In this document: positions 1-64,000 of the stretch, in pieces | Numbering within the stretch: the first letter of the stretch is position 1 | Layout of the letters: every line of letters starts with the position of its first letter | DNA from: a virus | Virus record (IMG/VR): IMGVR_UViG_3300023172_000016 | Coordinates: 26,914-90,913 of that record | Length of the DNA stretch: 64,000 bases | Strand: one strand, 5' to 3' | Program-made: the position numbers and the translations under genes | Notes under the pieces: generated by a model | The model's database searches: none | Seen by the model: the letters and a program-made list of their open reading frames with translations, nothing else | Told to the model about the DNA's origin: nothing

Positions 1-174
1 GTAGCATTCAAACTCAATTCTATCAACAGAGTTATCACGAAGACCTACGACATGGTAGTCATCCATCTTCTTTTGTAAATCCTCGAAAGCTATTTCTTCT
101 ATCTTTCTGGAGTCAATAGATCCAATAGGAAATCTAACTACCAGTATCGGCTTTGCTATTTTCTTTTTCGTCAT
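1..174 (-). CDS. Hypothetical protein, C-terminus outside window
   Basis: A minus-strand reading frame starts with ATG at 174 and is open for 58 codons to the window edge, so the C-terminus is missing. It begins MTKKKIAKPILVVRFPIG and continues with a charged, helix-prone segment. I recognise no family. The start is only about 10 bases from the stop of the small membrane protein gene upstream, so the two are probably co-transcribed. Confidence 0.6.
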   Translation of the reverse strand, partial: MTKKKIAKPILVVRFPIGSIDSRKIEEIAFEDLQKKMDDYHVVGLRDNSVDRIEFECY

Positions 175-184
175 GCGGTTCTTT

Positions 185-349
185 TTAATCCATGTCTTCC
201 TTCGAAGGGTGGTTATTTGGTCTTCCTAGAAAGTCAGTTCTTTCACCCTTCTCCTCCTTATCATAACCCCATTTAAAGATTCTAAAAACCATAACTAATC
301 CGGCCAAGCCGAACATTAGGATAAGGGAAAGTAGTGGAAAATCAATCAT
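185..349 (-). CDS. Small single-pass membrane protein (54 aa)
   Basis: An ATG at 349 opens a 54-codon frame. Residues 3-25 form one hydrophobic segment (LLSLILMFGLAGLVMVF), followed by a charged, proline- and asparagine-containing tail, so an inner-membrane location with a cytoplasmic tail is likely. No family is recognised. It sits between the tRNA-Arg gene and the partial gene at the window edge, on the same strand as both. Small membrane proteins of this type are common in phage host-takeover regions, but no function can be given. Confidence 0.55.
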   Translation of the reverse strand: MIDFPLLSLILMFGLAGLVMVFRIFKWGYDKEEKGERTDFLGRPNNHPSKEDMD

Positions 350-368
350 AGTTTTTAATTTTTGTTAG

Positions 369-440
369 TAGCCCCGCCAGGAATCGAACCTGGATCAAAA
401 GTTTAGGAAACCCCCATTCTATCCGTTGAACTACGGGGCC
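369..440 (-). tRNA. tRNA-Arg(CCT)
   Basis: A 72-nt cloverleaf: acceptor GGCCCCG pairs with CGGGGCT with one G-U pair. The T-arm is CCAGG/CCTGG around TTCGATT. The anticodon loop TTCCTAA gives CCT. The anticodon stem contains several G-U pairs. CCA is not encoded. Confidence 0.85.
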
Positions 441-456
441 AGCATTTATTTGTTAA

Positions 457-1134
457 TTAAATATAAGATTTTCTAAACAATGCTATAACATCCTTTGCGT
501 CATCAACAGCATCGTGTGTGACAACTTTATCCAAACCTGCTCTTTCCTTGCAAAGGCTTAGACCTGGAAGAGATTCATCATTTTTCCAATCCGTAAATAA
601 TACACTTGGATCTAAAACCCTTTGTCTAATCCTCACTAGTTGTTTCCATCTAGGAAGTCTAACTAAGAACTTCATATCGAAAGTAGCAAAGTTTTTCCCA
701 GCTGCTGATATGGTAATTGGTCTGGTTTTGTTTGTAATTGCTGGTAGCATTTTGCCATTTTTCCTCGTGACATAACCATCAGACACTGGATCGTTTAGTT
801 TAACGAAACCATTCTCTGCTAACCAATAATAGAACTCTTCTGCAACATCATCCTCATTCATGAATTTCATGCCTGTGAGTCTTTCAAGATCAAATATTTC
901 ACTATCGTCCTCGGCTGTTTGGTAATGAACAATGGATTCGATGATTTCCTTGTTCATGTTAATTGCATAAGGAGATCCCTCGATTCTTTTGTGTAAGATA
1001 GCTGCATGGAAGGTCGGAAGATCCTCCATGGGTTTAATGTTGTTGGTGTCTTCAATGACTGCACCAATTGTTAGGATCTGACAATTTTCTGGGTCAAGTC
1101 CTGTGGTTTCTAAATCTATGCTTATGTACTTCAT
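457..1134 (-). CDS. DEDDh-type 3'-5' exonuclease
   Basis: A 225-aa protein of the DnaQ/RNase T-like exonuclease superfamily. The N-terminus carries ExoI (SIDLETTGLD, residues 5-14) with the two metal-binding acids. The C-terminus has the ExoIII-type HDAVDDAKD, giving the DEDDh signature with catalytic His. It is larger than oligoribonuclease because of an insertion around residues 60-130. It would degrade single-stranded DNA or RNA from the 3' end. It is not the polymerase proofreading domain, which is in the gene at 38829. The substrate cannot be told from sequence. Confidence 0.8.
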   Translation of the reverse strand: MKYISIDLETTGLDPENCQILTIGAVIEDTNNIKPMEDLPTFHAAILHKRIEGSPYAINMNKEIIESIVHYQTAEDDSEIFDLERLTGMKFMNEDDVAEEFYYWLAENGFVKLNDPVSDGYVTRKNGKMLPAITNKTRPITISAAGKNFATFDMKFLVRLPRWKQLVRIRQRVLDPSVLFTDWKNDESLPGLSLCKERAGLDKVVTHDAVDDAKDVIALFRKSYI

Positions 1135-1144
1135 TTATCTCCTA

Positions 1145-1477
1145 TTATGATCCTACTTTCCTTGAATTTTTGTGATTTGTCCTTATGATTATCTCAACCT
1201 CACGGTCGTCTAAAATTCCAAAATTAACTTCTTCCTGTTCTTTCCAAGCTTTATACTGTACTACATAGTTTCCTTGTATAACTATTTCGTACTTGGAAGG
1301 CTCGTTTATAACCTCATATCTAATGAGGATACAATATGCGCTTGGGAAAGAAACCGATTTAACATCTACGACACGGTCCTCAGTTTTTTTGATTTTCTTC
1401 TGTGAGAACTTATTTACCCATTTCCAGAATCTATTTTTTCCTGGATTGCCCAATATTTTAAATTGCATAACTTTCAA
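1145..1477 (-). CDS. Hypothetical protein (110 aa)
   Basis: The ATG at 1477 begins a 110-aa basic protein with a lysine-rich N-terminal third (NKFSQKKIKK) followed by alternating hydrophobic and polar strands suggestive of a small beta-rich domain. It lies 10 bases upstream of the exonuclease gene on the same strand, so the two probably share a transcript. No family is recognised. Confidence 0.5.
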   Translation of the reverse strand: MKVMQFKILGNPGKNRFWKWVNKFSQKKIKKTEDRVVDVKSVSFPSAYCILIRYEVINEPSKYEIVIQGNYVVQYKAWKEQEEVNFGILDDREVEIIIRTNHKNSRKVGS

Positions 1478-1539
1478 TGACTGGTGTATCTTTCTATCCT
1501 CAATAATAGCATTGTTTCCCGTAATAAAAAAACGAGCAC

Positions 1540-1565
1540 AAAAAAGGCCTCAATATTTGAGACCC
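1540..1565 (-). terminator. Rho-independent terminator
   Basis: Read on the minus strand, GGTCTCAA and TTGAGGCC form an 8-bp stem with one G-U pair around ATA, followed by a run of six T. It lies just after the 1591-1782 gene and would end its transcript before the 1145-1477 gene. Confidence 0.7.
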
Positions 1566-1590
1566 TTAATTTTCTGTGAGTTTATAACTC

Positions 1591-1782
1591 TTAGATGAAT
1601 AGAATCAAATCACCAAACGAATCCCAATCACCATTGTCCTTTTCAGATTCTTTATCCGAATCATCATGTTCGTTCTCGGTTATTTCAGAATAGTAATCCC
1701 CGTAGGAATCATAGTGTGGAAGGAAAAAAGGATGGTCGGCTGCAGATTTTTCTGGGTTGTTAGGGGAAGGTGGCTGGTTCAT
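1591..1782 (-). CDS. Acidic hypothetical protein (63 aa)
   Basis: A 63-aa protein with a proline-rich start and a strongly acidic C-terminal half (ENEHDDSDKESEKDNGDWD). It looks unstructured. It is followed directly by a terminator. No family is recognised; acidic small proteins in T4-like phages are sometimes DNA mimics or inhibitors, but that is only a possibility here. Confidence 0.5.
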   Translation of the reverse strand: MNQPPSPNNPEKSAADHPFFLPHYDSYGDYYSEITENEHDDSDKESEKDNGDWDSFGDLILFI

Positions 1783-1835
1783 TTTGTGGATTGGATTTTC
1801 TTGTATTTATCTTAGAATTTATTTTTTTTAAACTG

Positions 1836-1908
1836 AGGCACAGACTGGATTCGAACCAGTGAATAACGGATTTGCAGTCCGCTCCCTTAGCCACTTGGGT
1901 ACTGTGCC
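1836..1908 (-). tRNA. tRNA-Cys(GCA)
   Basis: A 73-nt cloverleaf: acceptor GGCACAG/CTGTGCC is fully paired, with discriminator T. The anticodon stem GCGGA/TCCGT encloses CTGCAAA, giving GCA. The T-arm is ACTGG/CCAGT around TTCGAAT. This intact copy is the reference for the chimeric Cys-like gene at 3675. Confidence 0.92.
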
Positions 1909-2052
1909 TTATGCAGGTACAGGAGTTTGTATTTTAGACCCGGTTGGAAGTTGAGCGCTTGCTAATTCTTTTGCAATTATAGAATTTGGTGCTTCGATAT
2001 AAAGTCTTAGTGTTCCTCCCCTTTGTAAAATATAATCAACCCTGTATTTCAT
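1909..2052 (-). CDS. Hypothetical protein (47 aa)
   Basis: The ATG at 2052 opens a 47-codon frame (starts MKYRVDYILQRGGTLRLYIE) that ends exactly at the 5' end of the tRNA-Cys gene. The length, codon pattern and position between two tRNA genes fit a small phage gene. The sequence suggests one beta hairpin followed by a helix. No family is recognised. Confidence 0.5.
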   Translation of the reverse strand: MKYRVDYILQRGGTLRLYIEAPNSIIAKELASAQLPTGSKIQTPVPA

Positions 2053-2071
2053 CTCTTAATTAATTAGTTAG

Positions 2072-2157
2072 TAGTCCGGGCGGGACTCGAACCCGCACGA
2101 GCATTACTGCTCAAAAGATTTTAAGTCTTTCATGTCTACCGATTCCATCACCGGACC
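2072..2157 (-). tRNA. tRNA-Leu(TAA)
   Basis: An 86-nt type II tRNA. Acceptor GGTCCGG/CCGGACT pairs throughout. The anticodon stem AAAGA/TCTTT encloses CTTAAAA, giving TAA. There is a long variable arm (GAGCAGTAATGCTC) and a T-arm GCGGG/CCCGC. Confidence 0.9.
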
Positions 2158-2191
2158 AACTCCACAAATCTAAGATATGGCTGGAAAATGT

Positions 2192-3061
2192 CTACGATCT
2201 TTTTTGGTAAACTTTCAAGTTTTTAACAATCATGCTTCCCTCTGTGGGTGAATTACCATCTTTGGGCTCTTTTAATCCATTATTTAAGATAATAAATTGT
2301 TCAGCAGAATTGCACTTTAGCATTGCATGAATTTTACAAACTTGAACCAGTTGTCCGTCGAAGTAGATCTTTATAAACTTATCAGTCCAGTGAATTGCAT
2401 ACTGAACAAATCTATCCTGCGGATCTTTGACAAATATTCTAGGCGCTCCGTAATCCTTCTTACCTTCTTGCCAAGTATTCCCTGTTCCCCAATGGATGTT
2501 TGGTTTTAATGAAATATCATTTACATCCTGATCTGTATAAGCCTCAAAAATATCAATCTCTGGTGGCCAGGAGTTAGTACCACTGGTCCAAAATGCTGAC
2601 CATTGCATTTCCTCTTTTGGGAGCTGAATCTCAGCTTCTATCCAGCCATACTTAAAAGATCTTTTTGAACTTATCAAACCAGAAGCCCAAGGAAGCGTAA
2701 ACTCATCAGGAAGTTCGGGTTTTTGTTGCCATTGGGGTAGATCCTTTTTGTATATGGTTTTTGGTAAATATTTGTTTTCTAAAACCAAACCCTCCTTCGT
2801 GTTTTTAGTAGCTTCACCCGTCCAATACCACCAAAGTTGATCTGTGTGGAAAAATCCCCAGGGCTGGCCATATCTCCATTCATCCATGTTGAGTGAAGTG
2901 GAGGTGAAATCATCTTCGAAGGCTAATACATATCCCTCGGGCGGAAGAACCTTTCTTTCGCCAGTAACCTCTTTTTTAGAAAGCCTCCAAGCTTTGTATT
3001 GTAACCAAAAATTATAAAGGTTACCCAAGGGGATTCTTTGTAGATAGTGTTTAAGTACCAT
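2192..3061 (-). CDS. GH16-family glycoside hydrolase
   Basis: A 289-aa protein with the glycoside hydrolase family 16 active-site motif EIDIFE. Glu168 is the predicted nucleophile, Asp170 the assisting acid and Glu173 the acid/base. The surrounding concanavalin-like beta-sandwich pattern (FEDDF near residue 49, YGWIEAEIQLP, HWTDKFIKIYFDG) covers residues 40-285. GH16 enzymes cleave beta-1,3/1,4-glucans, agar, carrageenan or related polymers. No signal peptide is evident. It is flanked by tRNA-Leu and a DUF3431 gene. It could act as a virion depolymerase or on intracellular storage glucan. Confidence 0.8.
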   Translation of the reverse strand: MVLKHYLQRIPLGNLYNFWLQYKAWRLSKKEVTGERKVLPPEGYVLAFEDDFTSTSLNMDEWRYGQPWGFFHTDQLWWYWTGEATKNTKEGLVLENKYLPKTIYKKDLPQWQQKPELPDEFTLPWASGLISSKRSFKYGWIEAEIQLPKEEMQWSAFWTSGTNSWPPEIDIFEAYTDQDVNDISLKPNIHWGTGNTWQEGKKDYGAPRIFVKDPQDRFVQYAIHWTDKFIKIYFDGQLVQVCKIHAMLKCNSAEQFIILNNGLKEPKDGNSPTEGSMIVKNLKVYQKRS

Positions 3062-3075
3062 AGATATATTTTTAT

Positions 3076-3651
3076 CTATATAACCACATTAAGAGACCTG
3101 TTGAAAATATATCCCCATATTCTTTCCATCACACAGGGAAAATCATCGTACTCCTCATGCATTTCCATAAGTCTTTCGTAAAATTCCTTAGACCTAGATT
3201 TTATTGAAGATGCAGGAACAACAAACTGAGCTCCAGCAAAAAAGGAATAAAAACCCAATCTAAAACCAAAGATTCTTTTGAAGTATTCGTCGAGTCTCAG
3301 ACCTACGTGATCCGGCCATCCATTCCCGGCAGAACCGAAAAAATATCTACCGAAGGGATTGAAATATATAAAATCCTTTCCAGAATTTTCTTGCTGAACT
3401 ATCTCTTCAAAGATTGTGTCATGGTTTGCGTGATCGAACGGATTTCCTTGAAGAAAACAATAATTTCCATCTAACCTTTCATAATTTTCGACTATAAAGG
3501 AAATGTATGTATAGGACTCTCTTCCTATATTTGGCATGAATTTGTTGTTTAGGAACTCTGAATTTTCTTCTTTCTTTATAACAAAAACTTCCCCAGGCAG
3601 GTCTCTTGACCAACTCACATCTTCCAAATATTGGGCTATTACATATTTCAT
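3076..3651 (-). CDS. DUF3431-like, glycosyltransferase-type protein
   Basis: A 191-aa protein resembling DUF3431. It opens VIAQYLEDVSWSRDLPGEV, has the conserved NIGRESYTYISFIVENYERL block and the FLQGNPFDH motif that in this family follows it. These proteins are predicted to have a glycosyltransferase-like fold, but their reaction is unknown. The gene is 14 bases upstream of the GH16 gene on the same strand, suggesting a joint role in surface glycan remodelling. Family assignment is from remembered motif patterns. Confidence 0.65.
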   Translation of the reverse strand: MKYVIAQYLEDVSWSRDLPGEVFVIKKEENSEFLNNKFMPNIGRESYTYISFIVENYERLDGNYCFLQGNPFDHANHDTIFEEIVQQENSGKDFIYFNPFGRYFFGSAGNGWPDHVGLRLDEYFKRIFGFRLGFYSFFAGAQFVVPASSIKSRSKEFYERLMEMHEEYDDFPCVMERIWGYIFNRSLNVVI

Positions 3652-3672
3652 ATTGTATTTATTTATTTATTT

Positions 3673-3695
3673 GCACGCCAGGTAGGATTCGAACC
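3673..3695. repeat. Direct repeat copy 1 (tRNA-Trp 3' end)
   Basis: A 23-nt segment, 21 of 23 identical to 4393-4415. It forms the 3' end of the chimeric tRNA. With its partner it brackets the GT25 gene. Confidence 0.75.
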
Positions 3696-3746
3696 GGCGA
3701 ATAGCGGTTTTGCAGACAGATCCATTAACCACTTGGGTACCTCGCC
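3675..3746 (-). tRNA. Chimeric tRNA-Cys(GCA)-like gene, probably defective
   Basis: A 72-nt tRNA-like sequence. The 5' part (D-arm, CTGCAAA anticodon loop) follows the intact tRNA-Cys at 1836, while the last 23 nt, including CCTACCTGGCGT, match the 3' end of the tRNA-Trp at 4394. As a result the acceptor has two mispairs (G1-G72, G4-G69), the T-stem GCCGG/CCTAC has two, and the anticodon stem TCTGT/ACCGC has two. It is probably not a working tRNA-Cys. A pseudogene or recombination scar is the best reading. Confidence 0.7.
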
Positions 3747-3747
3747 A

Positions 3748-4377
3748 TTATTTTATCCATCTATGATAATCCATATTTTGCATTTGGATATCACTAAACC
3801 CAACTCTCTGAAATGCAATTGATGGAGAAAAGCAATATGCCTTACATCCCTTTTGTAAATCAGTAAGCATCACATCCAATGGTGCATTCTTTTTAGATAT
3901 CCGATCCAGAAAATTTCTAAAGAATTTACTGTTAATGCCAACAGCGTGAGTTGAGAATGTGTGATGCACTTGAACTAAATTCTCAGATACCTGGATTGGA
4001 GCCTTAGCCCCTTTATGAGAGTTGTGATTACCACCAAAATATAAAAGGTCCCAGTCACCCGGAATTTGTTGACTCAATTCACTGAAAGACTCAATCTCTG
4101 GTGTAAAGTAGCAGTCATCCTCAAGGATTAATAGATTACCAGAGTTTCCTTCTATACATTTTTCGACTATATCAATGTTGGAAAGGACCAGACCCAGCTC
4201 GGATGTTTTAATCGAGGTTTCTTTTGGATTTAGTTTCTTTCCGTCATAAGCAGAAAACCGCTGGACATTTTCTATATCCCATTTTTCGAACTCCAAAAGA
4301 GATTCTTCCCACTTGTCCATCCTCCTATCTAAATTGACACAAAATATGGATTCAAAGAAACTATTAATACCGGACAT
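3748..4377 (-). CDS. Glycosyltransferase family 25 (LPS-type)
   Basis: A 209-aa protein of the GT25 family. It has the N-terminal IFCVNLDRRMDKW segment, the VQRFSAYDGKKL block, ELGLVLSNIDIVEKCI, and the metal-binding acidic motif LLILEDDCYF around residue 87, followed by WDLLYFGGNH. GT25 enzymes transfer galactose or other sugars to lipopolysaccharide or to hydroxylysine. Length is slightly shorter than the usual 230-270. It lies between the chimeric tRNA and tRNA-Trp and is bracketed by a 23-nt direct repeat, so it may have been inserted there. A likely role is altering the host surface or a virion glycan. Confidence 0.82.
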   Translation of the reverse strand: MSGINSFFESIFCVNLDRRMDKWEESLLEFEKWDIENVQRFSAYDGKKLNPKETSIKTSELGLVLSNIDIVEKCIEGNSGNLLILEDDCYFTPEIESFSELSQQIPGDWDLLYFGGNHNSHKGAKAPIQVSENLVQVHHTFSTHAVGINSKFFRNFLDRISKKNAPLDVMLTDLQKGCKAYCFSPSIAFQRVGFSDIQMQNMDYHRWIK

Positions 4378-4392
4378 ATGTTATTTATCTTA

Positions 4393-4415
4393 GCACGCCA
4401 GGTAGGGCTCGAACC
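4393..4415. repeat. Direct repeat copy 2 (tRNA-Trp 3' end)
   Basis: Partner of 3673-3695, lying in the 3' end of the intact tRNA-Trp gene. The two copies are 720 bp apart and enclose the chimeric tRNA body plus the GT25 gene. Confidence 0.75.
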
Positions 4416-4466
4416 CACGGCCCTCGGTTTTGGAGACCGATGCTCTACCAACTGAGCTACTGGCGT
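4394..4466 (-). tRNA. tRNA-Trp(CCA)
   Basis: A 73-nt cloverleaf: acceptor ACGCCAG/CTGGCGT is fully paired, with discriminator G. The anticodon loop CTCCAAA gives CCA. The T-arm is GTGGG/CCTAC with TTCGAGC and is slightly imperfect. Confidence 0.9.
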
Positions 4467-4472
4467 AAATTG

Positions 4473-4555
4473 TTGGCAGGGACGGATTCGAACCGCCGTA
4501 CTCCGAAGAGAGCAGATTTACAGTCTGCCGCCTTTAACCACTCGGCCACCTACCA
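4473..4555 (-). tRNA. tRNA-Tyr(GTA)
   Basis: An 83-nt type II tRNA. Acceptor TGGTAGG/CCTGCCA is paired. The anticodon stem GCAGA/TCTGC encloses CTGTAAA, giving GTA. There is a long variable arm and a T-arm GGCGG/CCGTC. Confidence 0.9.
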
Positions 4556-4566
4556 ATTTTGTACCC

Positions 4567-5247
4567 CTATTTCTTTCTAATTACCAGTTTAATATTCGGA
4601 CCAGCGACGTAATGATCACCTAATATCTCCCATTCAGATTCTGGAAATTTACAATAGTGATAAATCATAGAACCCTTTCCCAATATTTCCTGACTTACTG
4701 TGTATTCATCAGTTTTAACAAATTCACCGTTGGAAAAGATGTTCCAGTAAATAATGGTGCCCTGCATGAAATTATCATCTACTGCAATATAGGATCCGCT
4801 TTTCATTTTATCCTTAATTGCCAAAAACTCTAAAAATCCATGGAGCATTGAAGGTTCAGGGTTATAGATGTCCAGATCCCACGAATCAAGATGTACAAGA
4901 TCTGGGGAACCTTCAAATTCCCTTAAAAACTTAACAGAATCCATCTTATAATGGTGAGAATTGTTAAATTCCGGTAAGGTCTCTTTTAAAAGCGATTCAC
5001 TTCTTTCTGAGATCTCCTGATCTATATCAACTGAGTGGAATTCCCCTCCGTTCTCAAATGCCAAATGAGCAAAAAGAAAACCGAAGCATCCATCTTCTAA
5101 ATTCTGACTAGCTCCAGTTTCTATTACACGAAGATTATCTACCGTATGTAGATCAATCAGGTTAGAAATAACTTGAGCCTGACCTATCCTATAGGAAGGT
5201 GGTGAAATGGAATTAAAGAATTCCAAAGATTTTTCCCAATTTTTCAT
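4567..5247 (-). CDS. Class I SAM-dependent methyltransferase
   Basis: A 226-aa protein with a Rossmann-type methyltransferase core. Motif I is RVIETGASQ (about residues 40-48). The acidic residue that binds the SAM ribose is in GGEFHSVDID. Motif IV is LVHLDSWD, followed by GSYIAVDDN. It resembles the Methyltransf_24 group, which often occurs in glycan clusters. The substrate is unknown; the neighbouring GT25, DUF3431 and GH16 genes suggest a sugar. It sits between tRNA-Tyr and a tRNA-like element. Confidence 0.75.
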   Translation of the reverse strand: MKNWEKSLEFFNSISPPSYRIGQAQVISNLIDLHTVDNLRVIETGASQNLEDGCFGFLFAHLAFENGGEFHSVDIDQEISERSESLLKETLPEFNNSHHYKMDSVKFLREFEGSPDLVHLDSWDLDIYNPEPSMLHGFLEFLAIKDKMKSGSYIAVDDNFMQGTIIYWNIFSNGEFVKTDEYTVSQEILGKGSMIYHYCKFPESEWEILGDHYVAGPNIKLVIRKK

Positions 5248-5261
5248 AATATCCGTATTTG

Positions 5262-5362
5262 TAATCGCGATTGGATTCGAACCAATTCCAGCTTTTCCAT
5301 TCAGAGTCAGCCTTACTGTTACTCAACCTTGGGAGGTGCTTCCAACCAATGGACTCGCGATT
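5262..5362 (-). tRNA. 101-nt tRNA-like element, anticodon unclear
   Basis: It has a perfect 7-bp acceptor AATCGCG/CGCGATT plus discriminator A. The T-arm ATTGG/CCAAT around TTCGAAT is intact, and there is a D-arm-like TCC/GGA. About 28 nt more than a normal tRNA lies between the D- and T-arms. That region contains ACCTCCCAAGGT, which could be a Gly(CCC)-like anticodon arm, and an extra hairpin GAGT..CAG/CTG..ACTC. It may be a type II or intron-bearing tRNA, a degenerate copy, or a tRNA mimic. Confidence 0.55.
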
Positions 5363-5419
5363 GTTTTTTATTACTTAGCAAAGTTAAGCGAATGTGCCGC
5401 TAAATAAAAATAGCTTTCC

Positions 5420-5608
5420 TTATTTCTTAAGGACTTTCTTAGATCTCTCTGCTAACCAGACAGCTCCACTTTTTTTGAATTCCTTCCAGTTATCAAAATC
5501 CCGTAGATCCTGTATAACCTCATCTGGAATAAGTGTGAATCCCTCAGGTGCTATGCCCTGATATTTGTAATACACAGAATTCTCGATTTTTTCTTGTATG
5601 TCTGACAA
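5420..5608 (-). CDS. Hypothetical protein (62 aa)
   Basis: A 62-aa protein starting MSDIQEKIENSVYYKYQGIA and ending in a basic helix (WLAERSKKVLKK). It is flanked by tRNA-like elements on both sides. I recognise no domain; the central EGFTLIPDEVIQDL segment suggests a small mixed fold. It is likely a real phage gene because of its codon-like composition and clean fit into the gap. Confidence 0.5.
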   Translation of the reverse strand: MSDIQEKIENSVYYKYQGIAPEGFTLIPDEVIQDLRDFDNWKEFKKSGAVWLAERSKKVLKK

Positions 5609-5629
5609 TGTATCGTGGGTTATTTTTAG

Positions 5630-5705
5630 AGCCGAAGGCAGGAATCGAACCTATCGCGTCAAGACCAGTTTTGGCTGGCTTGCTCTGCCACTGAGCTACT
5701 CCGAC
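5630..5705 (-). tRNA. tRNA-like gene with 6-nt anticodon loop
   Basis: A 76-nt element. Acceptor GTCGGAG/CTTCGGC and D-arm GCTC/GAGC are intact. The anticodon stem GCCAG/CTGGT encloses only six bases (CCAAAA), and the T-stem ATAGG/CCTGC has one mispair and one G-U pair. The variable region is about 4-5 nt longer than normal. The anticodon cannot be assigned reliably (CAA and CCA are both conceivable). It may be degenerate. Confidence 0.55.
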
Positions 5706-5707
5706 TT

Positions 5708-5783
<76 letters not shown>

Positions 5784-5788
5784 TTTTG

Positions 5789-5862
5789 CTCCCCCACCTG
5801 GGCTCGAACCAGGGACCTATTGATTAACAGTCAACCGCTCTAACCAACTGAGCTATGGAGGA
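5789..5862 (-). tRNA. tRNA-Asn(GTT)
   Basis: A 74-nt cloverleaf: acceptor TCCTCCA/TGGGGGA with one G-U pair, discriminator G. The anticodon stem TTGA/TCAA encloses CTGTTAA, giving GTT. The T-arm is CCTGG/CCAGG. Confidence 0.9.
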
Positions 5863-5906
5863 ATAGAAAGGTCCGGGCCCAAAAATAGCCCTTTTGAAGA
5901 CCTTAG

Positions 5907-5979
5907 TTGCGGGAGAAGGATTCGAACCTCCGACCTCCAGGTTATGAGCCTGGCGAGCTACCTCTGCTACCATCCCGCG
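5907..5979 (-). tRNA. Initiator tRNA-fMet(CAT)
   Basis: A 73-nt cloverleaf with anticodon loop CTCATAA. Position 1 is C and faces A72, so the first acceptor pair is unpaired. This is the hallmark of bacterial initiator tRNA. The rest of the acceptor GCGGGA/TCCCGC pairs, and the D-arm AGCAGAGGTAGCTC matches the initiator pattern. Confidence 0.88.
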
Positions 5980-6095
5980 ATATAATTAAAGGAAGGGGAA
6001 TCTGGCGAGTACTTGTATTTGCCCGTTTCACACCGGTACCAAGCCTCCCGTCTTTTTCCAAATCCTTGCCTCTGTGAATAAGCACCCTTCCTTAG

Positions 6096-6167
6096 TTGCC
6101 CCTGCTGGACTCGAACCAACACTGACGGAACCAAAATCCGCTGTCCTGCCAATTAGACGAAAGGGCA
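6096..6167 (-). tRNA. tRNA-Gln(TTG)
   Basis: A 72-nt cloverleaf: acceptor TGCCCTT/AGGGGCA, discriminator A. The anticodon stem GCGGA/TCCGT encloses TTTTGGT, giving TTG. The 115 bases between it and tRNA-fMet hold no gene I can support; they have only a closing 7-bp inverted repeat (5991-5997 with 6085-6091). Confidence 0.88.
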
Positions 6168-6173
6168 AGATTG

Positions 6174-6247
6174 TGGGCCCAGCAGGGCTCGAACCTGCGA
6201 CCTACTGATTATGAGTCAGTTGCTCTAACCAACTGAGCTATGAGCCC
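6174..6247 (-). tRNA. tRNA-Met or tRNA-Ile2 (CAT)
   Basis: A 74-nt cloverleaf: acceptor GGGCTCA/TGGGCCC, anticodon stem CTGA/TCAG, loop CTCATAA, T-arm GCAGG/CCTGC. It has a paired first position, so it is not the initiator. Sequence alone does not settle between elongator Met and lysidine-modified Ile(CAT). Confidence 0.85.
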
Positions 6248-6311
6248 AGAAAACAGGATGCTTTTTTTGAATATTTGCTGTATCAAAAAGTTGCTGTATG
6301 CATCCTTTTAG

Positions 6312-6393
6312 TACCGAGGGTCGGACTCGAACCGACACACCGTAAGGCGCTAGATCCTAAGTCTAGTGCGTCTACCAATTTCGCCACCCCGGC
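6312..6393 (-). tRNA. tRNA-Leu(TAG)
   Basis: An 82-nt type II tRNA: acceptor GCCGGGG/CCTCGGT. The anticodon stem CTAGA/TCTAG encloses CTTAGGA, giving TAG. It has a long variable arm and a T-arm GTCGG/CCGAC. Confidence 0.9.
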
Positions 6394-6468
6394 ATTTGCA
6401 GGATATCGCTTAACCTGCGGTGAGTGTTCCTTTCACCTTGTTCCCTTTCGGTACTACGATTTTTTTGG

Positions 6469-6553
6469 CGGAGAGGGAGGGATTCGAACCCCCGGTACGT
6501 TGCCGTACGCCAGTTTTCAAGACTGGAGCATTCGACCACTCTGCCACCTCTCC
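6469..6553 (-). tRNA. tRNA-Ser(TGA)
   Basis: An 85-nt type II tRNA: acceptor GGAGAGG/CCTCTCC, discriminator G. The anticodon stem CCAGT/ACTGG encloses CTTGAAA, giving TGA. The variable arm GTACGGCAACGTAC is perfectly paired. The T-arm is GGGGG/CCCTC. Confidence 0.92.
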
Positions 6554-6652
6554 ATGTTCGGTTTTGTTCCACATTAGCCCTACCACACAGTGGACATGGG
6601 TAGGATTTTGACTAAGGTGCTCCTAAGAGCTTTACACCGAAAACCTGATCAG

Positions 6653-6725
6653 AGCCACTGGAGGGACTTGAACCCCCGACAGGCTGATTACAAATCAGCT
6701 ACTCTACCAGCTGAGTTACAACGGC
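6653..6725 (-). tRNA. tRNA-Thr(TGT)
   Basis: A 73-nt cloverleaf: acceptor GCCGTTG/CAGTGGC with G-U pairs, discriminator T. The anticodon stem GCTGA/TCAGC encloses TTTGTAA, giving TGT. The T-arm is GGGGG/CCCTC with TTCAAGT. Confidence 0.88.
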
Positions 6726-6847
6726 TTTTAGGCATTTTCCAACATGTCAAAGAACTGTTTGATTATTTGTCTTTTTTACATCCTGTAGGATATTATGTTT
6801 CCATACAAAAACACAAATAATTACATTTTTTCTCCTCTCAGAGTTTG

Positions 6848-7284
6848 TGGAGCTGGTGGGATTCGAACCCACGTCCAGCTAGGCACACCCAGAGAATCTC
6901 ATTCACAGGCTTATCTAGTTTTTATAAACTAGCAAATCTTTGTCACTTATTTTTTTGGACTGAGATGAGTGACGATACTCAGCGGAAGACGCTAACAGCG
7001 ATCTTAAGGGTATTGGACAGTAGTCCTCAGGGTTACTGATCGACTTCCTATTGTGGGTACTTCTAACCCTTATTCCCCGATGTAACTTTCTGTTCCTAGG
7101 CAGTTACCGCCCAATGCTTAGGCTGCAAGAGCAACTTCAGCTGTTTCAACAGAACCTAGTCCTGCCAAAACGAAAAATGGATTTTCGCCATTTGAAGTGT
7201 TACATAGGTTATTAAAGAGTTTCCAATGCTAACTCTGCCTGCAATTCAAAGAACGTTCGCCTCCTGTCGATTCCATTCAGCCCC
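6848..7284 (-). ncRNA. ssrA: tmRNA (ssrA) with unusually long tag
   Basis: A 437-nt transfer-messenger RNA. The 5' end GGGGCTGAATGGAATCGACA and the 3' end ACGTGGGTTCGAATCCCACC form the tRNA-like domain; acceptor GGGGCTG pairs with CAGCTCC, discriminator A. An internal tag frame is read from about 7195 down to a TAA at 7118-7120. The tag contains the GEN start common in tmRNA tags and ends VALAA, the LAA degron recognised by ClpXP. At about 24-25 residues (GENPFFVLAGLGSVETAE in its middle) it is about twice the usual length. tmRNA frees stalled ribosomes and tags the nascent chain for degradation. Confidence 0.92.
7118..7195 (-). other. tmRNA tag-peptide reading frame
   Basis: Twenty-five sense codons plus TAA inside the tmRNA. 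The first codon shown is Ser (7193-7195); the true resume codon could be this or the next Asn or Gly. It ends in ALAA followed by stop. The middle is hydrophobic (PFFVLAGLG), which is unusual for a tag. Confidence 0.8.
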
Positions 7285-7337
7285 ATTTCTGTTCAGCAAA
7301 TTTAATCTTTGTAAGGGATTAAAAAAACTGAGATATA

Positions 7338-7371
7338 AAAAAACCCAAATCTTTTGAGAGATTTGGGTTTA
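7338..7371 (-). terminator. Strong rho-independent terminator
   Basis: On the minus strand an 11-bp perfect stem AACCCAAATCT/AGATTTGGGTT is followed by T6 or more. It separates the glycosyltransferase transcript (7574-8656) from the tmRNA/tRNA block. Confidence 0.9.
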
Positions 7372-7397
7372 GATATATCTAGACTTCTTCTAAGTGA

Positions 7398-7478
7398 TCA
7401 CCTAAACCCAAAGTGATCCTTGCCTGTTGGGTAAAATCCCAGCGTCCAGATGCACGATATTTGATTTAAATGTTTCAT
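7398..7478 (-). pseudogene. Short ORF, possible gene remnant (26 aa)
   Basis: An ATG at 7478 opens 26 codons containing GFYPTGKDHFG. The flanking text reads like continuation of one protein in other frames: HLDAG before and GDHLEEV after. This suggests a frameshifted fragment of a former gene rather than a functional peptide. No family match is claimed. Nothing else is seen between 7372 and 7573. Confidence 0.3.
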
Positions 7479-7573
7479 TATAGATGAAGATTACGGTTAT
7501 TATATATCAAATCAACAAAAAGTTTCTTTTGCAATGCAAATGTAATATCTTTTTCCACCATAAAAAATGAGCT

Positions 7574-8656
7574 CTAAGATTTAACAAAATTCCTAATCCT
7601 CGAAAGGTACTCTAATTGATTACCCTTAACTACATAAGAATCTCCAACTGAAATGTCTTCAGAGGATATTGTATAATCGATAATATAATCCTCAGCTTCA
7701 TCTAATACTACTCTTTCCCAAGACCATTCACCCCTATTTAATATATAATTTGAATGTAGATCCAATCCAGATCCCTTAATACTTATCCTAAATTCAGCTT
7801 TTTGGAAAGGTGAGGTTGTCTTTAAATTTACAAACAATCTTACCGAACTAAGATCTTGCTGGTCAACAAAAAGAGAGCAAGTTGAATTTGTATATAACAT
7901 AAAATCACTCTTACTCCACTGCCACTTGTGAGTATCCCAATTTAATTTAACTTCTCCACCGAAAAATTGGTTTAGATCATTTCTTGTCTTTACAATAGAT
8001 TTAGTTCTCGACTCAATCTCGCACAGGAAATCTTCAAAGACGTAGTTTGGGAATTTTTCTATGAAGTCCCTATTAGTATCATATCTTCCAAAAGGAAGAG
8101 TTAAGTATGTACCCAGATCCAATCTTATAATGAACAAATGTCCGTGGAGCCAGGGTGAATTCGGAACACGGTAGAAAAGCGATGACCTTCCAAGGGAGTT
8201 AAGTTCGGTGCAAAGTGAATTAATTTTTATGTCAAACTCTTTAGGGAATATAAAGTCCGCCTCCATATAAACCACAAAATCATGCTTTCTAGAGAATGCA
8301 GAACCTATTGCTGGCATTAAAAGGTTCACAATGGCCGGAGTATAGCCTATCCATCCCTTATAATCCCGGTAAGCTATATCTCCTGTGTTTATCCAATTAA
8401 AATTTGGTAAAGAATTCACATTTTTCAATATAGCTGGATCTAATATATCGGAATCCTTATACGAAATCTCATTCTTAGAATTGTAAAGATAGAGGTCTAC
8501 AATATCCTTAATTTCTTGGGAACAATCTAAATGACTGATGAGCGTAACATACCCGCCTAATGACTTTATAGATCCAATGATTTCTAGAAGATCCTTCTTC
8601 TTTTCTGGAGAATCCGGGAATGCTGAGATTATAAAATTGCAATCAAAGTCTATCAT
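7574..8656 (-). CDS. Putative glycosyltransferase (360 aa)
   Basis: The N-terminal 220 residues look like a GT-A type nucleotide-sugar fold: CNFIISAFPDSPEKK opening, a VTLISHLDCS strand, and the acidic VVYMEADFIFPKEF segment at about residue 130 in the position of a DxD motif. The C-terminal 120 residues are beta-rich and may be an accessory domain. The assignment rests on pattern, not on a named family. It is preceded by a 34-codon fragment that resembles the N-terminal module of other phage glycosyltransferases. A likely role is surface glycan modification. Confidence 0.55.
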   Translation of the reverse strand: MIDFDCNFIISAFPDSPEKKKDLLEIIGSIKSLGGYVTLISHLDCSQEIKDIVDLYLYNSKNEISYKDSDILDPAILKNVNSLPNFNWINTGDIAYRDYKGWIGYTPAIVNLLMPAIGSAFSRKHDFVVYMEADFIFPKEFDIKINSLCTELNSLGRSSLFYRVPNSPWLHGHLFIIRLDLGTYLTLPFGRYDTNRDFIEKFPNYVFEDFLCEIESRTKSIVKTRNDLNQFFGGEVKLNWDTHKWQWSKSDFMLYTNSTCSLFVDQQDLSSVRLFVNLKTTSPFQKAEFRISIKGSGLDLHSNYILNRGEWSWERVVLDEAEDYIIDYTISSEDISVGDSYVVKGNQLEYLSRIRNFVKS

Positions 8657-8659
8657 GAT

Positions 8660-8764
8660 CTAAATCATTTCTTTGGGATATTTCTGGGAATGCTTGTCGA
8701 AGATTTCAACCCTAGGTCCTTCTATGAAATTAACCTCGACTTTTATATTTTCAAAATCCTCCAT
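8660..8764 (-). pseudogene. 34-aa ORF, likely truncated gene remnant
   Basis: An ATG at 8764 opens 34 codons (contains KVEVNFIEGPRVEIF). That opening resembles the short N-terminal module that precedes some glycosyltransferase domains, but it stops after 34 residues, 3 bases before the glycosyltransferase start. Upstream (8765-8834) a third-frame stretch reads TKKIAEQLTKDDVRKI without a start codon. Both look like decayed coding DNA; a short leader peptide is the alternative. Confidence 0.35.
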
Positions 8765-8834
8765 TTATTTTTCTAACATCATCTTTTGTAAGTTGCTCAG
8801 CAATCTTTTTAGTCTAATAGTCAAGGTTGTTTCC

Positions 8835-8870
8835 AAAAAAAATCCCCAAATCATAAGAAATGGGGATTTA
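8835..8870 (-). terminator. Rho-independent terminator
   Basis: On the minus strand AAATCCCCA and TGGGGATTT form a stem around a loop of about 10 nt, followed by T8. It lies immediately after the structured RNA at 8876-9058 and would define its 3' end. Confidence 0.88.
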
Positions 8871-8875
8871 AAAAC

Positions 8876-9058
8876 AGGATCGTGATTAGTATTATTCGGC
8901 TCTGCAGCTATATCTCTCTTTACGCCAATGAGAAGTTGACGTCGTGATTTTAGTTTTGAACCAGGTCACTGATCTCCGGGTCTCGTTAGAGAGTAAGCTT
9001 GCGCTGTACTACAACTAACTCTTCATCTAGTATAGAATAGGTTTGCTGTACCGATCCT
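8876..9058 (-). ncRNA. Candidate structured ncRNA (Y-RNA-like)
   Basis: No reading frame fits this stretch. On the minus strand the ends pair perfectly (AGGATCG with CGATCCT). Inside them CGGTACAGC pairs with GCTGCA and CCG across a 3-nt bulge, CTCTCT (8988-8993) pairs with AGAGAG (8914-8919), and ACCcGG/CCtGGT forms a hairpin (8960-8981). ACGTCAA/TTGGCGT forms a 7-bp hairpin with a 7-nt loop (8922-8942). TTCAAAAC resembles a T-loop. A terminator follows directly. It lies downstream of a Ro60-like gene on the same strand, as bacterial Y RNAs often do. Structure was folded by eye. Confidence 0.6.
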
Positions 9059-9127
9059 TTCACAGGTTTCTTTTTATATAACACTTATTGGATAGTATAA
9101 AAAATTGCTGTAAGAAACCTAATATTT

Positions 9128-9403
9128 TCAAAGAACTCTTTGCTCCCTCAAGCTTTTGAATATTTCGTCAATGTGCTTTTGCTCGATAAATCTTTTACTG
9201 TCCCAAATGGCATTAAATAACCTTACAATTTCTTGCTCAGTGTAAGTTTCAGGTTGAAACAATGAGGTTCCACCCTTTTTAACCATCTCAAGAAGTAGGT
9301 CTGAAATATATCCTTCCTGAACTACCGTTTTTGCTAACTCATCCCTTTCTGATTCGGAGCATGAATACCAATAATCTTCTGGGTCAATATCTATATCTGC
9401 CAC
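9128..9403 (-). CDS. Acidic helical hypothetical protein (91 aa)
   Basis: A 91-aa protein predicted to be mostly helical, with an acidic N-terminus (MADIDIDPEDYWYSCSESE). It starts 6 bases after the stop of the Ro60-like gene and ends 70 bases before the structured RNA, so all three may be one transcript. No family is recognised. The context makes a partner of the Ro60-like protein conceivable. Confidence 0.55.
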   Translation of the reverse strand: MADIDIDPEDYWYSCSESERDELAKTVVQEGYISDLLLEMVKKGGTSLFQPETYTEQEIVRLFNAIWDSKRFIEQKHIDEIFKSLREQRVL

Positions 9404-9409
9404 CTTGAA

Positions 9410-10852
9410 TTAAATTATAATGTCTTTATACCTTTCAGAAAGAATAGTTTCGTTCATCACCTGAAGTGGCGATATAATTTCACCTTTGCAAATGCTTTTA
9501 AGAATTGCCGGCGAGAAACCGCTTACCAAAGCTGTACCAGATTCGGTGAAAGAAACCGGCACATTACCACCTCGGGATTGGATATTCCAGTAGATGATGG
9601 AAGGCATTGAGTATCCAGCTTCAGCATACATCCCTCTGACCATTTCCTGTGCAGTAGGATTCCATTCTACCTGATCAGTTTTATTCCAATAAGAGTAAGA
9701 CATAAATGTCGCACTGTCGAATTCCATGTCAGAGAGGATCAATATCTTCGTTGGCATTTCAGATGCAGGTACAGAGTTTTTAACTGCCTGATCCAATATA
9801 TGCGAAAAGGTCTTTTGGAGATCCGTGTTCATACCCCAAGCAGCTCTAGATAATTGCGAAAACCTCGACTTTAAATCACCCTTCAGTATTTGAATCTCTG
9901 GGTTAGCAGAGAAAGTTACAAAAGAGTCCTTAAACGCTCCCTCGTTTCTTTCAGAAATGTACATCCCTAAAGAGATTGCAACATCCAAGCAAGTAACATT
10001 AGAATTTCCACCAGCGGGTGTCATCATTGAACCCGAGGTGTCAACGACTGGAAGAATTCTTTCCTCGCTCCCCTCCATGTAATCAGGAAGTGCTTTCCAT
10101 TGCTCAGAGGCAAAGTCTGCATCTCCGTGTTTGAGAGTTTTGGTCACATCATAAGGATAGACTGCAGAAGCATTTACTTTTTCCTCGCCAGACCTTAATT
10201 TCTCAAGATATAAATTATATCTCTCCGAATCGTTTTTGTGAAATGCCTTAGTGTATCTTGCTGCTGCTACTGAAGGAAGCTTACCATACTCAATAGACTC
10301 CCAATCTTTAGCACACATAGCCTGCTCGACAACATTTGTGAGGCCAACCAGTGTCTTTCTATATTGCTTAGGTGTGAATCCTAAGAAGTTTCTTAGTCTG
10401 TTTGCTACCGGTCCCTTTCTAGGCATCCATTTAGCACAAAGTCCATTTTCGCTTTCGAGACCACTCTTTATTAGATCTAATGCAGGTGCTTCGAGCTTGG
10501 TGCCAATCAAAGTAAGCAAATCGTCCCATCTTCCATATTCTGGGATGAGATGTAGGTTTTTTCCTAGTATCTCTGGGTTGTCGCTTGCTAAATATGTAAT
10601 AATGTCCTTGAAGATCTGTCTTTCTCCTGCTCCACCTCTGATGTCTCTTACCCAAAAAAGAATTCTCATGGCTGTAAGTGGATCCTCGTGAAACGCAAGT
10701 GAGAAGTTTGCAATAAGTCTTTGCTTATCCTGTCCCCTCATAGCACCAATCATGAAGAATAAATCTACACAAGCATTCAAAGAAGATGAGTTGGTTGTCA
10801 TCCCATTTTCCGTGGTGATGTTCTTGGTTCTAAGTGCGTCTGCGAGCTTCAT
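9410..10852 (-). CDS. DUF2828/TROVE-like protein with vWA domain (Ro60-like)
   Basis: A 480-aa protein. Residues 30-250 form a helical-repeat module with the ILFWVRDIRGGAGERQIFKD block seen in DUF2828 and reminiscent of TROVE HEAT-like repeats. Residues 265-440 form a von Willebrand A domain with MIDAS motif DTSGS (271-275), the MNTDLQ threonine region and LSDMEFD. This is the architecture of Ro60/Rsr proteins, which bind misfolded RNA and Y RNA and can cooperate with exoribonucleases. DUF2828 function is not established. The adjacent structured RNA strengthens an RNA-binding role. Confidence 0.75.
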   Translation of the reverse strand: MKLADALRTKNITTENGMTTNSSSLNACVDLFFMIGAMRGQDKQRLIANFSLAFHEDPLTAMRILFWVRDIRGGAGERQIFKDIITYLASDNPEILGKNLHLIPEYGRWDDLLTLIGTKLEAPALDLIKSGLESENGLCAKWMPRKGPVANRLRNFLGFTPKQYRKTLVGLTNVVEQAMCAKDWESIEYGKLPSVAAARYTKAFHKNDSERYNLYLEKLRSGEEKVNASAVYPYDVTKTLKHGDADFASEQWKALPDYMEGSEERILPVVDTSGSMMTPAGGNSNVTCLDVAISLGMYISERNEGAFKDSFVTFSANPEIQILKGDLKSRFSQLSRAAWGMNTDLQKTFSHILDQAVKNSVPASEMPTKILILSDMEFDSATFMSYSYWNKTDQVEWNPTAQEMVRGMYAEAGYSMPSIIYWNIQSRGGNVPVSFTESGTALVSGFSPAILKSICKGEIISPLQVMNETILSERYKDIII

Positions 10853-10954
10853 AATAAACGTATTTGGAATCTATATAACTAGTGCAATGTTTTGTTTCCG
10901 TCTTTTAAAGACAAGTGCAAAACTAATAATCCAAATCGAGCTAAAAAAATAAAT

Positions 10955-12364
10955 TTAGAATTTCTTCAGCACGTACAACTTTTTACTTGCCCTTGTATAT
11001 GCTGTGTACTTAATCCTATTTCTCTCAATCACGTCCCAGTTCATATCTATGTCGTCCTCCATAACAAAAGATACTTCATAAGTGCTGCCTTGGGATTTAT
11101 GTGCTGTAATACAATATGCGTATGACACGTCCGCGAATTCTCTAAGGAAATCGTAGTATTCTATCCAAGACTTGTCCTTTCCTTTTTTCTGGATCGCGAT
11201 ATTCTTTAGGATATTAGCAATCTTCCTAAATTCATATTCACTATCCTCATGCAATATTTCTAGAACTTCCTGGTGTTTAGTGTTGTTGTCATCCAAAAAC
11301 CAAACCTTTGTCTCATAGTACTTTATATAAAGCTCAAGGTCCTCCGCTTTAAACCTTTTGTGCTTTATCTTGAAGGACTTAACTGTAAATTCATCATTGG
11401 TGTTAAATAGCACCATCCCCATTACTATATAAGGACTATTTACAATAAGCTTTTCTCCTGGGAGTATCTTATCACCAACATTATCTTCCCCGTAAATTAC
11501 CCTTCGAACCAGGTTGTTCATTGTGGCGACTGTTTTATTTCTCCAGGCAACTATCTTAGCATATTCTGAATCCTCCTGGAAATCAACACTCTTAAAATAA
11601 TTGCCGATAATATTGGGTATTGATTTTCTAGTGTCTGGGTCACCAAGATTTAAAAAATCTATGCCCTCCCCAGTATCATTTAAGATCGTTTCAGCAGGTA
11701 TGCCTACACTAAGATTCCTCACGTTCTCTCTTATCTTCACAGAAGAGCTAATTATAGGGTTATCCAACTTCTGCCTCATGATGGTTTTAAGATCTATTGT
11801 TACAATCCCATACTCTTCAGCCAGCTCTTCAGTAAAGGGGATACAGTCAGGTTTTCCTACCGGTGGGATTTGTGCAGGATCACCCATGCATATTATCTTT
11901 ATATTTTCCCTGTGCTTAATTATTTTTTCGAAGAGATCATCATTAAGCATAGATACCTCATCTATTATTAGAAGCTTAATTTTGGATATCTTAGGTTGAA
12001 ATCCAGGGTCATTTACAAACTCTTGCTTTCCCTCCTTTGTTATCTTTTCTTTTAATCCAAGAAGTTTGTGAATAGTTTGGAAAGAAACTCGTGGATCACT
12101 TATATCCGAGGATCTTCTAATAACCCTTACAGATTTATTTGTTGGCCCAGTAACCGCTATTCTATACCAATTTCTATTGTAATGAAGCTCTGACAGTAGG
12201 TAGTTGACAAGAAGACTGACACAAAAGGTTTTACCTGTTCCTGCCCACCCTCTTAAAACATAAACAGACCTGTCTTTAGGGTTGTTCAGATATTTAACAA
12301 GTTTTCCGAAAGCAGCCCTTTGGTCGCCGTTTAGTACACTAGTATCTACAATGCTTTTTTTCAA
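10955..12364 (-). CDS. dda: Dda-type SF1B DNA helicase
   Basis: A 469-aa helicase related to T4 Dda and RecD2. Walker A is GWAGTGKTF (about residues 39-47), Walker B LLIIDEVSM, motif III GDPAQIPPVG, then ITAHKSQGSTYE (motif V) and YTAYTRASKKL (motif VI). In T4 Dda moves 5'-3', promotes origin initiation and clears proteins from DNA. The first codon is TTG at 12364, preceded by AAGG. An in-frame stop 6 bases upstream rules out a longer start, so the non-ATG start appears real. Confidence 0.93.
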   Translation of the reverse strand: MKKSIVDTSVLNGDQRAAFGKLVKYLNNPKDRSVYVLRGWAGTGKTFCVSLLVNYLLSELHYNRNWYRIAVTGPTNKSVRVIRRSSDISDPRVSFQTIHKLLGLKEKITKEGKQEFVNDPGFQPKISKIKLLIIDEVSMLNDDLFEKIIKHRENIKIICMGDPAQIPPVGKPDCIPFTEELAEEYGIVTIDLKTIMRQKLDNPIISSSVKIRENVRNLSVGIPAETILNDTGEGIDFLNLGDPDTRKSIPNIIGNYFKSVDFQEDSEYAKIVAWRNKTVATMNNLVRRVIYGEDNVGDKILPGEKLIVNSPYIVMGMVLFNTNDEFTVKSFKIKHKRFKAEDLELYIKYYETKVWFLDDNNTKHQEVLEILHEDSEYEFRKIANILKNIAIQKKGKDKSWIEYYDFLREFADVSYAYCITAHKSQGSTYEVSFVMEDDIDMNWDVIERNRIKYTAYTRASKKLYVLKKF

Positions 12365-12373
12365 ATGACCTTA

Positions 12374-12868
12374 TTATGAGAATTCTGTTGATGATGAAAC
12401 TCTCAATTCATCAATTATCTTATCGTAATGTTTAGGGTCGTTGAAAAGCGAGGACCTTTCATTGTTTTTATAATATTCAGCATCCCCTATAAAACCATCA
12501 GGTTCACCCCATGTAAGAGCCATTTTGATGAACTCTTCAACCTCAATTTGAGTACCATATTCATCAACAACTCTTCCTTTACGAATAAACTCAAGTAATT
12601 CTTGTTTATTACTGTAAAACTTTCCGTCATGGAAGTTCCAACAGAATTTCCAACCCATACTTCGTTTACCCAGATGTACAACTGTATCTGCTGTAAATTC
12701 ATCCCAAGGAGAAAGACCATCCCAAGAATGCTCGTTATTTTTAATATACCTAAAACCCCTTTCGATAAGATCCGGGGTAAGCTTTAAGCCAATTAGTCTT
12801 ACCTGGAGTCTCTCTTTTCGGTCTTCCATTTCCTGTTCACAAGGTATCCTATAGTAATTTGTTCCCAT
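12374..12868 (-). CDS. MGTNYY-type phage hypothetical protein (164 aa)
   Basis: It begins MGTNYYRIPCEQEME and has VVHLGKRSMGWKFCWNF, a combination found in a widespread phage family of unknown function. In many members the N-terminus carries metal-binding Cys/His residues; here only Cys10 is present there, so the metal site may be lost. It sits between the Dda and ClpP genes on the same strand with gaps under 10 bases, suggesting one operon. Confidence 0.6.
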   Translation of the reverse strand: MGTNYYRIPCEQEMEDRKERLQVRLIGLKLTPDLIERGFRYIKNNEHSWDGLSPWDEFTADTVVHLGKRSMGWKFCWNFHDGKFYSNKQELLEFIRKGRVVDEYGTQIEVEEFIKMALTWGEPDGFIGDAEYYKNNERSSLFNDPKHYDKIIDELRVSSSTEFS

Positions 12869-12874
12869 TCGGGT

Positions 12875-13543
12875 TTATGTTTTCTTGGAAGATATAATCT
12901 CGTCAATAATACCATACTTAACAGCCTCGTCAGCATCCATCCAAAAATCACGGCTGGCGTCTTCTTTTACTTGTTCGGGATCCTTATCACAATATCCACC
13001 AAGAAGTTCAAAAAGAATTTTGTTATACTTTTCCCATTCCTGGAAATCAATCTTAGCATCCTGTATGTTCCCAGAGAATCCTCCAGATGATTGGTGAAGC
13101 ATTACTTTAGAGAATCTTAATGAATATCTTTTCCCTCTTGTACCCGCTCCTAAAAGAATAGATCCCATTGAGGCTGCCATCCCGGTATTAACCGTTATAA
13201 TGTCGGATTTTACATAATCCATTACATCCACCATAGAAAGGCCGGATTTAACGGATCCACCGGGTGAATCGATATGCATTGTAATGTCTTTTTCTTGAAC
13301 TGAATCTAAGAACATCAGCTGTGCTTGAACTATCGTGGACATTTTATCATTAACCGGACCAGCTACCCAAAGTAATCTATCCATCATCAATCTTGAGAAA
13401 ATGTCCATCTGTGTAACTCTCAATTCCCTCTCTTCCAAAATGTAAGGTGTTAGCGAACTTTCAATTAAGTTGGTGTAGTTGTGAACGTCAAGCGATCCAA
13501 TATTATGCTCACTCAATGCATATTTTTCGAATTCTTTCTTCAT
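12875..13543 (-). CDS. clpP: ClpP-like serine protease
   Basis: A 222-aa ClpP-family protease. The catalytic triad is visible: Ser125 in GMAASMGS, His150 in VMLHQSS, and Asp199 in ASRDFWM. The oxyanion-hole block HIDSPGGSV is at about 90-98. It is slightly longer than host ClpP. ClpP forms a tetradecamer that degrades substrates delivered by ClpX or ClpA. No phage ATPase is seen here, so it would use the host's. Together with the phage tmRNA it could process tagged proteins, or it could act in virion assembly. Confidence 0.93.
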   Translation of the reverse strand: MKKEFEKYALSEHNIGSLDVHNYTNLIESSLTPYILEERELRVTQMDIFSRLMMDRLLWVAGPVNDKMSTIVQAQLMFLDSVQEKDITMHIDSPGGSVKSGLSMVDVMDYVKSDIITVNTGMAASMGSILLGAGTRGKRYSLRFSKVMLHQSSGGFSGNIQDAKIDFQEWEKYNKILFELLGGYCDKDPEQVKEDASRDFWMDADEAVKYGIIDEIISSKKT

Positions 13544-13554
13544 ATTTGTTTCTA

Positions 13555-13794
13555 TTAGAATTTCATATCAAAAGGTTCCTTCATTCCAGTTTCCCTATTA
13601 ACGAAGTCTCTCTCTGTGTTGCTATTAATATTACCCTGTAAATGGTAAATTATTTCCCTAGCTGCTTTTAATTCCTCAAGGACATCCAGAATATTTACCC
13701 TGTGATTCTTTGATATTGTCAAATCTTCAATATCCCCAATAGCTGAATTTACTTTTGCTCCTGCTTCTTGGAGCATATATTTTGTGTTTTCCAT
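13555..13794 (-). CDS. Hypothetical helical protein (79 aa)
   Basis: The frame is open from a TTG at 13821, but the first ATG at 13794 (MENTKYMLQEAGAKVN) is the more likely start. The protein is helical, possibly coiled-coil (ILDVLEELKAAREIIYHLQG). It lies 11 bases upstream of clpP on the same strand. No family is recognised. Confidence 0.55.
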   Translation of the reverse strand: MENTKYMLQEAGAKVNSAIGDIEDLTISKNHRVNILDVLEELKAAREIIYHLQGNINSNTERDFVNRETGMKEPFDMKF

Positions 13795-13850
13795 TTTATA
13801 CAATTTTGGATTATACCACAAAACTACCAGGAAGCAACGAATAAAAAAAA

Positions 13851-14174
13851 TTAAATAAGAGAATTATTAACAGTTCTGTGAGCTACACCACCGACTCCTG
13901 CTATTCCACTATATAGAGAATGGACGCTCTTTATGGTACTGTCCCACGGAAATTGGGACTCTGAAAGCCTTACCATTGGCTTAACCGAAATTAGTTTTGT
14001 CTCACCCATTACTTGGTTAAATTTACACCTTAATGTTCCTCTTCCGTGAACAGGACAATTACAAACAACGTAAACTACAGCTTCGCCGGAGGGCTTCTGT
14101 GAAAAATCAGAGAAGTGGGTTTGGAAACCCTCCTTCTCTTTAAGATATTTTTCAAGCTCTTGCAAAAATTGCAT
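13851..14174 (-). CDS. Hypothetical protein (107 aa)
   Basis: The start ATG overlaps the stop codon of the thioredoxin gene (TAATG), so translation is probably coupled. The central segment YVVCNCPVHGRGTLRCKF has three Cys and one His that could bind a metal or take part in thiol chemistry. That would fit its coupling to thioredoxin. No family is recognised; the functional link is inference. Confidence 0.55.
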   Translation of the reverse strand: MQFLQELEKYLKEKEGFQTHFSDFSQKPSGEAVVYVVCNCPVHGRGTLRCKFNQVMGETKLISVKPMVRLSESQFPWDSTIKSVHSLYSGIAGVGGVAHRTVNNSLI

Positions 14175-14482
14175 TAGGATTTAACGATATTTTCATCGAC
14201 CCATTCCTGCACTTTTACCTTAGGCAATGCTCCTGTTTTCGTAGCAATTCCTTCTTTGCTTTTAAAGATCATCATAGTTGGTATACTTCTTATCCCGTAT
14301 TTTGAAGCAAGCTCCATAGATTCGTCTACGTTTATTTTTATAACTTTCAATAGTGGATTTTCTTCCTCTATTTGGTTAATTATGGGTCCTAGCATTTTAC
14401 ATGGGCCACACCAAGGTGCCCAAAAATCCGCAAGTATGTTTTCGCTGTTTTCTAGTTCTAGATCAAATTCTTCTATTGTCAT
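14174..14482 (-). CDS. trxA: Thioredoxin
   Basis: A 102-aa thioredoxin of standard length. The active site WCGPC is at residues 24-28 (Cys25 and Cys28), followed by the cis-proline motif RSIPTMMIF. It reduces protein disulphides and would supply electrons to the phage ribonucleotide reductase at 34763-38238. It may also serve as a polymerase factor as in other phages, although T4-type polymerases do not need it. It overlaps the next gene by one base. Confidence 0.95.
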   Translation of the reverse strand: MTIEEFDLELENSENILADFWAPWCGPCKMLGPIINQIEEENPLLKVIKINVDESMELASKYGIRSIPTMMIFKSKEGIATKTGALPKVKVQEWVDENIVKS

Positions 14483-14528
14483 AATTTGAGTTTTGTTTTA
14501 TTATAGATTTATTTTTCTAATTATTCCG

Positions 14529-14849
14529 CTATATCAATATAGTTTGTACCATATCAGGCTGGGTTCTATATATGAGTTGTGGGTCTGGAGACATTATTAC
14601 TGAAATTCCGTCCGACATATCGTGGAGTCCAGTTATGTAATTTTCTACATCTTGCCTTTTTTCAGGGGGAAAGGAATACTGACTCATTACGTCGTCCACA
14701 ATCTTTTGTAGTGAGCTTTCAAATTCACTGGGGTCGTGGAATTTAAAGTACTTCTCATACTTTTTAACAAAATTCCTTATCATAGCCTGCTCAGGCTGAG
14801 TTAGCGAGAGATCTGACATAAAGTCGTCAAATTCCTGTATAAGATCCAT
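14529..14849 (-). CDS. Hypothetical helical protein (106 aa)
   Basis: A 106-aa, mostly helical acidic protein (EFDDFMSDLSLTQPEQAMIR at the start). The F-x-x-F pattern near the N-terminus (FDDFMSDL) is a weak version of the motif shared by candidate packaged proteins here. It lies head-to-head with the plus-strand gene at 14909, so promoters for both should be in 14850-14908. Confidence 0.5.
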   Translation of the reverse strand: MDLIQEFDDFMSDLSLTQPEQAMIRNFVKKYEKYFKFHDPSEFESSLQKIVDDVMSQYSFPPEKRQDVENYITGLHDMSDGISVIMSPDPQLIYRTQPDMVQTILI

Positions 14850-14908
14850 AATCGAAACAGTTTTTATTTTAGATGATATATATTCAATAACTTTAAAACA
14901 TAATTGAA

Positions 14909-15238
14909 ATGTCCACAGAAGAAAAAGATATCAAGGTCGAAGATCAGGTCGATTTTGAAACACAGGAAGAAACAAACACAGACGAACTTACCCCCGAGGT
15001 AAGCGATTTTGAGAACAGCGAAGAAAGCGATTCAGAAGTTGCTGATATCAGCACAGAAACGCCATCCATTGAAACATCAAGTCCAGAAGCAACTGGAGAT
15101 GTTATGGATACACCAGAACCCGCTGCTGAAATTACTAGCCATCAGGAGGATATTTCTTCAGAAACACCGCAACCACAAGAAACCTCATCACCTGGTAGAG
15201 TAATGAGGTTTGAAGATTTTGTAAATAACAGGGATTAA
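14909..15238 (+). CDS. Acidic, disordered protein (109 aa)
   Basis: One of only three plus-strand genes. It is very acidic and rich in Glu, Ser, Thr and Pro from residue 1 to 95, so almost certainly disordered. It ends with GRVMRFEDFVNNRD, which has the F-x-x-F pattern seen at the N-termini of other proteins here, but at the C-terminus. Its stop codon overlaps that of the convergent minus-strand gene. A scaffold or internal head protein is possible. Confidence 0.65.
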   Translation: MSTEEKDIKVEDQVDFETQEETNTDELTPEVSDFENSEESDSEVADISTETPSIETSSPEATGDVMDTPEPAAEITSHQEDISSETPQPQETSSPGRVMRFEDFVNNRD

Positions 15239-15411
15239 TCCTTATCTGCAGATCTTCCCAGGTCCCTTCTAATCAACCCTCTCACATAGTGAGATATTGA
15301 AACTGGGGGTTCTCCTGTGGTTAAAGCTTTCTTAGAAATCTTTTTGCTAAGCTCTTCCAGGTCTTCCGTTGATAGTAAGACCTGGATTTTTTCTGTTTTA
15401 TCTTCTGCCAT
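15235..15411 (-). CDS. Small protein, possible ribbon-helix-helix fold (58 aa)
   Basis: The ATG at 15411 opens 58 codons. The sequence has a strand-like start (KIQVLLSTEDLEELSKKIS), then VSISHYVRGLIRRDL. The strand plus two helices fit a ribbon-helix-helix DNA-binding protein, but this is only suggestive. Its stop codon overlaps that of the plus-strand gene in a shared GATTAATC. It is too short for routine ORF listing. Confidence 0.55.
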   Translation of the reverse strand: MAEDKTEKIQVLLSTEDLEELSKKISKKALTTGEPPVSISHYVRGLIRRDLGRSADKD

Positions 15412-15438
15412 AATTGGTTTTATTTCTATTCTATATAT

Positions 15439-16929
15439 TTAATCCTTTTTGTATAAAATTTCCATAAATTCTATTCCACCATATGGATCTCCTTTTGCTT
15501 GCATTGGTGAATAGCCATCAACTTGGTCAGAAACCACGAAAGCTTTGTGAGGGTTAACCATAACACCAAGCTTTTTCATTAATGGCCGGTTGGCTAAAAA
15601 CGGGGTGCTTTTAGATATCCTGTCTGTTGGTGCAACTTTTACTTTAGGAATCTTGACGCCATTGAAAACTATATCCATTTCTATAATGGGTCTTTCGTCT
15701 GTATCCCTACCTATTTCAGTTTTGGTTCTGCCAACAATTTTTCCTTCAATCTCATTTTCACCAATCTTGAATTTGAGAGTGTCTCCATTTTCTTCAATTT
15801 CATCAGCATGGATAGAAGATGCTGTGGAACCGTTTCCTGTATCAAATTTAGCTACCATTTTTCCGATGGATGGAATTTCTAAAGTTTCAAGATATCCTAC
15901 CTCCAACTTAGTCTGAGACCAATTCTTCTTGTCTACAATATAATCCAAGACATCTCCTACGATCGGTTTTCCGATAGCTTCAGATATTCCTTCCGTTCCT
16001 GGTGATGAATTTACCTCAAGTATAAATGGCTTGCCAGTTTTAGAGTCAATCATAATATCAACGCCACACCAGTTACAAGATACACTGTTTGCTGCTTCAC
16101 AAGCTATTTTTTCAATCTCCTCATTAGTTTCATAAGCTGAAACCTCTCCACCTAAGGTATAATTAGTCCTAAAGTCTTTCTCTACTGCTTGCCTTTTCAT
16201 TGCTCCTAGGACTGTGCAGTTTTCTACACCCGGGTTTAAAGGATCGAATTTTTTAACTATTACCTGAATCCTTACATCGAAATCAGAATCGATCTTTTCC
16301 TGCAAAAGTATTTCACCATCAGGATCAAGTTTTTGAATTGTTTGGTAGACTGACTTAAGAGATGCATAAGAGTCTACAATTGAAACTCCAATACCTTGTG
16401 AACCAGACAACAGCTTCATCACTACCGGAAATTCTCCCCCAACTTCTTCAAGAGCTCTATCCAATCCCTTTGTGCTATTAACTAAAGCATATTTTGGTGT
16501 TGGAAGCCCTTCCTCATCAAGGACTTTTGATGTGAGGTATTTACTTTCACATATTTCTATAGATTCCAAAGAATTAACACAGAAATATCTAGATGCTTCA
16601 AGATCTCTCATAATTTGCTTTGTGTAGGAGTTAGTAGTGACTCCTCCCCTTGGAACAATAGCTGTAGTCTCTGGTCTTATTAAGATCTCTTTAGCCTCTT
16701 CTCCGTCAGTGTACTTAACCACGTGTCCATTATAGACCTTCTCTAGTACCACATTATTGACGTTAACAACATTAAATGTTAAACCTCTTTTCTCACACTC
16801 CTCTGCGAAAGACTTAGCAGTTTTGCTGGGTTTTGATTCCCCACTAAGCATAAGAATATCTACGGATTCGTTATTCTCGGCTTCATTTAGAAAAGATTGA
16901 AAATTAAGTGCAGGGGAAATCCTTTGCAT
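15439..16929 (-). CDS. RimK-type ATP-grasp ligase fused to retropepsin-like domain
   Basis: A 496-aa two-domain protein. Residues 25-320 are an ATP-grasp ligase like RimK/LysX (VVMKLLSGSQGIGVSIVD, EILLQEKI, PFILEVNSSPGTEG); these add amino acids such as glutamate to a protein or peptide. Residues 335-490 resemble the retropepsin-like PF05618 domain (MVAKFDTGNGSTASSIHAD, with the DTG motif). The N-terminus has the putative head-targeting motif NFQSFLNE (residues 9-16). If packaged, it could modify host proteins on injection, as T4 Alt does; that role is inference. Confidence 0.82.
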   Translation of the reverse strand: MQRISPALNFQSFLNEAENNESVDILMLSGESKPSKTAKSFAEECEKRGLTFNVVNVNNVVLEKVYNGHVVKYTDGEEAKEILIRPETTAIVPRGGVTTNSYTKQIMRDLEASRYFCVNSLESIEICESKYLTSKVLDEEGLPTPKYALVNSTKGLDRALEEVGGEFPVVMKLLSGSQGIGVSIVDSYASLKSVYQTIQKLDPDGEILLQEKIDSDFDVRIQVIVKKFDPLNPGVENCTVLGAMKRQAVEKDFRTNYTLGGEVSAYETNEEIEKIACEAANSVSCNWCGVDIMIDSKTGKPFILEVNSSPGTEGISEAIGKPIVGDVLDYIVDKKNWSQTKLEVGYLETLEIPSIGKMVAKFDTGNGSTASSIHADEIEENGDTLKFKIGENEIEGKIVGRTKTEIGRDTDERPIIEMDIVFNGVKIPKVKVAPTDRISKSTPFLANRPLMKKLGVMVNPHKAFVVSDQVDGYSPMQAKGDPYGGIEFMEILYKKD

Positions 16930-16957
16930 GTGTAAAATTTACTTTGATGTATATATC

Positions 16958-18070
16958 CTACTTGGTGACGCTTATTTCCCTCTTGGATCTGGCAAGAGCA
17001 CTTCCGATTACGTGGTGCATATCGTAATATTTGTACTCAGCTAATCTTCCACCAAATATATACTTATCAGAAATTTGTTCAGCCAATTTCTTGTAGGCTG
17101 AATAAATGTTTTTATTCTTTTCGTCAGATACTGGATAAAACCTCTCTTTGCCTAATTTCCACTCGGAGGGAAACTCTTTGGTAATGACTGTCTTATCTGA
17201 TTTTACCCAATCAAAATGCTTGTGTTCACATATCCTTGTCCAAGGTATATCGGCTTCAGTGTAGTTTATTAAAGCATTTCCCTGAAAGTCTTCAATATCT
17301 AAAATTTGTGAATTGAAGTCTAGACTTCGATATTCTAAGATACCCTCTGAATAATCAAAGAATTCGTCGATAGGACCGGTGAAAACTATTTTTTTGGCTT
17401 GAGATTCCCAATATTTTCTGTCCTCTAAGAAATCAACATTAAACTTTACCGGGACATCACCTTGGATATTCTCTATCATTTTGGTGTAACCACCAATAGG
17501 TATTCCTTGGTACTTATCGAAATAATAATTATCGTCGTATGTTAACCTTATCGGTAGTCTCCTTATGATGAAAGAAGGCAATTCTTTAGGGTCTCTTCCC
17601 CATTGCTTAGTAGTGTATCCCCTTACAAACTTTTCGTAAATCTCTTCTCCAACCTCATTAAGAACCCACTCTTCGAGGTTTGAGGGTTTCTTAATTTTTA
17701 TCCTAACCTCGTCTAATTTTTTCTTTGCCTCTTCGGGAGTATTAACACCAAAAAGCTGATATAATGTCATGAGGTTAATCGGGAATGAAAATATTTTTTC
17801 CCCGTACTTAACTTTGGGTCTATTCACATAATTATTAAACTTAGCAAATCTGTTTACATAGTTCCAAATGCCATCATCAGATGTGTGGAATATATGGGGT
17901 CCATATTTATGAACCTCTATACCATGCACATTTTCGGTATAGCAATTTCCACCGCTATGATTCCTCCTCTCGAGGATAAGGCAACTCTTACCGGACTCTG
18001 TAAGTTGTTGTGCAAATACACTACCAAAAAGACCGGAGCCAACTACGATATAGTCATAAGTATCATTCAT
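16958..18070 (-). CDS. glf: UDP-galactopyranose mutase
   Basis: A 370-aa flavoenzyme of standard length. The FAD-binding motif is VVGSGLFGSVFA (residues 9-20). The family blocks HKYGPHIFHTSD, FPINLMTLYQLFG and RGYTTKQWGRDPKELP are all present. It converts UDP-galactopyranose to UDP-galactofuranose, the donor for galactofuranose in surface glycans. It starts 3 bases from the glycosyltransferase gene upstream, so the pair may make and transfer galactofuranose. Confidence 0.95.
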   Translation of the reverse strand: MNDTYDYIVVGSGLFGSVFAQQLTESGKSCLILERRNHSGGNCYTENVHGIEVHKYGPHIFHTSDDGIWNYVNRFAKFNNYVNRPKVKYGEKIFSFPINLMTLYQLFGVNTPEEAKKKLDEVRIKIKKPSNLEEWVLNEVGEEIYEKFVRGYTTKQWGRDPKELPSFIIRRLPIRLTYDDNYYFDKYQGIPIGGYTKMIENIQGDVPVKFNVDFLEDRKYWESQAKKIVFTGPIDEFFDYSEGILEYRSLDFNSQILDIEDFQGNALINYTEADIPWTRICEHKHFDWVKSDKTVITKEFPSEWKLGKERFYPVSDEKNKNIYSAYKKLAEQISDKYIFGGRLAEYKYYDMHHVIGSALARSKREISVTK

Positions 18071-18072
18071 TA

Positions 18073-18915
18073 TTAAATTTCAAAGGTCGTTTTATTTTTC
18101 ATCCATTCAACTAAACTATCCAGATCTTTTCCGGGTTTAAATCCATGGTAGAATAAAATCCGACTACTATCATCACAGGTCTCGTACAAACGAGTATCTA
18201 AATTATCCAACGAATATTCTCTGAACTTATCTATAACAACGTTTTCTTCTGTCTCTATATTTAAAAAAGAATCAAAAGATGTGGTATTAAAAAATACAAG
18301 GTCAAAAAAATCTGTACAGCCTCCTTTCCAGAGGGTAATATTATAAGCGGTCTCCTCTCTAAAAGGGAAATATATCTCTTTTTTCTTAAGAAGATACGGA
18401 TTAAGTAGGATCGATTTCCACTCCTCCAGGAAATCTAGACAATTGTCGTTATATGAAATCATGCTGGCCCATAAATATTTACAAGATCTTTCAGCAATAC
18501 CGAAATATTCCATGAGCTTAGTTTCATCATAAACAATAGTCTCCTCACCAAAAGATTTCCATATCCAAACGTGGTCTTGTGGTCCCGAGGATGATATTGG
18601 TAATTCAGAGCTTTCGTTGATCAACTTCTCTGGATCAAACCTCTTACTTAATATGATATCACAATCCATATAGAGGATATGACTGTCATAATTTAGCCCA
18701 TCGATGAGAATATCTGGTTTATAGTAAGTAAGGTCCGGTTTTTCCGGATCTAATTCATATCTGATCTTGGTGAAATTTGGATATTCTAGAGTAGAATCAA
18801 AACCAACTGTGTAGTATAGGACATGAACATCCCCAACACTAGCATATTTTCTGGAAACCATAAAAGCATTAACCATGCTTTCGTACACAGAATCAGAATA
18901 AACCAAAATCCTCAT
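18073..18915 (-). CDS. Glycosyltransferase with DxD motif
   Basis: A 280-aa putative GT-A glycosyltransferase. It starts MRILVYSDSVYESMVNAF, has the metal/nucleotide-sugar motif HILYMDCDIIL at about residues 80-90, and LFYHGFKPG near the C-terminus as in GT8-like enzymes. It is adjacent to glf, making galactofuranose transfer a reasonable guess. The acceptor is unknown. Confidence 0.7.
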   Translation of the reverse strand: MRILVYSDSVYESMVNAFMVSRKYASVGDVHVLYYTVGFDSTLEYPNFTKIRYELDPEKPDLTYYKPDILIDGLNYDSHILYMDCDIILSKRFDPEKLINESSELPISSSGPQDHVWIWKSFGEETIVYDETKLMEYFGIAERSCKYLWASMISYNDNCLDFLEEWKSILLNPYLLKKKEIYFPFREETAYNITLWKGGCTDFFDLVFFNTTSFDSFLNIETEENVVIDKFREYSLDNLDTRLYETCDDSSRILFYHGFKPGKDLDSLVEWMKNKTTFEI

Positions 18916-18926
18916 TACTCGTTTAT

Positions 18927-19196
18927 CTACATCCTTGTTACAACCTCACTGAAAAGATGTTCTACCTCCATTGCAGCGTGCAATTTTTGGAGTTCAGAAC
19001 ATTTTTGGAAATCCTCCTCCAATTCAAAAAAATCTAGCAGCTCTTTCACCCTTTCACATTTAAATAAGGTTGAAAAATATTTATCCGTAATGAAATCTTT
19101 ACGGTACTTCATAATCATGGAGTAATTATCATACATGAAATTTCTATATTCCTCAAACCCGTCATCAAACAGGTATTCTAAAAATGGGTCTGCCAT
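18927..19196 (-). CDS. Hypothetical helical protein (89 aa)
   Basis: An aromatic and acidic helical protein (MADPFLEYLFDDGFEEYRNF). The start ATG overlaps the stop of the upstream membrane protein gene (TAATG), implying translational coupling. No family is recognised. Confidence 0.55.
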   Translation of the reverse strand: MADPFLEYLFDDGFEEYRNFMYDNYSMIMKYRKDFITDKYFSTLFKCERVKELLDFFELEEDFQKCSELQKLHAAMEVEHLFSEVVTRM

Positions 19197-19576
19197 TACT
19201 TATCCTGATTTCTAAGTCTAAGCCAGTTCTTGATGCTCAATATAGCGGTAGTCAAAATAACCATGCCACCAATAAAGAACAGTCCGTCAAACTCGTCGTA
19301 TCCGGATTGCAAAATTGTTAACTGCACCAGCCCAAACATATAACCAAACCACATTATCACCCAAACTAAGTCGGGTACCCTTTTTGTCCTTTTGGTTATT
19401 TTTTCAACTTTCTCATCATGTACTACTCTACTTAGAGCATCTTGCAGATCCTTTCCATATGCAGGAACATTTTCTGTCGTTCCATCCTCATTTAATACAG
19501 TGACTTCATACTTAAGCCATTCAGGAAAGGATTCAGATTCCTTTCTATATTCAACTCTAATTGCTTTCTTTCTCAT
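19196..19576 (-). CDS. Two-helix membrane protein (126 aa)
   Basis: Residues 1-65 are soluble with a beta-rich pattern. Residues 69-90 (LVWVIMWFGYMFGLVQLTIL) and 97-115 (GLFFIGGMVILTTAILSI) are membrane spans. It overlaps the genes on both sides by a few bases, so it belongs to a tightly packed operon. The function is unknown. Confidence 0.6.
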   Translation of the reverse strand: MRKKAIRVEYRKESESFPEWLKYEVTVLNEDGTTENVPAYGKDLQDALSRVVHDEKVEKITKRTKRVPDLVWVIMWFGYMFGLVQLTILQSGYDEFDGLFFIGGMVILTTAILSIKNWLRLRNQDK

Positions 19577-19748
19577 TTTGGTTATAGGTTTTTTCTATTG
19601 ATTTAAGGTACTCCATAGAACTGACTGGACCTAAGATCGCATCAGGGGAGTACAGATAAATGTGTAGGAACATTCTATCATCATTATATCTCTCTCTTAT
19701 TAATTTTAGGGAGGAGATGTCAGGTAAAAATCTTTTATTAAATCCCAT
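19557..19748 (-). CDS. Hypothetical protein (63 aa)
   Basis: It starts directly next to the stop of the polymerase C-terminal gene and overlaps the membrane protein gene by 20 bases. It begins MGFNKRFLPDISSLKLIRER. No family is recognised. The position suggests co-translation with the polymerase half. Confidence 0.5.
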   Translation of the reverse strand: MGFNKRFLPDISSLKLIRERYNDDRMFLHIYLYSPDAILGPVSSMEYLKSIEKTYNQNEKESN

Positions 19749-20894
19749 TTAAAATAAAGTGTTAATCATGAACAGATTAGGTGATATAGGAGTGTGACCC
19801 ATTACCTCTATGAATCTGTTAATTGGATCCAGAATAGTCTTTGTAAACTGCTGATCAAAATCTATCGGGGGAGCAAATTCATATGGAAAAGTTCCTTGAG
19901 AATACGCAAACACATTGTTATCCCCGGGGTTCTTAACCTTAACAAAATAGAATCTTACCTTTTCTCCACCCCCGATCAAAGGATATTTGTCCTTGTATTT
20001 TGTTGAATTTAATAAGTAATTGTGGTAAGCTGAAGCTCTCACGTGGATGGGACATCCCTTTGCTACCTCTAATGCTGTTGTATCATTAAGAACGAACTTC
20101 TCATAATTATTGAGATTTACAGCAACAGCTATATTCTCAGGCTCTTGAGCTTTAAAATCTGTTTTAATGGATTTTAGCTCCCTGACAAACTCTCTTAGTT
20201 CAAACGACCTACCGCGTTCAAAAATAAACTTAGTTAGGTAGATCAGCTTTTCTCTTACAAAGGAAGGAGTGCCACCCTTAACCATCTCAACTCCGGTAGT
20301 CTTAATTGATGTTAGTGGGTCTGAGTGAACCCCATCGGAGTAAACAATATTTGTTACATACTTTTTTTTACCAAGGAAAATTCCATTGATGGATAGAGTT
20401 TCCATCTCAAAATCTTGGTAATTATCAGTACCCCATTTTTCTGCATAGATATCAAAACATTTCTTAAGATACCCAACAAGCCTGTTTTCGTTTATAGACA
20501 GGATAAGATCTTTATCCGTTCCTTTCCAACCATCGCAAGATGAAACAACCTCCTGGAAGGTAACGTAGTTAGAATCAGTATCTCCATACACAACCATTGG
20601 TTTGCGAATCCTCTTAACATTCGTAAGACCAAGTTTTTCGTGCAGCTCTTTATCTTTATGCCAAAACTCGTGGAAGTACTTGTGAAGTATCTTCTCGGAG
20701 TGCTTGATCAAGTCTTGTCCTTGCAGTGTCACAGCTTCAGCAACCTCAGGATTGAAACAAACAAACCAGCTGTTACCAATCGCTCCGTAGATTGAGTTCA
20801 TGGTAAGTTTAACTGCTTGCTCCTCGTTCTTCAGCTCATTCTTTAATGCAGTGAGCTTTTCAATTTTTTCCCTTAGCGCTGGTACTTCAGACAT
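19749..20894 (-). CDS. 43: DNA polymerase family B, C-terminal half (split gp43)
   Basis: A 381-aa fragment of a T4 gp43-type polymerase. It starts within the fingers helix (MSEVPALREKIEKLTALKNE) and carries motif B KLTMNSIYGAIGN (about 28-40), motif C YGDTDS (palm catalytic aspartates), and the thumb to the C-terminus. Exonuclease and motif A are absent; they are in the gene at 38829-40241, 18 kb away. Both breaks fall at the fingertip, so the two proteins could assemble into one enzyme. It lies 4 bases after the clamp gene. Split gp43 genes are known in some Aeromonas T4-like phages. Confidence 0.92.
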   Translation of the reverse strand: MSEVPALREKIEKLTALKNELKNEEQAVKLTMNSIYGAIGNSWFVCFNPEVAEAVTLQGQDLIKHSEKILHKYFHEFWHKDKELHEKLGLTNVKRIRKPMVVYGDTDSNYVTFQEVVSSCDGWKGTDKDLILSINENRLVGYLKKCFDIYAEKWGTDNYQDFEMETLSINGIFLGKKKYVTNIVYSDGVHSDPLTSIKTTGVEMVKGGTPSFVREKLIYLTKFIFERGRSFELREFVRELKSIKTDFKAQEPENIAVAVNLNNYEKFVLNDTTALEVAKGCPIHVRASAYHNYLLNSTKYKDKYPLIGGGEKVRFYFVKVKNPGDNNVFAYSQGTFPYEFAPPIDFDQQFTKTILDPINRFIEVMGHTPISPNLFMINTLF

Positions 20895-20898
20895 GCTA

Positions 20899-21660
20899 TT
20901 ATTTTTCTATGATTCCAACTGCTGTTGATGTTTCTGTTTGTTCAGAGAAAAACACTATACGATTTTCGTGAACGTAGCATTCAGAGGATTCAGCATCAAC
21001 GTAGTTTAAGTGGGATTTATAAATGGAAGATTCTAGAGGATCTTCAACCTCTATTTCAGAGGTTCCAATATTTAGCTTATAATCAAAGGAGTCACCAGTA
21101 ATCTTTACTTGCTCTTTGTTTACCCTATATACAAGAAGTTCTTCCGAGTTGGACTCTAAACCACAAAGAGACATTACAGATGAAAAATCTGAATTATAGA
21201 TTTTGAATTTAGACATGGCATCTTCCTTTGAATGAACCATTCCTAAGATAGTGTCTTCAACATATGAAAGGAGGGAAAGATCAGCACATCTAATCTTGAT
21301 CTTCAAAGACGGGGATACCACTTGCATTTCAGAGGCAACACATTCTCCATCAACTTCAGAGATTGTTAGATCCAGGTGTATATCCTCTTCTGGACGGAAG
21401 TGCTTAAAGCAATCCATTAAACGTGTAACATCAATCAATCCAATCTTAACTCGATCACACCCAAGATCATCAAACCCAGGTACCTCTTCGAACACCTGGT
21501 TGATATCAACGGATGAGTATTTCATAACAGCCTTATCTGGCGTGTGTACTTTACAAAACAATTTTTCAGCGTTCAATTCCAAAAGAACACTTTTATCAAC
21601 GACCTTAAGCTTCTTTAGAAAAGCAATCAGATTGCTTGTGCTTGTTACCCTAATCTTCAT
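20899..21660 (-). CDS. 45: Sliding clamp (gp45-like)
   Basis: A 253-aa protein with the clamp pattern: KIRVTSTSNLIAFLKKLKVV start, LLELNAEKLFCKVHTPD strand pair, and a second similar domain from about residue 130 (KFKIYNSDFSSVMSLCG). It sits immediately upstream of the polymerase C-half, a context matching T4 gp45 as polymerase processivity factor and, in T4, late-transcription activator. The identification relies on pattern and context. Sequence identity to T4 gp45 is expected to be low. Confidence 0.75.
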   Translation of the reverse strand: MKIRVTSTSNLIAFLKKLKVVDKSVLLELNAEKLFCKVHTPDKAVMKYSSVDINQVFEEVPGFDDLGCDRVKIGLIDVTRLMDCFKHFRPEEDIHLDLTISEVDGECVASEMQVVSPSLKIKIRCADLSLLSYVEDTILGMVHSKEDAMSKFKIYNSDFSSVMSLCGLESNSEELLVYRVNKEQVKITGDSFDYKLNIGTSEIEVEDPLESSIYKSHLNYVDAESSECYVHENRIVFFSEQTETSTAVGIIEK

Positions 21661-21720
21661 TTCTTGTGATTTAACTTTAATCTTCTATAGTACCTACAGG
21701 AATTAATTTCGTCTCTACAC

Positions 21721-21748
21721 AAAAAATCCCGACTATTGCCGGGATTTA
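21721..21748 (-). terminator. Rho-independent terminator
   Basis: On the minus strand AAATCCCG/CGGGATTT encloses GCAATAGT and is followed by T-rich sequence. It ends the transcript of the 21768-22745 gene ahead of the clamp gene. Confidence 0.85.
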
Positions 21749-21767
21749 AATTTGATTGTGGTGATGT

Positions 21768-22745
21768 CTATTGCATACCGGTAGATCTAATAGTGTCGAT
21801 AATAACTCTCTTATCTACAGGATTGAGTGTTTCTGCCCATTTTCTCACAGATTGAACATCAGTTGGTATTGATGCATAGCTATTAGTAGACGAGCTTTCC
21901 TTTCCTTTATCACCAGATTCTTCCTTTGGAGATTCTTTAGCTGCAGTAGCATCAAAAGCCTTTTTAGAAAAATCCTCTATATTCTTTACAATCGTGTCGA
22001 ATTCTTTCTTTGATTGTGCTGGAAGATCCTTAGTTTCAACGTCGTCGATCTTGCCTTCAACTTCCTCTTTTCTTGCTACACCAAAGTCTATCTTAGATCC
22101 CTTAATTTTTGAGTTCAGATCGTTTGCGATTTCAATTATAAGATCGTTGCTAAGATTTACTTTCTCATTATTAAACATTTCAGAAAAAGTCTTACCTAAC
22201 ATATCGTAGAATAATCTCATTTGGTTAGCAATTTCACTTTTATAAGATGCATATGGACTTCCATCGGAAAGAGTTTCACCAAGACCTTTCATAATCTCAT
22301 CATAAGTAGTATCCTTCCCTAGAATTGTGAACTTCTCTATTAAACCTCTCTCAATAGCACTGAACTCTTGCCATACCTGAGGCCAAGCTTCCTTCCAAAA
22401 AGATCCTGCATTTGATTTCTTATTTTCTATAATATCCTTACCGTCAAATTCTACAGTTGGGATTATATAGCTAATAAGCGTTGGGAAAATTTTCTTAGAT
22501 ATTCTATTAAATGCTGCATTAAATATAGCTCTATCAGAAGACTTCTCAATATTATTGGCGGAAACTTCTTTTACATTCTCCAACCAAGCATCGACCACTC
22601 TTGTAGCAACATCATAGGGCTTGATAGATTCACCGTTTATATCGATCTCCTTGTCTAGAGGTAAACCGGATCCACCCCAATTTATTTTCAGATCCTCGTT
22701 TAGTGAGAGGTAGTATCTCTTAGAAAAACTTTGTATGTTATCCAT
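21768..22745 (-). CDS. Hypothetical, possible internal virion protein (325 aa)
   Basis: A 325-aa protein. The N-terminus FSKRYYLSLNED contains an L-x-E site and a loose form of the shared head-targeting motif. Residues 20-230 are helical; 230-300 are charged and low-complexity (KESPKEESGDKGKESSST), then a short folded C-terminus. A GATATATAA promoter-like element lies 17 bases upstream. A structural or injected protein is plausible; no family is recognised. Confidence 0.55.
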   Translation of the reverse strand: MDNIQSFSKRYYLSLNEDLKINWGGSGLPLDKEIDINGESIKPYDVATRVVDAWLENVKEVSANNIEKSSDRAIFNAAFNRISKKIFPTLISYIIPTVEFDGKDIIENKKSNAGSFWKEAWPQVWQEFSAIERGLIEKFTILGKDTTYDEIMKGLGETLSDGSPYASYKSEIANQMRLFYDMLGKTFSEMFNNEKVNLSNDLIIEIANDLNSKIKGSKIDFGVARKEEVEGKIDDVETKDLPAQSKKEFDTIVKNIEDFSKKAFDATAAKESPKEESGDKGKESSSTNSYASIPTDVQSVRKWAETLNPVDKRVIIDTIRSTGMQ

Positions 22746-22761
22746 ACCTAAGATTTTTCAT

Positions 22762-22770
22762 TTATATATC
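22762..22770 (-). promoter_or_regulatory. GATATATAA promoter-like element
   Basis: A perfect copy of the recurring element, 17 bases upstream of the ATG at 22745. It overlaps the stop codon of the gp52 gene. Confidence 0.5.
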
Positions 22771-24144
22771 CTCAGAATCCTCGCCTTCCTCAAGATCAAA
22801 CACCTCTATCTCTGGATCAACAGAAATGCTCTTGGCGGCTACGGCTTTAGGTATAAGAGATGCTGGTTTAGTTTTCTTGAGTTCTCCAGTAATCTTCTTA
22901 ACCACAGCCCTTTGTTTAGTGATAGCTTTTTTGGTCTCTCTGATCTTGGATTTGATCCCTTTGATTAAATCCTCGGTCTCTTTAATATGGTCTGATGATA
23001 GCTTTACTATTTGAATCTGGGAAAGCTTTTGTGATATCCACTTTACAAACTTGTTGAGAAATTCGACAATTTCACTATTCTGTCTCTTCTTTTGGCTCAT
23101 GAATATCAAGAACTTTAGCTTAGCCTCCAAAAAATCGAGATCCATATTCAGATCAACCTCATCCTTCATAAGTCTTTTCAGCCTCACATTCTCTAAATGG
23201 ACCCGGAAAGAATCTAAATATGATTTGACAGAATCAAACTGAGCAACAGCTCCATCTTTGATAAACACAACGTTTTCCCTTACTACTATTTTTGTTTGCT
23301 TCTTGATAACCTCAACAGCTTGTTTAAATTCTGCTGGCGATACTTTCTTTAAAGAAATACCAACATCACATTTACTCTGAGAATTGTTCTGCATGTAGTA
23401 TTCATACCCGTAATAATCGAGCTTGAATAGAAGCTTCTTCATGAAAGAGTCATACCTCATAATAGGAGGCAGATCAAATATCCTTATGGTCTTTTTTCTT
23501 TCATTGACTTCAAAACCACTCTCAAGTATCCAAGAATCGTCTGAATCAAGTTTATATATTTTTCCACTGAAGTCCTTAAAGTATGGTTTCAGAAGTTTGT
23601 TTTTACCTTCCAGATATTCCACAATATCTTCCATCTTTCTTGGCAGAATATTGCTTCTATATCCAACAGCAATACCAACTATATGTGTAAGCAACCCAAC
23701 CGGAATTTCTAGATGGAGCCAGTCGTGTCCACCCTCCTCATTTTTTTCGTTTAGGTCCTTATGTTTCTCAACAATGTCCTTGACATTTCTGTTTATTTTA
23801 ACAGCAGTATATCTTGGGGCTGACGGGTTAGGATTAACTGGGGATCCAAAAAATCCATCTCCCTCAAGTATTTCAAACGAACACCCAAAAGGTCTAGCAA
23901 GTTTTGAAATAGCACCAGCAAGGGAAGAATCCCCATGGTGATATAGTCCGGTTCTAATCACCTCACCCACAAGCCCAATGGTTTTATTAAATGAGTTTGG
24001 ACTATTCTCTATAATTATTCTCTGTACTGGGGTTAAGGAATCATAGAAATTAGGAATTCCCCTTGATTGCAAAACATACAGAGCATAATCTCTGTACTTT
24101 TGATTTATTTGATCCGCGATCGATAATGTACTAACAGCCACCAA
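22762..24144 (-). CDS. 52: DNA topoisomerase II medium subunit (gp52)
   Basis: A 460-aa GyrA/ParC-type DNA cleavage subunit like T4 gp52. The catalytic tyrosine is Tyr112, next to Arg111, in PSAPRYTAVKI. The conserved GLVGEVIRTGLYHHGDSSL block precedes it. As in T4, the GyrA C-terminal wrapping domain is absent. The C-terminus has a long coiled-coil region and an acidic tail. It pairs with gp39 at 28331. Together they relax DNA and support replication initiation. Confidence 0.93.
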   Translation of the reverse strand: MVAVSTLSIADQINQKYRDYALYVLQSRGIPNFYDSLTPVQRIIIENSPNSFNKTIGLVGEVIRTGLYHHGDSSLAGAISKLARPFGCSFEILEGDGFFGSPVNPNPSAPRYTAVKINRNVKDIVEKHKDLNEKNEEGGHDWLHLEIPVGLLTHIVGIAVGYRSNILPRKMEDIVEYLEGKNKLLKPYFKDFSGKIYKLDSDDSWILESGFEVNERKKTIRIFDLPPIMRYDSFMKKLLFKLDYYGYEYYMQNNSQSKCDVGISLKKVSPAEFKQAVEVIKKQTKIVVRENVVFIKDGAVAQFDSVKSYLDSFRVHLENVRLKRLMKDEVDLNMDLDFLEAKLKFLIFMSQKKRQNSEIVEFLNKFVKWISQKLSQIQIVKLSSDHIKETEDLIKGIKSKIRETKKAITKQRAVVKKITGELKKTKPASLIPKAVAAKSISVDPEIEVFDLEEGEDSEDI

Positions 24145-24194
24145 TTATTTCTTTTAACGGTAGTTGTATAAATCTTAAAAGGATTTGTTTCTAA

Positions 24195-25337
24195 TTAAGA
24201 AAGCTTTGATCCAACATCATCCATTTGGATAAGGGCAACATCTATTTTTCTTTGTCTTGCTGATTTTAGCTTACCAAGAACCCTATTCAGATCCGATGCT
24301 TTGGCAAAAACCAAACATCCAGCAGACCAAGTATTTACATTTTTAGAAGTTCCTCTAGATCTGGCTCTGTGAATGTTTATGCTGAATTTACCACTTTGTG
24401 AATTACCAGGGGAGAATGTTTTGAAAGTTGCATCTTTGGGATTAGCAACAGGTACATATCTATCAACGTTTACTTTACCGTCCTGTACAAAGGCACTATA
24501 ACCTCTATGAGTACCTATTTTATAGTCATATACTCCGGGTTGAACAATAGCAAGCCCTTTGGGGTTAATGGTATCTTTTAGACCTGTTGAAAGGTACCAG
24601 TTTCTAAAAGGCCTTACCATAAACATAGGCCCAGGAACAGTAGTTGCCTCGTATGTCCACACCTTCTTTTCGTCCTCTGGAGACATTAATATAATAAGAT
24701 CAATGAAGTGATTTCCTGATTTTTTCTTCTCCGAAAGGTAGTTTCTTAGAGCAACCAAGTTGTATTTGCTCTTGTCCATCTCTCTCCAATAATTTTGGCT
24801 CTCAAGAGCTGATTTAAGGGAATCCCAAGTAATCTTGTTCTTATTTCTAAATTTATATGAAGAGCTTCTAGGTAATAAAGATGCATCAGGCTCAAGCACC
24901 GCATTAACGTCATCCTCTGCCGCTCTTATTGCATCACCAACTTCCTCGACTTCTCTCCGGACATTAGGATTCTTGTTTAAAACATTTATTAGTTCATTAT
25001 GTGGTGCTGGTGCATCAGTTGGGGTTCCAAGGTTACTGGAGTTCAGCAACCATTGTTCAAGGGATGATCCAACCTTAGTTGCCATAAGTAAATCAAGGCC
25101 CGTCATTTTTTTAGGATCCATGAAAGAATCAAAATCTACCGGCTCTTGTGTAGGCGGTGCAGTATTGGAAGCAGGTTTATTGGTTGTTATAGAAACATGA
25201 GATTCAGGATCTTTTAAGATATCCATCAGTTTGTTTCTAGTTACTCCTGCAGTCCTACCTAAAAGGGATGAGCTCTCGTAAATGGAATCTTCCCTTTCGT
25301 TTATAAATTCTTCAAATCCCTTTAAATTCTTTCCCAT
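24195..25337 (-). CDS. YkuD-like (L,D-transpeptidase-type) virion protein
   Basis: A 380-aa protein. The N-terminus GKNLKGFEEFINEREDS has the head-targeting-like motif with an I-N-E cleavage-type site at residues 12-14. Residues 60-180 are low complexity. Residues 230-370 resemble the YkuD/L,D-transpeptidase fold: INIHRARSRG supplies the His and WSAGCLVF the Ser-x-Gly-Cys active site. Such enzymes act on peptidoglycan peptides. A role in wall penetration or in modifying the host wall after injection is inferred. Confidence 0.7.
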   Translation of the reverse strand: MGKNLKGFEEFINEREDSIYESSSLLGRTAGVTRNKLMDILKDPESHVSITTNKPASNTAPPTQEPVDFDSFMDPKKMTGLDLLMATKVGSSLEQWLLNSSNLGTPTDAPAPHNELINVLNKNPNVRREVEEVGDAIRAAEDDVNAVLEPDASLLPRSSSYKFRNKNKITWDSLKSALESQNYWREMDKSKYNLVALRNYLSEKKKSGNHFIDLIILMSPEDEKKVWTYEATTVPGPMFMVRPFRNWYLSTGLKDTINPKGLAIVQPGVYDYKIGTHRGYSAFVQDGKVNVDRYVPVANPKDATFKTFSPGNSQSGKFSINIHRARSRGTSKNVNTWSAGCLVFAKASDLNRVLGKLKSARQRKIDVALIQMDDVGSKLS

Positions 25338-25348
25338 TCAAGCGAGGA

Positions 25349-25356
25349 TATTTATA
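25349..25356 (-). promoter_or_regulatory. T4-type late promoter box TATAAATA
   Basis: An exact match to the T4 late promoter -10 consensus, 12 bases upstream of the ATG of the YkuD-like gene. Confidence 0.6.
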
Positions 25357-25369
25357 CTATTTATCCCAT

Positions 25370-25720
25370 CTAACGGGAATTTCTTTCAAAGGAAAAGAAA
25401 AACACTACTAAGCTATTTAAAAGAACGCTAATTCCACTTATTAAAAATCCTATTGCTAGAATATTAAGTGCGTTTACAAATATCGAGTCCCTATATGCCC
25501 AGTTAATCATGAAAGAAAGAGGGTTGTAAATAGTTCCAGAGATGGACAGAAATCCAAGTATAATACCAACCCAAAATCCACTACATTGAATACATGAAAA
25601 CAACTTATGTAAAGTTGGTGCTTTTACCAATAGGTAAATTCTCAATGGGTCAAATATAGTTCCATTAACAAGGATGGAAGTTATTGACCACCCGATTAGA
25701 AGATAAATTAGCTCTTTCAT
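25370..25720 (-). CDS. Membrane protein with CxxC motif (DUF1360-like)
   Basis: A 116-aa protein with about three membrane spans (residues 4-20, 45-65, 82-108). The segment LFSCIQCSGFWVGIILG matches the C-x-x-C-x-G-F-W pattern of DUF1360-type proteins. The start overlaps or abuts the DnaJ gene stop. Function is unknown. Confidence 0.6.
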   Translation of the reverse strand: MKELIYLLIGWSITSILVNGTIFDPLRIYLLVKAPTLHKLFSCIQCSGFWVGIILGFLSISGTIYNPLSFMINWAYRDSIFVNALNILAIGFLISGISVLLNSLVVFFFSFERNSR

Positions 25721-25721
25721 A

Positions 25722-26741
25722 TTAAAATTTTTCTTGGTAAGATTCTATAAATTCTTGTTGATCTGGGGTTAGGTTCTTTGGCACTTTAATTCCCATCTTA
25801 ACTAGTATATCACCACGATAACTTGAGTTAAATTCAGGAACCCCCTTACCAGCCAATCTGAATATTTTTCCGGGAGGAGTACCACCAGGAATTGTTATTT
25901 TATATTCACCACTAGATACAAGATTCGGGATGTGTACTTCCTTACCTAAGCAAGCCTCAGGAAAAGTAAGATCAACATCACAGATGAGATTATATCCATC
26001 CCTTCGATAGAAATCGTGTTTCTTATCATAAACACTTACAATTAAATCCCCCGGGTCAGATGGTGATTTTGCATGGTCTCCCTTTTCAGGAACTCTAAAT
26101 GTAATACCAGTAACAGAACCCTTGGGTATTTTGATTTCTATTCGGTCAGACTTTCTAACTACACCAGATCCGCCACAGGAATTACAGGATGATTTTGGTA
26201 ATTTGCCAATACCTTCACAAGCATAACAGGTTTCATCCATAGCCATCTGTCCGAAGTTAGTATTTACTACCCTTCTCTTAACACCCATACCAGCACAAAC
26301 ATGACACGTATCAAGGTCACCATCCTTTGCTCCAGTTCCTTTACATTCGGAACATTGCATATTCCTGAACAGGTTTGCATTTTTTGTAGATCCACTAAGT
26401 ACCTCCTCTAAAGTAATCTCAACCCTGGCATTGATATTCTTGCCTTTCTTGATTACCTCACTCTCATAAAAGTTACTGTTGTGAAATCCACCACCGAATG
26501 GATTGAACCCACCACCAAAGGAGCCACCAAATGGATTTGGATTGTCGTACTCCGATTTCTTCTTTGGATTACTTAAAGTCTCGTATGCTTCAGCAATCTC
26601 CTTAAATTTTTTCTCTGATTCTGGATCCCCACCGGATTTATCCGGGTGATACTTTAAAGCTAGTTTTCGATATGCTTTCTTAATCTCATCCGCTGAGGAG
26701 TTCCGATTAACTCCCAGTATTTTATAATAGTCCGGCTTCAT
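25722..26741 (-). CDS. dnaJ: DnaJ co-chaperone
   Basis: A 339-aa full-length type I DnaJ. The J domain has HPD at 32-34. A Gly/Phe-rich linker covers 60-95. Four CxxCxGxG-type zinc repeats follow ([32 protein letters not shown]), then the two C-terminal substrate-binding barrels. It stimulates host DnaK. Phage-encoded full DnaJ is uncommon; with Hsp20 and ClpP it forms a phage protein-quality set. Confidence 0.95.
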
Positions 26742-26751
26742 TTAACATCCT

Positions 26752-27099
26752 TTAGAAAGAGGATTTAAGCCATTCCCTGATTACCACTTCTTTTCCTCTA
26801 TCAATCTGAGGAACCTTATTCCATTTAGATTTTAGGGATTTTTTTAACCCAACGATTTCACCACAGATCTCATAATTCTCTTCAGCTTCCCAATATGAAA
26901 CCATTCTAAAACAAAAATCATCTATCCTTTCCTCAGAATCGAAAATATAGACGAAGTCTTCCGATTGTAATCTTAAAGCATTGAGAAAAAGATCCTGTAC
27001 TGCTCTTTCGACGTGGCATTTCAAAATGGCATATTGAGGATGTTCGTCAAAGGACGAACTCCAGTCAGAAAAATGATAATTGCCAGATCCTATATCCAT
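26752..27099 (-). CDS. Hypothetical protein (115 aa)
   Basis: A 115-aa protein (starts MDIGSGNYHFSDWSSSFDEH) with an aromatic helical centre. It lies 10 bases upstream of dnaJ on the same strand. I do not recognise a family. Confidence 0.55.
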   Translation of the reverse strand: MDIGSGNYHFSDWSSSFDEHPQYAILKCHVERAVQDLFLNALRLQSEDFVYIFDSEERIDDFCFRMVSYWEAEENYEICGEIVGLKKSLKSKWNKVPQIDRGKEVVIREWLKSSF

Positions 27100-27103
27100 C
27101 GTT

Positions 27104-27358
27104 TTATTTAGTGTCTAAAAATTTATATATCTGTATATAAATTTTTTGGTCAACCAAATCCCGAAAATCAACTTTAAGTTTTTCCAAAACTGTACTTACT
27201 CTTTCATTACCAAAGTGTGAAAATAGGACTTGTTTTTTAATTTCCGCCTCCATCTCGTCATCTCTTTTATATTTAACATTGGAATCTTTAAGATCCAGGA
27301 TGGATTTTTCAAATTCTTGGAATCGTTGTAGATCTTCTTTACTTAATTGTTCAGGCAT
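27104..27358 (-). CDS. Hypothetical helical protein (84 aa)
   Basis: A highly charged helical protein (EQLSKEDLQRFQEFEKSILD), possibly coiled coil. It overlaps the start region of the next gene and the end of the UV endonuclease gene by 16 bases, consistent with an operon. No family is recognised. Confidence 0.5.
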   Translation of the reverse strand: MPEQLSKEDLQRFQEFEKSILDLKDSNVKYKRDDEMEAEIKKQVLFSHFGNERVSTVLEKLKVDFRDLVDQKIYIQIYKFLDTK

Positions 27359-28290
27359 AGGATTTGTTCGATGTTTTGGTGGTAATCTAAAAGGGCTTTG
27401 TCTTTCTTTTTTACCTCAAGTTCTATATCGAAGTCAAATCCATATGTTTCGATTTTTTCGTGGATCCAATCTGAATGTGCAAGATCCTTTGCACTGGCAT
27501 CTTCAAAGAGAGCCCTGGATTCTGAAAAGTGTGTCAGTGGTGTTATTCCAGAAGGCCAAGTGTCTAAGCACACTTTAAGGGATTCAGCCTCAGTTAATCC
27601 CTCTGGAGGATTACATATGTTATGTAGATAATCAAAAGTAATTGGCACTCCAATCACATCATAAACCATCCTCTTCAGATCTACCGAAGTGTATTGAGAT
27701 TTTTTGTCATCCACTTCAACGACAAGTCTTTTCTTGACAGAATCCTCAAGTGAATGAAAATTCTCACAAAATCTTGCTGCTGCTTCTTCCTTGGTTGGTT
27801 GTGCTGTGTTAACGTGGATGTTTATTGGATAGTAATGGGTTTGTGGTAGTCCCATGAGATCCATTATCTCAGCATGCTGTCTTAATTCTTTGCTTGCATT
27901 CTGAACCACATCTTCCCTAAGTGATGCAAGAACAGAGTATGGAGACGGATGGAAAGTTAGCCTTTGGTTATTTTTAATTGCTATATGGCCTGCCTCCTTT
28001 AAGTGAAATGCAATCTGTTTAAAGTCTGGAAGTTCAACAATTTCATATTCTGAGCACCAGGGGAACATATCAGAGCTCATCCTATACATGGTGATGTTAT
28101 TATCTACGTTCCATTGTATAATCTTCTTTAGGTCTTTTACATTTTGGAGAGCAAGTTCGGAAACATATTCTAAACCTCTGTCAAGGAATGTTCTTTTTAC
28201 CATTGACCTATTAGTTGTAACCCTATCTTTCTTACTAACACCCTCACTAAGTGATAGATTTATACAACAGTATCCGAATTTTCTTGGCAT
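27343..28290 (-). CDS. uvsE: UV damage endonuclease (UvdE/UvsE family)
   Basis: A 315-aa TIM-barrel nuclease of the UVDE family. Family motifs are the FGYCCINLSL start, MYRMSSDMFPW, RLTFHPSPY, YPINIHVNTAQ, VVEVDDKKSQYT and FDYLHNICNP, which supply metal-binding His, Glu and Asp. It nicks 5' of pyrimidine dimers and other lesions. T4 uses the unrelated DenV glycosylase for this job, so this looks like a functional replacement. It suggests UV exposure of the phage or host. Confidence 0.9.
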   Translation of the reverse strand: MPRKFGYCCINLSLSEGVSKKDRVTTNRSMVKRTFLDRGLEYVSELALQNVKDLKKIIQWNVDNNITMYRMSSDMFPWCSEYEIVELPDFKQIAFHLKEAGHIAIKNNQRLTFHPSPYSVLASLREDVVQNASKELRQHAEIMDLMGLPQTHYYPINIHVNTAQPTKEEAAARFCENFHSLEDSVKKRLVVEVDDKKSQYTSVDLKRMVYDVIGVPITFDYLHNICNPPEGLTEAESLKVCLDTWPSGITPLTHFSESRALFEDASAKDLAHSDWIHEKIETYGFDFDIELEVKKKDKALLDYHQNIEQILCLNN

Positions 28291-28330
28291 GTGGTAAAAT
28301 TAAGTCAATGTTGTGCTTTGAAAAAATAAA

Positions 28331-30109
28331 TCAGGATAAAGTTGATAACCAAACTTTCCTAGCATCCGAAGATTTACCAAAAGCCATCTCTAGCATTGCA
28401 CTAGATTTTCTATCCTTAACTATCTTGGTTATTCTCTTGTTCTTCATTACATGATCCCAATCCTCCAGAGACAAAGACCCAAGACCTTTAAGATACCTTA
28501 CATTAGAAATTCTTTTCCCCTGCCCCTTATCCTTAAACTCCTCCAAAGAGTAGTAGTACGTTTTAGTTCTATCCCCAACGGAAACCAAAGGTGTTTCTAG
28601 AAAGCTAAGTTTCTTGTTTTCCACTATCCATGGGAACCACTTAAAGAAAAGATTGATAAGTAATGAAGTGATGTGAGCACCATCTGGATCCTGATCAGTA
28701 GCAATAACTATGTTATCATAAGGACATTTTAAATCCGGTTTTTCTGGGTCAAGATTTAATATCTGCATAAGTTCAAGGATTTCCTTATTATCGGCTAAAT
28801 CAGAAAGGCTCCTTGCATTCTTTATTTTTCCCTTAAGAGCATAGACACCATCTCTGGAAGGATTTCTTTTTTGTAGAATTGAACCCATGGCACTTAGGCC
28901 CTCAACTATAAAAAGGTTTTCTGCATTTCTAGATGTTGGTGGGAAATACTTGTGGGAGAATTTGACCCTCACGTTTTTCTTCTCCTTCCTTATCTTCTTT
29001 AAGTTAGCATCACGCTTTCTTGCTTCAACCTCTTTTTTGATCTTTTTAAATAGAGGGGTGGTGTAAAACTTTTTAAGGGACCCCGAGAATGCATTGAGAA
29101 TTATTTGTTCGACATCTTCTCTCCTCGTAACAAATTTGGTTTTATTCTGGTCCCCAAACTTAACCAAAGCTGGGGGTAAGTTTAATATTAAGCAAAAGTC
29201 GTAAAAGTGGTGTGCTAGTGAATCATCCAGGGTATCATTTATCTGGTCCATGATGATCTTCTGGTGTATCCCTGTACAAATTGCAGAGTTCATAAAAGAG
29301 AAAGATCCAGACCCTTCCGAGTTTTCCCAGATAAGAAGTTCTCCAATTTTGGTCTTGTAGGAAATTTGTTTAAATATTGAAGTGTTCACTGGAATTTCTT
29401 TTCCATCCCAAATGAACTTAATTTTAATACCCCTAGTATTAGGCTCAGTTTCTAGCACTCTCTTTTTTAGCAAAAGTTGTGAGAGGAGTATGTCCTTATT
29501 CCACTTGCAATTATCGAAGATGTTAGAAAGTGGTGTGAAACTTACCGAGGTGCCAAGTTTTTTTCTGCCCCTCTTTAGAACTTTAGCCTTTGCAGGTTTA
29601 AATTTATTCCACTCTTGGTAATAATACTCTTTGGGGCTTGTTGTCTCAATAGAAAAGAAGCTAGACATAGCATTAACAAGGCTCACACCCATGCCGTTTG
29701 TACCAATAAGCGTCTCTTCAACATTATCGTTGTCAAAGTTTGATCCTGCTCTGAGCATAGAAACTGCTGTGGCAATGTTACTAAGTCCACTTTTCTTGTT
29801 AATTGTGGACCCGTTTACGAAACCCTCCCCAGAATCTGTTATCTTTATGTTGTTTGTTTTAGAGTCAACCTCAACAGTAATAGAATCCATAGATTTCTTC
29901 ATCCTCTTCGCTTCGTCAACAGAGTTTGAAAATACCTCATCAAAAAGTTTGTACATACCTACTGAAATCTGGTATGTTGAGCTAAGGATCTTATCACGCT
30001 TAACTATTGGTAACTGCTCTTCGCTTAGCTTAACAGATCCAACATATATGGTTGGCCTTTTAAGAATGTGTTCAAAATCTGAGAGTACCTGTATGCTTTT
30101 AGTTGCCAT
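28331..30109 (-). CDS. 39: DNA topoisomerase II large subunit (gp39)
   Basis: A 592-aa GyrB-type ATPase subunit. The GHKL ATP site is visible in DEVFSNSVDEAKR and ITDSGEGFVN with TNGMGVSLVNAMS. The transducer domain is at about 210-340. The TOPRIM domain has FIVEGLSAMGS and ATDQDPDGAHITSLLI. It corresponds to T4 gp39 and partners gp52 at 22762. It ends after the TOPRIM domain, as expected. Confidence 0.93.
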   Translation of the reverse strand: MATKSIQVLSDFEHILKRPTIYVGSVKLSEEQLPIVKRDKILSSTYQISVGMYKLFDEVFSNSVDEAKRMKKSMDSITVEVDSKTNNIKITDSGEGFVNGSTINKKSGLSNIATAVSMLRAGSNFDNDNVEETLIGTNGMGVSLVNAMSSFFSIETTSPKEYYYQEWNKFKPAKAKVLKRGRKKLGTSVSFTPLSNIFDNCKWNKDILLSQLLLKKRVLETEPNTRGIKIKFIWDGKEIPVNTSIFKQISYKTKIGELLIWENSEGSGSFSFMNSAICTGIHQKIIMDQINDTLDDSLAHHFYDFCLILNLPPALVKFGDQNKTKFVTRREDVEQIILNAFSGSLKKFYTTPLFKKIKKEVEARKRDANLKKIRKEKKNVRVKFSHKYFPPTSRNAENLFIVEGLSAMGSILQKRNPSRDGVYALKGKIKNARSLSDLADNKEILELMQILNLDPEKPDLKCPYDNIVIATDQDPDGAHITSLLINLFFKWFPWIVENKKLSFLETPLVSVGDRTKTYYYSLEEFKDKGQGKRISNVRYLKGLGSLSLEDWDHVMKNKRITKIVKDRKSSAMLEMAFGKSSDARKVWLSTLS

Positions 30110-30160
30110 AAAAAGAATATGATTTGAGTTTATATGGAACTTCCAAAATATAATTTCACA

Positions 30161-30184
30161 AAAAAAGCGGGATGTACCCGCTTT
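30161..30184 (-). terminator. Rho-independent terminator
   Basis: On the minus strand AAAGCGGG and CCCGCTTT form a stem around a small loop, followed by T7. It ends the transcript of the 30205 gene before gp39. Confidence 0.88.
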
Positions 30185-30204
30185 AAGATTTTTCTGTTAA
30201 TTGT

Positions 30205-30735
30205 TTATTCGCCTGCCGGCTCGTAATAAATTTCTTCTACCTTAATTGGGAGAATTTTAGCTTCATAGCCTTTGTCCTTCAAGGAAACTGGGATTCCAAT
30301 AACATAATCCTTTCCTTCAATGTTTTCAACACGGTCTACAAGAAACTCTGAATCAAAGAATATCGTTCTTTTATCACCAAATCTATTTAGGTCGAAATCA
30401 AACTCATCAGCATCAGTATCCTTTTCGATCTCCTTTCCTATGGTTGATTTATACTGTCTGGCAAGTCTTTCCCTTTCCTTAGCTATGATATCTTTAACAT
30501 AATCAGGAGCTCCTTTACCTTGTGTTGGAACTTCCGCAATGACAGTAATGCTTTCAACCTGGCCAGCATCCTTTTGTGCTAACATATCCCTCAATTGTGG
30601 AATAACTTCAGAATATTTAAGCTCCTTCTCTGGTCTTACATTCACATTCTTTCTGAATTTAGACTCGTCGTAAACTGGTGTTACCCCCTCATATAGGGAT
30701 TTGCTAAATTCTTCATATAATTTTAGATTGTTCAT
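30205..30735 (-). CDS. Candidate head-packaged protein (176 aa)
   Basis: The frame is open from TTG at 30741, but ATG at 30735 is preferred. It begins MNNLKLYEEFSKSLYEG, with a Tyr version of the shared motif (YEEF) and an L-Y-E site. The rest is an acidic alpha/beta protein of unknown fold. A promoter-like GATATATAA lies 19 bases upstream and a strong terminator follows, so it may be transcribed alone, as expected for an abundant virion protein. Confidence 0.6.
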   Translation of the reverse strand: MNNLKLYEEFSKSLYEGVTPVYDESKFRKNVNVRPEKELKYSEVIPQLRDMLAQKDAGQVESITVIAEVPTQGKGAPDYVKDIIAKERERLARQYKSTIGKEIEKDTDADEFDFDLNRFGDKRTIFFDSEFLVDRVENIEGKDYVIGIPVSLKDKGYEAKILPIKVEEIYYEPAGE

Positions 30736-30753
30736 TTCCAAAAATTTGTTTCT

Positions 30754-30762
30754 TTATATATC
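30754..30762 (-). promoter_or_regulatory. GATATATAA promoter-like element
   Basis: A perfect copy 19 bases upstream of the ATG at 30735. It includes the stop codon of the 30754-31035 gene. Confidence 0.5.
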
Positions 30763-31035
30763 GCCTGATTCCGGATGTTTAGTAATCTTTACCTCCAAAT
30801 TATTTGTTCCTTTTATCAAACGATGCCACACCTTAGCCTTTATAAAAAACGTCCCATGACACCTTTGAGGAAGTTCATTGTCTATCTGGATTTTCCAGTC
30901 ATTTTCATTTAGGAATTCAACATTACGATCCTCCCAATCTTGATGCCATTTCAGCTCATCGTCGGGTACATCGTGTCTAAAAACCCTTAGGAATTGGTTC
31001 TTACCTAAGCGAGCTTCAGAATATGGATTTACCAC
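30754..31035 (-). CDS. Cupin-like small phage protein (93 aa)
   Basis: A 93-aa protein resembling a small cupin-fold family seen in T4-like phages. It has FLRVFRHDVPDDELKWHQDW with metal-ligand-like histidines, then FFIKAKVWHRLIKG. Function is unknown; a metal-dependent enzyme or binding role is possible. It overlaps the upstream DUF5872-like gene by 7 bases. Confidence 0.55.
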   Translation of the reverse strand: MVNPYSEARLGKNQFLRVFRHDVPDDELKWHQDWEDRNVEFLNENDWKIQIDNELPQRCHGTFFIKAKVWHRLIKGTNNLEVKITKHPESGDI

Positions 31036-31586
31036 GGATTATTGGATTTAAGACCCAGGAGTTTGTGGTATCTGTGGACATTGCAAGACCAGTATCTCGG
31101 TTTCCATTTAGGTCCAGGATCTGTACATCTGTGTCTTGCTCTAAACGATTTAGAAGCCTTTGGATCATCGTTCTTTATTCTTTGGCCTGGTTGTCCAAAC
31201 CTAACCTTGACAACCTTACCCTCGCCGTTTTTTGTATAAACAGCAAACTTCCTTGTCTCACCAGGAGTTCTAAAAGGCTTGTTGATTTTTACCTTTCTAC
31301 CTTGGTATTTTTCCTCGTTAATTTCGAACGGGACGTCAAGTAAAACTTCTTCTCCCCGATATTTAGCTTTTTGTCCAGCTTCTGTACTAATAAGGAAAAT
31401 GTCATCAAGGTCAAGATCTATCTGCTCATTAATCCAAAGGTTTCTAGATTCATTTATTAAATCCAGCCAAGAATCAGATTCTATTCTATAAACACTCTCC
31501 ATTAGGGAAAGGCCCTCTTCTATATGATACCTTAGGGATTCGCTAATATTTTCAGATGTGAATGATGTAAAGCTTCTTAATTTCAT
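31029..31586 (-). CDS. DUF5872-like protein with head-targeting-like N-terminus
   Basis: A 185-aa protein. The N-terminus KLRSFTSFTSENISES has the F-x-x-F motif and S-E/S-x-E sites. Residues 105-180 match the DUF5872 pattern: KFAVYTKNGEGKVVKVRFG, then IKNDDPKASKSFRARHRC and YWSCNVHRY, ending near a Trp. This domain is frequent in phages, often fused to other virion parts. Its function is unknown; the Cys, His and Arg content suggests nucleic acid or metal binding. Confidence 0.65.
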   Translation of the reverse strand: MKLRSFTSFTSENISESLRYHIEEGLSLMESVYRIESDSWLDLINESRNLWINEQIDLDLDDIFLISTEAGQKAKYRGEEVLLDVPFEINEEKYQGRKVKINKPFRTPGETRKFAVYTKNGEGKVVKVRFGQPGQRIKNDDPKASKSFRARHRCTDPGPKWKPRYWSCNVHRYHKLLGLKSNNPW

Positions 31587-31589
31587 ATC

Positions 31590-31598
31590 TTATATATC
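31590..31598 (-). promoter_or_regulatory. GATATATAA promoter-like element
   Basis: A perfect copy, here only 4 bases upstream of the ATG at 31586. The transcript from it would be nearly leaderless, or it serves a downstream start. Confidence 0.4.
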
Positions 31599-31651
31599 GG
31601 TTTGGTATCCAACGATAGAAGCTTTTTTGGTAGGGTGTTTAATACCTTTTA

Positions 31652-32938
31652 TTATTGATTTGCAGATTCCTTTTGTTTAATCATTTCAGCTTTTTGTACA
31701 GCGGATTTCCTGAAGTAGTCTAAATTTTTTAAAATCCTGTCCTTTTCTTGGTTTGGCAGTGACGGGAAAAAGTCCATTTTTACTACCGCTTCAGTCTTTT
31801 CAAAAGCTACTTCCGGATTCCCAGTATGAAAAGCTGCAAGTGAGTATTCATCTAAAAGTCTCCATTGCCATATATCGGGCTCAACAAAAAGTATATCAGA
31901 GGTCCCCGGGTTCTTCACTGCCATATTACCGTATGTGAATGACATCACCCACCTTCCACGCTCTCTTAACTTTCTCATTGCATGGAAAACAGCCTCTAAC
32001 CTCTCCGGTCTATATTCCCAAGCTCTAGAATATGCTTGGATAACCTCATCCGGATGTCTCCCCAGCTGCTCTTTAATTTTACCAATCATGTACATTGAAT
32101 AGTATACCTCTTCTTCCCATCCACCGGCTTCAATTCTTCTTTCATAAGCGTCAATGGCTTTTAACTTTTGTCCGGAGTCACGGTAGCTTTGTGCAAGATA
32201 GAACATGTACCTTGCGTTATCTGGTTCATCTTCCAATGCTTTCTCAAGAATCTCTGCATCATTAGAGTATTTTTCTTCAAGTGAATTTGCTCTTTTTAAA
32301 GGACTAATATCAGCATCCACATGACATCTATCTGAGGGGATTTGATATTGAACCAGTTGCTCTTTTCCGGGAAGATCTAAATACTCGTGAAGAACCCCCT
32401 TATAAACCCAGTCCTGATCAGATCTCACAATCTGAGCACGGTGGTACTGAAGGTTATTTAACTTATAAAGAATTTGGTAGCAATCCACATCTTTAGTAAG
32501 TCCGTGAAATGGATTAATCGAGCTATCTGTTGCTTGAAAGGTATCATCAGCATCTATGATCCATCGATAGTCACACTTACCCTTTGCTAATTCCAAGCTC
32601 TCTGTGCGGTTTACTTCAAAGTTTACCCAGGGTCTTTCGTGTAATTCGCCCTCGATTCCGAGCTCTTCCATTGTGGAATTGATTTCATCTATTGTATTAT
32701 CAGAAGAACCTGTATCAACTATAACATAATATGAAATATAAGGAGCAACCTGGGTTAAGCACTTTCTAATAGTATCACCTTCGTCCTTGACAATCATTAC
32801 CAAACACATACTAATGCCTTGCAATGAGGTATCTACTGGTTTATTTTCCAAAGTAGGATTGGGTACTGCTTTTAGTTTAGGTGTTTTCTTTTTACTAGAA
32901 AGCTTGTTGGATTTTTTCCTCTTAGTTTTAGGTGCCAT
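31652..32938 (-). CDS. GT2 glycosyltransferase with TPR-type C-terminus
   Basis: A 428-aa protein. Residues 1-35 are lysine-rich and disordered. Residues 40-220 are a GT2 domain (SMCLVMIVKDEGDTIRKCL, VIVDTGSSDNTID, YRWIIDADDTF with the DxD motif). Residues 235-400 form helical TPR-like repeats (ARYMFYLAQSYRDSGQKLKA). This arrangement is typical of bacterial and phage GT2-TPR proteins that modify surface glycans or proteins. A TATAAATA box lies 24 bases upstream. Confidence 0.85.
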   Translation of the reverse strand: MAPKTKRKKSNKLSSKKKTPKLKAVPNPTLENKPVDTSLQGISMCLVMIVKDEGDTIRKCLTQVAPYISYYVIVDTGSSDNTIDEINSTMEELGIEGELHERPWVNFEVNRTESLELAKGKCDYRWIIDADDTFQATDSSINPFHGLTKDVDCYQILYKLNNLQYHRAQIVRSDQDWVYKGVLHEYLDLPGKEQLVQYQIPSDRCHVDADISPLKRANSLEEKYSNDAEILEKALEDEPDNARYMFYLAQSYRDSGQKLKAIDAYERRIEAGGWEEEVYYSMYMIGKIKEQLGRHPDEVIQAYSRAWEYRPERLEAVFHAMRKLRERGRWVMSFTYGNMAVKNPGTSDILFVEPDIWQWRLLDEYSLAAFHTGNPEVAFEKTEAVVKMDFFPSLPNQEKDRILKNLDYFRKSAVQKAEMIKQKESANQ

Positions 32939-32961
32939 AGAAACTTTTATAATGTAGTTTC

Positions 32962-32969
32962 TATTTATA
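32962..32969 (-). promoter_or_regulatory. T4-type late promoter box TATAAATA
   Basis: An exact TATAAATA, preceded by AG as in the other copies, 24 bases upstream of the GT2-TPR start codon. Confidence 0.6.
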
Positions 32970-32994
32970 CTAGATAAACTAGAAAAATTTCACC

Positions 32995-33699
32995 TTATCC
33001 CCGGGCTAGAGAGGTTATTCTTTCTAGAATTAGCTCGTCGTTTAATGTTAACGAAAAATCACCAACAGCCTTTATGTTCTTCCCACTTTTTCTAGCAACT
33101 AGGTCTATGGTTACATAACCAGTTTCATCATCAGGAAATTCCATAGCTTTTTTTGTCTCTTTGTCACAAATTGGATCAAACGAATTTCTGCTCATTCCAG
33201 AACCATTCCAATAAACTAAGGTAAGGTTGTCAAGCTTTCCGTCTAGCACCTTCACTACCTGATTCTCCCTTAGACATTCTATCTTTAGCGTAGATCCCTT
33301 CTTTTTAAATCTTGTAGAGAAGGTTATTAAGAAATATCCCCTTCCGTGTAGTAATCCAGGAATTGTGTTATTCTTAGCAGAAAATAGGGGAAGAGAACCC
33401 TGGAATCTGTGTCTTTTAAATCTGACTCCCAACTCCATTAATGATTTCTCCATTACTGATATAAGCTTATCAACATCAGTATTTGGCAGATCAAATACAA
33501 TATGTGGTTGTTTACCACCTATAATTTTAGGGGACTTTATATTAATATCAGAGAAGTACTTCAAGTAATTTAAAAGAACTTCCCAAATGGTATCTAACTG
33601 TTCCCTTTCAGACAGGTCTACCTTTTTCCTGTGATCCAATTCAGATTGTAGCTTTGAAAGAAAATCTTCAACTACTTTTTCGTTGTGGTGGGTACTCAT
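32995..33699 (-). CDS. Hypothetical protein (234 aa)
   Basis: A 234-aa alpha/beta protein with a helical N-terminus (VVEDFLSKLQSELDHRKK) and a beta-rich core (PHIVFDLPN, GYFLITFSTRF). It starts one base from the stop of the gene upstream. I recognise no family. Confidence 0.55.
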   Translation of the reverse strand: MSTHHNEKVVEDFLSKLQSELDHRKKVDLSEREQLDTIWEVLLNYLKYFSDINIKSPKIIGGKQPHIVFDLPNTDVDKLISVMEKSLMELGVRFKRHRFQGSLPLFSAKNNTIPGLLHGRGYFLITFSTRFKKKGSTLKIECLRENQVVKVLDGKLDNLTLVYWNGSGMSRNSFDPICDKETKKAMEFPDDETGYVTIDLVARKSGKNIKAVGDFSLTLNDELILERITSLARG

Positions 33700-33700
33700 T

Positions 33701-34120
33701 TTAATTCTTAATTCTTTTCCAGGAGTAATCTGTATCTAACTTAAAGTGCCCGTAGCATGGGAACTTATTTCCCCACTCTTTGGGTGAGACCAAACTAGCA
33801 AAAGTTTCTCCCTTCTTATTTTCATAGAGATATATCTCAGTTCCGATATGAGCCTCAAAGGACATAGAACAATTCCATACAAGTTCATTATCCTCAAACT
33901 CTCTCAATAGATCAGAGATTTGTTCTTTTATCTCCTCAGCTCTTTTACCAAATTTATGATTGGAATGGATGGCAGCTCTTTGTTTAAAAAGAGCTAGACC
34001 AGAAACATCTATTTTTGGAGACGATACAGAAGTAGCATAAGGTTTTAGGAAAGCATCATACTTTTCAGTACTTTCATCATAAACAATGCTATCAGGAAGC
34101 TTTTTCTTTCTTTCCTCCAT
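33701..34120 (-). CDS. DUF2452-like protein (139 aa)
   Basis: The preferred start is the ATG at 34120 (MEERKKKLPDSIVY); the open frame extends to 34144. The sequence has ALFKQRAAIHSNHKFGKRAE, then FEAHIGTEIYLYENKKGETF and LVSPKEWG, matching the DUF2452 pattern of a small beta domain found in bacteria and phages. Function is unknown. It overlaps the adenylate kinase-like gene by about 29 bases. Confidence 0.6.
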   Translation of the reverse strand: MEERKKKLPDSIVYDESTEKYDAFLKPYATSVSSPKIDVSGLALFKQRAAIHSNHKFGKRAEEIKEQISDLLREFEDNELVWNCSMSFEAHIGTEIYLYENKKGETFASLVSPKEWGNKFPCYGHFKLDTDYSWKRIKN

Positions 34121-34745
34121 CTTTAGGCTTATAAGGCAAACCAACTTTTTTTACTAACTGCTTATATACGGTTTCAATTTTCTTAGATGCGTTTACTTCA
34201 ACGAGCTTTCTGCTTTTCTTGTATTTCTTTACCAAAGGAAGCGTTTTTTTCCTATAGTCCATAAACCTTTTGGAAATGATCTCTTCGTCCTGGTCGTCTT
34301 TTCTGCCGCTATCCTTGGATCTTTTTATGATCCTCTCCTTTGACTTAGACTCGTCAACGTCCAAGTAAATAACATGATTTAAACCCAATCCCATTTTTCC
34401 CAAAAGAGAATCAAGAAGCTTAGCTTGTTTTAAATTTCTTGGAAACCCGTCTATAACAATACCCTTTTCTAAGTCAACATTACTTAATGCTTTTCTTAAC
34501 ATCCTAGCCATTATGCGATCGGGTATGAAATCTCCTCCCTCTACTATTTTCTTAAGTTCTTTGTCATCAGAATTCCTGATAAGGGCTCCAGTAGAAATGT
34601 GGCTAAAATCATTGCGGTCAACAAGTCTTTTAGATATGGTTCCTTTGCCCGATCCAGGTGGACCCAGAATCACAAGGATTTCCCCTTGCTTATCTGGTAT
34701 TTCCCTTTCGTTTATAAAATTTTCGAAGCTTTCAACTCTTTCCAT
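34092..34745 (-). CDS. Adenylate kinase-like NMP kinase with head-targeting-like N-terminus
   Basis: The ATG at 34745 is preferred over 34775, which would overlap nrdA. The protein begins MERVESFENFINEREI, a near-perfect version of the shared motif with an I-N-E site. The kinase domain starts at about residue 20: ILVILGPPGSGKGTISKRL (P-loop), HISTGALIR, GIVIDGFPRN and DVDESKSKERI. The LID region appears short. It would phosphorylate a nucleoside monophosphate. It is next to nrdA/nrdB, but the leader suggests virion packaging. Confidence 0.85.
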   Translation of the reverse strand: MERVESFENFINEREIPDKQGEILVILGPPGSGKGTISKRLVDRNDFSHISTGALIRNSDDKELKKIVEGGDFIPDRIMARMLRKALSNVDLEKGIVIDGFPRNLKQAKLLDSLLGKMGLGLNHVIYLDVDESKSKERIIKRSKDSGRKDDQDEEIISKRFMDYRKKTLPLVKKYKKSRKLVEVNASKKIETVYKQLVKKVGLPYKPKDGGKKEKAS

Positions 34746-34762
34746 TTTAATTGTTGATTTTT

Positions 34763-37237
34763 TTAAGATCCACAAGACAAGCAGTCATCAGGATTATCCA
34801 AGCTACATGATAAATCATCCATAGTTTGATCGGCTAATGCTTTTAATTCCTCGCTAGCTTGCTTGACTGGTTGCTCGACTACTTTAGGTTGTATCAATTG
34901 GACTTGTTCTGGTTTTTCCTTATACTTGCTTGTATCTATACCAAGACCGGAAAGAGCATCTACTGCAGCTTTAGTCCTTAAGTAATACATACCAGTTTTA
35001 AGACCCATCTTCCAAGAATGGAAGTGAGCAGCAGTTAGCTTGGCAGCATTTACACCTTCAATAAATAAATTGAGAGACTGAGATTGACAAATAAACTTAC
35101 CCCTATCTGCAGACATCTCAATTAAATCCTTCTGCTTGATCTCCCAAACAGTTTTGTAAATCTCCTTAATATCATCAGGTATGTTTGGTATATTTTGGAT
35201 TGATCCTTTATGGATAATAATCATGTTCTTCATGTCCTCATCCCAAAGTTCTAGGGAGATAAGATCTTTCACAAGATGCTTATTAATAATGACAAACTCA
35301 CCGCTTAGAGTTCTCCTAGTATAGATGTTGGAAGTAAACGGTTCAAACGCCTCGTTGTTGCCCATTATCTGTGCGGTAGATGCGGTAGGCATAGGAGCTA
35401 AAAGCAACGAGTTTCTAACACCATGCTTCATTACTTCTTTTCTTAGCTTTTTCCAATCCCATCTTCCAGAAAGATCCTCGTCATTAACCTGCCATAGATT
35501 AAACTGGAATTTACCTTCACTTAAAGGAGATCCCTCAAATGTTTCATAAGCACCAAATTTCTTAGCAAGATCCTTAGATGCAGTCATAGCTGCAAAATAG
35601 ATAGTTTCAAATATTTCAGAATTTGTTTTCCTAGCCTCCTCCGAAGTAAAAGGAATCCCCATAGATGCAAAAAGATCAGCAAGACCCTGGATACCTATAC
35701 CAATGGGTCTGTGCCTCATGTTGGATCTCTTTGTTTCTGGTGTAGGGTAGAAGTTAACGTCTATCACTTTATTCAAATTGATAGCTGTTTGGTAAGATAC
35801 ATCGTAAAGATAGTCATGGTCAACATCACATTTACCCCTCATGATCTTATTGGTCCTTGCGTCAGTTGATTTCAGGAACTTATTTACAGGGATTGAAGCA
35901 AGGTTACAAACTGCTTGTTCATCCTTATCTGTATATTCTATAATCTCACAACAAAGATTAGATGATTTAATAGTACCTAAATTTTGCTGGTTTGATTTTC
36001 TATTAGCAGAATCTTTGTAAAGAATGTAAGGTGTTCCAGTTTCAATTTGGGATTCTATAATCTTTCCCCAAAGTTCTCTAGCTTTAATTGTTTTCCTGGC
36101 CTTACCAGCTTTTTCCGCTGCAATATATTGCTCGTTAAATTCGTTCCCATAAACTTCATGTAGTCCAGGTACCTCTGAAGGAGAGAACAAAGACCACATT
36201 TCGTCTTTTTCCACCCTTTCCATGAATAGATCAGAAACCCACAAGGCTAAGAATAAATCTCTGGCTCTTCTTTCTTCCTTACCTGTATTTTTCCTTAGGT
36301 CCAGGAAATCTTCAACATCTGCATGCCATGGCTCTAGGTAGATAGCGAAAGATCCTTTTCTCTTACCACCACCTTGATCCACGTACCTGGCAGTCTCATT
36401 GTACACCTTAAGCATCGGAACAATACCGTTTGACTTACCGTTTGTTCCCCTGATGTAGGATCCTGTAGATCTAACATTATGAATTGCTAACCCAATACCA
36501 CCAGCATTTTGTGAGATCATGGCAACATCGGAAAGCGTTTTATAAATACCAGGAATTGAATCTTCCTGAACAGTCAAAAGGAAGCAAGAGGAAAGCTGTG
36601 GCTTCTTGGTCCCAGAATTGAAAAGCGTTGGTGTTGCATGTGTCATCATATGTGTAGAGAGAAGCTCATATGTTTTGAGGGCGTTCTTAATATCGTATCC
36701 CCAAATACCAACTGCAACACGCATGTACATGTGTTGTGGTGTTTCAGAAGGAATGCCATGCATTTTTAAGAGATAACTCTTTTCAAGGGTTTTGAATCCA
36801 AAGTATTCGAAGTTAAAATCACGGTCATGAATAATAGCGGAATCCAGCTTGGTCTTATTTTTCATTACCGCTTGATAGGTATCCTCGCCTATTAGACCAG
36901 CTGGTTTCCCAGTTTCTGGATCTACATAGGAATATAGATCCTCGATGGTCTCTGAGAATTTCTTCTTGGTAGATTTATGCAATCTTGAGATTGCGATCCT
37001 TGCAGCAAGAATTGAATAGTCAGGATGGCTTGGTATCATAGATGCAGCAGTCTCTGCAGCTAGATTATCGAGCTCCCCAGTTGAAATCCCATCATAAATA
37101 CCCGCGATGACCTTTTGAGAAATTCCCATCCAATCAACAAAATCGTTGTTCAGTCCATAGGTCATCTTTTTAACACGGTTGGAGATCTTGTCAAATCTAA
37201 CCGCTTCTTTGGTTCCGTCTCTCTTAGTTACGTACAT
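34763..37237 (-). CDS. nrdA: Ribonucleotide reductase class Ia, large subunit
   Basis: An 824-aa NrdA. There is an N-terminal ATP-cone (residues 1-90), then the barrel with [11 protein letters not shown] (active-site Cys), [12 protein letters not shown], and [18 protein letters not shown]. The C-terminus DDCLSCGS holds the CxxC pair that passes electrons from thioredoxin. It reduces ribonucleoside diphosphates. It is followed downstream by nrdB and works with the phage thioredoxin at 14174. Confidence 0.96.
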
Positions 37238-37254
37238 GTCTTAGTGTTGTTTTT

Positions 37255-38238
37255 TTAGAAGTCTACGTCCATATCGAACGTGTTTTCGGAGGAATTCATC
37301 ACTCCAGCTTTTTGGTATTCACCAACCCTCTTCTCAAAGAAGTTTGTCTTTCCCTGTAATGAAATGTTTGCCATGAAATCGAATGGATTTTCTACGTTGA
37401 AAACTTTAGAACATCCTAGATCGACAAGCAATCTGTCTGCTACAAATTCAAGGTACTGCTTCATTAGATCAGCATTCATTCCAATCAGCTTAACTGGAAG
37501 TGACTCTGTAATGAATTCCTTTTCAATCTCAAGAGCACTAAGGATAATTTCCTTAATCCTTTCCTCTGAAACCTTGTTAGCAAGGTAATTGTTATGCAAA
37601 AGAACTGCAAAATCACAGTGCATTCCCTCATCCCTAGAAATCAATTCGTTTGAGAAGCTTAATCCGGGCATAAGACCTCTCTTCTTTAGCCAGAATATAG
37701 AACAGAATGATCCGGAAAAGAAGATACCCTCAACAGCAGCAAAAGCAACTAATCTTTCCTGAAAATGTTCAGACTCTACCCATTTCAAAGCCCAATCTGC
37801 TTTCTTCTTAACGGCAGGAATGGTATCGATTGCATTGAAAAGCTTTTTCTTTTCCTGTGGATCTGTGATATAGGTGTCAATCAGAAGTGAATATGTTTCA
37901 GAATGGATGTTTTCCATCATAATCTGAAACCCGTAGAAAAATTTTGCCTCAGAATATTGTACCTCTCTTACAAAATTCTCAGCCAGATTCTCATTTACGA
38001 TACCATCAGATGCAGCAAAGAAAGCAAGAACGTGCTTAATAAAATGTCTTTCGTTATCATTAAGTTTGTTCCTCCAGTCGTCAATATCTGCAGACAAATC
38101 AATTTCTTCTGCTGTCCAGATACACGCTTGTTGCTTTTTGTACATCTCCCAAATCTCCTGCTGTTCAATCGGGAAAATAACAAACCTGTTTGGGTTCTCT
38201 TGCAAAATCGGTTCCGGTAGCGAATAGTTCTCCTTCAT
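37255..38238 (-). CDS. nrdB: Ribonucleotide reductase class Ia, small subunit
   Basis: A 327-aa NrdB. Iron ligands are visible in [20 protein letters not shown]-type and [23 protein letters not shown]-type segments, and in [16 protein letters not shown] and [11 protein letters not shown]. The C-terminus ends with [10 protein letters not shown], the tail that docks on NrdA. It holds the diiron-tyrosyl radical. It starts 26 bases from the dUTPase-like gene. Confidence 0.95.
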
Positions 38239-38263
38239 AATTTAATACTTTCTTTTTTTTAGT

Positions 38264-38731
38264 TTAGTAATTGTTTGCCTGTCTTCGGCGGTTTTCCTCG
38301 TTCTTACTCATGTACATATTGTACATTTCCTCGGCTGTCATCCCTATTGAGGCGGCGTAGTTCATGAAAAAATGTAGCATATCTATAATCTCAAATTTGC
38401 ATTCTACCTTATCAGATTCCGAAAGGTCAGAAAATTTCAAATCGGAATATGTTGAGTACGCACTCTTCCATTTTTTCCATATTGCATTTCCACTACCATC
38501 TTTAATTCCACCTAAAGCATCAGTAGCTTCGTGGATCTCATCAATGAGAGCGTGATTGTTCATGTGCCAGAATTCCATGAGTTCTCTCAAAGACATTTCT
38601 TTGAAGTTGTACCCATACACATTTTCTTGCGTTTCTGCCTGGAGATTTAAGATGTCGCCTAGAGTATCTTTAGATTCGGGATAAAGATTTTCAATCTGTA
38701 GGTCCGAACATTGATTGTCGATATTTGCCAT
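38264..38731 (-). CDS. All-alpha dUTP/dCTP pyrophosphatase-like protein
   Basis: A 155-aa protein of the dimeric dUTPase/MazG-like all-alpha superfamily. The metal-binding pattern is in HALIDEIHEATDALGG and VECKFEIIDMLHFFMNYAAS, with WKKWK between, ending in YMSKNEENRRRQ. It would remove dUTP or dCTP, like T4 gp56. Its place beside nrdB fits nucleotide pool control. Substrate specificity cannot be read from sequence. Confidence 0.82.
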   Translation of the reverse strand: MANIDNQCSDLQIENLYPESKDTLGDILNLQAETQENVYGYNFKEMSLRELMEFWHMNNHALIDEIHEATDALGGIKDGSGNAIWKKWKSAYSTYSDLKFSDLSESDKVECKFEIIDMLHFFMNYAASIGMTAEEMYNMYMSKNEENRRRQANNY

Positions 38732-38782
38732 ATTTCTTTGTTAGAATAGTTTTTTAAAAGTCCCTTCCCGATTCTAGGTTTT

Positions 38783-38791
38783 TTATATATC
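38783..38791 (-). promoter_or_regulatory. GATATATAA promoter-like element
   Basis: A perfect copy 52 bases upstream of the dUTPase-like ATG, in the roughly 97-base gap after the polymerase N-half gene. Confidence 0.45.
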
Positions 38792-38828
38792 AAGTGGGTC
38801 CCTAGAGTGCGGTAATTTTAGGAAAATT

Positions 38829-40241
38829 CTATGTTAATTTTTTCAATTGTTTCTCCAACCCATCAATTTCTATCTGTAACTCAAGCATTCTCTTTTTGGT
38901 TGCTTTTCGTTTTGAGTATAAATCCTTAATTATTGTCTTGAGGATTGGACTTTCTTCATCGCCTCCAAAGAGAGCAGTGGAAGATGTTTTAACCCAGCCT
39001 TCCTTAGCTTCTCCAACATCCTTACCTAGTTTCCCTTTGTAAACCTCAGGGGAAATTCCCCATTGTACAATTGTGTTAGGATATAGCGAGGCAAAGTCAT
39101 AACAAGCAACCCATTCGTGAAGTCCCTTAATAGGTTCTTTAACATATCCACCAATGAACTTAACATGACTTTCTTCCTTCCTCTCATTTACAAACACTTG
39201 GTTTCTTTCAAGAAACTTCTTCAGCATCATAACTTCAGTAGCCCAAACGGGGGAAAGTGCCCTGCTGATCTCAACCCTATTTAAATTTGCGATTTTAAAA
39301 TAGGTTAGAAGAGTTTTAAGCTTGACATCTATATAATGGACTAGAGCACAGTCAATAACGTTGTAGAGTATGAATTTTGGAAAGTCAGACTGGTAAAGGT
39401 CCCTTAAAGAACCATCATATACAATCTTCTTTAATCCTGTAGCCTTCTCTGCTACATAGTCCAATCTATTGCTCTCCTTGATCTTAATTACGCGGTCCCA
39501 TTTTTTATAAATCTCCAGGTAATCGACCATTAATAGGTGCATTGGTAAATTATTTTTTCCAATAAGCCAATTGGCAGGAGATATAATCTTAGGGTCAATA
39601 CCTAGTCTCTTAGCACGATTGACAAGATAAGGCCAGTCATATCCAAACCAGTTCCATCCGGTAATCAATGGCATTTTAGGGGCCAACTTCTTAAAGAATG
39701 TGTAAAGCATGTCATATTCAGACTCGAATTGGTGGTATTTGAAAGACCACTCATCACCCATTGGTTCTAGGTATTCATTGGTTTTCTTATGAATGTCCGC
39801 TTGTTCTTTAGCACTTAATGGATCAAGACCTAGAATTATAGACTTACACTTATCTGTAGCAATACCAATTGATAGTACTTTATTCTTTGCATTTGCAGTA
39901 TCGAGAGAATCTCCCATTTCGTCGGTCATCTCAACCTCAATATCCACGAAGTACTTTTTAGGGATTTGGAAATCCCAAAGAGACTTGGTTAATTCTGGGT
40001 CTGCTTCTTCCAGAATTTGTACCATACGATATTTGTCATACTTCTGGGTCTTTACCTTTCTCACTGACATTCCATCCCACGATTCCCAGTCTTGCTCCCT
40101 CCTTCGGTCATTTGGAGAGCATTTTTCCCATATAAATCTTTCACTTTCGGGTACCGGAACATCGACAAAAATCAAATCACCGTCTTCAGAATATGATGAT
40201 ACCTTTAAGTAAGTTCCTTTATTTTCTATGTCTACTATCAT
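38829..40241 (-). CDS. 43: DNA polymerase family B, N-terminal half (split gp43)
   Basis: I place the start at ATG 40241 (470 aa); the longer frame to 40469 would run through the divergent plus-strand gene. It carries the proofreading exonuclease: ExoI YFVDIEVE, ExoII NWFGYDWPYLVNRA, ExoIII YNVIDCAL. Palm motif A CYDFASLYPNTIVQWGISPE follows. It stops in the first fingers helix (MLELQIEIDGLEKQLKKLT). Motifs B and C are in the 19749-20894 gene. No intein sequence or homing nuclease is visible at either break. Confidence 0.92.
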   Translation of the reverse strand: MIVDIENKGTYLKVSSYSEDGDLIFVDVPVPESERFIWEKCSPNDRRREQDWESWDGMSVRKVKTQKYDKYRMVQILEEADPELTKSLWDFQIPKKYFVDIEVEMTDEMGDSLDTANAKNKVLSIGIATDKCKSIILGLDPLSAKEQADIHKKTNEYLEPMGDEWSFKYHQFESEYDMLYTFFKKLAPKMPLITGWNWFGYDWPYLVNRAKRLGIDPKIISPANWLIGKNNLPMHLLMVDYLEIYKKWDRVIKIKESNRLDYVAEKATGLKKIVYDGSLRDLYQSDFPKFILYNVIDCALVHYIDVKLKTLLTYFKIANLNRVEISRALSPVWATEVMMLKKFLERNQVFVNERKEESHVKFIGGYVKEPIKGLHEWVACYDFASLYPNTIVQWGISPEVYKGKLGKDVGEAKEGWVKTSSTALFGGDEESPILKTIIKDLYSKRKATKKRMLELQIEIDGLEKQLKKLT

Positions 40242-40301
40242 GGAATAAAATTTGAGAGATATCAATGTGGTGGATACCAGGAAGATATATACAACATACT
40301 T

Positions 40302-40622
40302 ATGGAAGGCAGAGTCAAAAGTTTCGAGAATTTCCTTAATGAATATTACATTTCCGCAGCCCCTGGAAGTGTGGTTGTACCTGGCGAATGGTACAAGGAT
40401 AATGTTAATTCTAGAAACTACAGACCAGCATATACACAAACCCCACAAGTAGTGGATGCTATGTTCCAAAGTACAGATCTTTACAACTACCTAGACACCC
40501 TGGCGGAAGAGGATGAATTCAACGAAATGGTTAAAAGAGGGGAAGCTCCAAAAGAGGTGATTAAGTATGTTAAAAAAAGAATTCACGAGGAGCTTTCAGC
40601 TAACGCTAAAACCTCCGAATAG
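40302..40622 (+). CDS. Candidate head-packaged protein (106 aa)
   Basis: A plus-strand gene starting MEGRVKSFENFLNEYY, with the shared motif and an L-N-E cleavage-type site at residues 12-14. The rest is Pro/Tyr-rich up to residue 50, then helical. A GATATATA element lies 16 bases upstream on the same strand. It is followed 20 bases later by the amidase gene; the two form a plus-strand pair. Confidence 0.65.
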   Translation: MEGRVKSFENFLNEYYISAAPGSVVVPGEWYKDNVNSRNYRPAYTQTPQVVDAMFQSTDLYNYLDTLAEEDEFNEMVKRGEAPKEVIKYVKKRIHEELSANAKTSE

Positions 40623-40642
40623 AAAAATATCTGTGGACTATT

Positions 40643-41338
40643 TTGGATATAGTAAAACATCAACTCTTAGAAGGGGCTTATTACCAACAGCAGCATCCTA
40701 AGGATTCTATCTTCCTTCATGACTCCGGTGGACACTTTAGACCCGATTGGCTTATAGAATCTTGGGGAAGAGATAGGAAAAATTCAACTAACAAGATAAG
40801 AGCAGCCTCCGCATATGTAATAGGAGGTTTGGATCCAAGTGGAAGGGGCGACAAACAATATGATGGTGTTGTTTATAAAGCCTTTGAAGACGATATGTGG
40901 TCACACCATCTTTTTGTCAAGTCCAAGAGCAACACCTTTATGAATCAAAAAAGCATTGGTATAGAAATTTGCAACTACGGTCCTTTAATTAAAACGGATA
41001 GTGGGGATTTTTATACACACACAAACATAAAGGTTGATAAAAACCAGACTATTGAATTAGAATCCCCATTCAGAGGAAATCGATACTATCACGCATATAC
41101 ACCAGCACAAATAGATTCACTTAAGAATCTGCTTCTTAAACTTGCAAAGTATTATGAGATTAACCTTAAAAGAGGCTTACAAAAAGAGATTTCTAAATTT
41201 GGTGTTTATGGTGGGTTTGAGCTTTCAGATGATGCATTAAAAGGTGGACAAGGAGTTTGGTCTCACACTAATGTCAGAGTGGATAAATCCGGTAGTTTTC
41301 CACATCCAGATTTAGTTAGAATTATCCAATCCTTCTAA
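40643..41338 (+). CDS. N-acetylmuramoyl-L-alanine amidase (endolysin)
   Basis: A 231-aa amidase_2/PGRP-type enzyme. Zinc ligands fit His in SIFLHDSGGHF (residue 25), His in GVWSHTNVR and the later HPD. The Tyr and other conserved residues lie in ASAYVIGGL. It cleaves the bond between MurNAc and L-Ala and is the best lysis enzyme candidate in the window. There is no in-frame ATG near the beginning; TTG at 40643 is the likely start. It overlaps the convergent glycosylase gene by 27 bases. Confidence 0.88.
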   Translation: MDIVKHQLLEGAYYQQQHPKDSIFLHDSGGHFRPDWLIESWGRDRKNSTNKIRAASAYVIGGLDPSGRGDKQYDGVVYKAFEDDMWSHHLFVKSKSNTFMNQKSIGIEICNYGPLIKTDSGDFYTHTNIKVDKNQTIELESPFRGNRYYHAYTPAQIDSLKNLLLKLAKYYEINLKRGLQKEISKFGVYGGFELSDDALKGGQGVWSHTNVRVDKSGSFPHPDLVRIIQSF

Positions 41339-41701
41339 ATACATTCTTAATTTTTTATCCGATGGGGTGAAGTTAGTTTTTCCATCCACAAATATGTCCC
41401 AAGATTCCTTTCCATATTTTCCAATCCCCGGAAGATCTTCGACTTTTTCAAACCCCTCTACCCACTTTTGACTCATAGCTATTATTCTTTTGGATTTTAT
41501 GTTACCAAACCCTGTGGATCTAATGATCGGATAGATCTCTGAAGGATCCATTGATGAGCAAAACTCCGGGGATTTTATTTTGGAAAACACATTAGGTAGG
41601 ATTGCTCTTACTTGCTGATTAGTAGTCTGGTTTAATAGAATACAGGAAACAGACATTTTCCAAGGGCTGTCTAGATAATCTTCCTGTATAAGCCTCTCCA
41701 T
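41312..41701 (-). CDS. Small HhH-GPD DNA glycosylase
   Basis: A 129-aa member of the HhH-GPD superfamily (endonuclease III, MBD4-like). It has the SPWKMSVSCILLNQTTNQQV helix, the hairpin-helix-hairpin LPGIGKYGKES, and Asp in WDIFVDG as the likely catalytic acid. It lacks the iron-sulphur cluster and is much shorter than the usual 200 or more residues, yet the core appears complete. It would excise damaged or mismatched bases. It overlaps the gene upstream by one base (TAATG-type coupling). Confidence 0.75.
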   Translation of the reverse strand: MERLIQEDYLDSPWKMSVSCILLNQTTNQQVRAILPNVFSKIKSPEFCSSMDPSEIYPIIRSTGFGNIKSKRIIAMSQKWVEGFEKVEDLPGIGKYGKESWDIFVDGKTNFTPSDKKLRMYLEGLDNSN

Positions 41702-41913
41702 TAGCTTCTTCTTAAGGTAGCAAGGTAGCTGTTAATCTTCTTATCAAATTTGGTTGCTGTTTCACCATAGCCCTCTCCCATTATCGAGGAGAGTTTTGCA
41801 ACAACAGATCTTCTATCGAGAATCATTTGATATTCCGGATCCTTTTCTTTTTTCAGAATCTCGGAAGCAATCTCTTTTGCAAATCGGTCAAACATTTCTT
41901 TTTCTCTGGACAT
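41701..41913 (-). CDS. Hypothetical helical protein (70 aa)
   Basis: The preferred start is ATG 41913 (MSREKEMFDRFAKEIASEIL), because the longer frame to 41934 would begin inside the hairpin at 41922-41958. It is a charged helical protein, perhaps coiled coil, coupled by a one-base overlap to the glycosylase gene. No family is recognised. Confidence 0.5.
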   Translation of the reverse strand: MSREKEMFDRFAKEIASEILKKEKDPEYQMILDRRSVVAKLSSIMGEGYGETATKFDKKINSYLATLRRS

Positions 41914-41921
41914 AGCGTAAA

Positions 41922-41958
41922 TAATAAAGCTCAATCTTTTTGTGATCGAGCTTTATTA
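41922..41958. terminator. Hairpin, probable terminator
   Basis: An 11-bp inverted repeat TAATAAAGCTC/GAGCTTTATTA around a 15-nt loop. It lies between the Hsp20 gene and the next downstream gene. The T-tract is weak, so it could be an RNA-processing or stability hairpin. Confidence 0.5.
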
Positions 41959-41985
41959 CTGTTAAATCTAAGGAAAATTTCGGAA

Positions 41986-42342
41986 TTAAGAGATCTTAAT
42001 TTTCTTAGGGAGAGATTCTTTCTTCTTTTGGAGGGAAATCGATAATACTCCCTCCTTAATTTTGGCCTTAATGGAATTGCTATCGATGTATGCTGGGAGG
42101 TTAAACTTCTTAGTAAAGTCATCAGTCCAATAAGACTCGTTATCTTCCCCTTTAATGACAAGGTGATTTCCCTCTACCTCAACAGAAATATCATTTAGGG
42201 TAAATCCGGGTACTGGGATCTCTAAGAATAGGTTACCATCTTTTTCATCTACAAAATAATTTCTGCTTTGTACAACGGGATTTGTATTGCGAAAAATTCT
42301 TTCCATCATTTCTAGTGGGCTGTAAAAAGTTGTTCCGTTCAT
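41986..42342 (-). CDS. Small heat shock protein (Hsp20)
   Basis: A 118-aa alpha-crystallin-domain protein. The pattern is ISVEVEGNHLVIKGE, FTKKFNLPAYIDSNSIKAKI, then KEGVLSISLQKK, the usual end of the domain. It lacks a C-terminal I-x-I oligomerisation motif except IKIS. It is a holdase chaperone. Hsp20 proteins occur in many T4-like phages, especially cyanophages, and may help virion assembly. Confidence 0.92.
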   Translation of the reverse strand: MNGTTFYSPLEMMERIFRNTNPVVQSRNYFVDEKDGNLFLEIPVPGFTLNDISVEVEGNHLVIKGEDNESYWTDDFTKKFNLPAYIDSNSIKAKIKEGVLSISLQKKKESLPKKIKIS

Positions 42343-42396
42343 GATTTTGTTTTTTCAGCATACAGTTCAAATCCTATTCCAATACTAAAAAACAAA

Positions 42397-42422
42397 GAAA
42401 AAGGTGCCTTTTCGGCACCTTT
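42397..42422 (-). terminator. Rho-independent terminator
   Basis: On the minus strand AAAGGTGCC/GGCACCTTT around GAAAA is followed by T-rich sequence. It ends the transcript of the 42448 gene before Hsp20. Confidence 0.9.
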
Positions 42423-42447
42423 CAGTATTAACTTATGTCGTTTTGTC

Positions 42448-42939
42448 TTATTTCTGCAAAGACTTCATCATTGCTTTGAAATCGTCAAATGTTTTTACGA
42501 GTCTTTCCTTCTTCTTTTTCTTCTTATTACCCTTTCTAGCTGCTTGGGTCCCAACAGTTAAAGATGGGAATTTGTCGCCAGATCCAACTGCACCATCGTA
42601 AAAGTCGGCATTAGTACCGCCTGCTGCAGGTGCTGTAACGTTACCCATACCTTGAGTAGTTCCCAGAGTTGCAAATGCTCCTCCTCCCATATCTCCTGCA
42701 GGGGCACCACCATCCATCTCTTGGAGATCATATCCTTCGCAGCCGCAGCTTTTCATTTTTTCATCCATTTGCCATTTCTCAACACAGTAGTCGTTTTCGT
42801 CCAGCCACTCCTTGATTTTTACCTCGATAGCATCAGGGGTTTCTTGTTCCTCCATGATAGGTACACCGGTTTCACAACACATGCAAACCAAGGTTCTACC
42901 TTTTGTTGAATTTCCAGTTGGATAATACATTGAATCCAT
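42448..42939 (-). CDS. Cys-rich and Gly/Ala-rich protein (163 aa)
   Basis: Residues 17-72 hold seven cysteines (LVCMCCETG, YCVEKW, SCGCEGY), likely a metal site. Residues 75-130 are Gly/Ala-rich. The C-terminus is lysine-rich and ends RLVKTFDDFKAMMKSLQK, a C-terminal F-x-x-F motif like that of the 14909 gene. It may be a virion protein. No family is recognised. Confidence 0.55.
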   Translation of the reverse strand: MDSMYYPTGNSTKGRTLVCMCCETGVPIMEEQETPDAIEVKIKEWLDENDYCVEKWQMDEKMKSCGCEGYDLQEMDGGAPAGDMGGGAFATLGTTQGMGNVTAPAAGGTNADFYDGAVGSGDKFPSLTVGTQAARKGNKKKKKKERLVKTFDDFKAMMKSLQK

Positions 42940-42941
42940 TA

Positions 42942-43172
42942 TTATTCTAATATTTTTTGAACATTCTTAGCAAATATGCGCAAAGAGTTGCCATCTTCGT
43001 TCTTAACCGTGTAGCCAACAACGTCCTTATATGCATCATAAATTGGTGAGGTAACTAAAAGCTTATTGTCACTTGTGTCAAGAATAAACTTTCCAGTTAG
43101 ATCGTCATATTGTTTTTTTGTTTGAGCATCTTTTTGTGATACTCCTGCCTTTTTATTACATCCACATCCCAT
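42942..43172 (-). CDS. Small Cys-start protein (76 aa)
   Basis: It begins MGCGCNKKAG, resembling short phage proteins with a CxC N-terminus, followed by a beta-rich domain (KFILDTSDNKLLVTSPIYDA). It is not a typical lipoprotein because no hydrophobic segment precedes the Cys. It starts 2 bases from the previous gene's stop. Unknown function. Confidence 0.55.
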   Translation of the reverse strand: MGCGCNKKAGVSQKDAQTKKQYDDLTGKFILDTSDNKLLVTSPIYDAYKDVVGYTVKNEDGNSLRIFAKNVQKILE

Positions 43173-43202
43173 TTGTTTGCTGTTTTGCTGTTCTTATTCT
43201 AT

Positions 43203-43613
43203 TTATCTGTAGTCATCTTTTAATTCCTTTCTTCTTAGATAGTTGAAAAGGTATCTTAAGGCTTTTTTGTATTCCTTGCTGTTTCTAAAGGGATTTGGAT
43301 AAGTTCTGATAGTATTGCCTTGCCCCTCTGGGGTTTCAGAGGATTCTACTGGATTATATCTTCTTACCACACCGGTTGGGTGAATAGTATAAAAGACGTC
43401 TGCATATCCCTTAACTTCCGGCTGTTTTTTTCTTCTAAACTTGAGAGTATTGTTAAGTTCCTGTTGATCTGATGTTTCTTCAGCAAATCCCAGATCAATG
43501 ATATCCCTATAGGCATCAGACTTTCTAATGCTATCTAGATCAATGTTCCTTCTCTCATCTTCGAGATATTCGGATCTAGGATCATACCTACCAAACTCAA
43601 ACAGGTTTATCAT
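43203..43613 (-). CDS. Hypothetical protein (136 aa)
   Basis: The ATG at 43613 overlaps the stop of the gene upstream by 4 bases; the open frame extends to a TTG at 43634. It starts MINLFEFGRYDPRSEYLE and contains VFYTIHPTGVVRRYNP and a basic helical C-terminus. It may be a virion or nucleic-acid-associated protein. No family is recognised. Confidence 0.55.
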   Translation of the reverse strand: MINLFEFGRYDPRSEYLEDERRNIDLDSIRKSDAYRDIIDLGFAEETSDQQELNNTLKFRRKKQPEVKGYADVFYTIHPTGVVRRYNPVESSETPEGQGNTIRTYPNPFRNSKEYKKALRYLFNYLRRKELKDDYR

Positions 43614-44068
43614 TTCTTCTGTTCCTTTATCCAATCCCTGTAATCCTTTAGATTTTCAAGGTTCTTTTTACCAGCCTTTGATTTTTTAGAATCTGGGTTA
43701 AGGTATGGTATGATTGGCTTGATGTCTCCACCAAAACTCATCCTTGGGGAAATTGATGGAAGACCCTTAGAGTCAACAACACCAGTGTTAACTGCAATTT
43801 CTCCCTGGATAGCGCCTCCATCTTCGTTTATTGGTTTGCCATCTTTAACAATCTCAGGTAAATCCTTTGATTTGGTTTTTGCAAATTTCTTAAGTTCCTT
43901 ATCCGACATAGGGGGAACAAATTTTCCATCCTTATCCTTATATCCAAAAGCTATCTTTTCGATCTCCTCACGATACTTAGGATCAATATCAGAAGCTTTT
44001 AACTCGTCTTGTCTAAGAGCCCAAGCTTGACCCATTATTGCTTGCTGTGCTTTACTTACTGAAGGCAT
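43610..44068 (-). CDS. MPSVSKAQQ-type phage protein (152 aa)
   Basis: The N-terminus MPSVSKAQQAIMGQAWALRQ matches a small phage family (DUF3008-like) usually about 60-70 aa with a MSDKELKKFAKTK continuation, which is present here at residues 54-66. The remaining 80 residues are a Pro/Gly-containing extension ending in a lysine-rich helix. Function is unknown. Confidence 0.6.
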   Translation of the reverse strand: MPSVSKAQQAIMGQAWALRQDELKASDIDPKYREEIEKIAFGYKDKDGKFVPPMSDKELKKFAKTKSKDLPEIVKDGKPINEDGGAIQGEIAVNTGVVDSKGLPSISPRMSFGGDIKPIIPYLNPDSKKSKAGKKNLENLKDYRDWIKEQKK

Positions 44069-44070
44069 GA

Positions 44071-44418
44071 TTACAAATTATATTTTTCAAAGGGAATAAT
44101 GATCTTCATACCTTCCTCAATCTTCTTAAGTTTGGTATCCTTAATATTCTTACCTGAAGAAACACCACCCTCCATTTTCTCAGAATCCTCCTGCAAATAG
44201 AGACCTTTCATTTTCTTCTTGATCTCCTCGGGAGACATTGGCTTGGCATTTAATTCCCAGTTAGCAGCAGGATTAATTATTTTCTTCTTTTTCTTTTTCC
44301 AATCTGGATAAGTCCAAAGCCATCTATTATAACCCTTCCCAACTATTTCAAACCCCTTATCGCCAGGTTGTATGGCTATGGGTGACTGCGGGGGAATATA
44401 ACTGCCAGTTTTTGCCAT
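44071..44418 (-). CDS. Hypothetical protein (115 aa)
   Basis: A lysine-rich protein beginning MAKTGSYIPPQSPIAIQPGD, with WLWTYPDWKKKKKKI in the middle. It is probably partly disordered. It overlaps the upstream DUF4494-like gene by one base. It belongs to the same run of small genes. No family is recognised. Confidence 0.5.
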   Translation of the reverse strand: MAKTGSYIPPQSPIAIQPGDKGFEIVGKGYNRWLWTYPDWKKKKKKIINPAANWELNAKPMSPEEIKKKMKGLYLQEDSEKMEGGVSSGKNIKDTKLKKIEEGMKIIIPFEKYNL

Positions 44419-44624
44419 TAGTCTATAACTGCTTCTATTTTGGATTTTGAAATTTGAGTGGTCTCAAAAAATCCAGTGGTTCCTTCTAAGAACTCTGCTA
44501 CTTTAGTCTCAACTTCCAAAACAGATTCTGCTGCTACTAGAAATTCAGACTTGTGAATTACTGGGTCACCGTTTCTTTTTGTTTCGGTTGACTCAAAGTT
44601 TACTTTTGCTACGTAGTATCCCAT
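44418..44624 (-). CDS. DUF4494-like protein (68 aa)
   Basis: A 68-aa protein with the DUF4494 pattern: YYVAKVNFESTETKRNGDPV, then KSEFLVAAESVLEVETKVAE and a C-terminal strand. DUF4494 is found mainly in Bacteroidota and their phages, so it hints at the host. A GATATATAA element lies 19 bases upstream. The function is unknown. Confidence 0.6.
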   Translation of the reverse strand: MGYYVAKVNFESTETKRNGDPVIHKSEFLVAAESVLEVETKVAEFLEGTTGFFETTQISKSKIEAVID

Positions 44625-44642
44625 TGTATATAAATTTACTGT

Positions 44643-44651
44643 TTATATATC
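44643..44651 (-). promoter_or_regulatory. GATATATAA promoter-like element
   Basis: A perfect copy 19 bases upstream of the ATG at 44624, in the gap between the Hc1 terminator and the DUF4494-like gene. Confidence 0.55.
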
Positions 44652-44686
44652 ACCTTTTGTAAATTATTCCATCCCACAAGAAACAG

Positions 44687-44710
44687 AAAAGGCAGCCGGG
44701 AGGGCTGCCT
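44687..44710 (-). terminator. Rho-independent terminator
   Basis: On the minus strand AGGCAGCC/GGCTGCCT around CTCC is followed by TTTT. It ends the histone-like transcript. Confidence 0.88.
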
Positions 44711-44735
44711 AATATCTGTTTGTAATTGGGTTCTC

Positions 44736-44912
44736 TTAAGAGTTGTTCTTCATCTCTTGAACATCCAACCTTACTTGCTGAGCTAGTTTTTTAACTTCTT
44801 GCATAGCTTGACGAACTCTAGTTCCTGCAGCTTTATTGCCTTTCTCAACAAACTTTGCTACGTCAGCTTCTGCAGCTTCCATAACGGCTTTAATCTGGTC
44901 AAAATTTTCCAT
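44736..44912 (-). CDS. Histone H1-like (Hc1-type) DNA-binding protein
   Basis: The ATG at 44912 opens 58 codons. The pattern KFVEKGNKAAGTRVRQAMQE followed by KKLAQQVRLDVQEMKNN matches the short Hc1-type histone H1-like proteins typical of Bacteroidota. These bind and compact DNA. It has its own TATAAATA box 19 bases upstream and its own terminator, so it is probably expressed late and strongly. It could condense phage DNA in the head or displace host nucleoid proteins. It is too short for routine ORF listing. Confidence 0.82.
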   Translation of the reverse strand: MENFDQIKAVMEAAEADVAKFVEKGNKAAGTRVRQAMQEVKKLAQQVRLDVQEMKNNS

Positions 44913-44930
44913 AATTGATTTAATTTTCCT

Positions 44931-44938
44931 TATTTATA
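44931..44938 (-). promoter_or_regulatory. T4-type late promoter box TATAAATA
   Basis: An exact TATAAATA preceded by AG, 19 bases upstream of the Hc1-like start codon. Confidence 0.65.
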
Positions 44939-44969
44939 CTTGGGTTAGAAATAAATGTTTCGATCTACA

Positions 44970-45509
44970 TTATCTACTGATGATGAAAGTCCCTTTATGA
45001 GATCCCTCTTGCATTGACCATTCAGGTCCGAGGAATGAAAGTAAAACGGATTTTAGCATTTCCTCATAGTTTTCAATCTCGATATTATCTTGCATTTCGT
45101 CAAATATACGAATTACTTTAGAATTCTTCTCGAGATAATTTAAAAGGGCCTTAGATATTTGCTCCAAAAATCTACTGAGATCATTATCCCTCAGGGTAAA
45201 CTTTTGGTCATTTAAATCTGGGACCTCCGACTTCTTTATAGCTATATCTTCTATGATCTCAGGAGCAATCTCGTTTATGTTTAGGACTGCATAAGAGTTT
45301 TTTGGACCCTCCATAGATTCATATTTGGAATACTTACCAACTACCAACATAAATCCTTTTTGAGCTCCATTTTCCAATTCAAGCTGAAATAGGTAATTGT
45401 AGATATCACCATCTTTTATCAGGAGAAATGGGAAAGTACCAAACCCGTCACCCTCATTAACCGGATTGGATTTTAAAAAGTCTGAGAAATTCTGTATTCT
45501 TTTTTCCAC
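44970..45509 (-). CDS. Candidate head-packaged protein (179 aa)
   Basis: It starts at GTG 45509 with MEKRIQNFSDFLKSNPVNEG, a version of the shared motif with a later V-N-E site. The rest is alpha/beta (FLLIKDGDIYNYLFQLEL) with a helical C-terminal half. A GATATATAA element lies 19 bases upstream. No family is recognised. Confidence 0.6.
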   Translation of the reverse strand: MEKRIQNFSDFLKSNPVNEGDGFGTFPFLLIKDGDIYNYLFQLELENGAQKGFMLVVGKYSKYESMEGPKNSYAVLNINEIAPEIIEDIAIKKSEVPDLNDQKFTLRDNDLSRFLEQISKALLNYLEKNSKVIRIFDEMQDNIEIENYEEMLKSVLLSFLGPEWSMQEGSHKGTFIISR

Positions 45510-45527
45510 CTTACAAATTGTATTTTT

Positions 45528-45536
45528 TTATATATC
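45528..45536 (-). promoter_or_regulatory. GATATATAA promoter-like element
   Basis: A perfect copy 19 bases upstream of the GTG start at 45509. It touches the stop codon of the ligase-adenylyltransferase gene. Confidence 0.55.
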
Positions 45537-47451
45537 AGTCCCGTACCTTCGTAATAAGGTCGTTGTAGAGATTTGATACCTCTTGTGGAACCATCTTTTT
45601 AAACTTTGAAAAGTCTTGGTCTTTAATGGCTTGTCTTACATCAGTACCACTTGTTACCCTTGGTGTTTCCACAATTTCTAGCTCGTCGCTAATCTTGTCT
45701 TTTATATCAGACATCTTGATATAGTCAATCTGCTTGGTATAGTCATCTTTTCTGTCTGGACCAGCACCAATTAGCCTTGGGTCATATCCCATATCGATTA
45801 GCTTTGATATAGCAGATCCTAAAAGACCCCTGTTTACCATCATATATCCCTCTATCTCCTCGTTGTTTGATACGATGGAATCCATATACATTTTTATGGA
45901 ATCGTTGTCAAATGGGGATTTTCCTGACTTATTGTGGCCTGGATAAACCACAACTACATAAGAAGGTAGATCGTTCTTTTCCTTAAGGGCTTTAGCCATT
46001 TTCAGATGCCCATGATGGAAAGGCTGGAATCTACCCATAATAACATTAACCGGCTTTCTTTCGTCAGAGACATCTTCTTGCAGTATATCTACTTCCTCTG
46101 GAATTTCCTCATTATCAATTGTCTCTAATTTGGAGATAAATTCTTGGTAAGAAACTAGTGGATCATCAGAAGTTTCAAATTCTTCATCCTCCTCCTGAAT
46201 ATAATCTACAGATGGAGACATTTCCCTTCTAAAGTCACCAAAGCTTATGAACTTTGATTCGTTCACATTTTTAGCAGGACGCTTAATGTAATCCTTAATG
46301 TCCTTGATCAGCAAATTAATTTGATCCTTCATACCAGAAGTTATAATACCGCCAGCTCTTGTCTTGATTTTTCTAAAAGAGTTAAGTATCAACTTGAATA
46401 AAGATTCAAACGAATCGTCTTTCTCAATGTATTTAAGAACCCTCCTGTCCTTAATCTTATCACGATTTAGTCTGAACTCGTCTCTCTTTAGATATTCAGG
46501 TTCGTCAAAATCAGTTCCTCTATATTTCTCTGCATATTCATCAAGGAATTTCACAAATACATCGCTCATAAACGAAATATATCTCTCATCCTCTGAATCT
46601 CCGTTAACTTCAAACTCAGATAATCCTTTTTCTAAAATGAAGTTCATAACGTCCATCACAGTTATACCAAGAAAGTCTGAAGGCTTTTTACTCTTCCTAT
46701 CAGCAAACTTTTGTTTTGCAATCTCAGTAAAGATAGGGTCGACCATTTTTGCAAGGACAGTATCGCTATCACCCTCAAGATCACCAAATCTGAAAACTAT
46801 ACCCTCTACATCTTTATCAAGATCATCATTCAGAGCAGTTTTCTTTAGGTCTGGGTTAAGAGTCTTTATGATAAACCTAACAAAGGATTGTGTTTTAAAT
46901 CTTTCAACAAGCTCTTTAAATGGAGTATTCAAAAAATCCAAAAGCTCGGATTTTTGGTCCTCACTTAATACCCCTTGAAATACAATAGGTGGTTTTTCAA
47001 CACCCAGAAGATCTGCCCAGTTATCTAGCTCCTCCTTATCTTGGATAGTACTAATAATCTTACCGTCATCACCCATTTTGTGGATATAAGAAAGAATAAG
47101 ATTATTCTTAGGAAGTCTATCATAAACAATCTCAACAGGCTTGTTGTTAGCAAAATACTCTAATCCAAATCTCCACCCTCTCGGAACCTTTTCAAGTATG
47201 TGGGGTGGCAAAGACTCTACATATTGAATTGGTTTTTCATAGTACTTCATCAAAGTCCTATCAACCAATGTAATTGGGTTCCTTTGATCTCTTCTATAAA
47301 ACTTAAAGTTTCCGGTTTCCTTGTCTCTCTCAAAAGAGAAAGCAGACCCGTCCATCTTCTCGTTTATTGTTACGAACTGATTGAAAAGCTGACCAACAAA
47401 GTCAGACCCTTTCTTGTTATAAATGTCGTATAAATGATTGATTCCTGCCAT
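45535..47451 (-). CDS. RNA ligase fused to NMN/cytidylyl-type nucleotidyltransferase
   Basis: A 638-aa fusion. Residues 1-250 are an ATP-dependent RNA/DNA ligase domain with motif I EKMDGSAF (Lys32 would be adenylylated) and GWRFGLEYF (motif III-like). Residues 250-400 are helical. Residues 400-450 form an acidic linker that contains FISFGDFRREM and SYQEFISKLE, resembling head-targeting motifs. Residues 460-638 are a nucleotidyltransferase with GRFQPFHHGHL and TSGTDVRQAI, as in NadM/NadR. It could link NAD or nucleotide metabolism to RNA repair; the substrate is unknown. Confidence 0.82.
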   Translation of the reverse strand: MAGINHLYDIYNKKGSDFVGQLFNQFVTINEKMDGSAFSFERDKETGNFKFYRRDQRNPITLVDRTLMKYYEKPIQYVESLPPHILEKVPRGWRFGLEYFANNKPVEIVYDRLPKNNLILSYIHKMGDDGKIISTIQDKEELDNWADLLGVEKPPIVFQGVLSEDQKSELLDFLNTPFKELVERFKTQSFVRFIIKTLNPDLKKTALNDDLDKDVEGIVFRFGDLEGDSDTVLAKMVDPIFTEIAKQKFADRKSKKPSDFLGITVMDVMNFILEKGLSEFEVNGDSEDERYISFMSDVFVKFLDEYAEKYRGTDFDEPEYLKRDEFRLNRDKIKDRRVLKYIEKDDSFESLFKLILNSFRKIKTRAGGIITSGMKDQINLLIKDIKDYIKRPAKNVNESKFISFGDFRREMSPSVDYIQEEDEEFETSDDPLVSYQEFISKLETIDNEEIPEEVDILQEDVSDERKPVNVIMGRFQPFHHGHLKMAKALKEKNDLPSYVVVVYPGHNKSGKSPFDNDSIKMYMDSIVSNNEEIEGYMMVNRGLLGSAISKLIDMGYDPRLIGAGPDRKDDYTKQIDYIKMSDIKDKISDELEIVETPRVTSGTDVRQAIKDQDFSKFKKMVPQEVSNLYNDLITKVRD

Positions 47452-47453
47452 CC

Positions 47454-47906
47454 TTAATTCAATAGAATTTTTATGTTCCCAATATCATCCGTCTTCTTAA
47501 TCAAAACAGGGCCCAACTGGACATCAACACCAACTGAAACCTTCTGATCAACAATAAGTTTTGCTAATCCTCTTATGATAGTTTCTATAAGAATTTTCGA
47601 TTTATCTTGTAATTCCATTTGATGTATTATAGCCAAATTTTCTAAAAGAGATTCGACCTCTGGGACATCATCCTGGTAATCTATAAGTTCGTAAACCTCC
47701 TTTTCTATTGTGTAATATGGCTCACCTTCTAGAAAAACTGTAGCACTACCATTTTCCTCTTGGGATATAGCCCCATTTATTCCAAGTACAGTAATAAATG
47801 AGATATTCCCGTCATCCTCCCTAGCAACAACAGAAGGCGAATCTTTATCTAAAAAAACCTCCAATGCTCCGTAAACTAGGTCGTTATGTTTTTTTGTAAA
47901 TTCCAT
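47454..47906 (-). CDS. Hypothetical protein (150 aa)
   Basis: An acidic 150-aa protein (MEFTKKHNDLVYGALEVFLD) with mixed alpha/beta pattern. It lies between the ligase fusion and the nucleotidyltransferase gene with 1-3 base spacing, so all three are probably co-expressed. No family is recognised. Confidence 0.55.
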   Translation of the reverse strand: MEFTKKHNDLVYGALEVFLDKDSPSVVAREDDGNISFITVLGINGAISQEENGSATVFLEGEPYYTIEKEVYELIDYQDDVPEVESLLENLAIIHQMELQDKSKILIETIIRGLAKLIVDQKVSVGVDVQLGPVLIKKTDDIGNIKILLN

Positions 47907-48821
47907 TTATTTAATCTCTGTAGGAATTTCAAATCCACCATTAACAAGGTATCTTTCTAAGTCATCCCTAATTTCTTGCTTTTTATCAGCGTGTACAAAA
48001 GAAGGAGACGAAACTATTTTCCAAGCGTCCTCGAACGATTTCAAATCATCCTTGTTTACACCACTCCCGAACATCATCTCAACAAATTCATCCGGATCCC
48101 TAGTAATAAAGGATGTTTCTCCCTTAACTGTCTTTGGACTTTTTAGCCTCTTTGTAGCACCTTTAAATGATTTCTTATTCTTATAAATACCATCGCTTAA
48201 CCTTAAGGCGTAGGAGTAAAAGTCTTCTATCTCATTATTTTCGTCCTTGGATATTACCTCTTTTAACGCGGAGAGTATTGCTTGGAACAACCAATTTCTG
48301 TGGGCTGACTTATACTTACTTTCTCCCTTTCTATAATCGGGGGAATAGAATATGAATTTAGCCCAATCCATATCCGAAATTGGAATAAGATCCAACTGAA
48401 CTATCCCATTAGAAGCATCACCCTCTATTGGCCATCCAATCGAAATGACGTTTATTCCCCTCATTAGTTTAAGGTCTGGCACAAAACCGAGTTTATCCTG
48501 TAGAGTTTCAGAAAGAATTTTATAAAGGGACCCTAATACATCATCTTCAGAAACACCCAAGCTTTTTGAAAGGAATGCTTTATCAATTCCAAGATCTATA
48601 TCACCAGAGGTATCATTTTGACTTTTTTTCTTTCCTATACTACCGATTATAAGGTATTCCTTATCTACCTTCCCGCCACCCAAAAGTGGGAAAAGAATTT
48701 TCTCAATAGATTCTAAAGTTTTCGGTACCTCGGACTCCTTAATCCTCCTTGACTCCTTAATTGCAGCACCACCTTCAAAAAGTGATACGAAATCTCCAAA
48801 TTTTAATAAGTTATTTGCCAT
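47907..48821 (-). CDS. Pol-beta-type nucleotidyltransferase with head-targeting-like N-terminus
   Basis: A 304-aa protein. The N-terminus NNLLKFGDFVSLFEGG has the F-x-x-F motif with an L-F-E site. The catalytic pattern is IIGSIGKKKSQNDTSGDIDLG (GS helix, then D-x-D) with a third acid in VQLDLIPI, as in pol-beta-type nucleotidyltransferases. These transfer NMP to RNA, proteins or small molecules, including some toxins. The target is unknown. It overlaps the next gene by 11 bases. Confidence 0.75.
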   Translation of the reverse strand: MANNLLKFGDFVSLFEGGAAIKESRRIKESEVPKTLESIEKILFPLLGGGKVDKEYLIIGSIGKKKSQNDTSGDIDLGIDKAFLSKSLGVSEDDVLGSLYKILSETLQDKLGFVPDLKLMRGINVISIGWPIEGDASNGIVQLDLIPISDMDWAKFIFYSPDYRKGESKYKSAHRNWLFQAILSALKEVISKDENNEIEDFYSYALRLSDGIYKNKKSFKGATKRLKSPKTVKGETSFITRDPDEFVEMMFGSGVNKDDLKSFEDAWKIVSSPSFVHADKKQEIRDDLERYLVNGGFEIPTEIK

Positions 48822-49302
48822 CTACATCAAAATAATTTGAAGCGGAGTAAACATAGTCTTGGTAAAGCTTCTGATCTCTGCCCTCTGGATTTCTAATATC
48901 AAACTTCTTCCCGAAGGTCGATCTGCCTTTTAGAATGGCATTTCTATAGAATTCTTCGTAATTTTTTTCCTTGTTTTTACCAGAAGCCCTAATTGAATCT
49001 CCCCATCTAGAAAGAACCTGTTCTTTGTTTTTTTCCAAACCATCAGCATCCATACTTGCTGCTTTTCCAGAATCGAATAAATCTGCTATCCCCTTTCCGA
49101 CTTTTTGTATTCCCTCAACAGCTCCCTTCACAAGCCTCTGTAAAGCTCCGCCTTCATCATAAGCCATTTGATATAGCTTTTCCTCGCCGGTTTCAGCTTC
49201 TATCCTCCTTCTGATTTCTTTGATTCTGTCACTGGCTCCGGGATAAATCTTATCTCCCCTGCTTTCAGAAAGAAATTGTCCGAAATTTTTAAGGTTCTGC
49301 AT
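48811..49302 (-). CDS. Candidate head-packaged protein (163 aa)
   Basis: Two ATGs are possible, 49314 and 49302. The second has AGGA 8 bases upstream and gives MQNLKNFGQFLSESRGDK, a near-perfect shared motif with an L-S-E site. The body is basic and helical (DRIKEIRRRIEAETGEEK) with a Gly-rich amphipathic stretch (LVKGAVEGIQKVGKGI) that could touch membranes. No family is recognised. Confidence 0.6.
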   Translation of the reverse strand: MQNLKNFGQFLSESRGDKIYPGASDRIKEIRRRIEAETGEEKLYQMAYDEGGALQRLVKGAVEGIQKVGKGIADLFDSGKAASMDADGLEKNKEQVLSRWGDSIRASGKNKEKNYEEFYRNAILKGRSTFGKKFDIRNPEGRDQKLYQDYVYSASNYFDVDGK

Positions 49303-49339
49303 ATTTTTCCTCATTTATCCTATATATCGGACTCCAGGA

Positions 49340-50863
49340 TCAAAGCTTTACTTTAAAAATCTTGTACTTGAATTTTTCGTTCTTGTAGATCTCTATCCTA
49401 GCGTCACTATGTTTCAGCAGATAGTTCTTGTATTTAGGAGATGAAAAATCGTCAACAAAGTCAATTACATTCACCTTATCCTTACCTTCCATTTTCCTCA
49501 TCCCCCTTCCGAGGCTTTGTTTAATTAATACCTCGCTCTTGTAAGATTCTACTAGGAAAATGTTGTGTAAGTTGTTAATCGAGATACCAGTAGAAAATGT
49601 ACCATAGGTAGCAACAAGAATCTTATTCTCCCCATTAGCCATCCTAGATTTATACTCCTCTCTAAGTGATTCATCGGTATCACCATCTACATAGAATACT
49701 TCCTTGTCATTTGTTATTTCCCTTAACCTATTCCATATCTGCTTACCATATTCATCTTTTACAGACTGGAAAAGCACTAGCGAATTCTTGGAAGTCTTGG
49801 AAATAAAGTCAACTACGTAATTTAGTCTTTTATCGCTTTCAATTACAAGTTTTCTCTCCAGGTTATAAAGTTCGTTTCCCTCCAGGTTTTGTGAGTTAGC
49901 TTTGAGATCAGCAAGCTTTTGTTTAATCTCCGTATCTAGCCAATCAAGCCTTACTACCTTAATGTGTACTGGAGTAGCGTGTTTATTTTTAAACAAGAAG
50001 TCTGGAGAAATTTCTACCACAACAGGTCCCAGAAATTGCTGGATAGTAAGGTGGTCTGCAGATCCTCTTTTGGTAAGAGTACCAGTAAGGCCGAATCTCC
50101 ATTTGCTATGCATACACTTAGCAACAATCTTCTTGATCGACATGGAGTTTGTGTGATGAGCTTCATCGACAAAAACAGCATCTATCTCATCAAAGAAATC
50201 ATCATCTTTTTTTACAAGCGATTGGAACGTCCCTATAATTAGGTCACATCCCTCTCTGAGTTTACTTCCGCCACCTATCTGTTGAATACGAACCCCCAGT
50301 TCTCCTACACCATAGTCAATAAAATCGTCATTCCCCTGGAATACCAGGTTAGTATTAGGCACAATCATTAGGAACTTTCTAATAAGACCCCTCTGCTTTA
50401 AAAAAGCAAATATCATGAAGGATATTAGGGTCTTTCCAGATGAAGTAGCTATCTCAGAAACAGAGTATCTATACTTAACAATTTTCCATGCAGCTTCAAC
50501 TTGATAATCCCTTGGGGTTATCTCCTTATCCCCAAAAAATTCATCCACCCATCCCTGGAATTCCTCAAGGGTGAGGTCATTTAAAATTAGATTTTCTAAA
50601 CCATCTATGTTTATCTCAATACCAAACTCCTCACCAATCTCAAGAACTTCTCTCCAAAGACCAATTGGAACTTTCCAAAAAGGCCCTCTCTTTTCTATGA
50701 AACAAATGTTGCCGTCCCATATTTTCTTTTTCACAAGCGGATGGAAATACCAATTGTGTATTTTTTTGGTTAGCGAGATCTCAATTTGTCTTTTTTCTAC
50801 CTCGTCATTTGCCTGTGCAAGTATAAGCCATTGTTGATCTTCTGATACGTTAAACCTCAGCAT
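49340..50863 (-). CDS. uvsW: UvsW-type SF2 helicase
   Basis: A 507-aa helicase like T4 UvsW. There is an N-terminal substrate-recognition domain (1-100). Walker A is ATSSGKTL, the DEAH box VFVDEAHHTN, motif III GLTGTLTK, and motif VI QSLGRGMRK. T4 UvsW unwinds branched DNA and R-loops and switches replication to the recombination-dependent mode. It sits next to the UvsY-like gene, as in T4. Confidence 0.94.
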   Translation of the reverse strand: MLRFNVSEDQQWLILAQANDEVEKRQIEISLTKKIHNWYFHPLVKKKIWDGNICFIEKRGPFWKVPIGLWREVLEIGEEFGIEINIDGLENLILNDLTLEEFQGWVDEFFGDKEITPRDYQVEAAWKIVKYRYSVSEIATSSGKTLISFMIFAFLKQRGLIRKFLMIVPNTNLVFQGNDDFIDYGVGELGVRIQQIGGGSKLREGCDLIIGTFQSLVKKDDDFFDEIDAVFVDEAHHTNSMSIKKIVAKCMHSKWRFGLTGTLTKRGSADHLTIQQFLGPVVVEISPDFLFKNKHATPVHIKVVRLDWLDTEIKQKLADLKANSQNLEGNELYNLERKLVIESDKRLNYVVDFISKTSKNSLVLFQSVKDEYGKQIWNRLREITNDKEVFYVDGDTDESLREEYKSRMANGENKILVATYGTFSTGISINNLHNIFLVESYKSEVLIKQSLGRGMRKMEGKDKVNVIDFVDDFSSPKYKNYLLKHSDARIEIYKNEKFKYKIFKVKL

Positions 50864-50870
50864 TATTTCA

Positions 50871-51326
50871 CTATTTTATTGTACTCGCTCTGAGGTATTC
50901 TTCTAGAGCAATACGAGACTTTATCCCATAAAGCATATGATCTACAGTTTGTATAGTTTGGTCGATGAATTTTCTGTGTCCCTCTACAAGTTGTATTTTT
51001 TCAACGATGTCTGATACATCTCCCTCTATTAGGAGCTTAGTTTCATTAGACCCATATCTTACATCGCTATTAACCGTATAATCCTTTAATTTTGCAGCCC
51101 TCATTTTTCTCTCCTTTGTTGCAAGCTTACTTACAATTTGTGCAAGTTTATAACTATACTCTAGGAGTATTTGTCTAGTAGAAAAAAGTTCCACCTGGGC
51201 CTCAGCAACCGTCTTTATGTTTTTCAGACTAAGAGAAATGACCTGAATTTTTTCCTTCCATTCCGCTCTTTCTCTCTCGAACAGTTTACTGTAATCTGTT
51301 TTCTGTTGTTCTTGTTGTTCTGACAT
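50871..51326 (-). CDS. UvsY-like recombination mediator (tentative)
   Basis: The ATG at 51326 follows the upstream stop by one base (151 aa); ATG 51341 with AAGGG upstream is an alternative. The protein is helical and basic. The layout resembles T4 UvsY, with an N-terminal helix bundle, the KMRAAKLKDYTVNSDVRYG segment, and a final helix GIKSRIALEEYL. UvsY loads UvsX on gp32-coated DNA. The position beside uvsW and near gp32 supports this. Sequence similarity is weak. Confidence 0.55.
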   Translation of the reverse strand: MSEQQEQQKTDYSKLFERERAEWKEKIQVISLSLKNIKTVAEAQVELFSTRQILLEYSYKLAQIVSKLATKERKMRAAKLKDYTVNSDVRYGSNETKLLIEGDVSDIVEKIQLVEGHRKFIDQTIQTVDHMLYGIKSRIALEEYLRASTIK

Positions 51327-51327
51327 A

Positions 51328-51546
51328 TTAGAATAGTTCATTGCCCTTTTTATTAGGCTTTTTTCCAAGTTTTATTTCTTTTACCGATAACTCTACAAGT
51401 CTAGGTTTTCCAATATCTATATTAACTTCCTTGATCTCCAGAGACTCAGTTTCCAGTCTATCCAAAAATGAGACAGGGAATTTCAAATCTCCATCGTCAT
51501 TTTTTAAGCTTTCCTCCCACTCTTGGGTTTGATCTACAGTTGACAT
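51328..51546 (-). CDS. Hypothetical protein (72 aa)
   Basis: A small protein with a predicted start at ATG 51546, one base after the primase stop; ATG 51555 is also possible. It begins MSTVDQTQEWEESLKNDDGD and ends in a lysine-rich segment (KLGKKPNKKG). It sits between primase and the UvsY-like gene, so a replication or recombination link is possible. No family is recognised. Confidence 0.5.
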   Translation of the reverse strand: MSTVDQTQEWEESLKNDDGDLKFPVSFLDRLETESLEIKEVNIDIGKPRLVELSVKEIKLGKKPNKKGNELF

Positions 51547-51547
51547 C

Positions 51548-52609
51548 TCAAGCATATATGAAATCGGATAAGTCCAATATTTCTTCAGTAAAGTAGTTAT
51601 CTAATCTCCTTATTTTTATCCTCTTCGCCCGAAGGTAATTTACGAGATCGTTTAAATCCCATTTCTTATTTATCGGTAGATCGTGGTCAAGCAAAAACTT
51701 TTTCCAATTAAACACCTTTTTGCCCTGCGATAGCAATTCCGAGTGCTTTTGTCGTCCAGCATTATCCCAATCGTACCAATATTGTACATTCTCTACATCA
51801 AATGGAAACTTATTCTCTATAGAGCAAAGTGCTACTGAGTTTTTCCAAAGCCAAGAATCCATCGGTCCTTCAAAAATTGTAATGGTTTGTTCGAACGAAA
51901 TCCTCCCTACATTGAAAACAAAAGAGACAGGATCTATCTTTTTAGCCTCCTCCACAATGTTTTGATCTTGGGTTTTTAGAAGCTTTTCCCAAATACCGCT
52001 AAGCTTATATGTGTAGTACTTGGAACCATATGAAGAATTCATATTCCTAAATTGAAGACCTAGTATCTCATTGTCTTTGGTTAGATTTAAAAGGTACAAT
52101 TTACCAGTTTCTGGATCCCAAGCAAACTTTTCATCAGTGGATTGATTCCTTCTGATAAGATATTTTTCTATCTTTGACCCTTTGACCTCCTGAAGGTTCA
52201 TAGCACTCATAAAGTCAGATCTTGGAATTACAAGGGATTTGAAATCAGCATCAAAAAACAAAGAAATATCAACGTCACCGTAAGTTGTTTGTCTCTTCTC
52301 CTTTCCTTTTTTTATAAGCTCAATGATGTCCCTCTTCTCTTCGCCATCAAGCTTAGTAGCGACACTGAAGTCTCTGAACAAACTATAAGCATCCTTATAA
52401 ATACCACAACCCCCGTTGTAACATTTATATGTAAGGGTGTCAAGATAGAAATTGCCCCTCTTTTTTCTAGGATTAGAGCTATCACCACAATAAGGACAAG
52501 AAATGTTAAGCCTATTTACAGCTTCATACATTTTTTGCTTTCCTACGTTACCAGCAAATTCCTTTCTTAAAATATCCCCTATAAGTTCCTTAATTCTCCC
52601 AAGATCCAT
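51548..52609 (-). CDS. 61: DNA primase (gp61-like, DnaG type)
   Basis: The ATG at 52609 is preferred over the TTG at 52618 (353 aa). There is an N-terminal zinc-binding domain (ISCPYCGDSSNP, then YKCYNGGCGIYKD). A TOPRIM-type core follows with TIFEGPMDSWLW and YWYDWDNAGR. It makes RNA primers for lagging strands with a replicative helicase (gp41-type), which is not in this window. Confidence 0.9.
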   Translation of the reverse strand: MDLGRIKELIGDILRKEFAGNVGKQKMYEAVNRLNISCPYCGDSSNPRKKRGNFYLDTLTYKCYNGGCGIYKDAYSLFRDFSVATKLDGEEKRDIIELIKKGKEKRQTTYGDVDISLFFDADFKSLVIPRSDFMSAMNLQEVKGSKIEKYLIRRNQSTDEKFAWDPETGKLYLLNLTKDNEILGLQFRNMNSSYGSKYYTYKLSGIWEKLLKTQDQNIVEEAKKIDPVSFVFNVGRISFEQTITIFEGPMDSWLWKNSVALCSIENKFPFDVENVQYWYDWDNAGRQKHSELLSQGKKVFNWKKFLLDHDLPINKKWDLNDLVNYLRAKRIKIRRLDNYFTEEILDLSDFIYA

Positions 52610-52644
52610 AAAACACAATTATAATTTATTACCAACCAGACAAA

Positions 52645-52682
52645 AAAAGAAAAGGGGGCAGCAATTCTAATTGCCAGCCCCC
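52645..52682 (-). terminator. Rho-independent terminator
   Basis: On the minus strand GGGGGCTGGCAATT pairs with AATTGCTGCCCCC apart from one mismatch, followed by TTTTC and a second T-run. It ends the gp32 transcript. Confidence 0.9.
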
Positions 52683-52696
52683 AATTCAAGGTAGAT

Positions 52697-53653
52697 TTAG
52701 AGATCTGCGTATAGGTCGTCTAAAGACGAAGATGTTTCTGGTGCTGATGGTTGTTGAATACCTGCACTCGGTGCTGGGGTAGAATCAGATCCAACTTTCG
52801 TTGAAGAAGCCTCTTTGTAAATTTCATTAGACGAAGAAGATGAAGTTGAAGGAGATGTTGTTTTATTAGCGCCTCCCAAAACTTCATTTACCAACCTGCC
52901 ATCAGGTACCGTGTTTTGGATAATATTCATAACACGATCGGTAGTTTTTTCGTCCCAATCTTTGTACTCAAACTGTGTAAGATTGTCTGGCCCAGTTTTG
53001 AGGTATTCCATGATGGTGTTCATATCATCCTGGTTTTTCTCCATCTTTTTACCGTTGATCTCGACTGGTGTTCTGTCACCAACAAAAGAACAAAGATCGT
53101 AGTTGTTCCATTCTCCAACTTTTCTTGTATGAACTGAGAAAAGCTTTCCTTCAAATAGATCGTACGGGTTGCAAGCATCCCCATATTCTGGTTTTAGCTG
53201 TGCTTCAAGCATATCATTTAGTTTTCTACCAAACTTAAAAACCATAATATTACCCTCCAATTCAGGATTGTGCTTGTCTTGCACAATTTGAATTAGTGAA
53301 TAGTAGTCTTCCTTTCTGGAGAAGCTTTTAGACAATTCCTGATCTGCAGCAGAATGAGAATTCTTTAGCTTCCAGAACATGTCTTTCAAAACAGATTTTT
53401 TACCAACTGTCGAAGGACAGTCTACTGGGAATCCATCTCCAGTGCTTGGATCGTTTAGGTAAACGTAATACTTGTGAATTTTTGACTTTGTAGGGTCAAC
53501 GTGATTAGGAAGAAAGCGGATCAGCGACTTGTAAATTCCATCCTTTCCGTTCTCCGGATATGGTTTGTAAAATTCTGTTCCCTCTGAATTCTCCTTTTTT
53601 GTTTTCGTTACGAACGCTTCTGCGTCCAGGTTGAAAATGTCTAAATTACTCAT
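52697..53653 (-). CDS. 32: Single-stranded DNA-binding protein (gp32-like)
   Basis: A 318-aa gp32-type protein. The core (20-230) has FYKPYPENGKDGIYKSLIRF, VVFKFG-like NIMVFKFGRKLNDML, and VHTRKVGEWNNYDLCSF. The Ser/Thr-rich linker leads to an acidic tail SSSLDDLYADL, the docking site for replication and repair partners. The T4 zinc ligands (His and three Cys) are not conserved; only one Cys remains at that site (PVDCPSTVG). Confidence 0.88.
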   Translation of the reverse strand: MSNLDIFNLDAEAFVTKTKKENSEGTEFYKPYPENGKDGIYKSLIRFLPNHVDPTKSKIHKYYVYLNDPSTGDGFPVDCPSTVGKKSVLKDMFWKLKNSHSAADQELSKSFSRKEDYYSLIQIVQDKHNPELEGNIMVFKFGRKLNDMLEAQLKPEYGDACNPYDLFEGKLFSVHTRKVGEWNNYDLCSFVGDRTPVEINGKKMEKNQDDMNTIMEYLKTGPDNLTQFEYKDWDEKTTDRVMNIIQNTVPDGRLVNEVLGGANKTTSPSTSSSSSNEIYKEASSTKVGSDSTPAPSAGIQQPSAPETSSSLDDLYADL

Positions 53654-53692
53654 GATTCTCTTAATTATTTTTTTAAATCCTTTATTTAATCT

Positions 53693-54475
53693 CTAAGTGT
53701 CCCAAAAGTTTCCCTTAGATTGTATATATGCATAATTTTTTTTATCTATTCGTTCACCTGTGGATTCAATTTCCCACACTCTCTTACCTCTTAAGGATAC
53801 CTTTACCATAGGGCGGGAAAGGTTAAATTCAGAATTAAGTATATGATGCTTTAAAAGTGTCTCTGGGTGAAAGTAAACACCAGAGAGAATGTATTCTTCC
53901 ATCATCTCGTAGAGTTTTGAGTAGTGTTCCATTGCTTCCCTACCTCCCCATGCAAAAATATCATTAACCCCGCCCTTCCAATCAAAACCGGGAGGAATAC
54001 ATATAGTTTTTAGATTTGGATCCAAAGGGATGTCGTTGTGGATTTTTATGTCCATTCTTCCTTTTATAATATAATCATATCTCTCACCAGTTAGGTTTTC
54101 ATACTCCTCTAAAAGGAGAAAGGACTGTCTTATCTTATACCACATCAAGAAAACCGAAACTGGATTTATCTCACCAGTTTGTGGGCCATAGCTTTCAAAC
54201 GACCACGCTTTATCTATTATCCTTGATATACCCGGGGATTCAAACTTGTCCATCTTTATGGTTACTGGAGAATAAAGACTTGCTAAAGTGTCGGTGCTTA
54301 GGGTGTCAGTAAGGTGGTGTGTTTCTGCATGAAGGGAATTTTTTATAGTTTCAGATGGGCTCCAGGTAGATATAAAAACATCTGGCTTAAACCTATCCAA
54401 AATTCTGCCTTTTAAGTAGGGAAAGGTTTCTTTTGCCTCCCTAATCTGGCCAGGAAGTAAAAGAGCTACTTTCAT
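53693..54475 (-). CDS. Glycosyltransferase-like protein (260 aa)
   Basis: It begins MKVALLLPGQIREAKETF, then RFKPDVFISTWSPS and YDYIIKGRMDIKIH. This combination recurs in proteins of viral and bacterial glycan loci that are annotated as glycosyltransferases. R-M-D occupies the position of a DxD-like motif. No experimentally defined family is claimed. It overlaps the GDPD-like gene by 35 bases and belongs to the 53693-57199 cassette. Confidence 0.55.
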   Translation of the reverse strand: MKVALLLPGQIREAKETFPYLKGRILDRFKPDVFISTWSPSETIKNSLHAETHHLTDTLSTDTLASLYSPVTIKMDKFESPGISRIIDKAWSFESYGPQTGEINPVSVFLMWYKIRQSFLLLEEYENLTGERYDYIIKGRMDIKIHNDIPLDPNLKTICIPPGFDWKGGVNDIFAWGGREAMEHYSKLYEMMEEYILSGVYFHPETLLKHHILNSEFNLSRPMVKVSLRGKRVWEIESTGERIDKKNYAYIQSKGNFWDT

Positions 54476-54920
54476 TTGTACTTAAAAATTTGTACTTCTC
54501 TATATAATCTGAGCAAATTCCACAACATCCGTTAACAGGATCATCATAGATCTCAGGAAGAACTGCGATACTTTTATTTATGGGCTGATTTCCAGGGAAA
54601 GCCCAAATGAAAGACTTAGAAGTAAGAGTTATTCTGTCTTGTTCATGCCAAAATACATTGAATTCAACATACTCCTTTAGATACACAAGGGCAGAGATGT
54701 TTTTGCAGTGGATCCAAAGGTTGTCTGATCTCTCCATAAGCCAATCTAAGGAGACCTTAGAATTTGGGGAATCGTGTCCTAAATAAAGTGAAGATCCAGA
54801 TATCCAAACATCTATCTCCACATCATAACCAAGATCAAGAGCTTCTTGTATGTAGTCAAGGTTGTTCTCTCTTGATGGTATTGGCCCCTTTATATTTCCC
54901 CGGTGTGATATTAGTCTCAT
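54441..54920 (-). CDS. GDPD-like phosphodiesterase domain (159 aa)
   Basis: The N-terminus RLISHRGNIKGPIPSRENNL matches the HRG and E-N motifs of glycerophosphodiester phosphodiesterases, followed by GYDVEIDVWISGSSLYLGHD, which supplies the E-x-D and GHD metal/catalytic residues. At 159 aa it is shorter than the usual 240-260, so part of the barrel is missing or much reduced. It starts one base from the RuBisCO-like gene stop. It could act on a phospho-glycan intermediate; this is inference. Confidence 0.7.
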   Translation of the reverse strand: MRLISHRGNIKGPIPSRENNLDYIQEALDLGYDVEIDVWISGSSLYLGHDSPNSKVSLDWLMERSDNLWIHCKNISALVYLKEYVEFNVFWHEQDRITLTSKSFIWAFPGNQPINKSIAVLPEIYDDPVNGCCGICSDYIEKYKFLSTNESSSFTSWPD

Positions 54921-54921
54921 C

Positions 54922-56157
54922 CTAAAATATCCTGTAATCTAGGTCTTTAGAAAATGTTCTTTTTCCCCATTTCTTTATGGCACAAACATATTCCTCTTCT
55001 TGGAAATCATTATTGATGGCTTGCTTCATTGCCAAGCCACCAGCTCTAGTTCCCATTGGATGTCCATGCATAGCTCCTCCAACATTAGCCATCCAATCCA
55101 CACTATGTATAGATTCATTGATATAATCAACCAGACCAGGATGCATTCCACAACTGAGAGCTGGAACTATATTGTAATGCCAGAGGACTTTTAGAGTATC
55201 CCGTATCTCATCATCATCCTGGTTCATATAACCTCCAATCATTCCAGCATGTATAGAATCCACACCAGACCATCCAGCAATTTTACAAATCACAGGCCAG
55301 TAGATGTGGAATGGTGCCCTTTTGTCAGTAAAGAATTTATCACCACTTTTTTGAAAATGTATCCATAGGTTAGGGTTTTGCTTCCTTATAGCACGATATA
55401 CCCCAAGACCGCTCCAGACATTTATGTGGATTCCGTTCCCGCCATTATTTGCAACAAAATTTGCTCTCTCCAAAGCATATGGGCTATCACCATTTATACA
55501 AAAGCAATAAATAACATCTGGTGCATTCTCTTTCAACCAGGAAGAAATAAGTGGAACCCTTTCCTCAAAAGGACAATGACTAGGATTCCCTAAGAGCTCG
55601 TCTTCTTTTATGAAATTAACTCCTCCGTAGACCATCTCCTTTACTGCCTCTAGAAGAACCTCCGGACTCATACCAACTTTAGGCTTAATAATACCCCCAA
55701 AGAATGGCTTATCTATAACATTATTGAATCTTCTAAACCCATCTATACCATAAGCAGGGGCAAGAGAAAAATCAGATTCTACCTTATCAGGAAGGCTAAT
55801 ATCTAAAATATGACATTTTACAATTTCTTCGATGTCCACCTGTCCACCAGCTATATGACAAAGAATTTGGGATATTCCATCCTCCTCAAGGTTAATATTG
55901 TCAAGAGGGAATGCAATGGAAACTTCCCCAGATTTTTTTTGGGATAACTTCTTCTCGTCATCCAAAACGAAGCAGCTGTGATCCAAAAACATCTGATCGG
56001 TTTCCCAAATGCTCCTATTATTAGGATTGCCAATACTTTGACCTATTGCAAGATTCCAGGAAGCATCCCTTAATGATGTTTTAGCCTCTAGAAAATATCT
56101 TACTACAAAGTACTTTTGAACATCCAACGATTCTTCTTTTGTGAATATACTTATCAT
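54922..56157 (-). CDS. RuBisCO-like protein (form IV type)
   Basis: A 411-aa protein of the RuBisCO large-chain superfamily. There is a ferredoxin-like N-domain (1-135) and a barrel with GGIIKPKVGMSPE (155-167). The metal site GGVNFIKEDE (178-187) keeps Lys184, Asp186 and Glu187. His267, Ser335, GG at 360-361 and HGHPMG (364-369) are also kept. The loop-6 Lys (K334 in RuBisCO) appears replaced: GMIGGYM instead of G-x-x-x-G-K. It is therefore probably a RuBisCO-like enolase, isomerase or decarboxylase, not a CO2-fixing enzyme. Neighbours suggest sugar-acid or glycan chemistry. Confidence 0.88.
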   Translation of the reverse strand: MISIFTKEESLDVQKYFVVRYFLEAKTSLRDASWNLAIGQSIGNPNNRSIWETDQMFLDHSCFVLDDEKKLSQKKSGEVSIAFPLDNINLEEDGISQILCHIAGGQVDIEEIVKCHILDISLPDKVESDFSLAPAYGIDGFRRFNNVIDKPFFGGIIKPKVGMSPEVLLEAVKEMVYGGVNFIKEDELLGNPSHCPFEERVPLISSWLKENAPDVIYCFCINGDSPYALERANFVANNGGNGIHINVWSGLGVYRAIRKQNPNLWIHFQKSGDKFFTDKRAPFHIYWPVICKIAGWSGVDSIHAGMIGGYMNQDDDEIRDTLKVLWHYNIVPALSCGMHPGLVDYINESIHSVDWMANVGGAMHGHPMGTRAGGLAMKQAINNDFQEEEYVCAIKKWGKRTFSKDLDYRIF

Positions 56158-56477
56158 TTTACAATAAATTTATCTCCTGGTACTGATGGAGTTTTTACTA
56201 TAAAGACCTCGCAATCTTCAAGAAAAACTGGGTCCGCAACTTCACCTTTCCTAAGTATGAATATGTCGCCTGCTACTAATTCAGTTCCTTGTATAATCAT
56301 TTTACCACTTCTCAGGAAATTTATTTCATCCGCCTCCTTGTGATAATGCTTAGGCCAATCTTCACCTTGGATATGCTTCTTGTAGCAAACCTCAAAATCA
56401 CTTGTAGGAAAAGCAACAGGAGAGAAATTACCTGCGTACCAACCTCCTTGCATATTATCAATCTTAAATACTTCCAT
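56154..56477 (-). CDS. Cupin-domain protein (107 aa)
   Basis: The ATG at 56477 lies in a TGATG overlap with the upstream gene's stop; the codon before it is TTG. A single small cupin domain has metal ligands in WPKHYHKEADEINF (H-x-H, then E) and a second motif GDIFILRKGEVADP. Cupins of this size act as sugar isomerases, dioxygenases or sensors. The stop overlaps the RuBisCO-like start by 4 bases, so the two are translationally coupled and likely act in one pathway. Confidence 0.8.
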   Translation of the reverse strand: MEVFKIDNMQGGWYAGNFSPVAFPTSDFEVCYKKHIQGEDWPKHYHKEADEINFLRSGKMIIQGTELVAGDIFILRKGEVADPVFLEDCEVFIVKTPSVPGDKFIVK

Positions 56478-57199
56478 CAATTTACAATTCCTAAATATCT
56501 TTTTAAATCCTCGGGTGTACCGATCGGAAAGTGAAGGTTATAGAAGAATGGAAGTATTTTCTTTCCCTTTTTTATAAGATAATTATATGTAGGGGCAACA
56601 TAGAATTCGTTGTTGTAGCGATCGTTCAGTAAAATCATCTCCTCCGCAGAATGAACGAAATCTGATCCTTTGCTCCAAAAGTGTAATCCATTGGTAGCAA
56701 TGTTTGATATTACTATTTTTTCTTTGACATCACAAACCTCGCCGTTGGGATCCAATTTTACATAACTGTTCTTCTTAGAAGATGAAAGAAAACATCCAAG
56801 CAATCCGTCACATCCAGTAACCCCGACAAAGTCAATAATGTTATCGAGATCATAATCCAATATAACCTGGTCACAGTTGATGACCATCAAAGGATCTTCG
56901 TTGTTTATTAAATCCTTTGCAACCAAAACAGTAGAAGCGGGTCCTTCAGTTAGCTTACTAACAGATCTTGTTTCATAAGTAATATTAAGATCACTTATGT
57001 GTTTCTCAAAATCTGACACGGACACGAATTCCTCGTTGATAACGAAAATGAAATTAGCAGAGGGATGATTTAGGTTCCTCACCACTGCTTTAATCATAGG
57101 TTCTCCGTTAACATCTATAAAAGGCTTCGGAGTTGCATAGCCTGCATCAGAAAACCTTTTTCCTGCACCTCCGAGAGGTATAAGTATATTAATCTTCAC
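56477..57199 (-). CDS. NTP-sugar nucleotidyltransferase
   Basis: A 240-aa Rossmann-like nucleotidyltransferase: INILIPLGGAGKRFSDAGYA (the GGxGxR signature), TPKPFIDVNGEPMI (Lys that contacts phosphate), and VINCDQVILD (metal-binding Asp). Length and motifs fit the NTP_transferase family that makes NDP-sugars or CDP-alditols. It is the activation step expected for a dedicated glycan pathway with the cupin, RuBisCO-like and GDPD-like genes. The sugar is unknown. Confidence 0.85.
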   Translation of the reverse strand: MKINILIPLGGAGKRFSDAGYATPKPFIDVNGEPMIKAVVRNLNHPSANFIFVINEEFVSVSDFEKHISDLNITYETRSVSKLTEGPASTVLVAKDLINNEDPLMVINCDQVILDYDLDNIIDFVGVTGCDGLLGCFLSSSKKNSYVKLDPNGEVCDVKEKIVISNIATNGLHFWSKGSDFVHSAEEMILLNDRYNNEFYVAPTYNYLIKKGKKILPFFYNLHFPIGTPEDLKRYLGIVN

Positions 57200-57869
57200 T
57201 TTTTTCTTTTATAGAGTCATATAAATAGAGACAAGTCCAAGTAGCATCTATAATGTCATCGAGTGGCTTGTTCACATTACCCGAAGGTGTAATCCATTCG
57301 TCCTTATTGTCATCTAATATGTTAGTAAAAGATTTTAGATTAGTTTCCAGGAATTCCTTTTCAACAAGAGCGTTATAGAGTTCGTGCTTTTTAGCATTGC
57401 CCTTGAACGCAAACTTTTTTATTGAGGTTGGAGAATAGACATAAAAGTTGTCGCTACCTGTGTGATCTACAATCTTTTTCCTAAGCAAAGCAGTAGCCAT
57501 AGAAATGTCAATGAGAGCGTTACCGTTGGAAGCAAAGCTTAATCCCTCCATAGCAACTATAACGTCATCACCACCACAAATATCTTCTATCTCCAACCAA
57601 AATTTATCCACGAGATCTTGGAAATAATCGATCTTGATTCTTTCCCTCTCTGAATAATCCTTTGGCATTTTATCTTTGCCCATGAAAAGGAGTACATAAT
57701 CCTCAGACTTATCCTCAGATAAAATGTGATAAGGCTTTTTGGTATTCTTCTTTAGAGATTCTGGTGTCCTTTCACTTCTTGTTAAGGATCCCCATGTAAA
57801 CTCGTTATCTCTAAAAACACAAAATGCTGGGGAGTTAAGTGAAAAGTCTATTCCGACTAACGTTTTCAA
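57189..57869 (-). CDS. RuvC-like Holliday junction resolvase
   Basis: A 226-aa RNase H-fold nuclease. Catalytic acids fit Asp8 in LVGIDFSLNSPAF, Glu in VAMEGLSFASNG, and the C-terminal pair in PLDDIIDATW. It would cut branched DNA before packaging. T4 uses the unrelated endonuclease VII (gp49) for this, so this may be a replacement. It overlaps the nucleotidyltransferase gene by 11 bases. A GATATATAA element is 25 bases upstream. Confidence 0.78.
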   Translation of the reverse strand: MKTLVGIDFSLNSPAFCVFRDNEFTWGSLTRSERTPESLKKNTKKPYHILSEDKSEDYVLLFMGKDKMPKDYSERERIKIDYFQDLVDKFWLEIEDICGGDDVIVAMEGLSFASNGNALIDISMATALLRKKIVDHTGSDNFYVYSPTSIKKFAFKGNAKKHELYNALVEKEFLETNLKSFTNILDDNKDEWITPSGNVNKPLDDIIDATWTCLYLYDSIKEKSED

Positions 57870-57893
57870 AATGAAATTATTTAAAAGTGCAAC

Positions 57894-57902
57894 TTATATA
57901 TC
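57894..57902 (-). promoter_or_regulatory. GATATATAA promoter-like element
   Basis: A perfect copy 25 bases upstream of the resolvase start, just after the terminator of the preceding gene. Confidence 0.55.
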
Positions 57903-57906
57903 GACA

Positions 57907-57935
57907 CAAAAAAGCCCTCCACATTGGAAGGGCTT
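57907..57935 (-). terminator. Rho-independent terminator
   Basis: On the minus strand AAAGCCCT/AGGGCTTT encloses TCCAATGTGG and is followed by TTTTTTG. It ends the 57981 transcript; the resolvase promoter-like element overlaps its downstream edge. Confidence 0.9.
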
Positions 57936-57980
57936 TGGTCCTCGGATAAACATCTGAGAAGGGGCGTACTTAAAGATCTA

Positions 57981-58226
57981 TTACATAGAAGGCTTTACAA
58001 CCTCACCTTTTTTACCGGTATAGTTGTAATCATTGATAAGCTTATCGTAGCACTTCTTCATCTGATCATCAGTCAAACAATCAACGATGTCATTTAAAAC
58101 TCTTTGATCGTTTCCTGAAGCAGCTACCAAAAGGTCCTTCATATGTTGTTTCAAATCGTCCTCACCATACATTGGTTGGCCGTATTTCATTTCATTAATC
58201 TTGGTTAAATCTGAGAACTTTTTCAT
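57981..58226 (-). CDS. Small candidate head-packaged protein (81 aa)
   Basis: It begins MKKFSDLTKINEMKYG, a looser version of the shared motif with an I-N-E site at residues 10-12. The remainder is helical (HMKDLLVAASGNDQRVLNDI). It has a promoter-like AT box upstream and a strong terminator, so it is probably expressed alone. No family is recognised. Confidence 0.6.
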   Translation of the reverse strand: MKKFSDLTKINEMKYGQPMYGEDDLKQHMKDLLVAASGNDQRVLNDIVDCLTDDQMKKCYDKLINDYNYTGKKGEVVKPSM

Positions 58227-58255
58227 GTCTTAGTATTTTTTGTATTCTATATATC

Positions 58256-58816
58256 TTATCTTTCCTTGCCAATTTCAAGATTGAGTCCCAAATAGTTACA
58301 TTTGAATCCAACGTTGAAAGTGTAAACCGATGGGGTGTTCTGGGTGTAATTTAAATTTAGCTCAGAGAATGAAGTTAGTGTTACTTCCTTAAACATTACA
58401 GTGGAAATAATGTTACCCTCATTATCCAGAGTTCTAAGAGGTAAATTCTGAATATAGGTTCCAGGATTCTTAAAATCCAAATAGCTTAATACTGTCTCAA
58501 GCATTATAAAATAGTTTATAAACCCTTCCGCTATTCTAAACGATATCTGAAACTCTCTATTGAAAAGATCTTGAACCGGAGTAGCACTTTGGTAATTGAT
58601 CCTTTTACCCAAGGTTCTTACCTGCTCAGACTGATCCATACTCATTGAAGGAAAAGTAACACTCTGTATAGTACTGTTCATGTATGAGGTCAGCGTATCA
58701 TATGGAGTAGGCTGTTTCTTTAGATAGTCGATATATTTTTGATGCACGACATCTGGAAAGAATCCCTTGGGAAAAACAAAATAAAAGCTGTTAGCCCTTG
58801 CGTTTAATATGCTCAT
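58256..58816 (-). CDS. Tail tube-like structural protein (gp19-type)
   Basis: A 186-aa protein with features of T4 gp19-like tail tube proteins: IQSVTFPSMSMDQSEQV, EFQISFRIAEGFINYFIM, and LTSFSELNLNYTQNTPSVYT near the end. The beta-sandwich pattern fits. It may be the main tube protein or a tube-like baseplate/cap paralogue. The start overlaps the upstream 51-aa gene stop (ATGA). Confidence 0.65.
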   Translation of the reverse strand: MSILNARANSFYFVFPKGFFPDVVHQKYIDYLKKQPTPYDTLTSYMNSTIQSVTFPSMSMDQSEQVRTLGKRINYQSATPVQDLFNREFQISFRIAEGFINYFIMLETVLSYLDFKNPGTYIQNLPLRTLDNEGNIISTVMFKEVTLTSFSELNLNYTQNTPSVYTFNVGFKCNYLGLNLEIGKER

Positions 58817-58968
58817 CTACAGTATTTTTTAAAGGGGACCGAGTATCTTCTTTCCTTAGACTTTCCTATTGCTTTACTTAGGTCATAGTCTCTAAAGTGA
58901 TATAGGCCTTCGCTAAGTTGAGTTACTGTCCCTTCCATAGTATATACCCGACCTTCTCCTGTGTCCAT
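58813..58968 (-). CDS. Small hypothetical protein (51 aa)
   Basis: The ATG at 58968 (or GTG at 58980) opens 51 codons: MDTGEGRVYTMEGTVTQLSE at the start and a basic C-terminus. Its stop overlaps the start codon of the tube-like gene (ATGA) and its start is 14 bases after the big structural gene's stop. The tight coupling on both sides supports a real gene. It may be a small tail or baseplate component. Confidence 0.6.
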   Translation of the reverse strand: MDTGEGRVYTMEGTVTQLSEGLYHFRDYDLSKAIGKSKERRYSVPFKKYCR

Positions 58969-58982
58969 GATATCCTCCACAT

Positions 58983-61457
58983 CTAGATTACAGGAGGGAA
59001 TTGTGGTCCTCGGTTTGGATTTCCGCTGTCCCCTCCGGTTTGATTCGAAGAGGATCCTTTATTAGCTGCGGATCCACCATTAGTTCTTCCCGCAGATGTG
59101 TCTCCATAGCTTAAAATCAAAGCTAAGTCATCCCTGCCAAATATTCCAGCTACCGCATTTGTAAATTCTTCTTTTGTAATACCACTGTAAAGCTTATATC
59201 CCACCGAGGATGGATCAAGGAAATACGAAAGAATTTCTGGAGTAGACCAACCAAGTTCTACCTTTCCTTGCACATCCGAAGCAATAGCTTGTCTACGTTG
59301 AACAGGATTCAAATTGCCATAATCTTGGCTAGATACGCTATTCGTAGAAGTGGTAGCTGGCGTATTAGCCTGTCCACTTCCTGAAGCTGATCCATAAACT
59401 TGCCAAGAACTCTTTGATGTTGTTTTAGTTGTTTGTGTTTGTGTTGGGAATAAATCTAGTATAGTTGGAGTTTCCGTAGTAGCTGTGGATGTAAGGACAC
59501 CAGTATCCCCGGTACTAGGAATAGAGTCACCTTCAGCAACCCAATTACCCCAATATAAAACCGAAGAAGATTTAGCAGATATCCTCGAGGTTCCAACTTT
59601 TAAGGCAGACTCCTGTTCGGATATTATTGCCTCTTGTGCTCTTATCTCAGTTATAGAATCATTCAAAGAGAAAGATCTAGCTGCAAGCTTTCTAGCCGCT
59701 CCTCTTATCCTAGAAAATCCAGTCTTTTCTGTGTTTGAGTTAGCCTCAATTGGACGATTGGAAATATAGAATTTCTTATTGTTAAATTGAAGTATTTTTG
59801 TTGCAAGTGTCTCATCAACTTTAAATGCAATTTCTCCTTTTGCAGGCTTAGCAATATTGTTATCCACTATCGAAGGTGCACTGACCTTTTTGTTTTGATT
59901 GTCTACAAAAACCATAGAATATTCTCCAGATGAAGATAGGTCTATATTCCTAGTTGTTCCGTCAGTAGCTTTTTGGAAAAATGTAAACTTGAAATAATTA
60001 TCAAAAGGACTTATCTCTATATAGGCCTTACCCATTCCATAAGAAAGAGAAGCTGTAGCAGTTGTTTGGTTTCCAGTATCCTCTCTCAGGGTGGTTCCAC
60101 TAACTACAAGATTAGTGAGGGATGTATTTACTAGGGTTCTTTCAATAAAGACATTTGAAAATTTAGTTATTTCCTTCGGACTAATTTGATTAGAAGGTAT
60201 TGTTAGGTTAGTTGATCCAGCTACCTTATTGTATATTTTCTGTTGCTGAGGAAGTACCTGGAGTTGCAATGGCTGAATTTGAGCTCCATACCTACTCACA
60301 TCGCTTGAAGTGTACGTAGCAATTCTTATCAGTCTAGATTGATCTTTGTTATTTACTAAGGTCATAGTGTACCTTAAAGTAAATGAGGAAGCTACAGAGG
60401 GATATCTAACTATAGGTCTTAGCAAATTAGGTACATCATAAGCAGTAGTTTGGATATTACTAAAGTTAGATGTATTTAGCAAAGCTCCACCAACCTGTTC
60501 AAGGGTTTCTATTGTGTGCTGGAGGTAATAGCTATTTCCTATCGAATTTTGGAAGAGGATAAAATCTTCAGGGAATCCACCATCGTCAGTTGCGAAATAC
60601 TCAAAGTAGTCTCCTTGATCGGAAGGAGCTATATAAGCACCAATGTTTTTAAAAGGATCCGTTGATTCAAGCGAAAGAGCTGCCAACAGATCAGAACCAT
60701 AAGTATCATATCCATTAGTGGTTGTAGTACTTAAAATCTGGTATGCTTTAATTCTTATCGGAGATGCAGTTTGATAACCCCTTCCACTTTTGGAGGTCAA
60801 AGCTGCAAGGGTATTACTTTTATTTGAACCAGATGCTGCACCATACTTATTGTTCATATCAACAAGACTTGGAATTTTCACTTCATAGTACTTGTCGTAT
60901 ATGTTAGATCCTATGGTTACCGGATTAGGATTGAGTGTATAAGTTTGTGATGATCCTTTTGATAACTTAATTTGGGAAAATGTAACATAAGAACCATTAA
61001 CATCCAAATACTGTACTTGGAGTATTAGTCCATCAATATTGTCCAGGTTATATCCAGCAAGAATGTGATATCTAATTGAATCATAAATTACACTGATGTT
61101 GGATGGGAATGCTATCCCCAATTCCGATGTTGGGGTAAGATCAGAATTAAAGTCATTATAAGGAACTATCAAACCAGGATCCAGTGTAACGAACGTATTC
61201 TGGTTTGTTTGTACAACGCTGTTGTTTCTTGTATTCTGAGTTGTAGATTGATCCTGATCCAAATTCATTATTTGGATGTCATCAGAAGGTTGTCCGTTAT
61301 CATCTTCAAGAACACCATTTACCAATTTGTTAAACCCAACAGCAGGAGATCCAGTATTCACAAAGTATGACTCCGGATTAGGTTGGTCAGCATATAGGTA
61401 CTCCATTACCAAATATGGAGCTAACTGTACAAATTTTGATGTCGTTGAAAATGCCAT
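58983..61457 (-). CDS. Large virion structural protein (824 aa)
   Basis: A Ser/Thr/Asn/Gln-rich, beta-rich protein with no transmembrane segment, typical of tail sheath-associated, baseplate or fibre proteins. It begins MAFSTTSKFVQLAPYLVMEY. Residues 590-640 carry a helical basic stretch (RIRGAARKLAARSFSLNDS). Residues 680-730 and 785-824 are low complexity. It sits among tail genes. I do not recognise the family. Confidence 0.65.
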   Translation of the reverse strand: MAFSTTSKFVQLAPYLVMEYLYADQPNPESYFVNTGSPAVGFNKLVNGVLEDDNGQPSDDIQIMNLDQDQSTTQNTRNNSVVQTNQNTFVTLDPGLIVPYNDFNSDLTPTSELGIAFPSNISVIYDSIRYHILAGYNLDNIDGLILQVQYLDVNGSYVTFSQIKLSKGSSQTYTLNPNPVTIGSNIYDKYYEVKIPSLVDMNNKYGAASGSNKSNTLAALTSKSGRGYQTASPIRIKAYQILSTTTTNGYDTYGSDLLAALSLESTDPFKNIGAYIAPSDQGDYFEYFATDDGGFPEDFILFQNSIGNSYYLQHTIETLEQVGGALLNTSNFSNIQTTAYDVPNLLRPIVRYPSVASSFTLRYTMTLVNNKDQSRLIRIATYTSSDVSRYGAQIQPLQLQVLPQQQKIYNKVAGSTNLTIPSNQISPKEITKFSNVFIERTLVNTSLTNLVVSGTTLREDTGNQTTATASLSYGMGKAYIEISPFDNYFKFTFFQKATDGTTRNIDLSSSGEYSMVFVDNQNKKVSAPSIVDNNIAKPAKGEIAFKVDETLATKILQFNNKKFYISNRPIEANSNTEKTGFSRIRGAARKLAARSFSLNDSITEIRAQEAIISEQESALKVGTSRISAKSSSVLYWGNWVAEGDSIPSTGDTGVLTSTATTETPTILDLFPTQTQTTKTTSKSSWQVYGSASGSGQANTPATTSTNSVSSQDYGNLNPVQRRQAIASDVQGKVELGWSTPEILSYFLDPSSVGYKLYSGITKEEFTNAVAGIFGRDDLALILSYGDTSAGRTNGGSAANKGSSSNQTGGDSGNPNRGPQFPPVI

Positions 61458-61469
61458 TTTTATATTTCT

Positions 61470-62285
61470 TTATTTACCAAATTGCAAGAATTTTGGGGAA
61501 TAGTAAAGGCCAACTCCAATGATTGGGCCAGCTTGATATCCGTCAGTAGCCAAAGACATACCATAACCTACACCTACCCCTATTCCAAAGGGTTTCCTTG
61601 CACCCCTCAAAGCCTTACGTGTACCTGGATCGTCAACCATATCTAAAGCCTGTATATCATTAAATGAAATACCTGGAAAGGATGTGGAAGCTCTCACAAA
61701 AAGTCTACCAGTTTTGGGATCTCTGTATAATCCGGCTACTAAGTCTATCTTCTGTTCAACTGTCATATTCACCGACCCAGGATTTATTAGGGTTATTCCT
61801 TGTCCGTCAAGTACAGTATCAATCATTGTATAAGGGAGCCTTCCTCTTACCCACAATCGGTTAGTTCCGGGCAACGTTGGATTATACGTGAAACCTAAAT
61901 AACTAGTGTCAATACCTATTTCATTTTCAACGGGGATAATGATTGTTGTATCCCTATAAACAACCTGAGTCTCAATTACAATCCCCGGCTTTTTATTCTT
62001 AGCTAATTCTAGTTGCTTAATAAGAAATTCCTGTTCCTCAGAAAGCTCATTATACTTAAGCTGGAAAGCAGATTTTTCAGCAAGAGCGTTTCCAAGTTTG
62101 GACTTTACAGTTCTTACGCTGTCTTGCTGAACCAAAAGATTGTTCATACTTCTCTCAGCTTCTCTTTTGGCATCCTTAGATATACCACATTGTCTTAAAA
62201 GCAAAAAAGCCAGTGCTGCGATCACAGCAACTGGTGTAATTTTGTTGTTCAGCAGGGAGGTTATCTTCGATAGGGTAGCTATCAT
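61470..62285 (-). CDS. DUF6808-like membrane/coiled-coil protein
   Basis: A 271-aa protein. One membrane span (residues 18-33, VAVIAALAFLLLRQC) is followed by a long coiled coil (40-95), then a beta-rich outer domain with VETQVVYRDTTIIIP-type strands and a Gly-rich end (GIGVGVGYGM). The layout matches DUF6808-type proteins of Bacteroidota phages. They may act like an inner-membrane spanin, but this is unproven. It overlaps the next gene by 4 bases. Confidence 0.65.
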   Translation of the reverse strand: MIATLSKITSLLNNKITPVAVIAALAFLLLRQCGISKDAKREAERSMNNLLVQQDSVRTVKSKLGNALAEKSAFQLKYNELSEEQEFLIKQLELAKNKKPGIVIETQVVYRDTTIIIPVENEIGIDTSYLGFTYNPTLPGTNRLWVRGRLPYTMIDTVLDGQGITLINPGSVNMTVEQKIDLVAGLYRDPKTGRLFVRASTSFPGISFNDIQALDMVDDPGTRKALRGARKPFGIGVGVGYGMSLATDGYQAGPIIGVGLYYSPKFLQFGK

Positions 62286-62518
62286 TTCATATAAATTAAT
62301 TTAAATGGATCGAGCTTACCCTCTCCATATTTTTCTTTTAGCTTTTGAACGAAGGCATGTTCTTCATCCCTAAGTCTTTCAAGCTCCTTCACTAAAGACC
62401 CAGCTTTTATATTTAGAGATTCCATTTCCTCCTGCACAGTTTCTATTTCGGCTCTTACAACAGAAAACCTATCTTTCAAAAAATTAGCTTGATCTTTTTC
62501 TTTTTTCGTTAAATCCAT
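62282..62518 (-). CDS. Coiled-coil protein (78 aa)
   Basis: An almost entirely coiled-coil protein (RFSVVRAEIETVQEEMESLN) that overlaps the membrane/coiled-coil gene by 4 bases (ATGA). The coupling suggests the two form a complex. No family is recognised. Confidence 0.6.
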   Translation of the reverse strand: MDLTKKEKDQANFLKDRFSVVRAEIETVQEEMESLNIKAGSLVKELERLRDEEHAFVQKLKEKYGEGKLDPFKLIYMK

Positions 62519-62564
62519 GGTAACTATATTTATCTAAGTTGCAAAATGCTATCTAAATTAAATG

Positions 62565-64000
62565 CTATGGAGATAAACCTCCTCCCCCAAGTCCATCATC
62601 TAAGCCAGATGCAGCCTGATCAACTGAAATGGTATATGTAATCCATCCACACTTATAGTTATCGTCAGAGAACGCCTGGTAGTGCAACTTTGCGCTTACT
62701 ACTGATGGGAAAAACGTTATTCTAATATGTTGGCAACCAGATGTTCCAGCCCCATTATCATTGATATAAACTTTCTGTGGTGATCCAAGGAAACTTGATT
62801 GTTGAACAACCCTAATTCCGCCAAAAGAATAATTTGAGCTATTTAGGAAAAAGTCAAAAGTTCTTGACTCTACACCAGAGCTAAAAAGTCCAGAAGCCCA
62901 CGAATAATTACTTCCAAAGGACAACAAAACTCTATTAGCTTTACCGTTGGCTGAAGGACTTCCGGATGGTGGAGGAGTAATAACACAAACATCATTTGTC
63001 GGATTACCACAAAGTATGTAGCTATCAGACCCATCAGATAAGAAATTCTGAGATGTTGTAGTAATGCCCTTAACAATCTTTAATCCAGTAGCACCAACAG
63101 AGCCAAAAGTAAATTTATTCTGTCTGGAGGAAGTTACAAAACTTTGACCTGTTGTGTTTAGCACCTGTAGCAAATTATTGCTTGTTTCAGACGTAGCTTG
63201 AACACTTACACCATCACCAGATCCAGAAAGGCTTGCTAAAGGAACATAAGGGTTAACTGGTGCAGCAATATATCCAGTACCACCCGGTACAGATAGAACA
63301 ACACTAAAATTGGATGAACTTAAATTTACCTGACTAGAAGTAAAACTAAGCGTGGACGGAGTTGAAAATCCAAATGCTCCACTTGTTCCAGTAGCAGCTG
63401 TAAAATTAGCAGTACTTTGGGAGGATCCAACAATATTTTGACCAGATGTTTGTAAAGTCATAGTTCCACCTGTAGCAGAATATGTTGACGAAAGACCGCT
63501 TTGTAGTCTTATCTCATTTGGAAAATACCATCCATGATTATAAGAAGAACCTGTTTGAGTCCATTTAAAAGATGCAATTCCACCAGGAGTTTGTGTCAAA
63601 AACGTTTTAGCAAATCCAACAATAGGTAAATCTGCTGTTTGCGAAGTATCAGTTGAAACCATAACTTTAGAAAAGTTTGGATTCATGGATGATGTTGCAC
63701 CAACCGCATCAGAAAGCACAAGATCCTTAGTATTCTGACTTCCGTTTATATAGATTGCATTATTTGAGGTAGAATTACCAGGACCAGAAATACCAGTTAT
63801 GGTAGAAAAAACACCGGATGAAAGAAGAGTCTGTCCACTATTGACCCAAGATCCCGAGGTATAAACGTAAACCTGCTGACCTCCAGTAACCCCTATGTTA
63901 ATCCAAATATCACCATTTTGAGATTCAGAATCACTTGGTTCGGTAGAGGAGAAAAACCAATCAGCAGCTCTTTCGCCAGTTGCACCTGCTTCACCATCTC
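62565..64000 (-). CDS. Tail fibre protein, N-terminus outside window
   Basis: The frame is open to the window edge, so the GTG at 63719 is internal, not the start. The edge part has a collagen-like Gly-x-y run (DGEAGATGERAADW) followed by WFFSSTEPSDSESQNGDIW and VYVYTSGSWVNSGQ, a common arrangement in phage fibres. The remaining 380 residues are Ser/Gly/Thr-rich repeats of beta strands, ending in a domain with a Gly-rich C-terminus. It probably contacts the host receptor. Confidence 0.8.
   Translation of the reverse strand, partial: DGEAGATGERAADWFFSSTEPSDSESQNGDIWINIGVTGGQQVYVYTSGSWVNSGQTLLSSGVFSTITGISGPGNSTSNNAIYINGSQNTKDLVLSDAVGATSSMNPNFSKVMVSTDTSQTADLPIVGFAKTFLTQTPGGIASFKWTQTGSSYNHGWYFPNEIRLQSGLSSTYSATGGTMTLQTSGQNIVGSSQSTANFTAATGTSGAFGFSTPSTLSFTSSQVNLSSSNFSVVLSVPGGTGYIAAPVNPYVPLASLSGSGDGVSVQATSETSNNLLQVLNTTGQSFVTSSRQNKFTFGSVGATGLKIVKGITTTSQNFLSDGSDSYILCGNPTNDVCVITPPPSGSPSANGKANRVLLSFGSNYSWASGLFSSGVESRTFDFFLNSSNYSFGGIRVVQQSSFLGSPQKVYINDNGAGTSGCQHIRITFFPSVVSAKLHYQAFSDDNYKCGWITYTISVDQAASGLDDGLGGGGLSP

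Follow-up and report, generated by a model that had tools for sequence, protein, structure and literature searches.

The closest described system is the capsid-targeting leader (CTS) of phage T4 (MKTYQEFIAE), in which experiments have assigned residues 4 and 7 to targeting and residues 8 and 10 to processing (PMC9026906). T4 has three internal proteins bearing this leader, which are injected, and at least 10 have been reported across the T-even phages (PMC12373910); the core proteins of T4 are cut into fragments (PMC9026906). IPI, IPII and IPIII have non-homologous bodies with the leader alone in common, and they are encoded by variable accessory genes. To our knowledge, how the T4 targeting peptide docks in the core is not settled. 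The giant phages SPN3US and phiKZ likewise carry many proteins in the inner head whose N-terminal propeptides are cut by a prohead protease, and these proteins are thought to be ejected (PMC5694885). However, several of their propeptides exceed 100 residues and carry another cleavage motif, whereas the leaders discussed here are 12-20 residues long and T4-like in motif. In phage P1, which belongs to a different phage group, the Dar proteins are anti-restriction proteins associated with the head, and capsid targeting has been discussed for this phage (PMC9024508, PMC12810830).

The window, that is, the whole stretch of 64,000 nucleotides that was analyzed (GC 37%), belongs to a 90.9-kb viral record and encodes many such N-termini (Table 1). 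The original prediction named nine proteins with an F/Y-x-x-F leader, and all nine sequences are present. It also listed two looser forms, which fared differently: the leader of gene 57981 (FSDLTKINE/MKYGQP), with an aliphatic residue at the second position, is conserved in 13 relatives, whereas that of gene 21768 (FSKRYYLSLNE) lacks FxxF, has a PSSM score of -2.4 and is weak. The strict motif occurs at 5 N-termini of this genome and a looser form at about 6 more. In addition to the named proteins, three leaders lie on the same record beyond the window. Orthologs of gene 14529-14849 in the relatives G002 and G005 carry the complete FDDFIDE and FEDFLEE, respectively. In the leader of gene 31029 (FTSFTSENISE) the [ILV]xE element is ISE rather than TSE. 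ATG 30735 and ATG 34745 are the likely true starts of their genes, the sites upstream of both being disfavoured, and gene 48811 probably starts at ATG 49302 rather than upstream. A PSSM match at 18073 (MRILVYSDSVYES) was judged to be probably a false positive.

Table 1. Leaders in the window and on the rest of its record (negative positions lie outside the window; a slash marks the predicted cut). Eight of the nine complete leader genes listed first are on the minus strand, with the leader at the high-coordinate end.
Gene	Leader	Leader position	Strand	Body or remark
15439-16929	MQRISPALNFQSFLNE/	16882..16929	-	RimK-type ATP-grasp ligase + PF05618 protease
24195-25337	MGKNLKGFEEFINE/	25296..25337	-	endolysin/YkuD-like protein; phrog_3000 and phrog_33083 endolysin matches
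30205-30735	MNNLKLYEEFSKSLYE/	30688..30735	-	
31029-31586	MKLRSFTSFTSENISE/	31539..31586	-	phrog_7595
34092-34745	MERVESFENFINE/	34707..34745	-	adenylate kinase
40302-40622	MEGRVKSFENFLNE/	40302..40343	+	
44970-45509	MEKRIQNFSDFLKSNPVNE/	45453..45509	-	
47907-48821	MANNLLKFGDFVSLFE/	48774..48821	-	pol-beta-like nucleotidyltransferase by GS...DxD motif only
48811-49302	MQNLKNFGQFLSE/	49264..49302	-	
57981-58226	MKKFSDLTKINE/	58191..58226	-	variant leader; outside PSSM, yet conserved
21768-22745	MDNIQSFSKRYYLSLNE	22695..22745	-	doubtful leader
14529-14849	MDLIQEFDDFMSDL	14808..14849	-	targeting half only
	FRSFIGNSLNES	-25003		outside window
	FSVFEDV	-19069		outside window
	FEDSIGN	-3320		outside window

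The N-termini of this genome were scored with a hold-out model, whose training was limited to families absent from this genome. At a score of at least 8 it retrieved 11 of 131 N-termini, against 0.40 expected, and at score 10 it retrieved 10, against 0.00. Replication and tail proteins scored low, and the core replication proteins have no leader, contrary to the idea that the motif might be equally common among them. Across 9 records, strict [FY]xxF[ILV]xE occurs 1.28 times per 1000 residues within the first 20 residues and 0.07 times in protein bodies. The N-terminal excess is 18-fold for the strict and 3.5-fold for the loose motif; it does not exceed about 1.7-fold when E is replaced by K, D, S or N or when the F-F spacing is altered, so that the enrichment is specific to the register and to E. 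When gapped patterns of three positions were enumerated without bias, [ILVM]xxFxxF, K-x4-F-x2-F and FxxFxxE came out highest, and 100 of 1138 families have at least one member scoring at least 8. C-terminal leaders are only slightly in excess (14 against 5.9 at score 8) and are not claimed as a signal. An NrdB match in the relative G003 (200916) was judged a false positive.

The likeness to T4 extends to the register of the aromatic pair, the aliphatic residue and the glutamate, all at the N-terminus. Furthermore, the clade-trained PSSM, applied to T4, ranks IPIII and IPII first among 256 ORFs, in line with the claim that the leader resembles the CTS. Judged from the sequences, the tag is a two-part element, as in T4, with FxxF for targeting and [ILV]xE for processing, although a gap of 0-6 residues between the two parts is tolerated here. 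Orthologs retain both parts while the remainder of the leader turns over, and in gene 44970-45509 the distance from FxxF to the site differs between orthologs. The [ILV]xE element lies within 18 residues in 152 of 187 leaders; with S, D, N or K in place of E the count is 34-45, and with Q it is 15. In spaced leaders the glutamate is followed by S, A or G in 43 of 57 cases (24.75 of 35 with family weighting), against an internal background of 17%; the residue after E had no part in the search model used for this count.

As had been proposed, the bodies behind the leaders are unrelated, and the leader is a separable add-on. In the adenylate kinase it adds about 22 residues, bacterial adenylate kinases aligning from query residue 23, and in the RimK protein it forms an N-terminal extension, whose motif is retained in 12 of 13 orthologs, the sole exception being a 37% ortholog. 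Whole-enzyme bodies include adenylate kinase, RimK ligase, CHAP and SLT peptidoglycan hydrolases and GDPD. Among the identities first assigned in the window, the RimK/PF05618 protease and the adenylate kinase held up. The YkuD-like (24195) and pol-beta-like (47907) assignments are plausible, resting on local motifs with a PHROG endolysin match as the only further support, and a Pfam search of the named bodies did not recover DUF5872.

The original prediction also called for a test for a gp21-like protease. An S77 HMM found no match on the 90.9-kb fragment, on which the head module does not lie, but 6 relatives have an S77 protease, and the relatives that encode it include a contig out of the metagenome that also yielded the close relative G001. 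The link from the fragment to the protease therefore runs through relatives, whose RimK proteins are 46-64% identical where the protease shares the record. For the present phage, a gp21-like fusion bearing the array described below is predicted to lie some 60 kb upstream of the sheath gene. The Pfam Peptidase_S77 score is 31.5 bits (cut-off 27), and a Foldseek search with the N-terminal domain returned T4 gp21 (5jbl, E 4e-7) as the only matches under 0.001. H76 and S131, candidate catalytic residues, are invariant in 19 protease sequences. As in T4, the gene adjoins that of gp23 in the head module. However, gp21 has 218 aa, whereas the relatives' protease has 623-682 aa (807 in a 735-kb phage) and is a single long ORF with the MCP directly after it, in place of a T4-style stand-alone protease with a separate gp22.

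The additional C-terminal half, which apparently replaces gp22, is predicted to be a helical rod, in which [FY]xx[FYH][ILV]xE usually occurs 6-17 times. The copies are spaced 14 residues apart, and the typical unit, YSEY[IL]AE, is near-identical to the leader. Wherever the ORF was called whole, at least 3 motif copies are unique to the protease within the proteome; the protease ORF of G024 is absent from this count and was read from L115. By number of internal matches to the leader PSSM the protease leads in G022 and ties for first place in G009, but it does not lead in G002 and G010, since the matrix favours F as the second aromatic residue; the array was therefore counted with a relaxed pattern. 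The units have Y instead of F, and the residue behind them is in most cases N or K, not S, A or G, so that they may dock without efficient cutting. In AF2 a single-sequence model of the fusion was poor, and a run with 16 sequences, all from IMG/VR loci, was usable for the N-terminal domain only, the rod being of low confidence.

Near-complete relatives in this T4-like phage family (349-373 kb) have 34-38 leader matches each, against 1-2 expected, and the bodies include large enzymes; the 735-kb phage has 36 in 200 kb. No array was found in T4, P-SSM2, CBB, Lak-A1, MaF61 or PA5oct, which have 0-4 leader matches each, those of the control phages MaF61, PA5oct and CBB being near chance. Among this handful of phage lineages, array-bearing phages are leader-rich and leader-poor phages lack the array, although LR756500 has many leaders and only 3 recognisable array copies. 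The MCP of the relatives retains YHSLNE/[SN]. A search of GenBank phages for near DNA matches to window positions 15000-35000 returned none, while two other samples (IMG 3300020189 and 3300023173) have contigs identical to the window. In the open-access literature we found neither an earlier description of this leader and array system nor a virion proteome for any clade member; CBB, having essentially no leaders, is uninformative as a test despite its virion proteomics (PMC5259590).

Taken together, these leaders are best explained as T4-type capsid-targeting propeptides that would dock, be cleaved and probably leave with the DNA, a reading to which we assign a probability of roughly 0.8. The leader, its two-part structure and conservation, the protease and array in relatives and their co-occurrence can be read directly from the genomes. 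Since the leader matches the T4 head-loading tag and the protease is fused to an array of near-identical tags, the phage probably packs this cargo and may inject it; we infer packaging in the head, for which the support from sequence is good, as well as docking on the array, cleavage and ejection. During head assembly, FxxF on a short amphipathic N-terminus would dock each newly made enzyme in the prohead core, which the C-terminal half of the fused protease-scaffold protein probably forms as a long predicted helix of tandem units. The activated protease would then cut after [ILV]-x-E, so that the mature enzyme is set free within the head. The original prediction of a large enzyme set that is packaged and injected is, as a whole, partly supported.

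A random origin of the motif in AT-rich, K- and F-rich N-termini might be suspected, as low GC (37%) favours K, F, N and I; this explanation is already refuted by the substitution and spacing controls, the near-chance counts in MaF61, PA5oct and CBB and the conservation of the leader across diverged orthologs. The leader might instead be a sorting signal that leads elsewhere (to the membrane, a replication compartment, the phage nucleus or a host complex), its likeness to the T4 CTS being convergent, and many cargo proteins are indeed metabolic or cell-wall enzymes without a known head role. Such a signal is improbable, as [ILV]xE, conserved at a varying distance and with a small residue behind it, has the look of a protease site, the near-identical unit is repeated only in a gp21-like prohead protease, the matrix retrieves T4 internal proteins, and the core replication proteins are untagged.

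A more serious prospect than missorting, though still an unlikely one, is that the tagged proteins do reach the prohead but escape injection, because they serve there in the core or in assembly, are broken down or stay behind. The fragmentation of T4 core proteins (PMC9026906) fits such a fate, as do the several leader genes that lie in the head module of relatives beside the protease and MCP. Nevertheless, many of the bodies are whole enzymes that would make sense in the host cell, and T4 does inject its leader-bearing internal proteins (PMC12373910).

Under the propeptide reading, the sequence itself may reveal the docking partner of the leader, namely the tandem array of the protease-scaffold protein. 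We suggest tentatively, at somewhat less than even odds, that the leader on the cargo proteins is one scaffold unit, copied and detached, so that any gene gaining a unit-like leader of 12-20 residues would become virion cargo, in an open-ended delivery system of about 30-40 proteins; if so, extrapolation from the 200 kb would give perhaps more than 100 cargo proteins in the 735-kb phage. Among the hundreds of uncharacterised proteins of uncultured huge phages, whose genomes reach 735 kb, the leader marks probable virion cargo from genomes alone; adenylate kinase, RimK-type ligases, peptidoglycan hydrolases and phosphodiesterases are among the proteins so marked, and the proteins that huge phages may inject thus become a testable list.

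The leader is a short N-terminal tag with a targeting part (FxxF) and a processing part ([ILV]xE), and every leader listed in the original prediction was found in the window sequence. Across nine related records, the strict form [FY]xxF[ILV]xE has a frequency of 1.28 per 1000 residues within the first 20 residues versus 0.07 in protein bodies, and a looser form, in which FxxF and [ILV]xE may stand 0-4 residues further apart, one of 3.85 versus 1.09. In controls with E changed to K, D, S or N, or with altered aromatic spacing, the N-terminal enrichment largely or wholly disappeared (at most about 1.7-fold). When all three-class gapped patterns were enumerated without prior choice and weighted by protein family, the top ones were [ILVM]xxFxxF, K-x4-F-x2-F and FxxFxxE. 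Furthermore, [ILV]xE lies within 18 residues in 152 of 187 distinct leaders, against counts of 34-45 with S, D, N or K in place of E and 15 with Q. A hold-out matrix, trained solely on families without any member in this genome, gave a score of at least 8 to 11 of its 131 N-termini, against 0.40 expected from protein interiors, whereas 17 replication, tail and chaperone-type proteins scored -9.1 to 2.7; the motif is thus not equally common in cytoplasmic replication proteins.

The near-complete relatives G022 (373 kb) and G024 (349 kb) contain 38 leader matches in 509 ORFs (1.1 expected) and 34 in 431 (1.6 expected), and the GenBank huge phages LR756501 (735 kb), LR756500 and LR756504 contain 36 in 200 kb (1.6 expected), 13 in 100 kb (0.25) and 6 in 100 kb (0.84). 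At the same threshold, the counts are 3 in T4 and 4 in P-SSM2, where about 1.2 would be expected in each, and 4 in CBB, where 2.5 would be expected; in the parts read, Lak-A1 has 4 versus 0.28 expected, with sequences unlike the leader, MaF61 has 1 and PA5oct none.

The first ten residues of T4 IPIII are enough for packaging: residues 4 and 7 are important to targeting, residues 8 and 10 to processing, and cleavage by gp21 falls after [LI]xE (PMC9026906). The leaders here share this residue register, and the matrix trained on this clade ranks IPIII first and IPII second among 256 T4 ORFs (both begin MKTYQEFIAE), so that the proposed T4-like character is borne out. T4 Ip1-3 are injected inhibitors of GmrSD restriction enzymes, and at least 10 Ips are reported in T-even phages, many detected via the leader (PMC12373910); leader-based finding of injected proteins is therefore an accepted approach.

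Both elements are retained in orthologs while the remainder of the leader varies. RimK orthologs carry LNFQSFLNEA, LDFWSFLNEA, LRFGNFLNES, LDFSSFLNEA or LNFKGFLYES down to 46% body identity, and only the most distant homolog (37%) lacks the leader. In the family of gene 44970 the linker changes (FSDFLKSNPVNE/GDGFG, FKDFVGSLNE/GDGFG, FIEFINE/ADGFG, YTDFLSNTLNE/ADGFG, FNEFLESVFE/SDGFG; slash, presumed cut), and xE always stands immediately ahead of the body. Among leaders whose two elements are separated by 1-6 residues, the residue after E, which lay outside the search model, is S, A or G in 43/57 (family-weighted, 24.75/35) versus 17% internally; the p-value of 6e-22 is an overstatement because orthologs are not independent. 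In alignments with bacterial adenylate kinases of the PDB, the match starts at residue 23 of the phage enzyme, and the RimK protein likewise carries an N-terminal extension; by these alignments the leader is an add-on to the body.

Among the bodies originally named, the RimK-type ligase (with PF05618) and the adenylate kinase were recovered, and the YkuD-like enzyme as endolysin/YkuD-like; the pol-beta-like assignment is by eye only. Apart from a chitinase/endolysin-like protein with a weaker leader, the other leader-bearing proteins of this genome have no assigned function. In relatives, leaders occur on CHAP peptidases, SLT transglycosylases, peptidoglycan-binding proteins, a GDPD phosphodiesterase and an RlaP-type nucleotidyltransferase. 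T7 gp16 is a known parallel for head-ejected peptidoglycan hydrolases.

Leader-bearing proteins and other features (window positions, negative if upstream, unless a record is named; single values are low coordinates)
Feature	Position	Remark
RimK-type ATP-grasp ligase fused to PF05618 protease domain	15439	leader
Adenylate kinase	34092	leader
Endolysin/YkuD-like protein		leader
Pol-beta-like protein		leader
Chitinase/endolysin-like protein	-19069	weaker leader
Gene without assigned function	44970	leader
RNA-ligase-like + cytidylyltransferase fusion	45535-47451 (-)	linker motifs
Acidic protein	14909-15238 (+)	C-terminal motif
Nucleotidyltransferase-like gene, head module	L251:377-1168; L235:418-1209; L237:408-1199; G002:120422-121213	PSSM 7-11
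Family-B DNA polymerase, two genes	38829-40240 and 19749-20894 (-)	18 kb between
RuBisCO large-chain family protein	54922-56157 (-)	with neighbours, 53693-57199
T4 IPIII; IPII	T4:65834-66415; T4:65416-65718	
MaF61 protease-scaffold protein (ORF140)	L176:5920-10134, P0001	1404 aa

Motifs of this kind also occur elsewhere. The linker of the RNA-ligase-like fusion holds SKFISFGDF and SYQEFISKLE, resembling a leader left within a fusion. The acidic protein ends in GRVMRFEDFVNNRD, identically in the relative G001, and a protein of the relative G003 ends similarly in ILSFEDFVDGLDED; these ends are possibly C-terminal targeting motifs without a cut site. The head-module nucleotidyltransferase-like gene, directly upstream of a large portal-position gene, has a leader-like start, FxxFVLNE.

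The 90,913-base IMG/VR virus record, of which the window covers bases 26914-90913, is a piece of a large T4-like phage; the window encodes 14 tRNA genes, a family-B DNA polymerase, topoisomerase, NrdA/NrdB, gp32 and a tail sheath gene. No GenBank phage matched a 20-kb stretch of it at the DNA level. Matches to the sheath protein are confined to MaF61, a Flavobacterium phage, and uncultured huge phages (23-31% identity), so the host is likely one of the Bacteroidota. At the break, each half of the split polymerase carries a charged, coiled-coil-like terminus. The RuBisCO-family protein (Pfam 7e-32; PDB RuBisCO or RuBisCO-like matches, 4e-33) retains GGxxFxKxDE, drew no match by tblastn against 50,697 phage records, and is kept with its neighbours in about 12 relatives (51-86% identity).

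The head module (gp20-gp23) is absent from the fragment, and an S77 profile search of the record gave zero matches; the gp21-like protease was instead found in six relatives, within ORFs of 623-682 residues, T4 gp21 being about one third as long. Its N-terminal domain clears the S77 cut-off, and T4 gp21 structures are the sole significant matches to the AF2 model of this domain (5jbl, E 4e-7). Units such as ISYSEYLAENLDKG follow one another through the C-terminal half, for which a single helix of about 186 residues (281-466) is modeled at low confidence. In each proteome with the protease ORF recovered whole, only this fusion has at least three [FY]xx[FYH][ILV]xE motifs (10-14 copies; others at most 2). 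Seventy further orthologs have 6-15 copies, one of them 3, spaced exactly 14 residues (two heptads) in 670 of about 720 cases; the maximum is 17 (loci L119 and L120). LR756501 has 15 copies and LR756504 12, with a weak array in LR756500 (3), and a contig from the metagenome of G001, a close relative (82% RimK identity to the window), bears 13; none was found in Lak-A1 or MaF61. The MaF61 protease-scaffold protein has many dispersed [ILV]xE sites and no YxxYIAE array. The major capsid protein gene lies immediately downstream of the fusion gene, and in 18/18 orthologs read its product retains YHSLNE with S or N as the next residue, likely a cut site of the leader type.

The targeting peptide itself is already known; in the open-access papers searched, no report was found of a leader set this large or with these enzyme kinds, or of a prohead protease bearing a tandem targeting-motif array. 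On the most economical reading, the fused rod of the protease would be the prohead scaffold, its repeated aromatic-helical unit would build the core, cargo would join this core through its leader, a single unit of the same type, and the protease would afterwards cleave after [ILV]xE. Since array units have Y in place of F and N or K after E, they may be capable of docking yet poorer substrates for cleavage than the leaders. Their likeness to leaders suggests that cargo docks on the array, and, by analogy with T4, this cargo would be ejected.

Follow-up and report, generated by a model that had tools for sequence, protein, structure and literature searches.

A RuBisCO-like protein from an inserted cassette of a T4-like phage is probably a sugar-building rather than a carbon-fixing enzyme

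Our analysis of a 64,000-nucleotide stretch of the IMG/VR virus record IMGVR_UViG_3300023172_000016 (positions 26,914 to 90,913; the window) revealed an accessory cassette of five genes that a T4-like phage carries as an insertion, with ruvC on one side and gp32 on the other. In order, these code for a sugar-phosphate nucleotidyltransferase (NTR), a small cupin, a RuBisCO-like protein (RLP), a GDPD-like protein and a glycosyltransferase (GT)-like protein. The RLP is a genuine RuBisCO-fold protein but not a RuBisCO. Having lost residues required for CO2 fixation and recurring alongside genes of sugar synthesis and transfer, it probably builds sugars instead of fixing carbon. On balance, we lean towards it being a sugar-phosphate isomerase that feeds the synthesis of an activated sugar in this nucleotide-sugar cassette. 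More generally, we see about an even chance that a branch of the RuBisCO superfamily with the active-site set G60, N65, Q294, K295, D298 and Y334 was co-opted, chiefly by viruses, to provide a new biosynthetic sugar-phosphate enzyme for nucleotide-sugar assembly, and that most metagenomic viral “rbcL” genes code for this same enzyme, which does not fix carbon.

All five open reading frames lie on the minus strand (Table 1), and the overlapping or abutting arrangement described in the earlier note was confirmed at the junctions: ruvC and the NTR gene overlap by 11 nt, the NTR and cupin genes via a TGATG and the cupin and RLP genes via a 4-nt ATGA, whereas the RLP and GDPD-like genes are separated by a 1-nt gap and the GDPD-like and GT-like genes overlap by 35 nt. 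The insertion is apparent from synteny together with the empty site between ruvC and gp32 in sister phages: the full cassette is absent from 64 of 80 sister contigs and shows all-or-none presence in 16 contigs. The GC content of the cassette (0.36–0.40) is the same as that of its flanks; thus, recent gain is indicated by the empty sites and not by composition.

Table 1. Features of the RLP cassette and its borders (positions are those of the window)
Feature	Position	Strand	Remarks
NTR, sugar-phosphate nucleotidyltransferase, cassette gene 1	56477..57199	-	GTG start, 240 aa
Small cupin	56154..56480	-	108 aa from TTG; ATG start at 56477
RuBisCO-like protein (RLP)	54922..56157	-	411 aa; fold, residues, tree
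Compact GDPD-like phosphodiesterase-fold protein	54441..54920	-	159 aa; motif, profile, model
Glycosyltransferase-like protein, DUF7796-type	53693..54475	-	SGQxR and YDxxIxxRxD motifs
RuvC-like resolvase, flanking phage gene, left border of insertion site	57189..57869	-	phrog_159 5e-15; empty-site comparison
gp32 single-strand DNA binding protein, flanking phage gene, right border	52697..53653	-	PF08804 4e-11; phrog_224 2e-32; empty-site comparison
Terminator-like hairpin between tail genes and ruvC plus cassette	57911..57936	-	10-pair stem; consensus match only

The identity of the RLP, already proposed in the earlier note, was borne out by both profile searches and structure prediction. It matches the Pfam RuBisCO_large profile (PF00016; 7e-32, 111 bits vs. 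a cut-off of 30.1), with the N-terminal domain scoring slightly below the Pfam cut-off. Its AF2 model (pLDDT 92.3, pTM 0.90) matches RuBisCO and RLP structures in Foldseek with E about 1e-29, the best match being 3nwr, an RLP, with a form III RuBisCO near the top. Thus, a profile score above the cut-off and a RuBisCO fold place it in the superfamily. Its closest NCBIfam profile is rubisco_III (157 bits). An MtnW (IV-YkrW) identity was rejected on NCBIfam scores of 112 vs. 409 and 81 vs. 514 bits and an OiaX identity on 123 bits vs. a cut-off of 700, both families being also separate in the tree; an IV-Photo identity was rejected, as the RLP does not group with the C. tepidum and R. palustris RLP2 sequences.

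Residue conservation was scored in 110 non-redundant clade members. The enolizing and metal residues K175, K177, K201, D203 and E204 are invariant in all 110, with the counterparts K158, K160, K184, D186 and E187 in the window RLP, the last three from the KEDE motif at 184–187 that the earlier note had pointed out. Hence, the RLP possesses K175 and the carbamylated lysine and metal acids of a bona fide RuBisCO. The carboxylation and bisphosphate-binding residues E60, T65, N123, H294, R295, H298 and K334 are in turn replaced by G39, N44, G105, Q269, K270, D273 and Y310; the replaced loop-6 lysine noticed earlier (Y310) is accompanied by the loss of further carboxylation residues. Across the clade, E60, T65, N123, H294 and K334 each show one shared replacement, in all members or all but one. 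The retention of K177 with changes at R295 and H298 makes this site unlike that of any other aligned RLP. Judged from sequence divergence, the RLP is under strong purifying selection (dN 0.09–0.16); synonymous sites are saturated (pS about 0.8), so that dN/dS is incomputable for most gene pairs.

The earlier note had held that placement within true RuBisCO would count against its reading; in our tree the RLP falls outside forms I–III. Its clade is separated from these forms, MtnW, Photo and OiaX with support of 100/100, in a tree whose labelled references exclude IV-DeepYkr, IV-NonPhoto, IV-AMC and IV-Aful. The clade is mostly viral, with at least 316 IMG/VR contigs vs. 19 of about 85,000 cellular genomes, and is also found in polysaccharide-type loci of SAR11, Patescibacteria, Elusimicrobia and Nanoarchaeia. 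An RLP in a phage is thus not the striking one-off that it had seemed. Searches with the window protein and a distant cellular member retrieved no RLP from 50,697 phage records. An IMG/VR motif scan for forms I–III RuBisCO returned 21 matches, all of them from the RLP clade with the carboxylation residues replaced. Earlier, 65 GOS RuBisCO sequences were found to group with no known RuBisCO (PMC1821046).

The same genes surround the RLP in 110 non-redundant loci, ruling out a chance cluster or an isolated oddity. In 101 of these, an NTR is encoded on the same strand no more than 5 kb away, a cupin is nearby in 84 (directly adjoining in 77), a GDPD in 83 and the GT-like family in 52, with the gene order NTR-cupin-RLP in 67; some loci are without the cupin or the GDPD. 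Glycan-type methyltransferases and SDR epimerases co-occur, and neither a small subunit nor a phosphoribulokinase is among the recurrent families of these 110 loci. The cassette recurs across divergent viruses as well as in the cellular loci, contradicting the scenario, raised earlier as a potential refutation, that its genes never co-occur elsewhere. GDPD-anchored viral loci feature an alternate cassette of PfkB, NTR::RpiB, cupin, GDPD and GT (11 loci) and a second alternate with HAD::NTR. The RLP is present in 0 of 83 GDPD-anchored loci, and RpiB and PfkB in 0 of the 110 RLP loci; the RpiB-associated cupins form a single branch beside the RLP-associated ones (support 81–87). This replacement is correlative, coming from 11 related loci, and the exchanged step need not be an identical reaction. 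Literature searches returned nothing on an RLP combined with polysaccharide and nucleotidyltransferase, or on RuBisCO-like, virus and auxiliary metabolic gene in combination.

Among the partners, the NTR matches PF00483 (4e-12), its profile matches a nucleoside-diphosphate-sugar pyrophosphorylase (PDB 4evw; 7e-34), and its NTP_transferase domain with aligned GxGxRF and KP motifs identifies it as a sugar nucleotidyltransferase. The cupin is weakly assigned (Cupin_7 in 18 and Cupin_2 in five of 24 relatives), with a metal-type motif H45xH47..E52 of which H45 and E52 are invariant in the alignment. The GDPD and GT labels are based on weak similarity. A Pfam search with the GDPD-like family gave nothing relevant; its profile matches a PDB GDPD (3e-4), and its model (AF2 pLDDT 93) matches GDPDs in Foldseek (E 6e-3, prob 0.99, TM 0.52). 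The catalytic motif HR..EN..ExD..HD is present as (near-)invariant HRG, EN, EID and LGHD in 30 sequences, in a compact fold rather than a full-length Pfam GDPD domain of about 240 aa. The GT-like protein matches phrog_13607, and its family has a conserved acidic motif. “Glycosyltransferase” is nonetheless the least secure label in the cassette, because the window protein has no Pfam match, its relatives offer DUF7796 alone (12 of 19), and the family no PDB profile match (n = 19).

In the pathway that we favor, the RLP would bind a ketose phosphate at its Mg2+-carbamate site (K184, D186, E187), K158/K160 would form the enediolate, and an isomerized sugar phosphate with its carbonyl shifted along the chain would be released without carboxylation; while the residues are observed, we infer the reaction, product and target. 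The cupin may act next on this sugar phosphate, after which NTP-dependent activation by the NTR would allow the GT-like protein to transfer the sugar, most likely onto a host-surface or virion glycan; trimming of a phosphodiester in this pathway is the probable role of the GDPD-like protein. The more specific “sugar-acid or phospho-sugar” of the earlier note is not established, the nearest functional hint being, instead of sugar-acid chemistry, the replacement of the RLP by PfkB and the isomerase RpiB along with a published pairing of an RLP isomerase with a cupin in methionine salvage (PMC5893883). Given its proposed isomerase role, the RLP would occupy the place held by PfkB and RpiB in sister cassettes.

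Enolase, decarboxylase and transcarboxylase chemistry can likewise take place in RLP active sites. It is conceivable, if rather doubtful, that the RLP acts in the same nucleotide-sugar pathway by decarboxylating, enolizing or transcarboxylating a keto-acid sugar phosphate to give a branched or acidic sugar, comparable to OiaX and MtnW. Both are among its NCBIfam matches (123 and 112 bits), the top Foldseek match is an RLP, and K177 is kept with R295 and H298 changed; however, the scores are far under the respective cut-offs (700 and 409), the tree sets these families apart, and the RpiB/PfkB replacement favors isomerization. That the sugar is placed on phage DNA bases as an anti-restriction modification appears unlikely. 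T4-like phages carry arabinosyl or glucosyl hydroxymethylcytosine, the cassette abuts gp32, and this phage encodes, besides an unambiguous thymidylate synthase, a divergent second member of that family, possibly a pyrimidine hydroxymethylase; these two genes thus keep a DNA target in consideration. Against it, only 7 of 20 large RLP virus contigs have a PF00303 gene (few have two), the same cassette is found in polysaccharide-type loci of cells, SAR11 among them, and the co-occurring methyltransferases and epimerases are of the glycan type.

The accessory nature of the cassette, as seen in the sister contigs, might suggest that it is non-functional passenger DNA in this phage, but this is very improbable in light of the intact reading frames, the low dN despite saturated synonymous change, the all-or-none distribution and the recurrence across divergent viruses. 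Least credible is a true auxiliary carbon-fixation gene (a viral rbcL) that carboxylates RuBP in infection. Such a role has been reported for viral rbcL genes, one being active when co-expressed with rbcS (PMC12615777); nevertheless, we reject this proposal for the RLP on residues (the five positions replaced in essentially all 110 members), phylogeny (a clade separate from forms I–III) and context (a cassette of sugar-nucleotide genes whose recurrent families include neither a small subunit nor a phosphoribulokinase).

All the RLP reactions that our literature and database sources name (MtnW, the DeepYkr isomerase and OiaX) belong to salvage or catabolism; in viruses, a role in building glycans, if true, would be a new use of a very well-studied enzyme fold, and the cassette offers a tractable enzyme set for finding the RLP reaction. 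Virome studies count viral “rbcL” towards carbon fixation; as our scan for genuine RuBisCO gave the RLP clade only (21/21), it bears on these claims, and correct naming would alter the reading of viral effects on carbon fixation.

A functional analog in similar context is the DeepYkr RLP of R. rubrum and R. palustris, a 5-methylthioribulose-1-P 1,3-isomerase whose product passes to a cupin methylsulfurylase (PMC5893883). Like the phage RLP, it is a non-carboxylating RuBisCO fold that acts on a ketose phosphate and is encoded beside a cupin gene (PMC5893883); however, it functions in bacterial methionine salvage, its description mentions no nucleotidyltransferase, GDPD or GT, and it is likened here by context, its sequence being outside the tree. 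MtnW (2,3-diketo-5-methylthiopentyl-1-P enolase) shares the fold, the carbamate lysine, the metal acids and the E60-to-Gly change, but lies on a separate branch (100/100) and differs at K177 and the 294–298 stretch. OiaX (3-oxo-isoapionate-4-P decarboxylase) and the RLPs beside four-carbon acid sugar kinases likewise perform sugar-phosphate chemistry and are among the best full-length NCBIfam matches; OiaX differs in having HRNG at the 294–298 site, where the RLP clade has QKSGD, and in the catabolic operons of its type. Form III RuBisCO, the closest profile, has K175, K177, K201, D203 and E204 in common with the RLP clade; the latter, placed outside forms I–III, lacks E60, N123, H294, R295 and K334. 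Viral rbcL or RbcL-like genes were previously reported in virus contigs (PMC12607003, PMC8506154, PMC12615777, PMC13390420, PMC13288924), including a landfill viral gene grouped with “RbcL-like” proteins; in the accessible portions of these reports they are annotated as carbon fixation, with no cassette, clade or active-site replacements described, and we liken them to the RLP clade by description only. Finally, the sugar cassette of Synechococcus phage SynMITS9220M01 (PfkB, NTR::RpiB, cupin, GT, GDPD) has homologous NTR, cupin, GDPD and GT components, with an RpiB domain and a PfkB kinase in place of the RLP.

The interval between ruvC and gp32 holds five minus-strand genes, encoding a nucleotidyltransferase, a cupin, the RuBisCO-like protein (RLP), a small GDPD-like protein and a glycosyltransferase-like protein (GT), whose ends overlap or abut. 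As consensus matching alone recovered no clear terminator-like hairpin between ruvC and gp32, the five overlapping or abutting genes are likely to be co-transcribed. Among 80 IMG/VR contigs retrieved via gp32, 16 carry the full cassette in the same order (~3.5 kb), 60 have a ruvC-gp32 gap without any cassette gene (mostly 66–690 bases; 1,303 in one) and four (L412, L413, L414 and L417) have GDPD alone. These filled and empty sites show that the cassette was inserted as a discrete unit within this group of phages; the GDPD-only sites may be remnants of it or may reflect a separate gain of that gene. The GC content of the cassette is the same as that of its surroundings.

The virus record that contains the window is 90,913 bases long, and the region around the cassette has T4-like gene content. 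One flank includes gp32, primase-like and UvsW-like genes, and the other a RuvC-like resolvase, a tail tube and a large gene read as the sheath; the labels primase, UvsW and sheath are sequence readings with no profile match behind them. Elsewhere the phage encodes a ribonucleotide reductase, a topoisomerase II and a DNA polymerase.

Features of the virus record (positions in the window unless stated)
Feature	Position	Strand	Remark
tRNA genes	368-6725		14, clustered
RimK-like gene	15439-16929		ribosomal S6 glutaminyl transferase PHROG
UDP-galactopyranose mutase	16958-18070	-	PF03275, 5e-76; further sugar-nucleotide gene of the same phage
DnaJ homologue	25722-26741
Glycosyltransferase family 2 protein	31652-32938	-	with TPR repeats
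RNA-ligase-like/cytidylyltransferase-like protein	45535-47451	-	N-terminal and C-terminal stretches, respectively, of one protein
RLP	54922-56157	-	411 aa
Terminator-like hairpin	57936-57911		upstream of ruvC; consensus match only
Divergent thymidylate-synthase-family protein	L479:1327-2118		record ~18.3-19.1 kb, outside the window

Across 110 non-redundant RLP loci, the nucleotidyltransferase (same strand, at most 5 kb away) accompanies the RLP in 101, the cupin in 84 (adjacent in 77), GDPD in 83 and a GT-type gene in 52, with the order nucleotidyltransferase-cupin-RLP in 67. Less frequent neighbors are a Methyltransf_24-type methyltransferase (34 loci; adjacent in 24) and SDR epimerases (33). 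The same core lies beside polysaccharide-type genes in cellular loci of SAR11, Patescibacteria, Nanoarchaeia and Elusimicrobia. In the SAR11 loci L088-L092, two nucleotidyltransferase-like genes flank the RLP, the upstream one being divergent, with changes in the otherwise conserved GxGxRF motif; several of these loci lie between thyX-like and mrp/hflKC-like genes.

The RLP matches Pfam RuBisCO_large with 111 bits, and its NCBIfam scores (rubisco_III 157 bits, OiaX 123, MtnW 112) are each far below the respective cut-off. Its AlphaFold2 model (pLDDT 92.3, pTM 0.90) recovers the RLP 3nwr and form III RuBisCO in Foldseek searches (E ~1e-29). In a tree with forms I and III, MtnW, Photo, OiaX and kinase-linked RLPs as references, the viral and cellular relatives form a single clade (support 100/100). 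Since its deepest branches under midpoint rooting are cellular (Elusimicrobia, Azospirillum, DPANN and part of SAR11), transfer from cells to viruses is the probable origin of the viral group, a direction that depends on that rooting.

Alignment-based scans found relatives in at least 316 of 2.9 million virus contigs but at only 19 or more loci in ~85,000 cellular genomes; as the virus contigs are partly redundant and the scans depend on two peptide patterns, these counts are lower bounds rather than rates. A MAG contig (L099) seems to be viral. Of 247 genomes from the order to which the SAR11 genome G001 belongs, two have the RLP, G001 included, and among 299 genomes of the phylum of Azospirillum only the Azospirillum genome has a close family member. 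No RLP match was found in 50,697 phage genome records, and plasmid RuBisCO relatives, among the matches listed, all show ≤34% identity. A 518,643-base, megaphage-size virus contig (L061) also carries the cassette.

We aligned 110 RLP-clade proteins (94 viral, 16 cellular; redundancy removed at 90% identity) to RuBisCO and number positions as in the spinach enzyme. K175, K177, K201, D203 and E204 are invariant, and S379 and G381 are retained. E60, T65, N123 and H294 are replaced in all 110 by G, N, G and Q, respectively; K334 is Y in 109, with a gap in one cellular protein, and R295 and H298 are nearly always K and D. No other RLP in the alignment combines K177 with Q294/K295/D298/Y334. In RuBisCO, the E60-K334 salt bridge closes over the carboxylation site; the loss of both residues thus argues against carboxylation, and the retention of K175 and the metal site argues for enolization of a phosphorylated ketose.

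Carbon fixation by the RLP is accordingly very unlikely. Viral rbcL genes are presented as carbon-fixation AMGs in several reports (PMC8506154, PMC12615777, PMC13390420, PMC13288924), one of which describes carboxylation by a viral rbcL1 co-expressed with rbcS (PMC12615777). An IMG/VR scan with motifs of forms I-III gave 21 matches, all RLP-clade members by profile score, so that true RuBisCO is provisionally absent from this collection, in which the scan had no positive control. We also considered transfer of the cassette sugar onto phage DNA bases: the phage has two thymidylate-synthase-family genes, a full thymidylate synthase and, at another site of the record, the divergent protein, which may be a pyrimidine hydroxymethylase, but of 20 large RLP contigs only 7 have any gene of this family. 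The RLP could also act as a decarboxylase, an enolase or a transcarboxylase.

Cyanophages carry GDPD and the nucleotidyltransferase, in some cases along with the cupin, and lack the RLP. SynMITS9220M01 has a fusion of the nucleotidyltransferase with a LacAB/RpiB isomerase domain, and a PfkB-like gene comes before it. A GDPD-anchored set of 80 virus and three cyanophage loci contains 11 RpiB-type cassettes and many HAD-fused types, and the RLP in none; conversely, RpiB and PfkB occur in none of the 110 RLP loci. Within L297-L376, many virus loci place a HAD-fused nucleotidyltransferase and X242, a conserved protein of ~244 aa and of unknown family, next to GDPD. The RpiB-associated cupins form one branch next to three RLP-associated cupins, with moderate support. 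The simplest reading of this swap is that the RLP would stand in for the kinase/isomerase step.

The GOS study noted RuBisCO homologs outside all known forms (PMC1821046), and a landfill study grouped a viral rbcL gene with ‘RbcL-like’ proteins (PMC12607003); a search of the open literature turned up no account of either the clade or the cassette. With moderate confidence we favor isomerization as the RLP reaction, given the PfkB/RpiB swap and the precedent of methionine salvage, in which an RLP isomerase hands its product to a cupin (PMC5893883).
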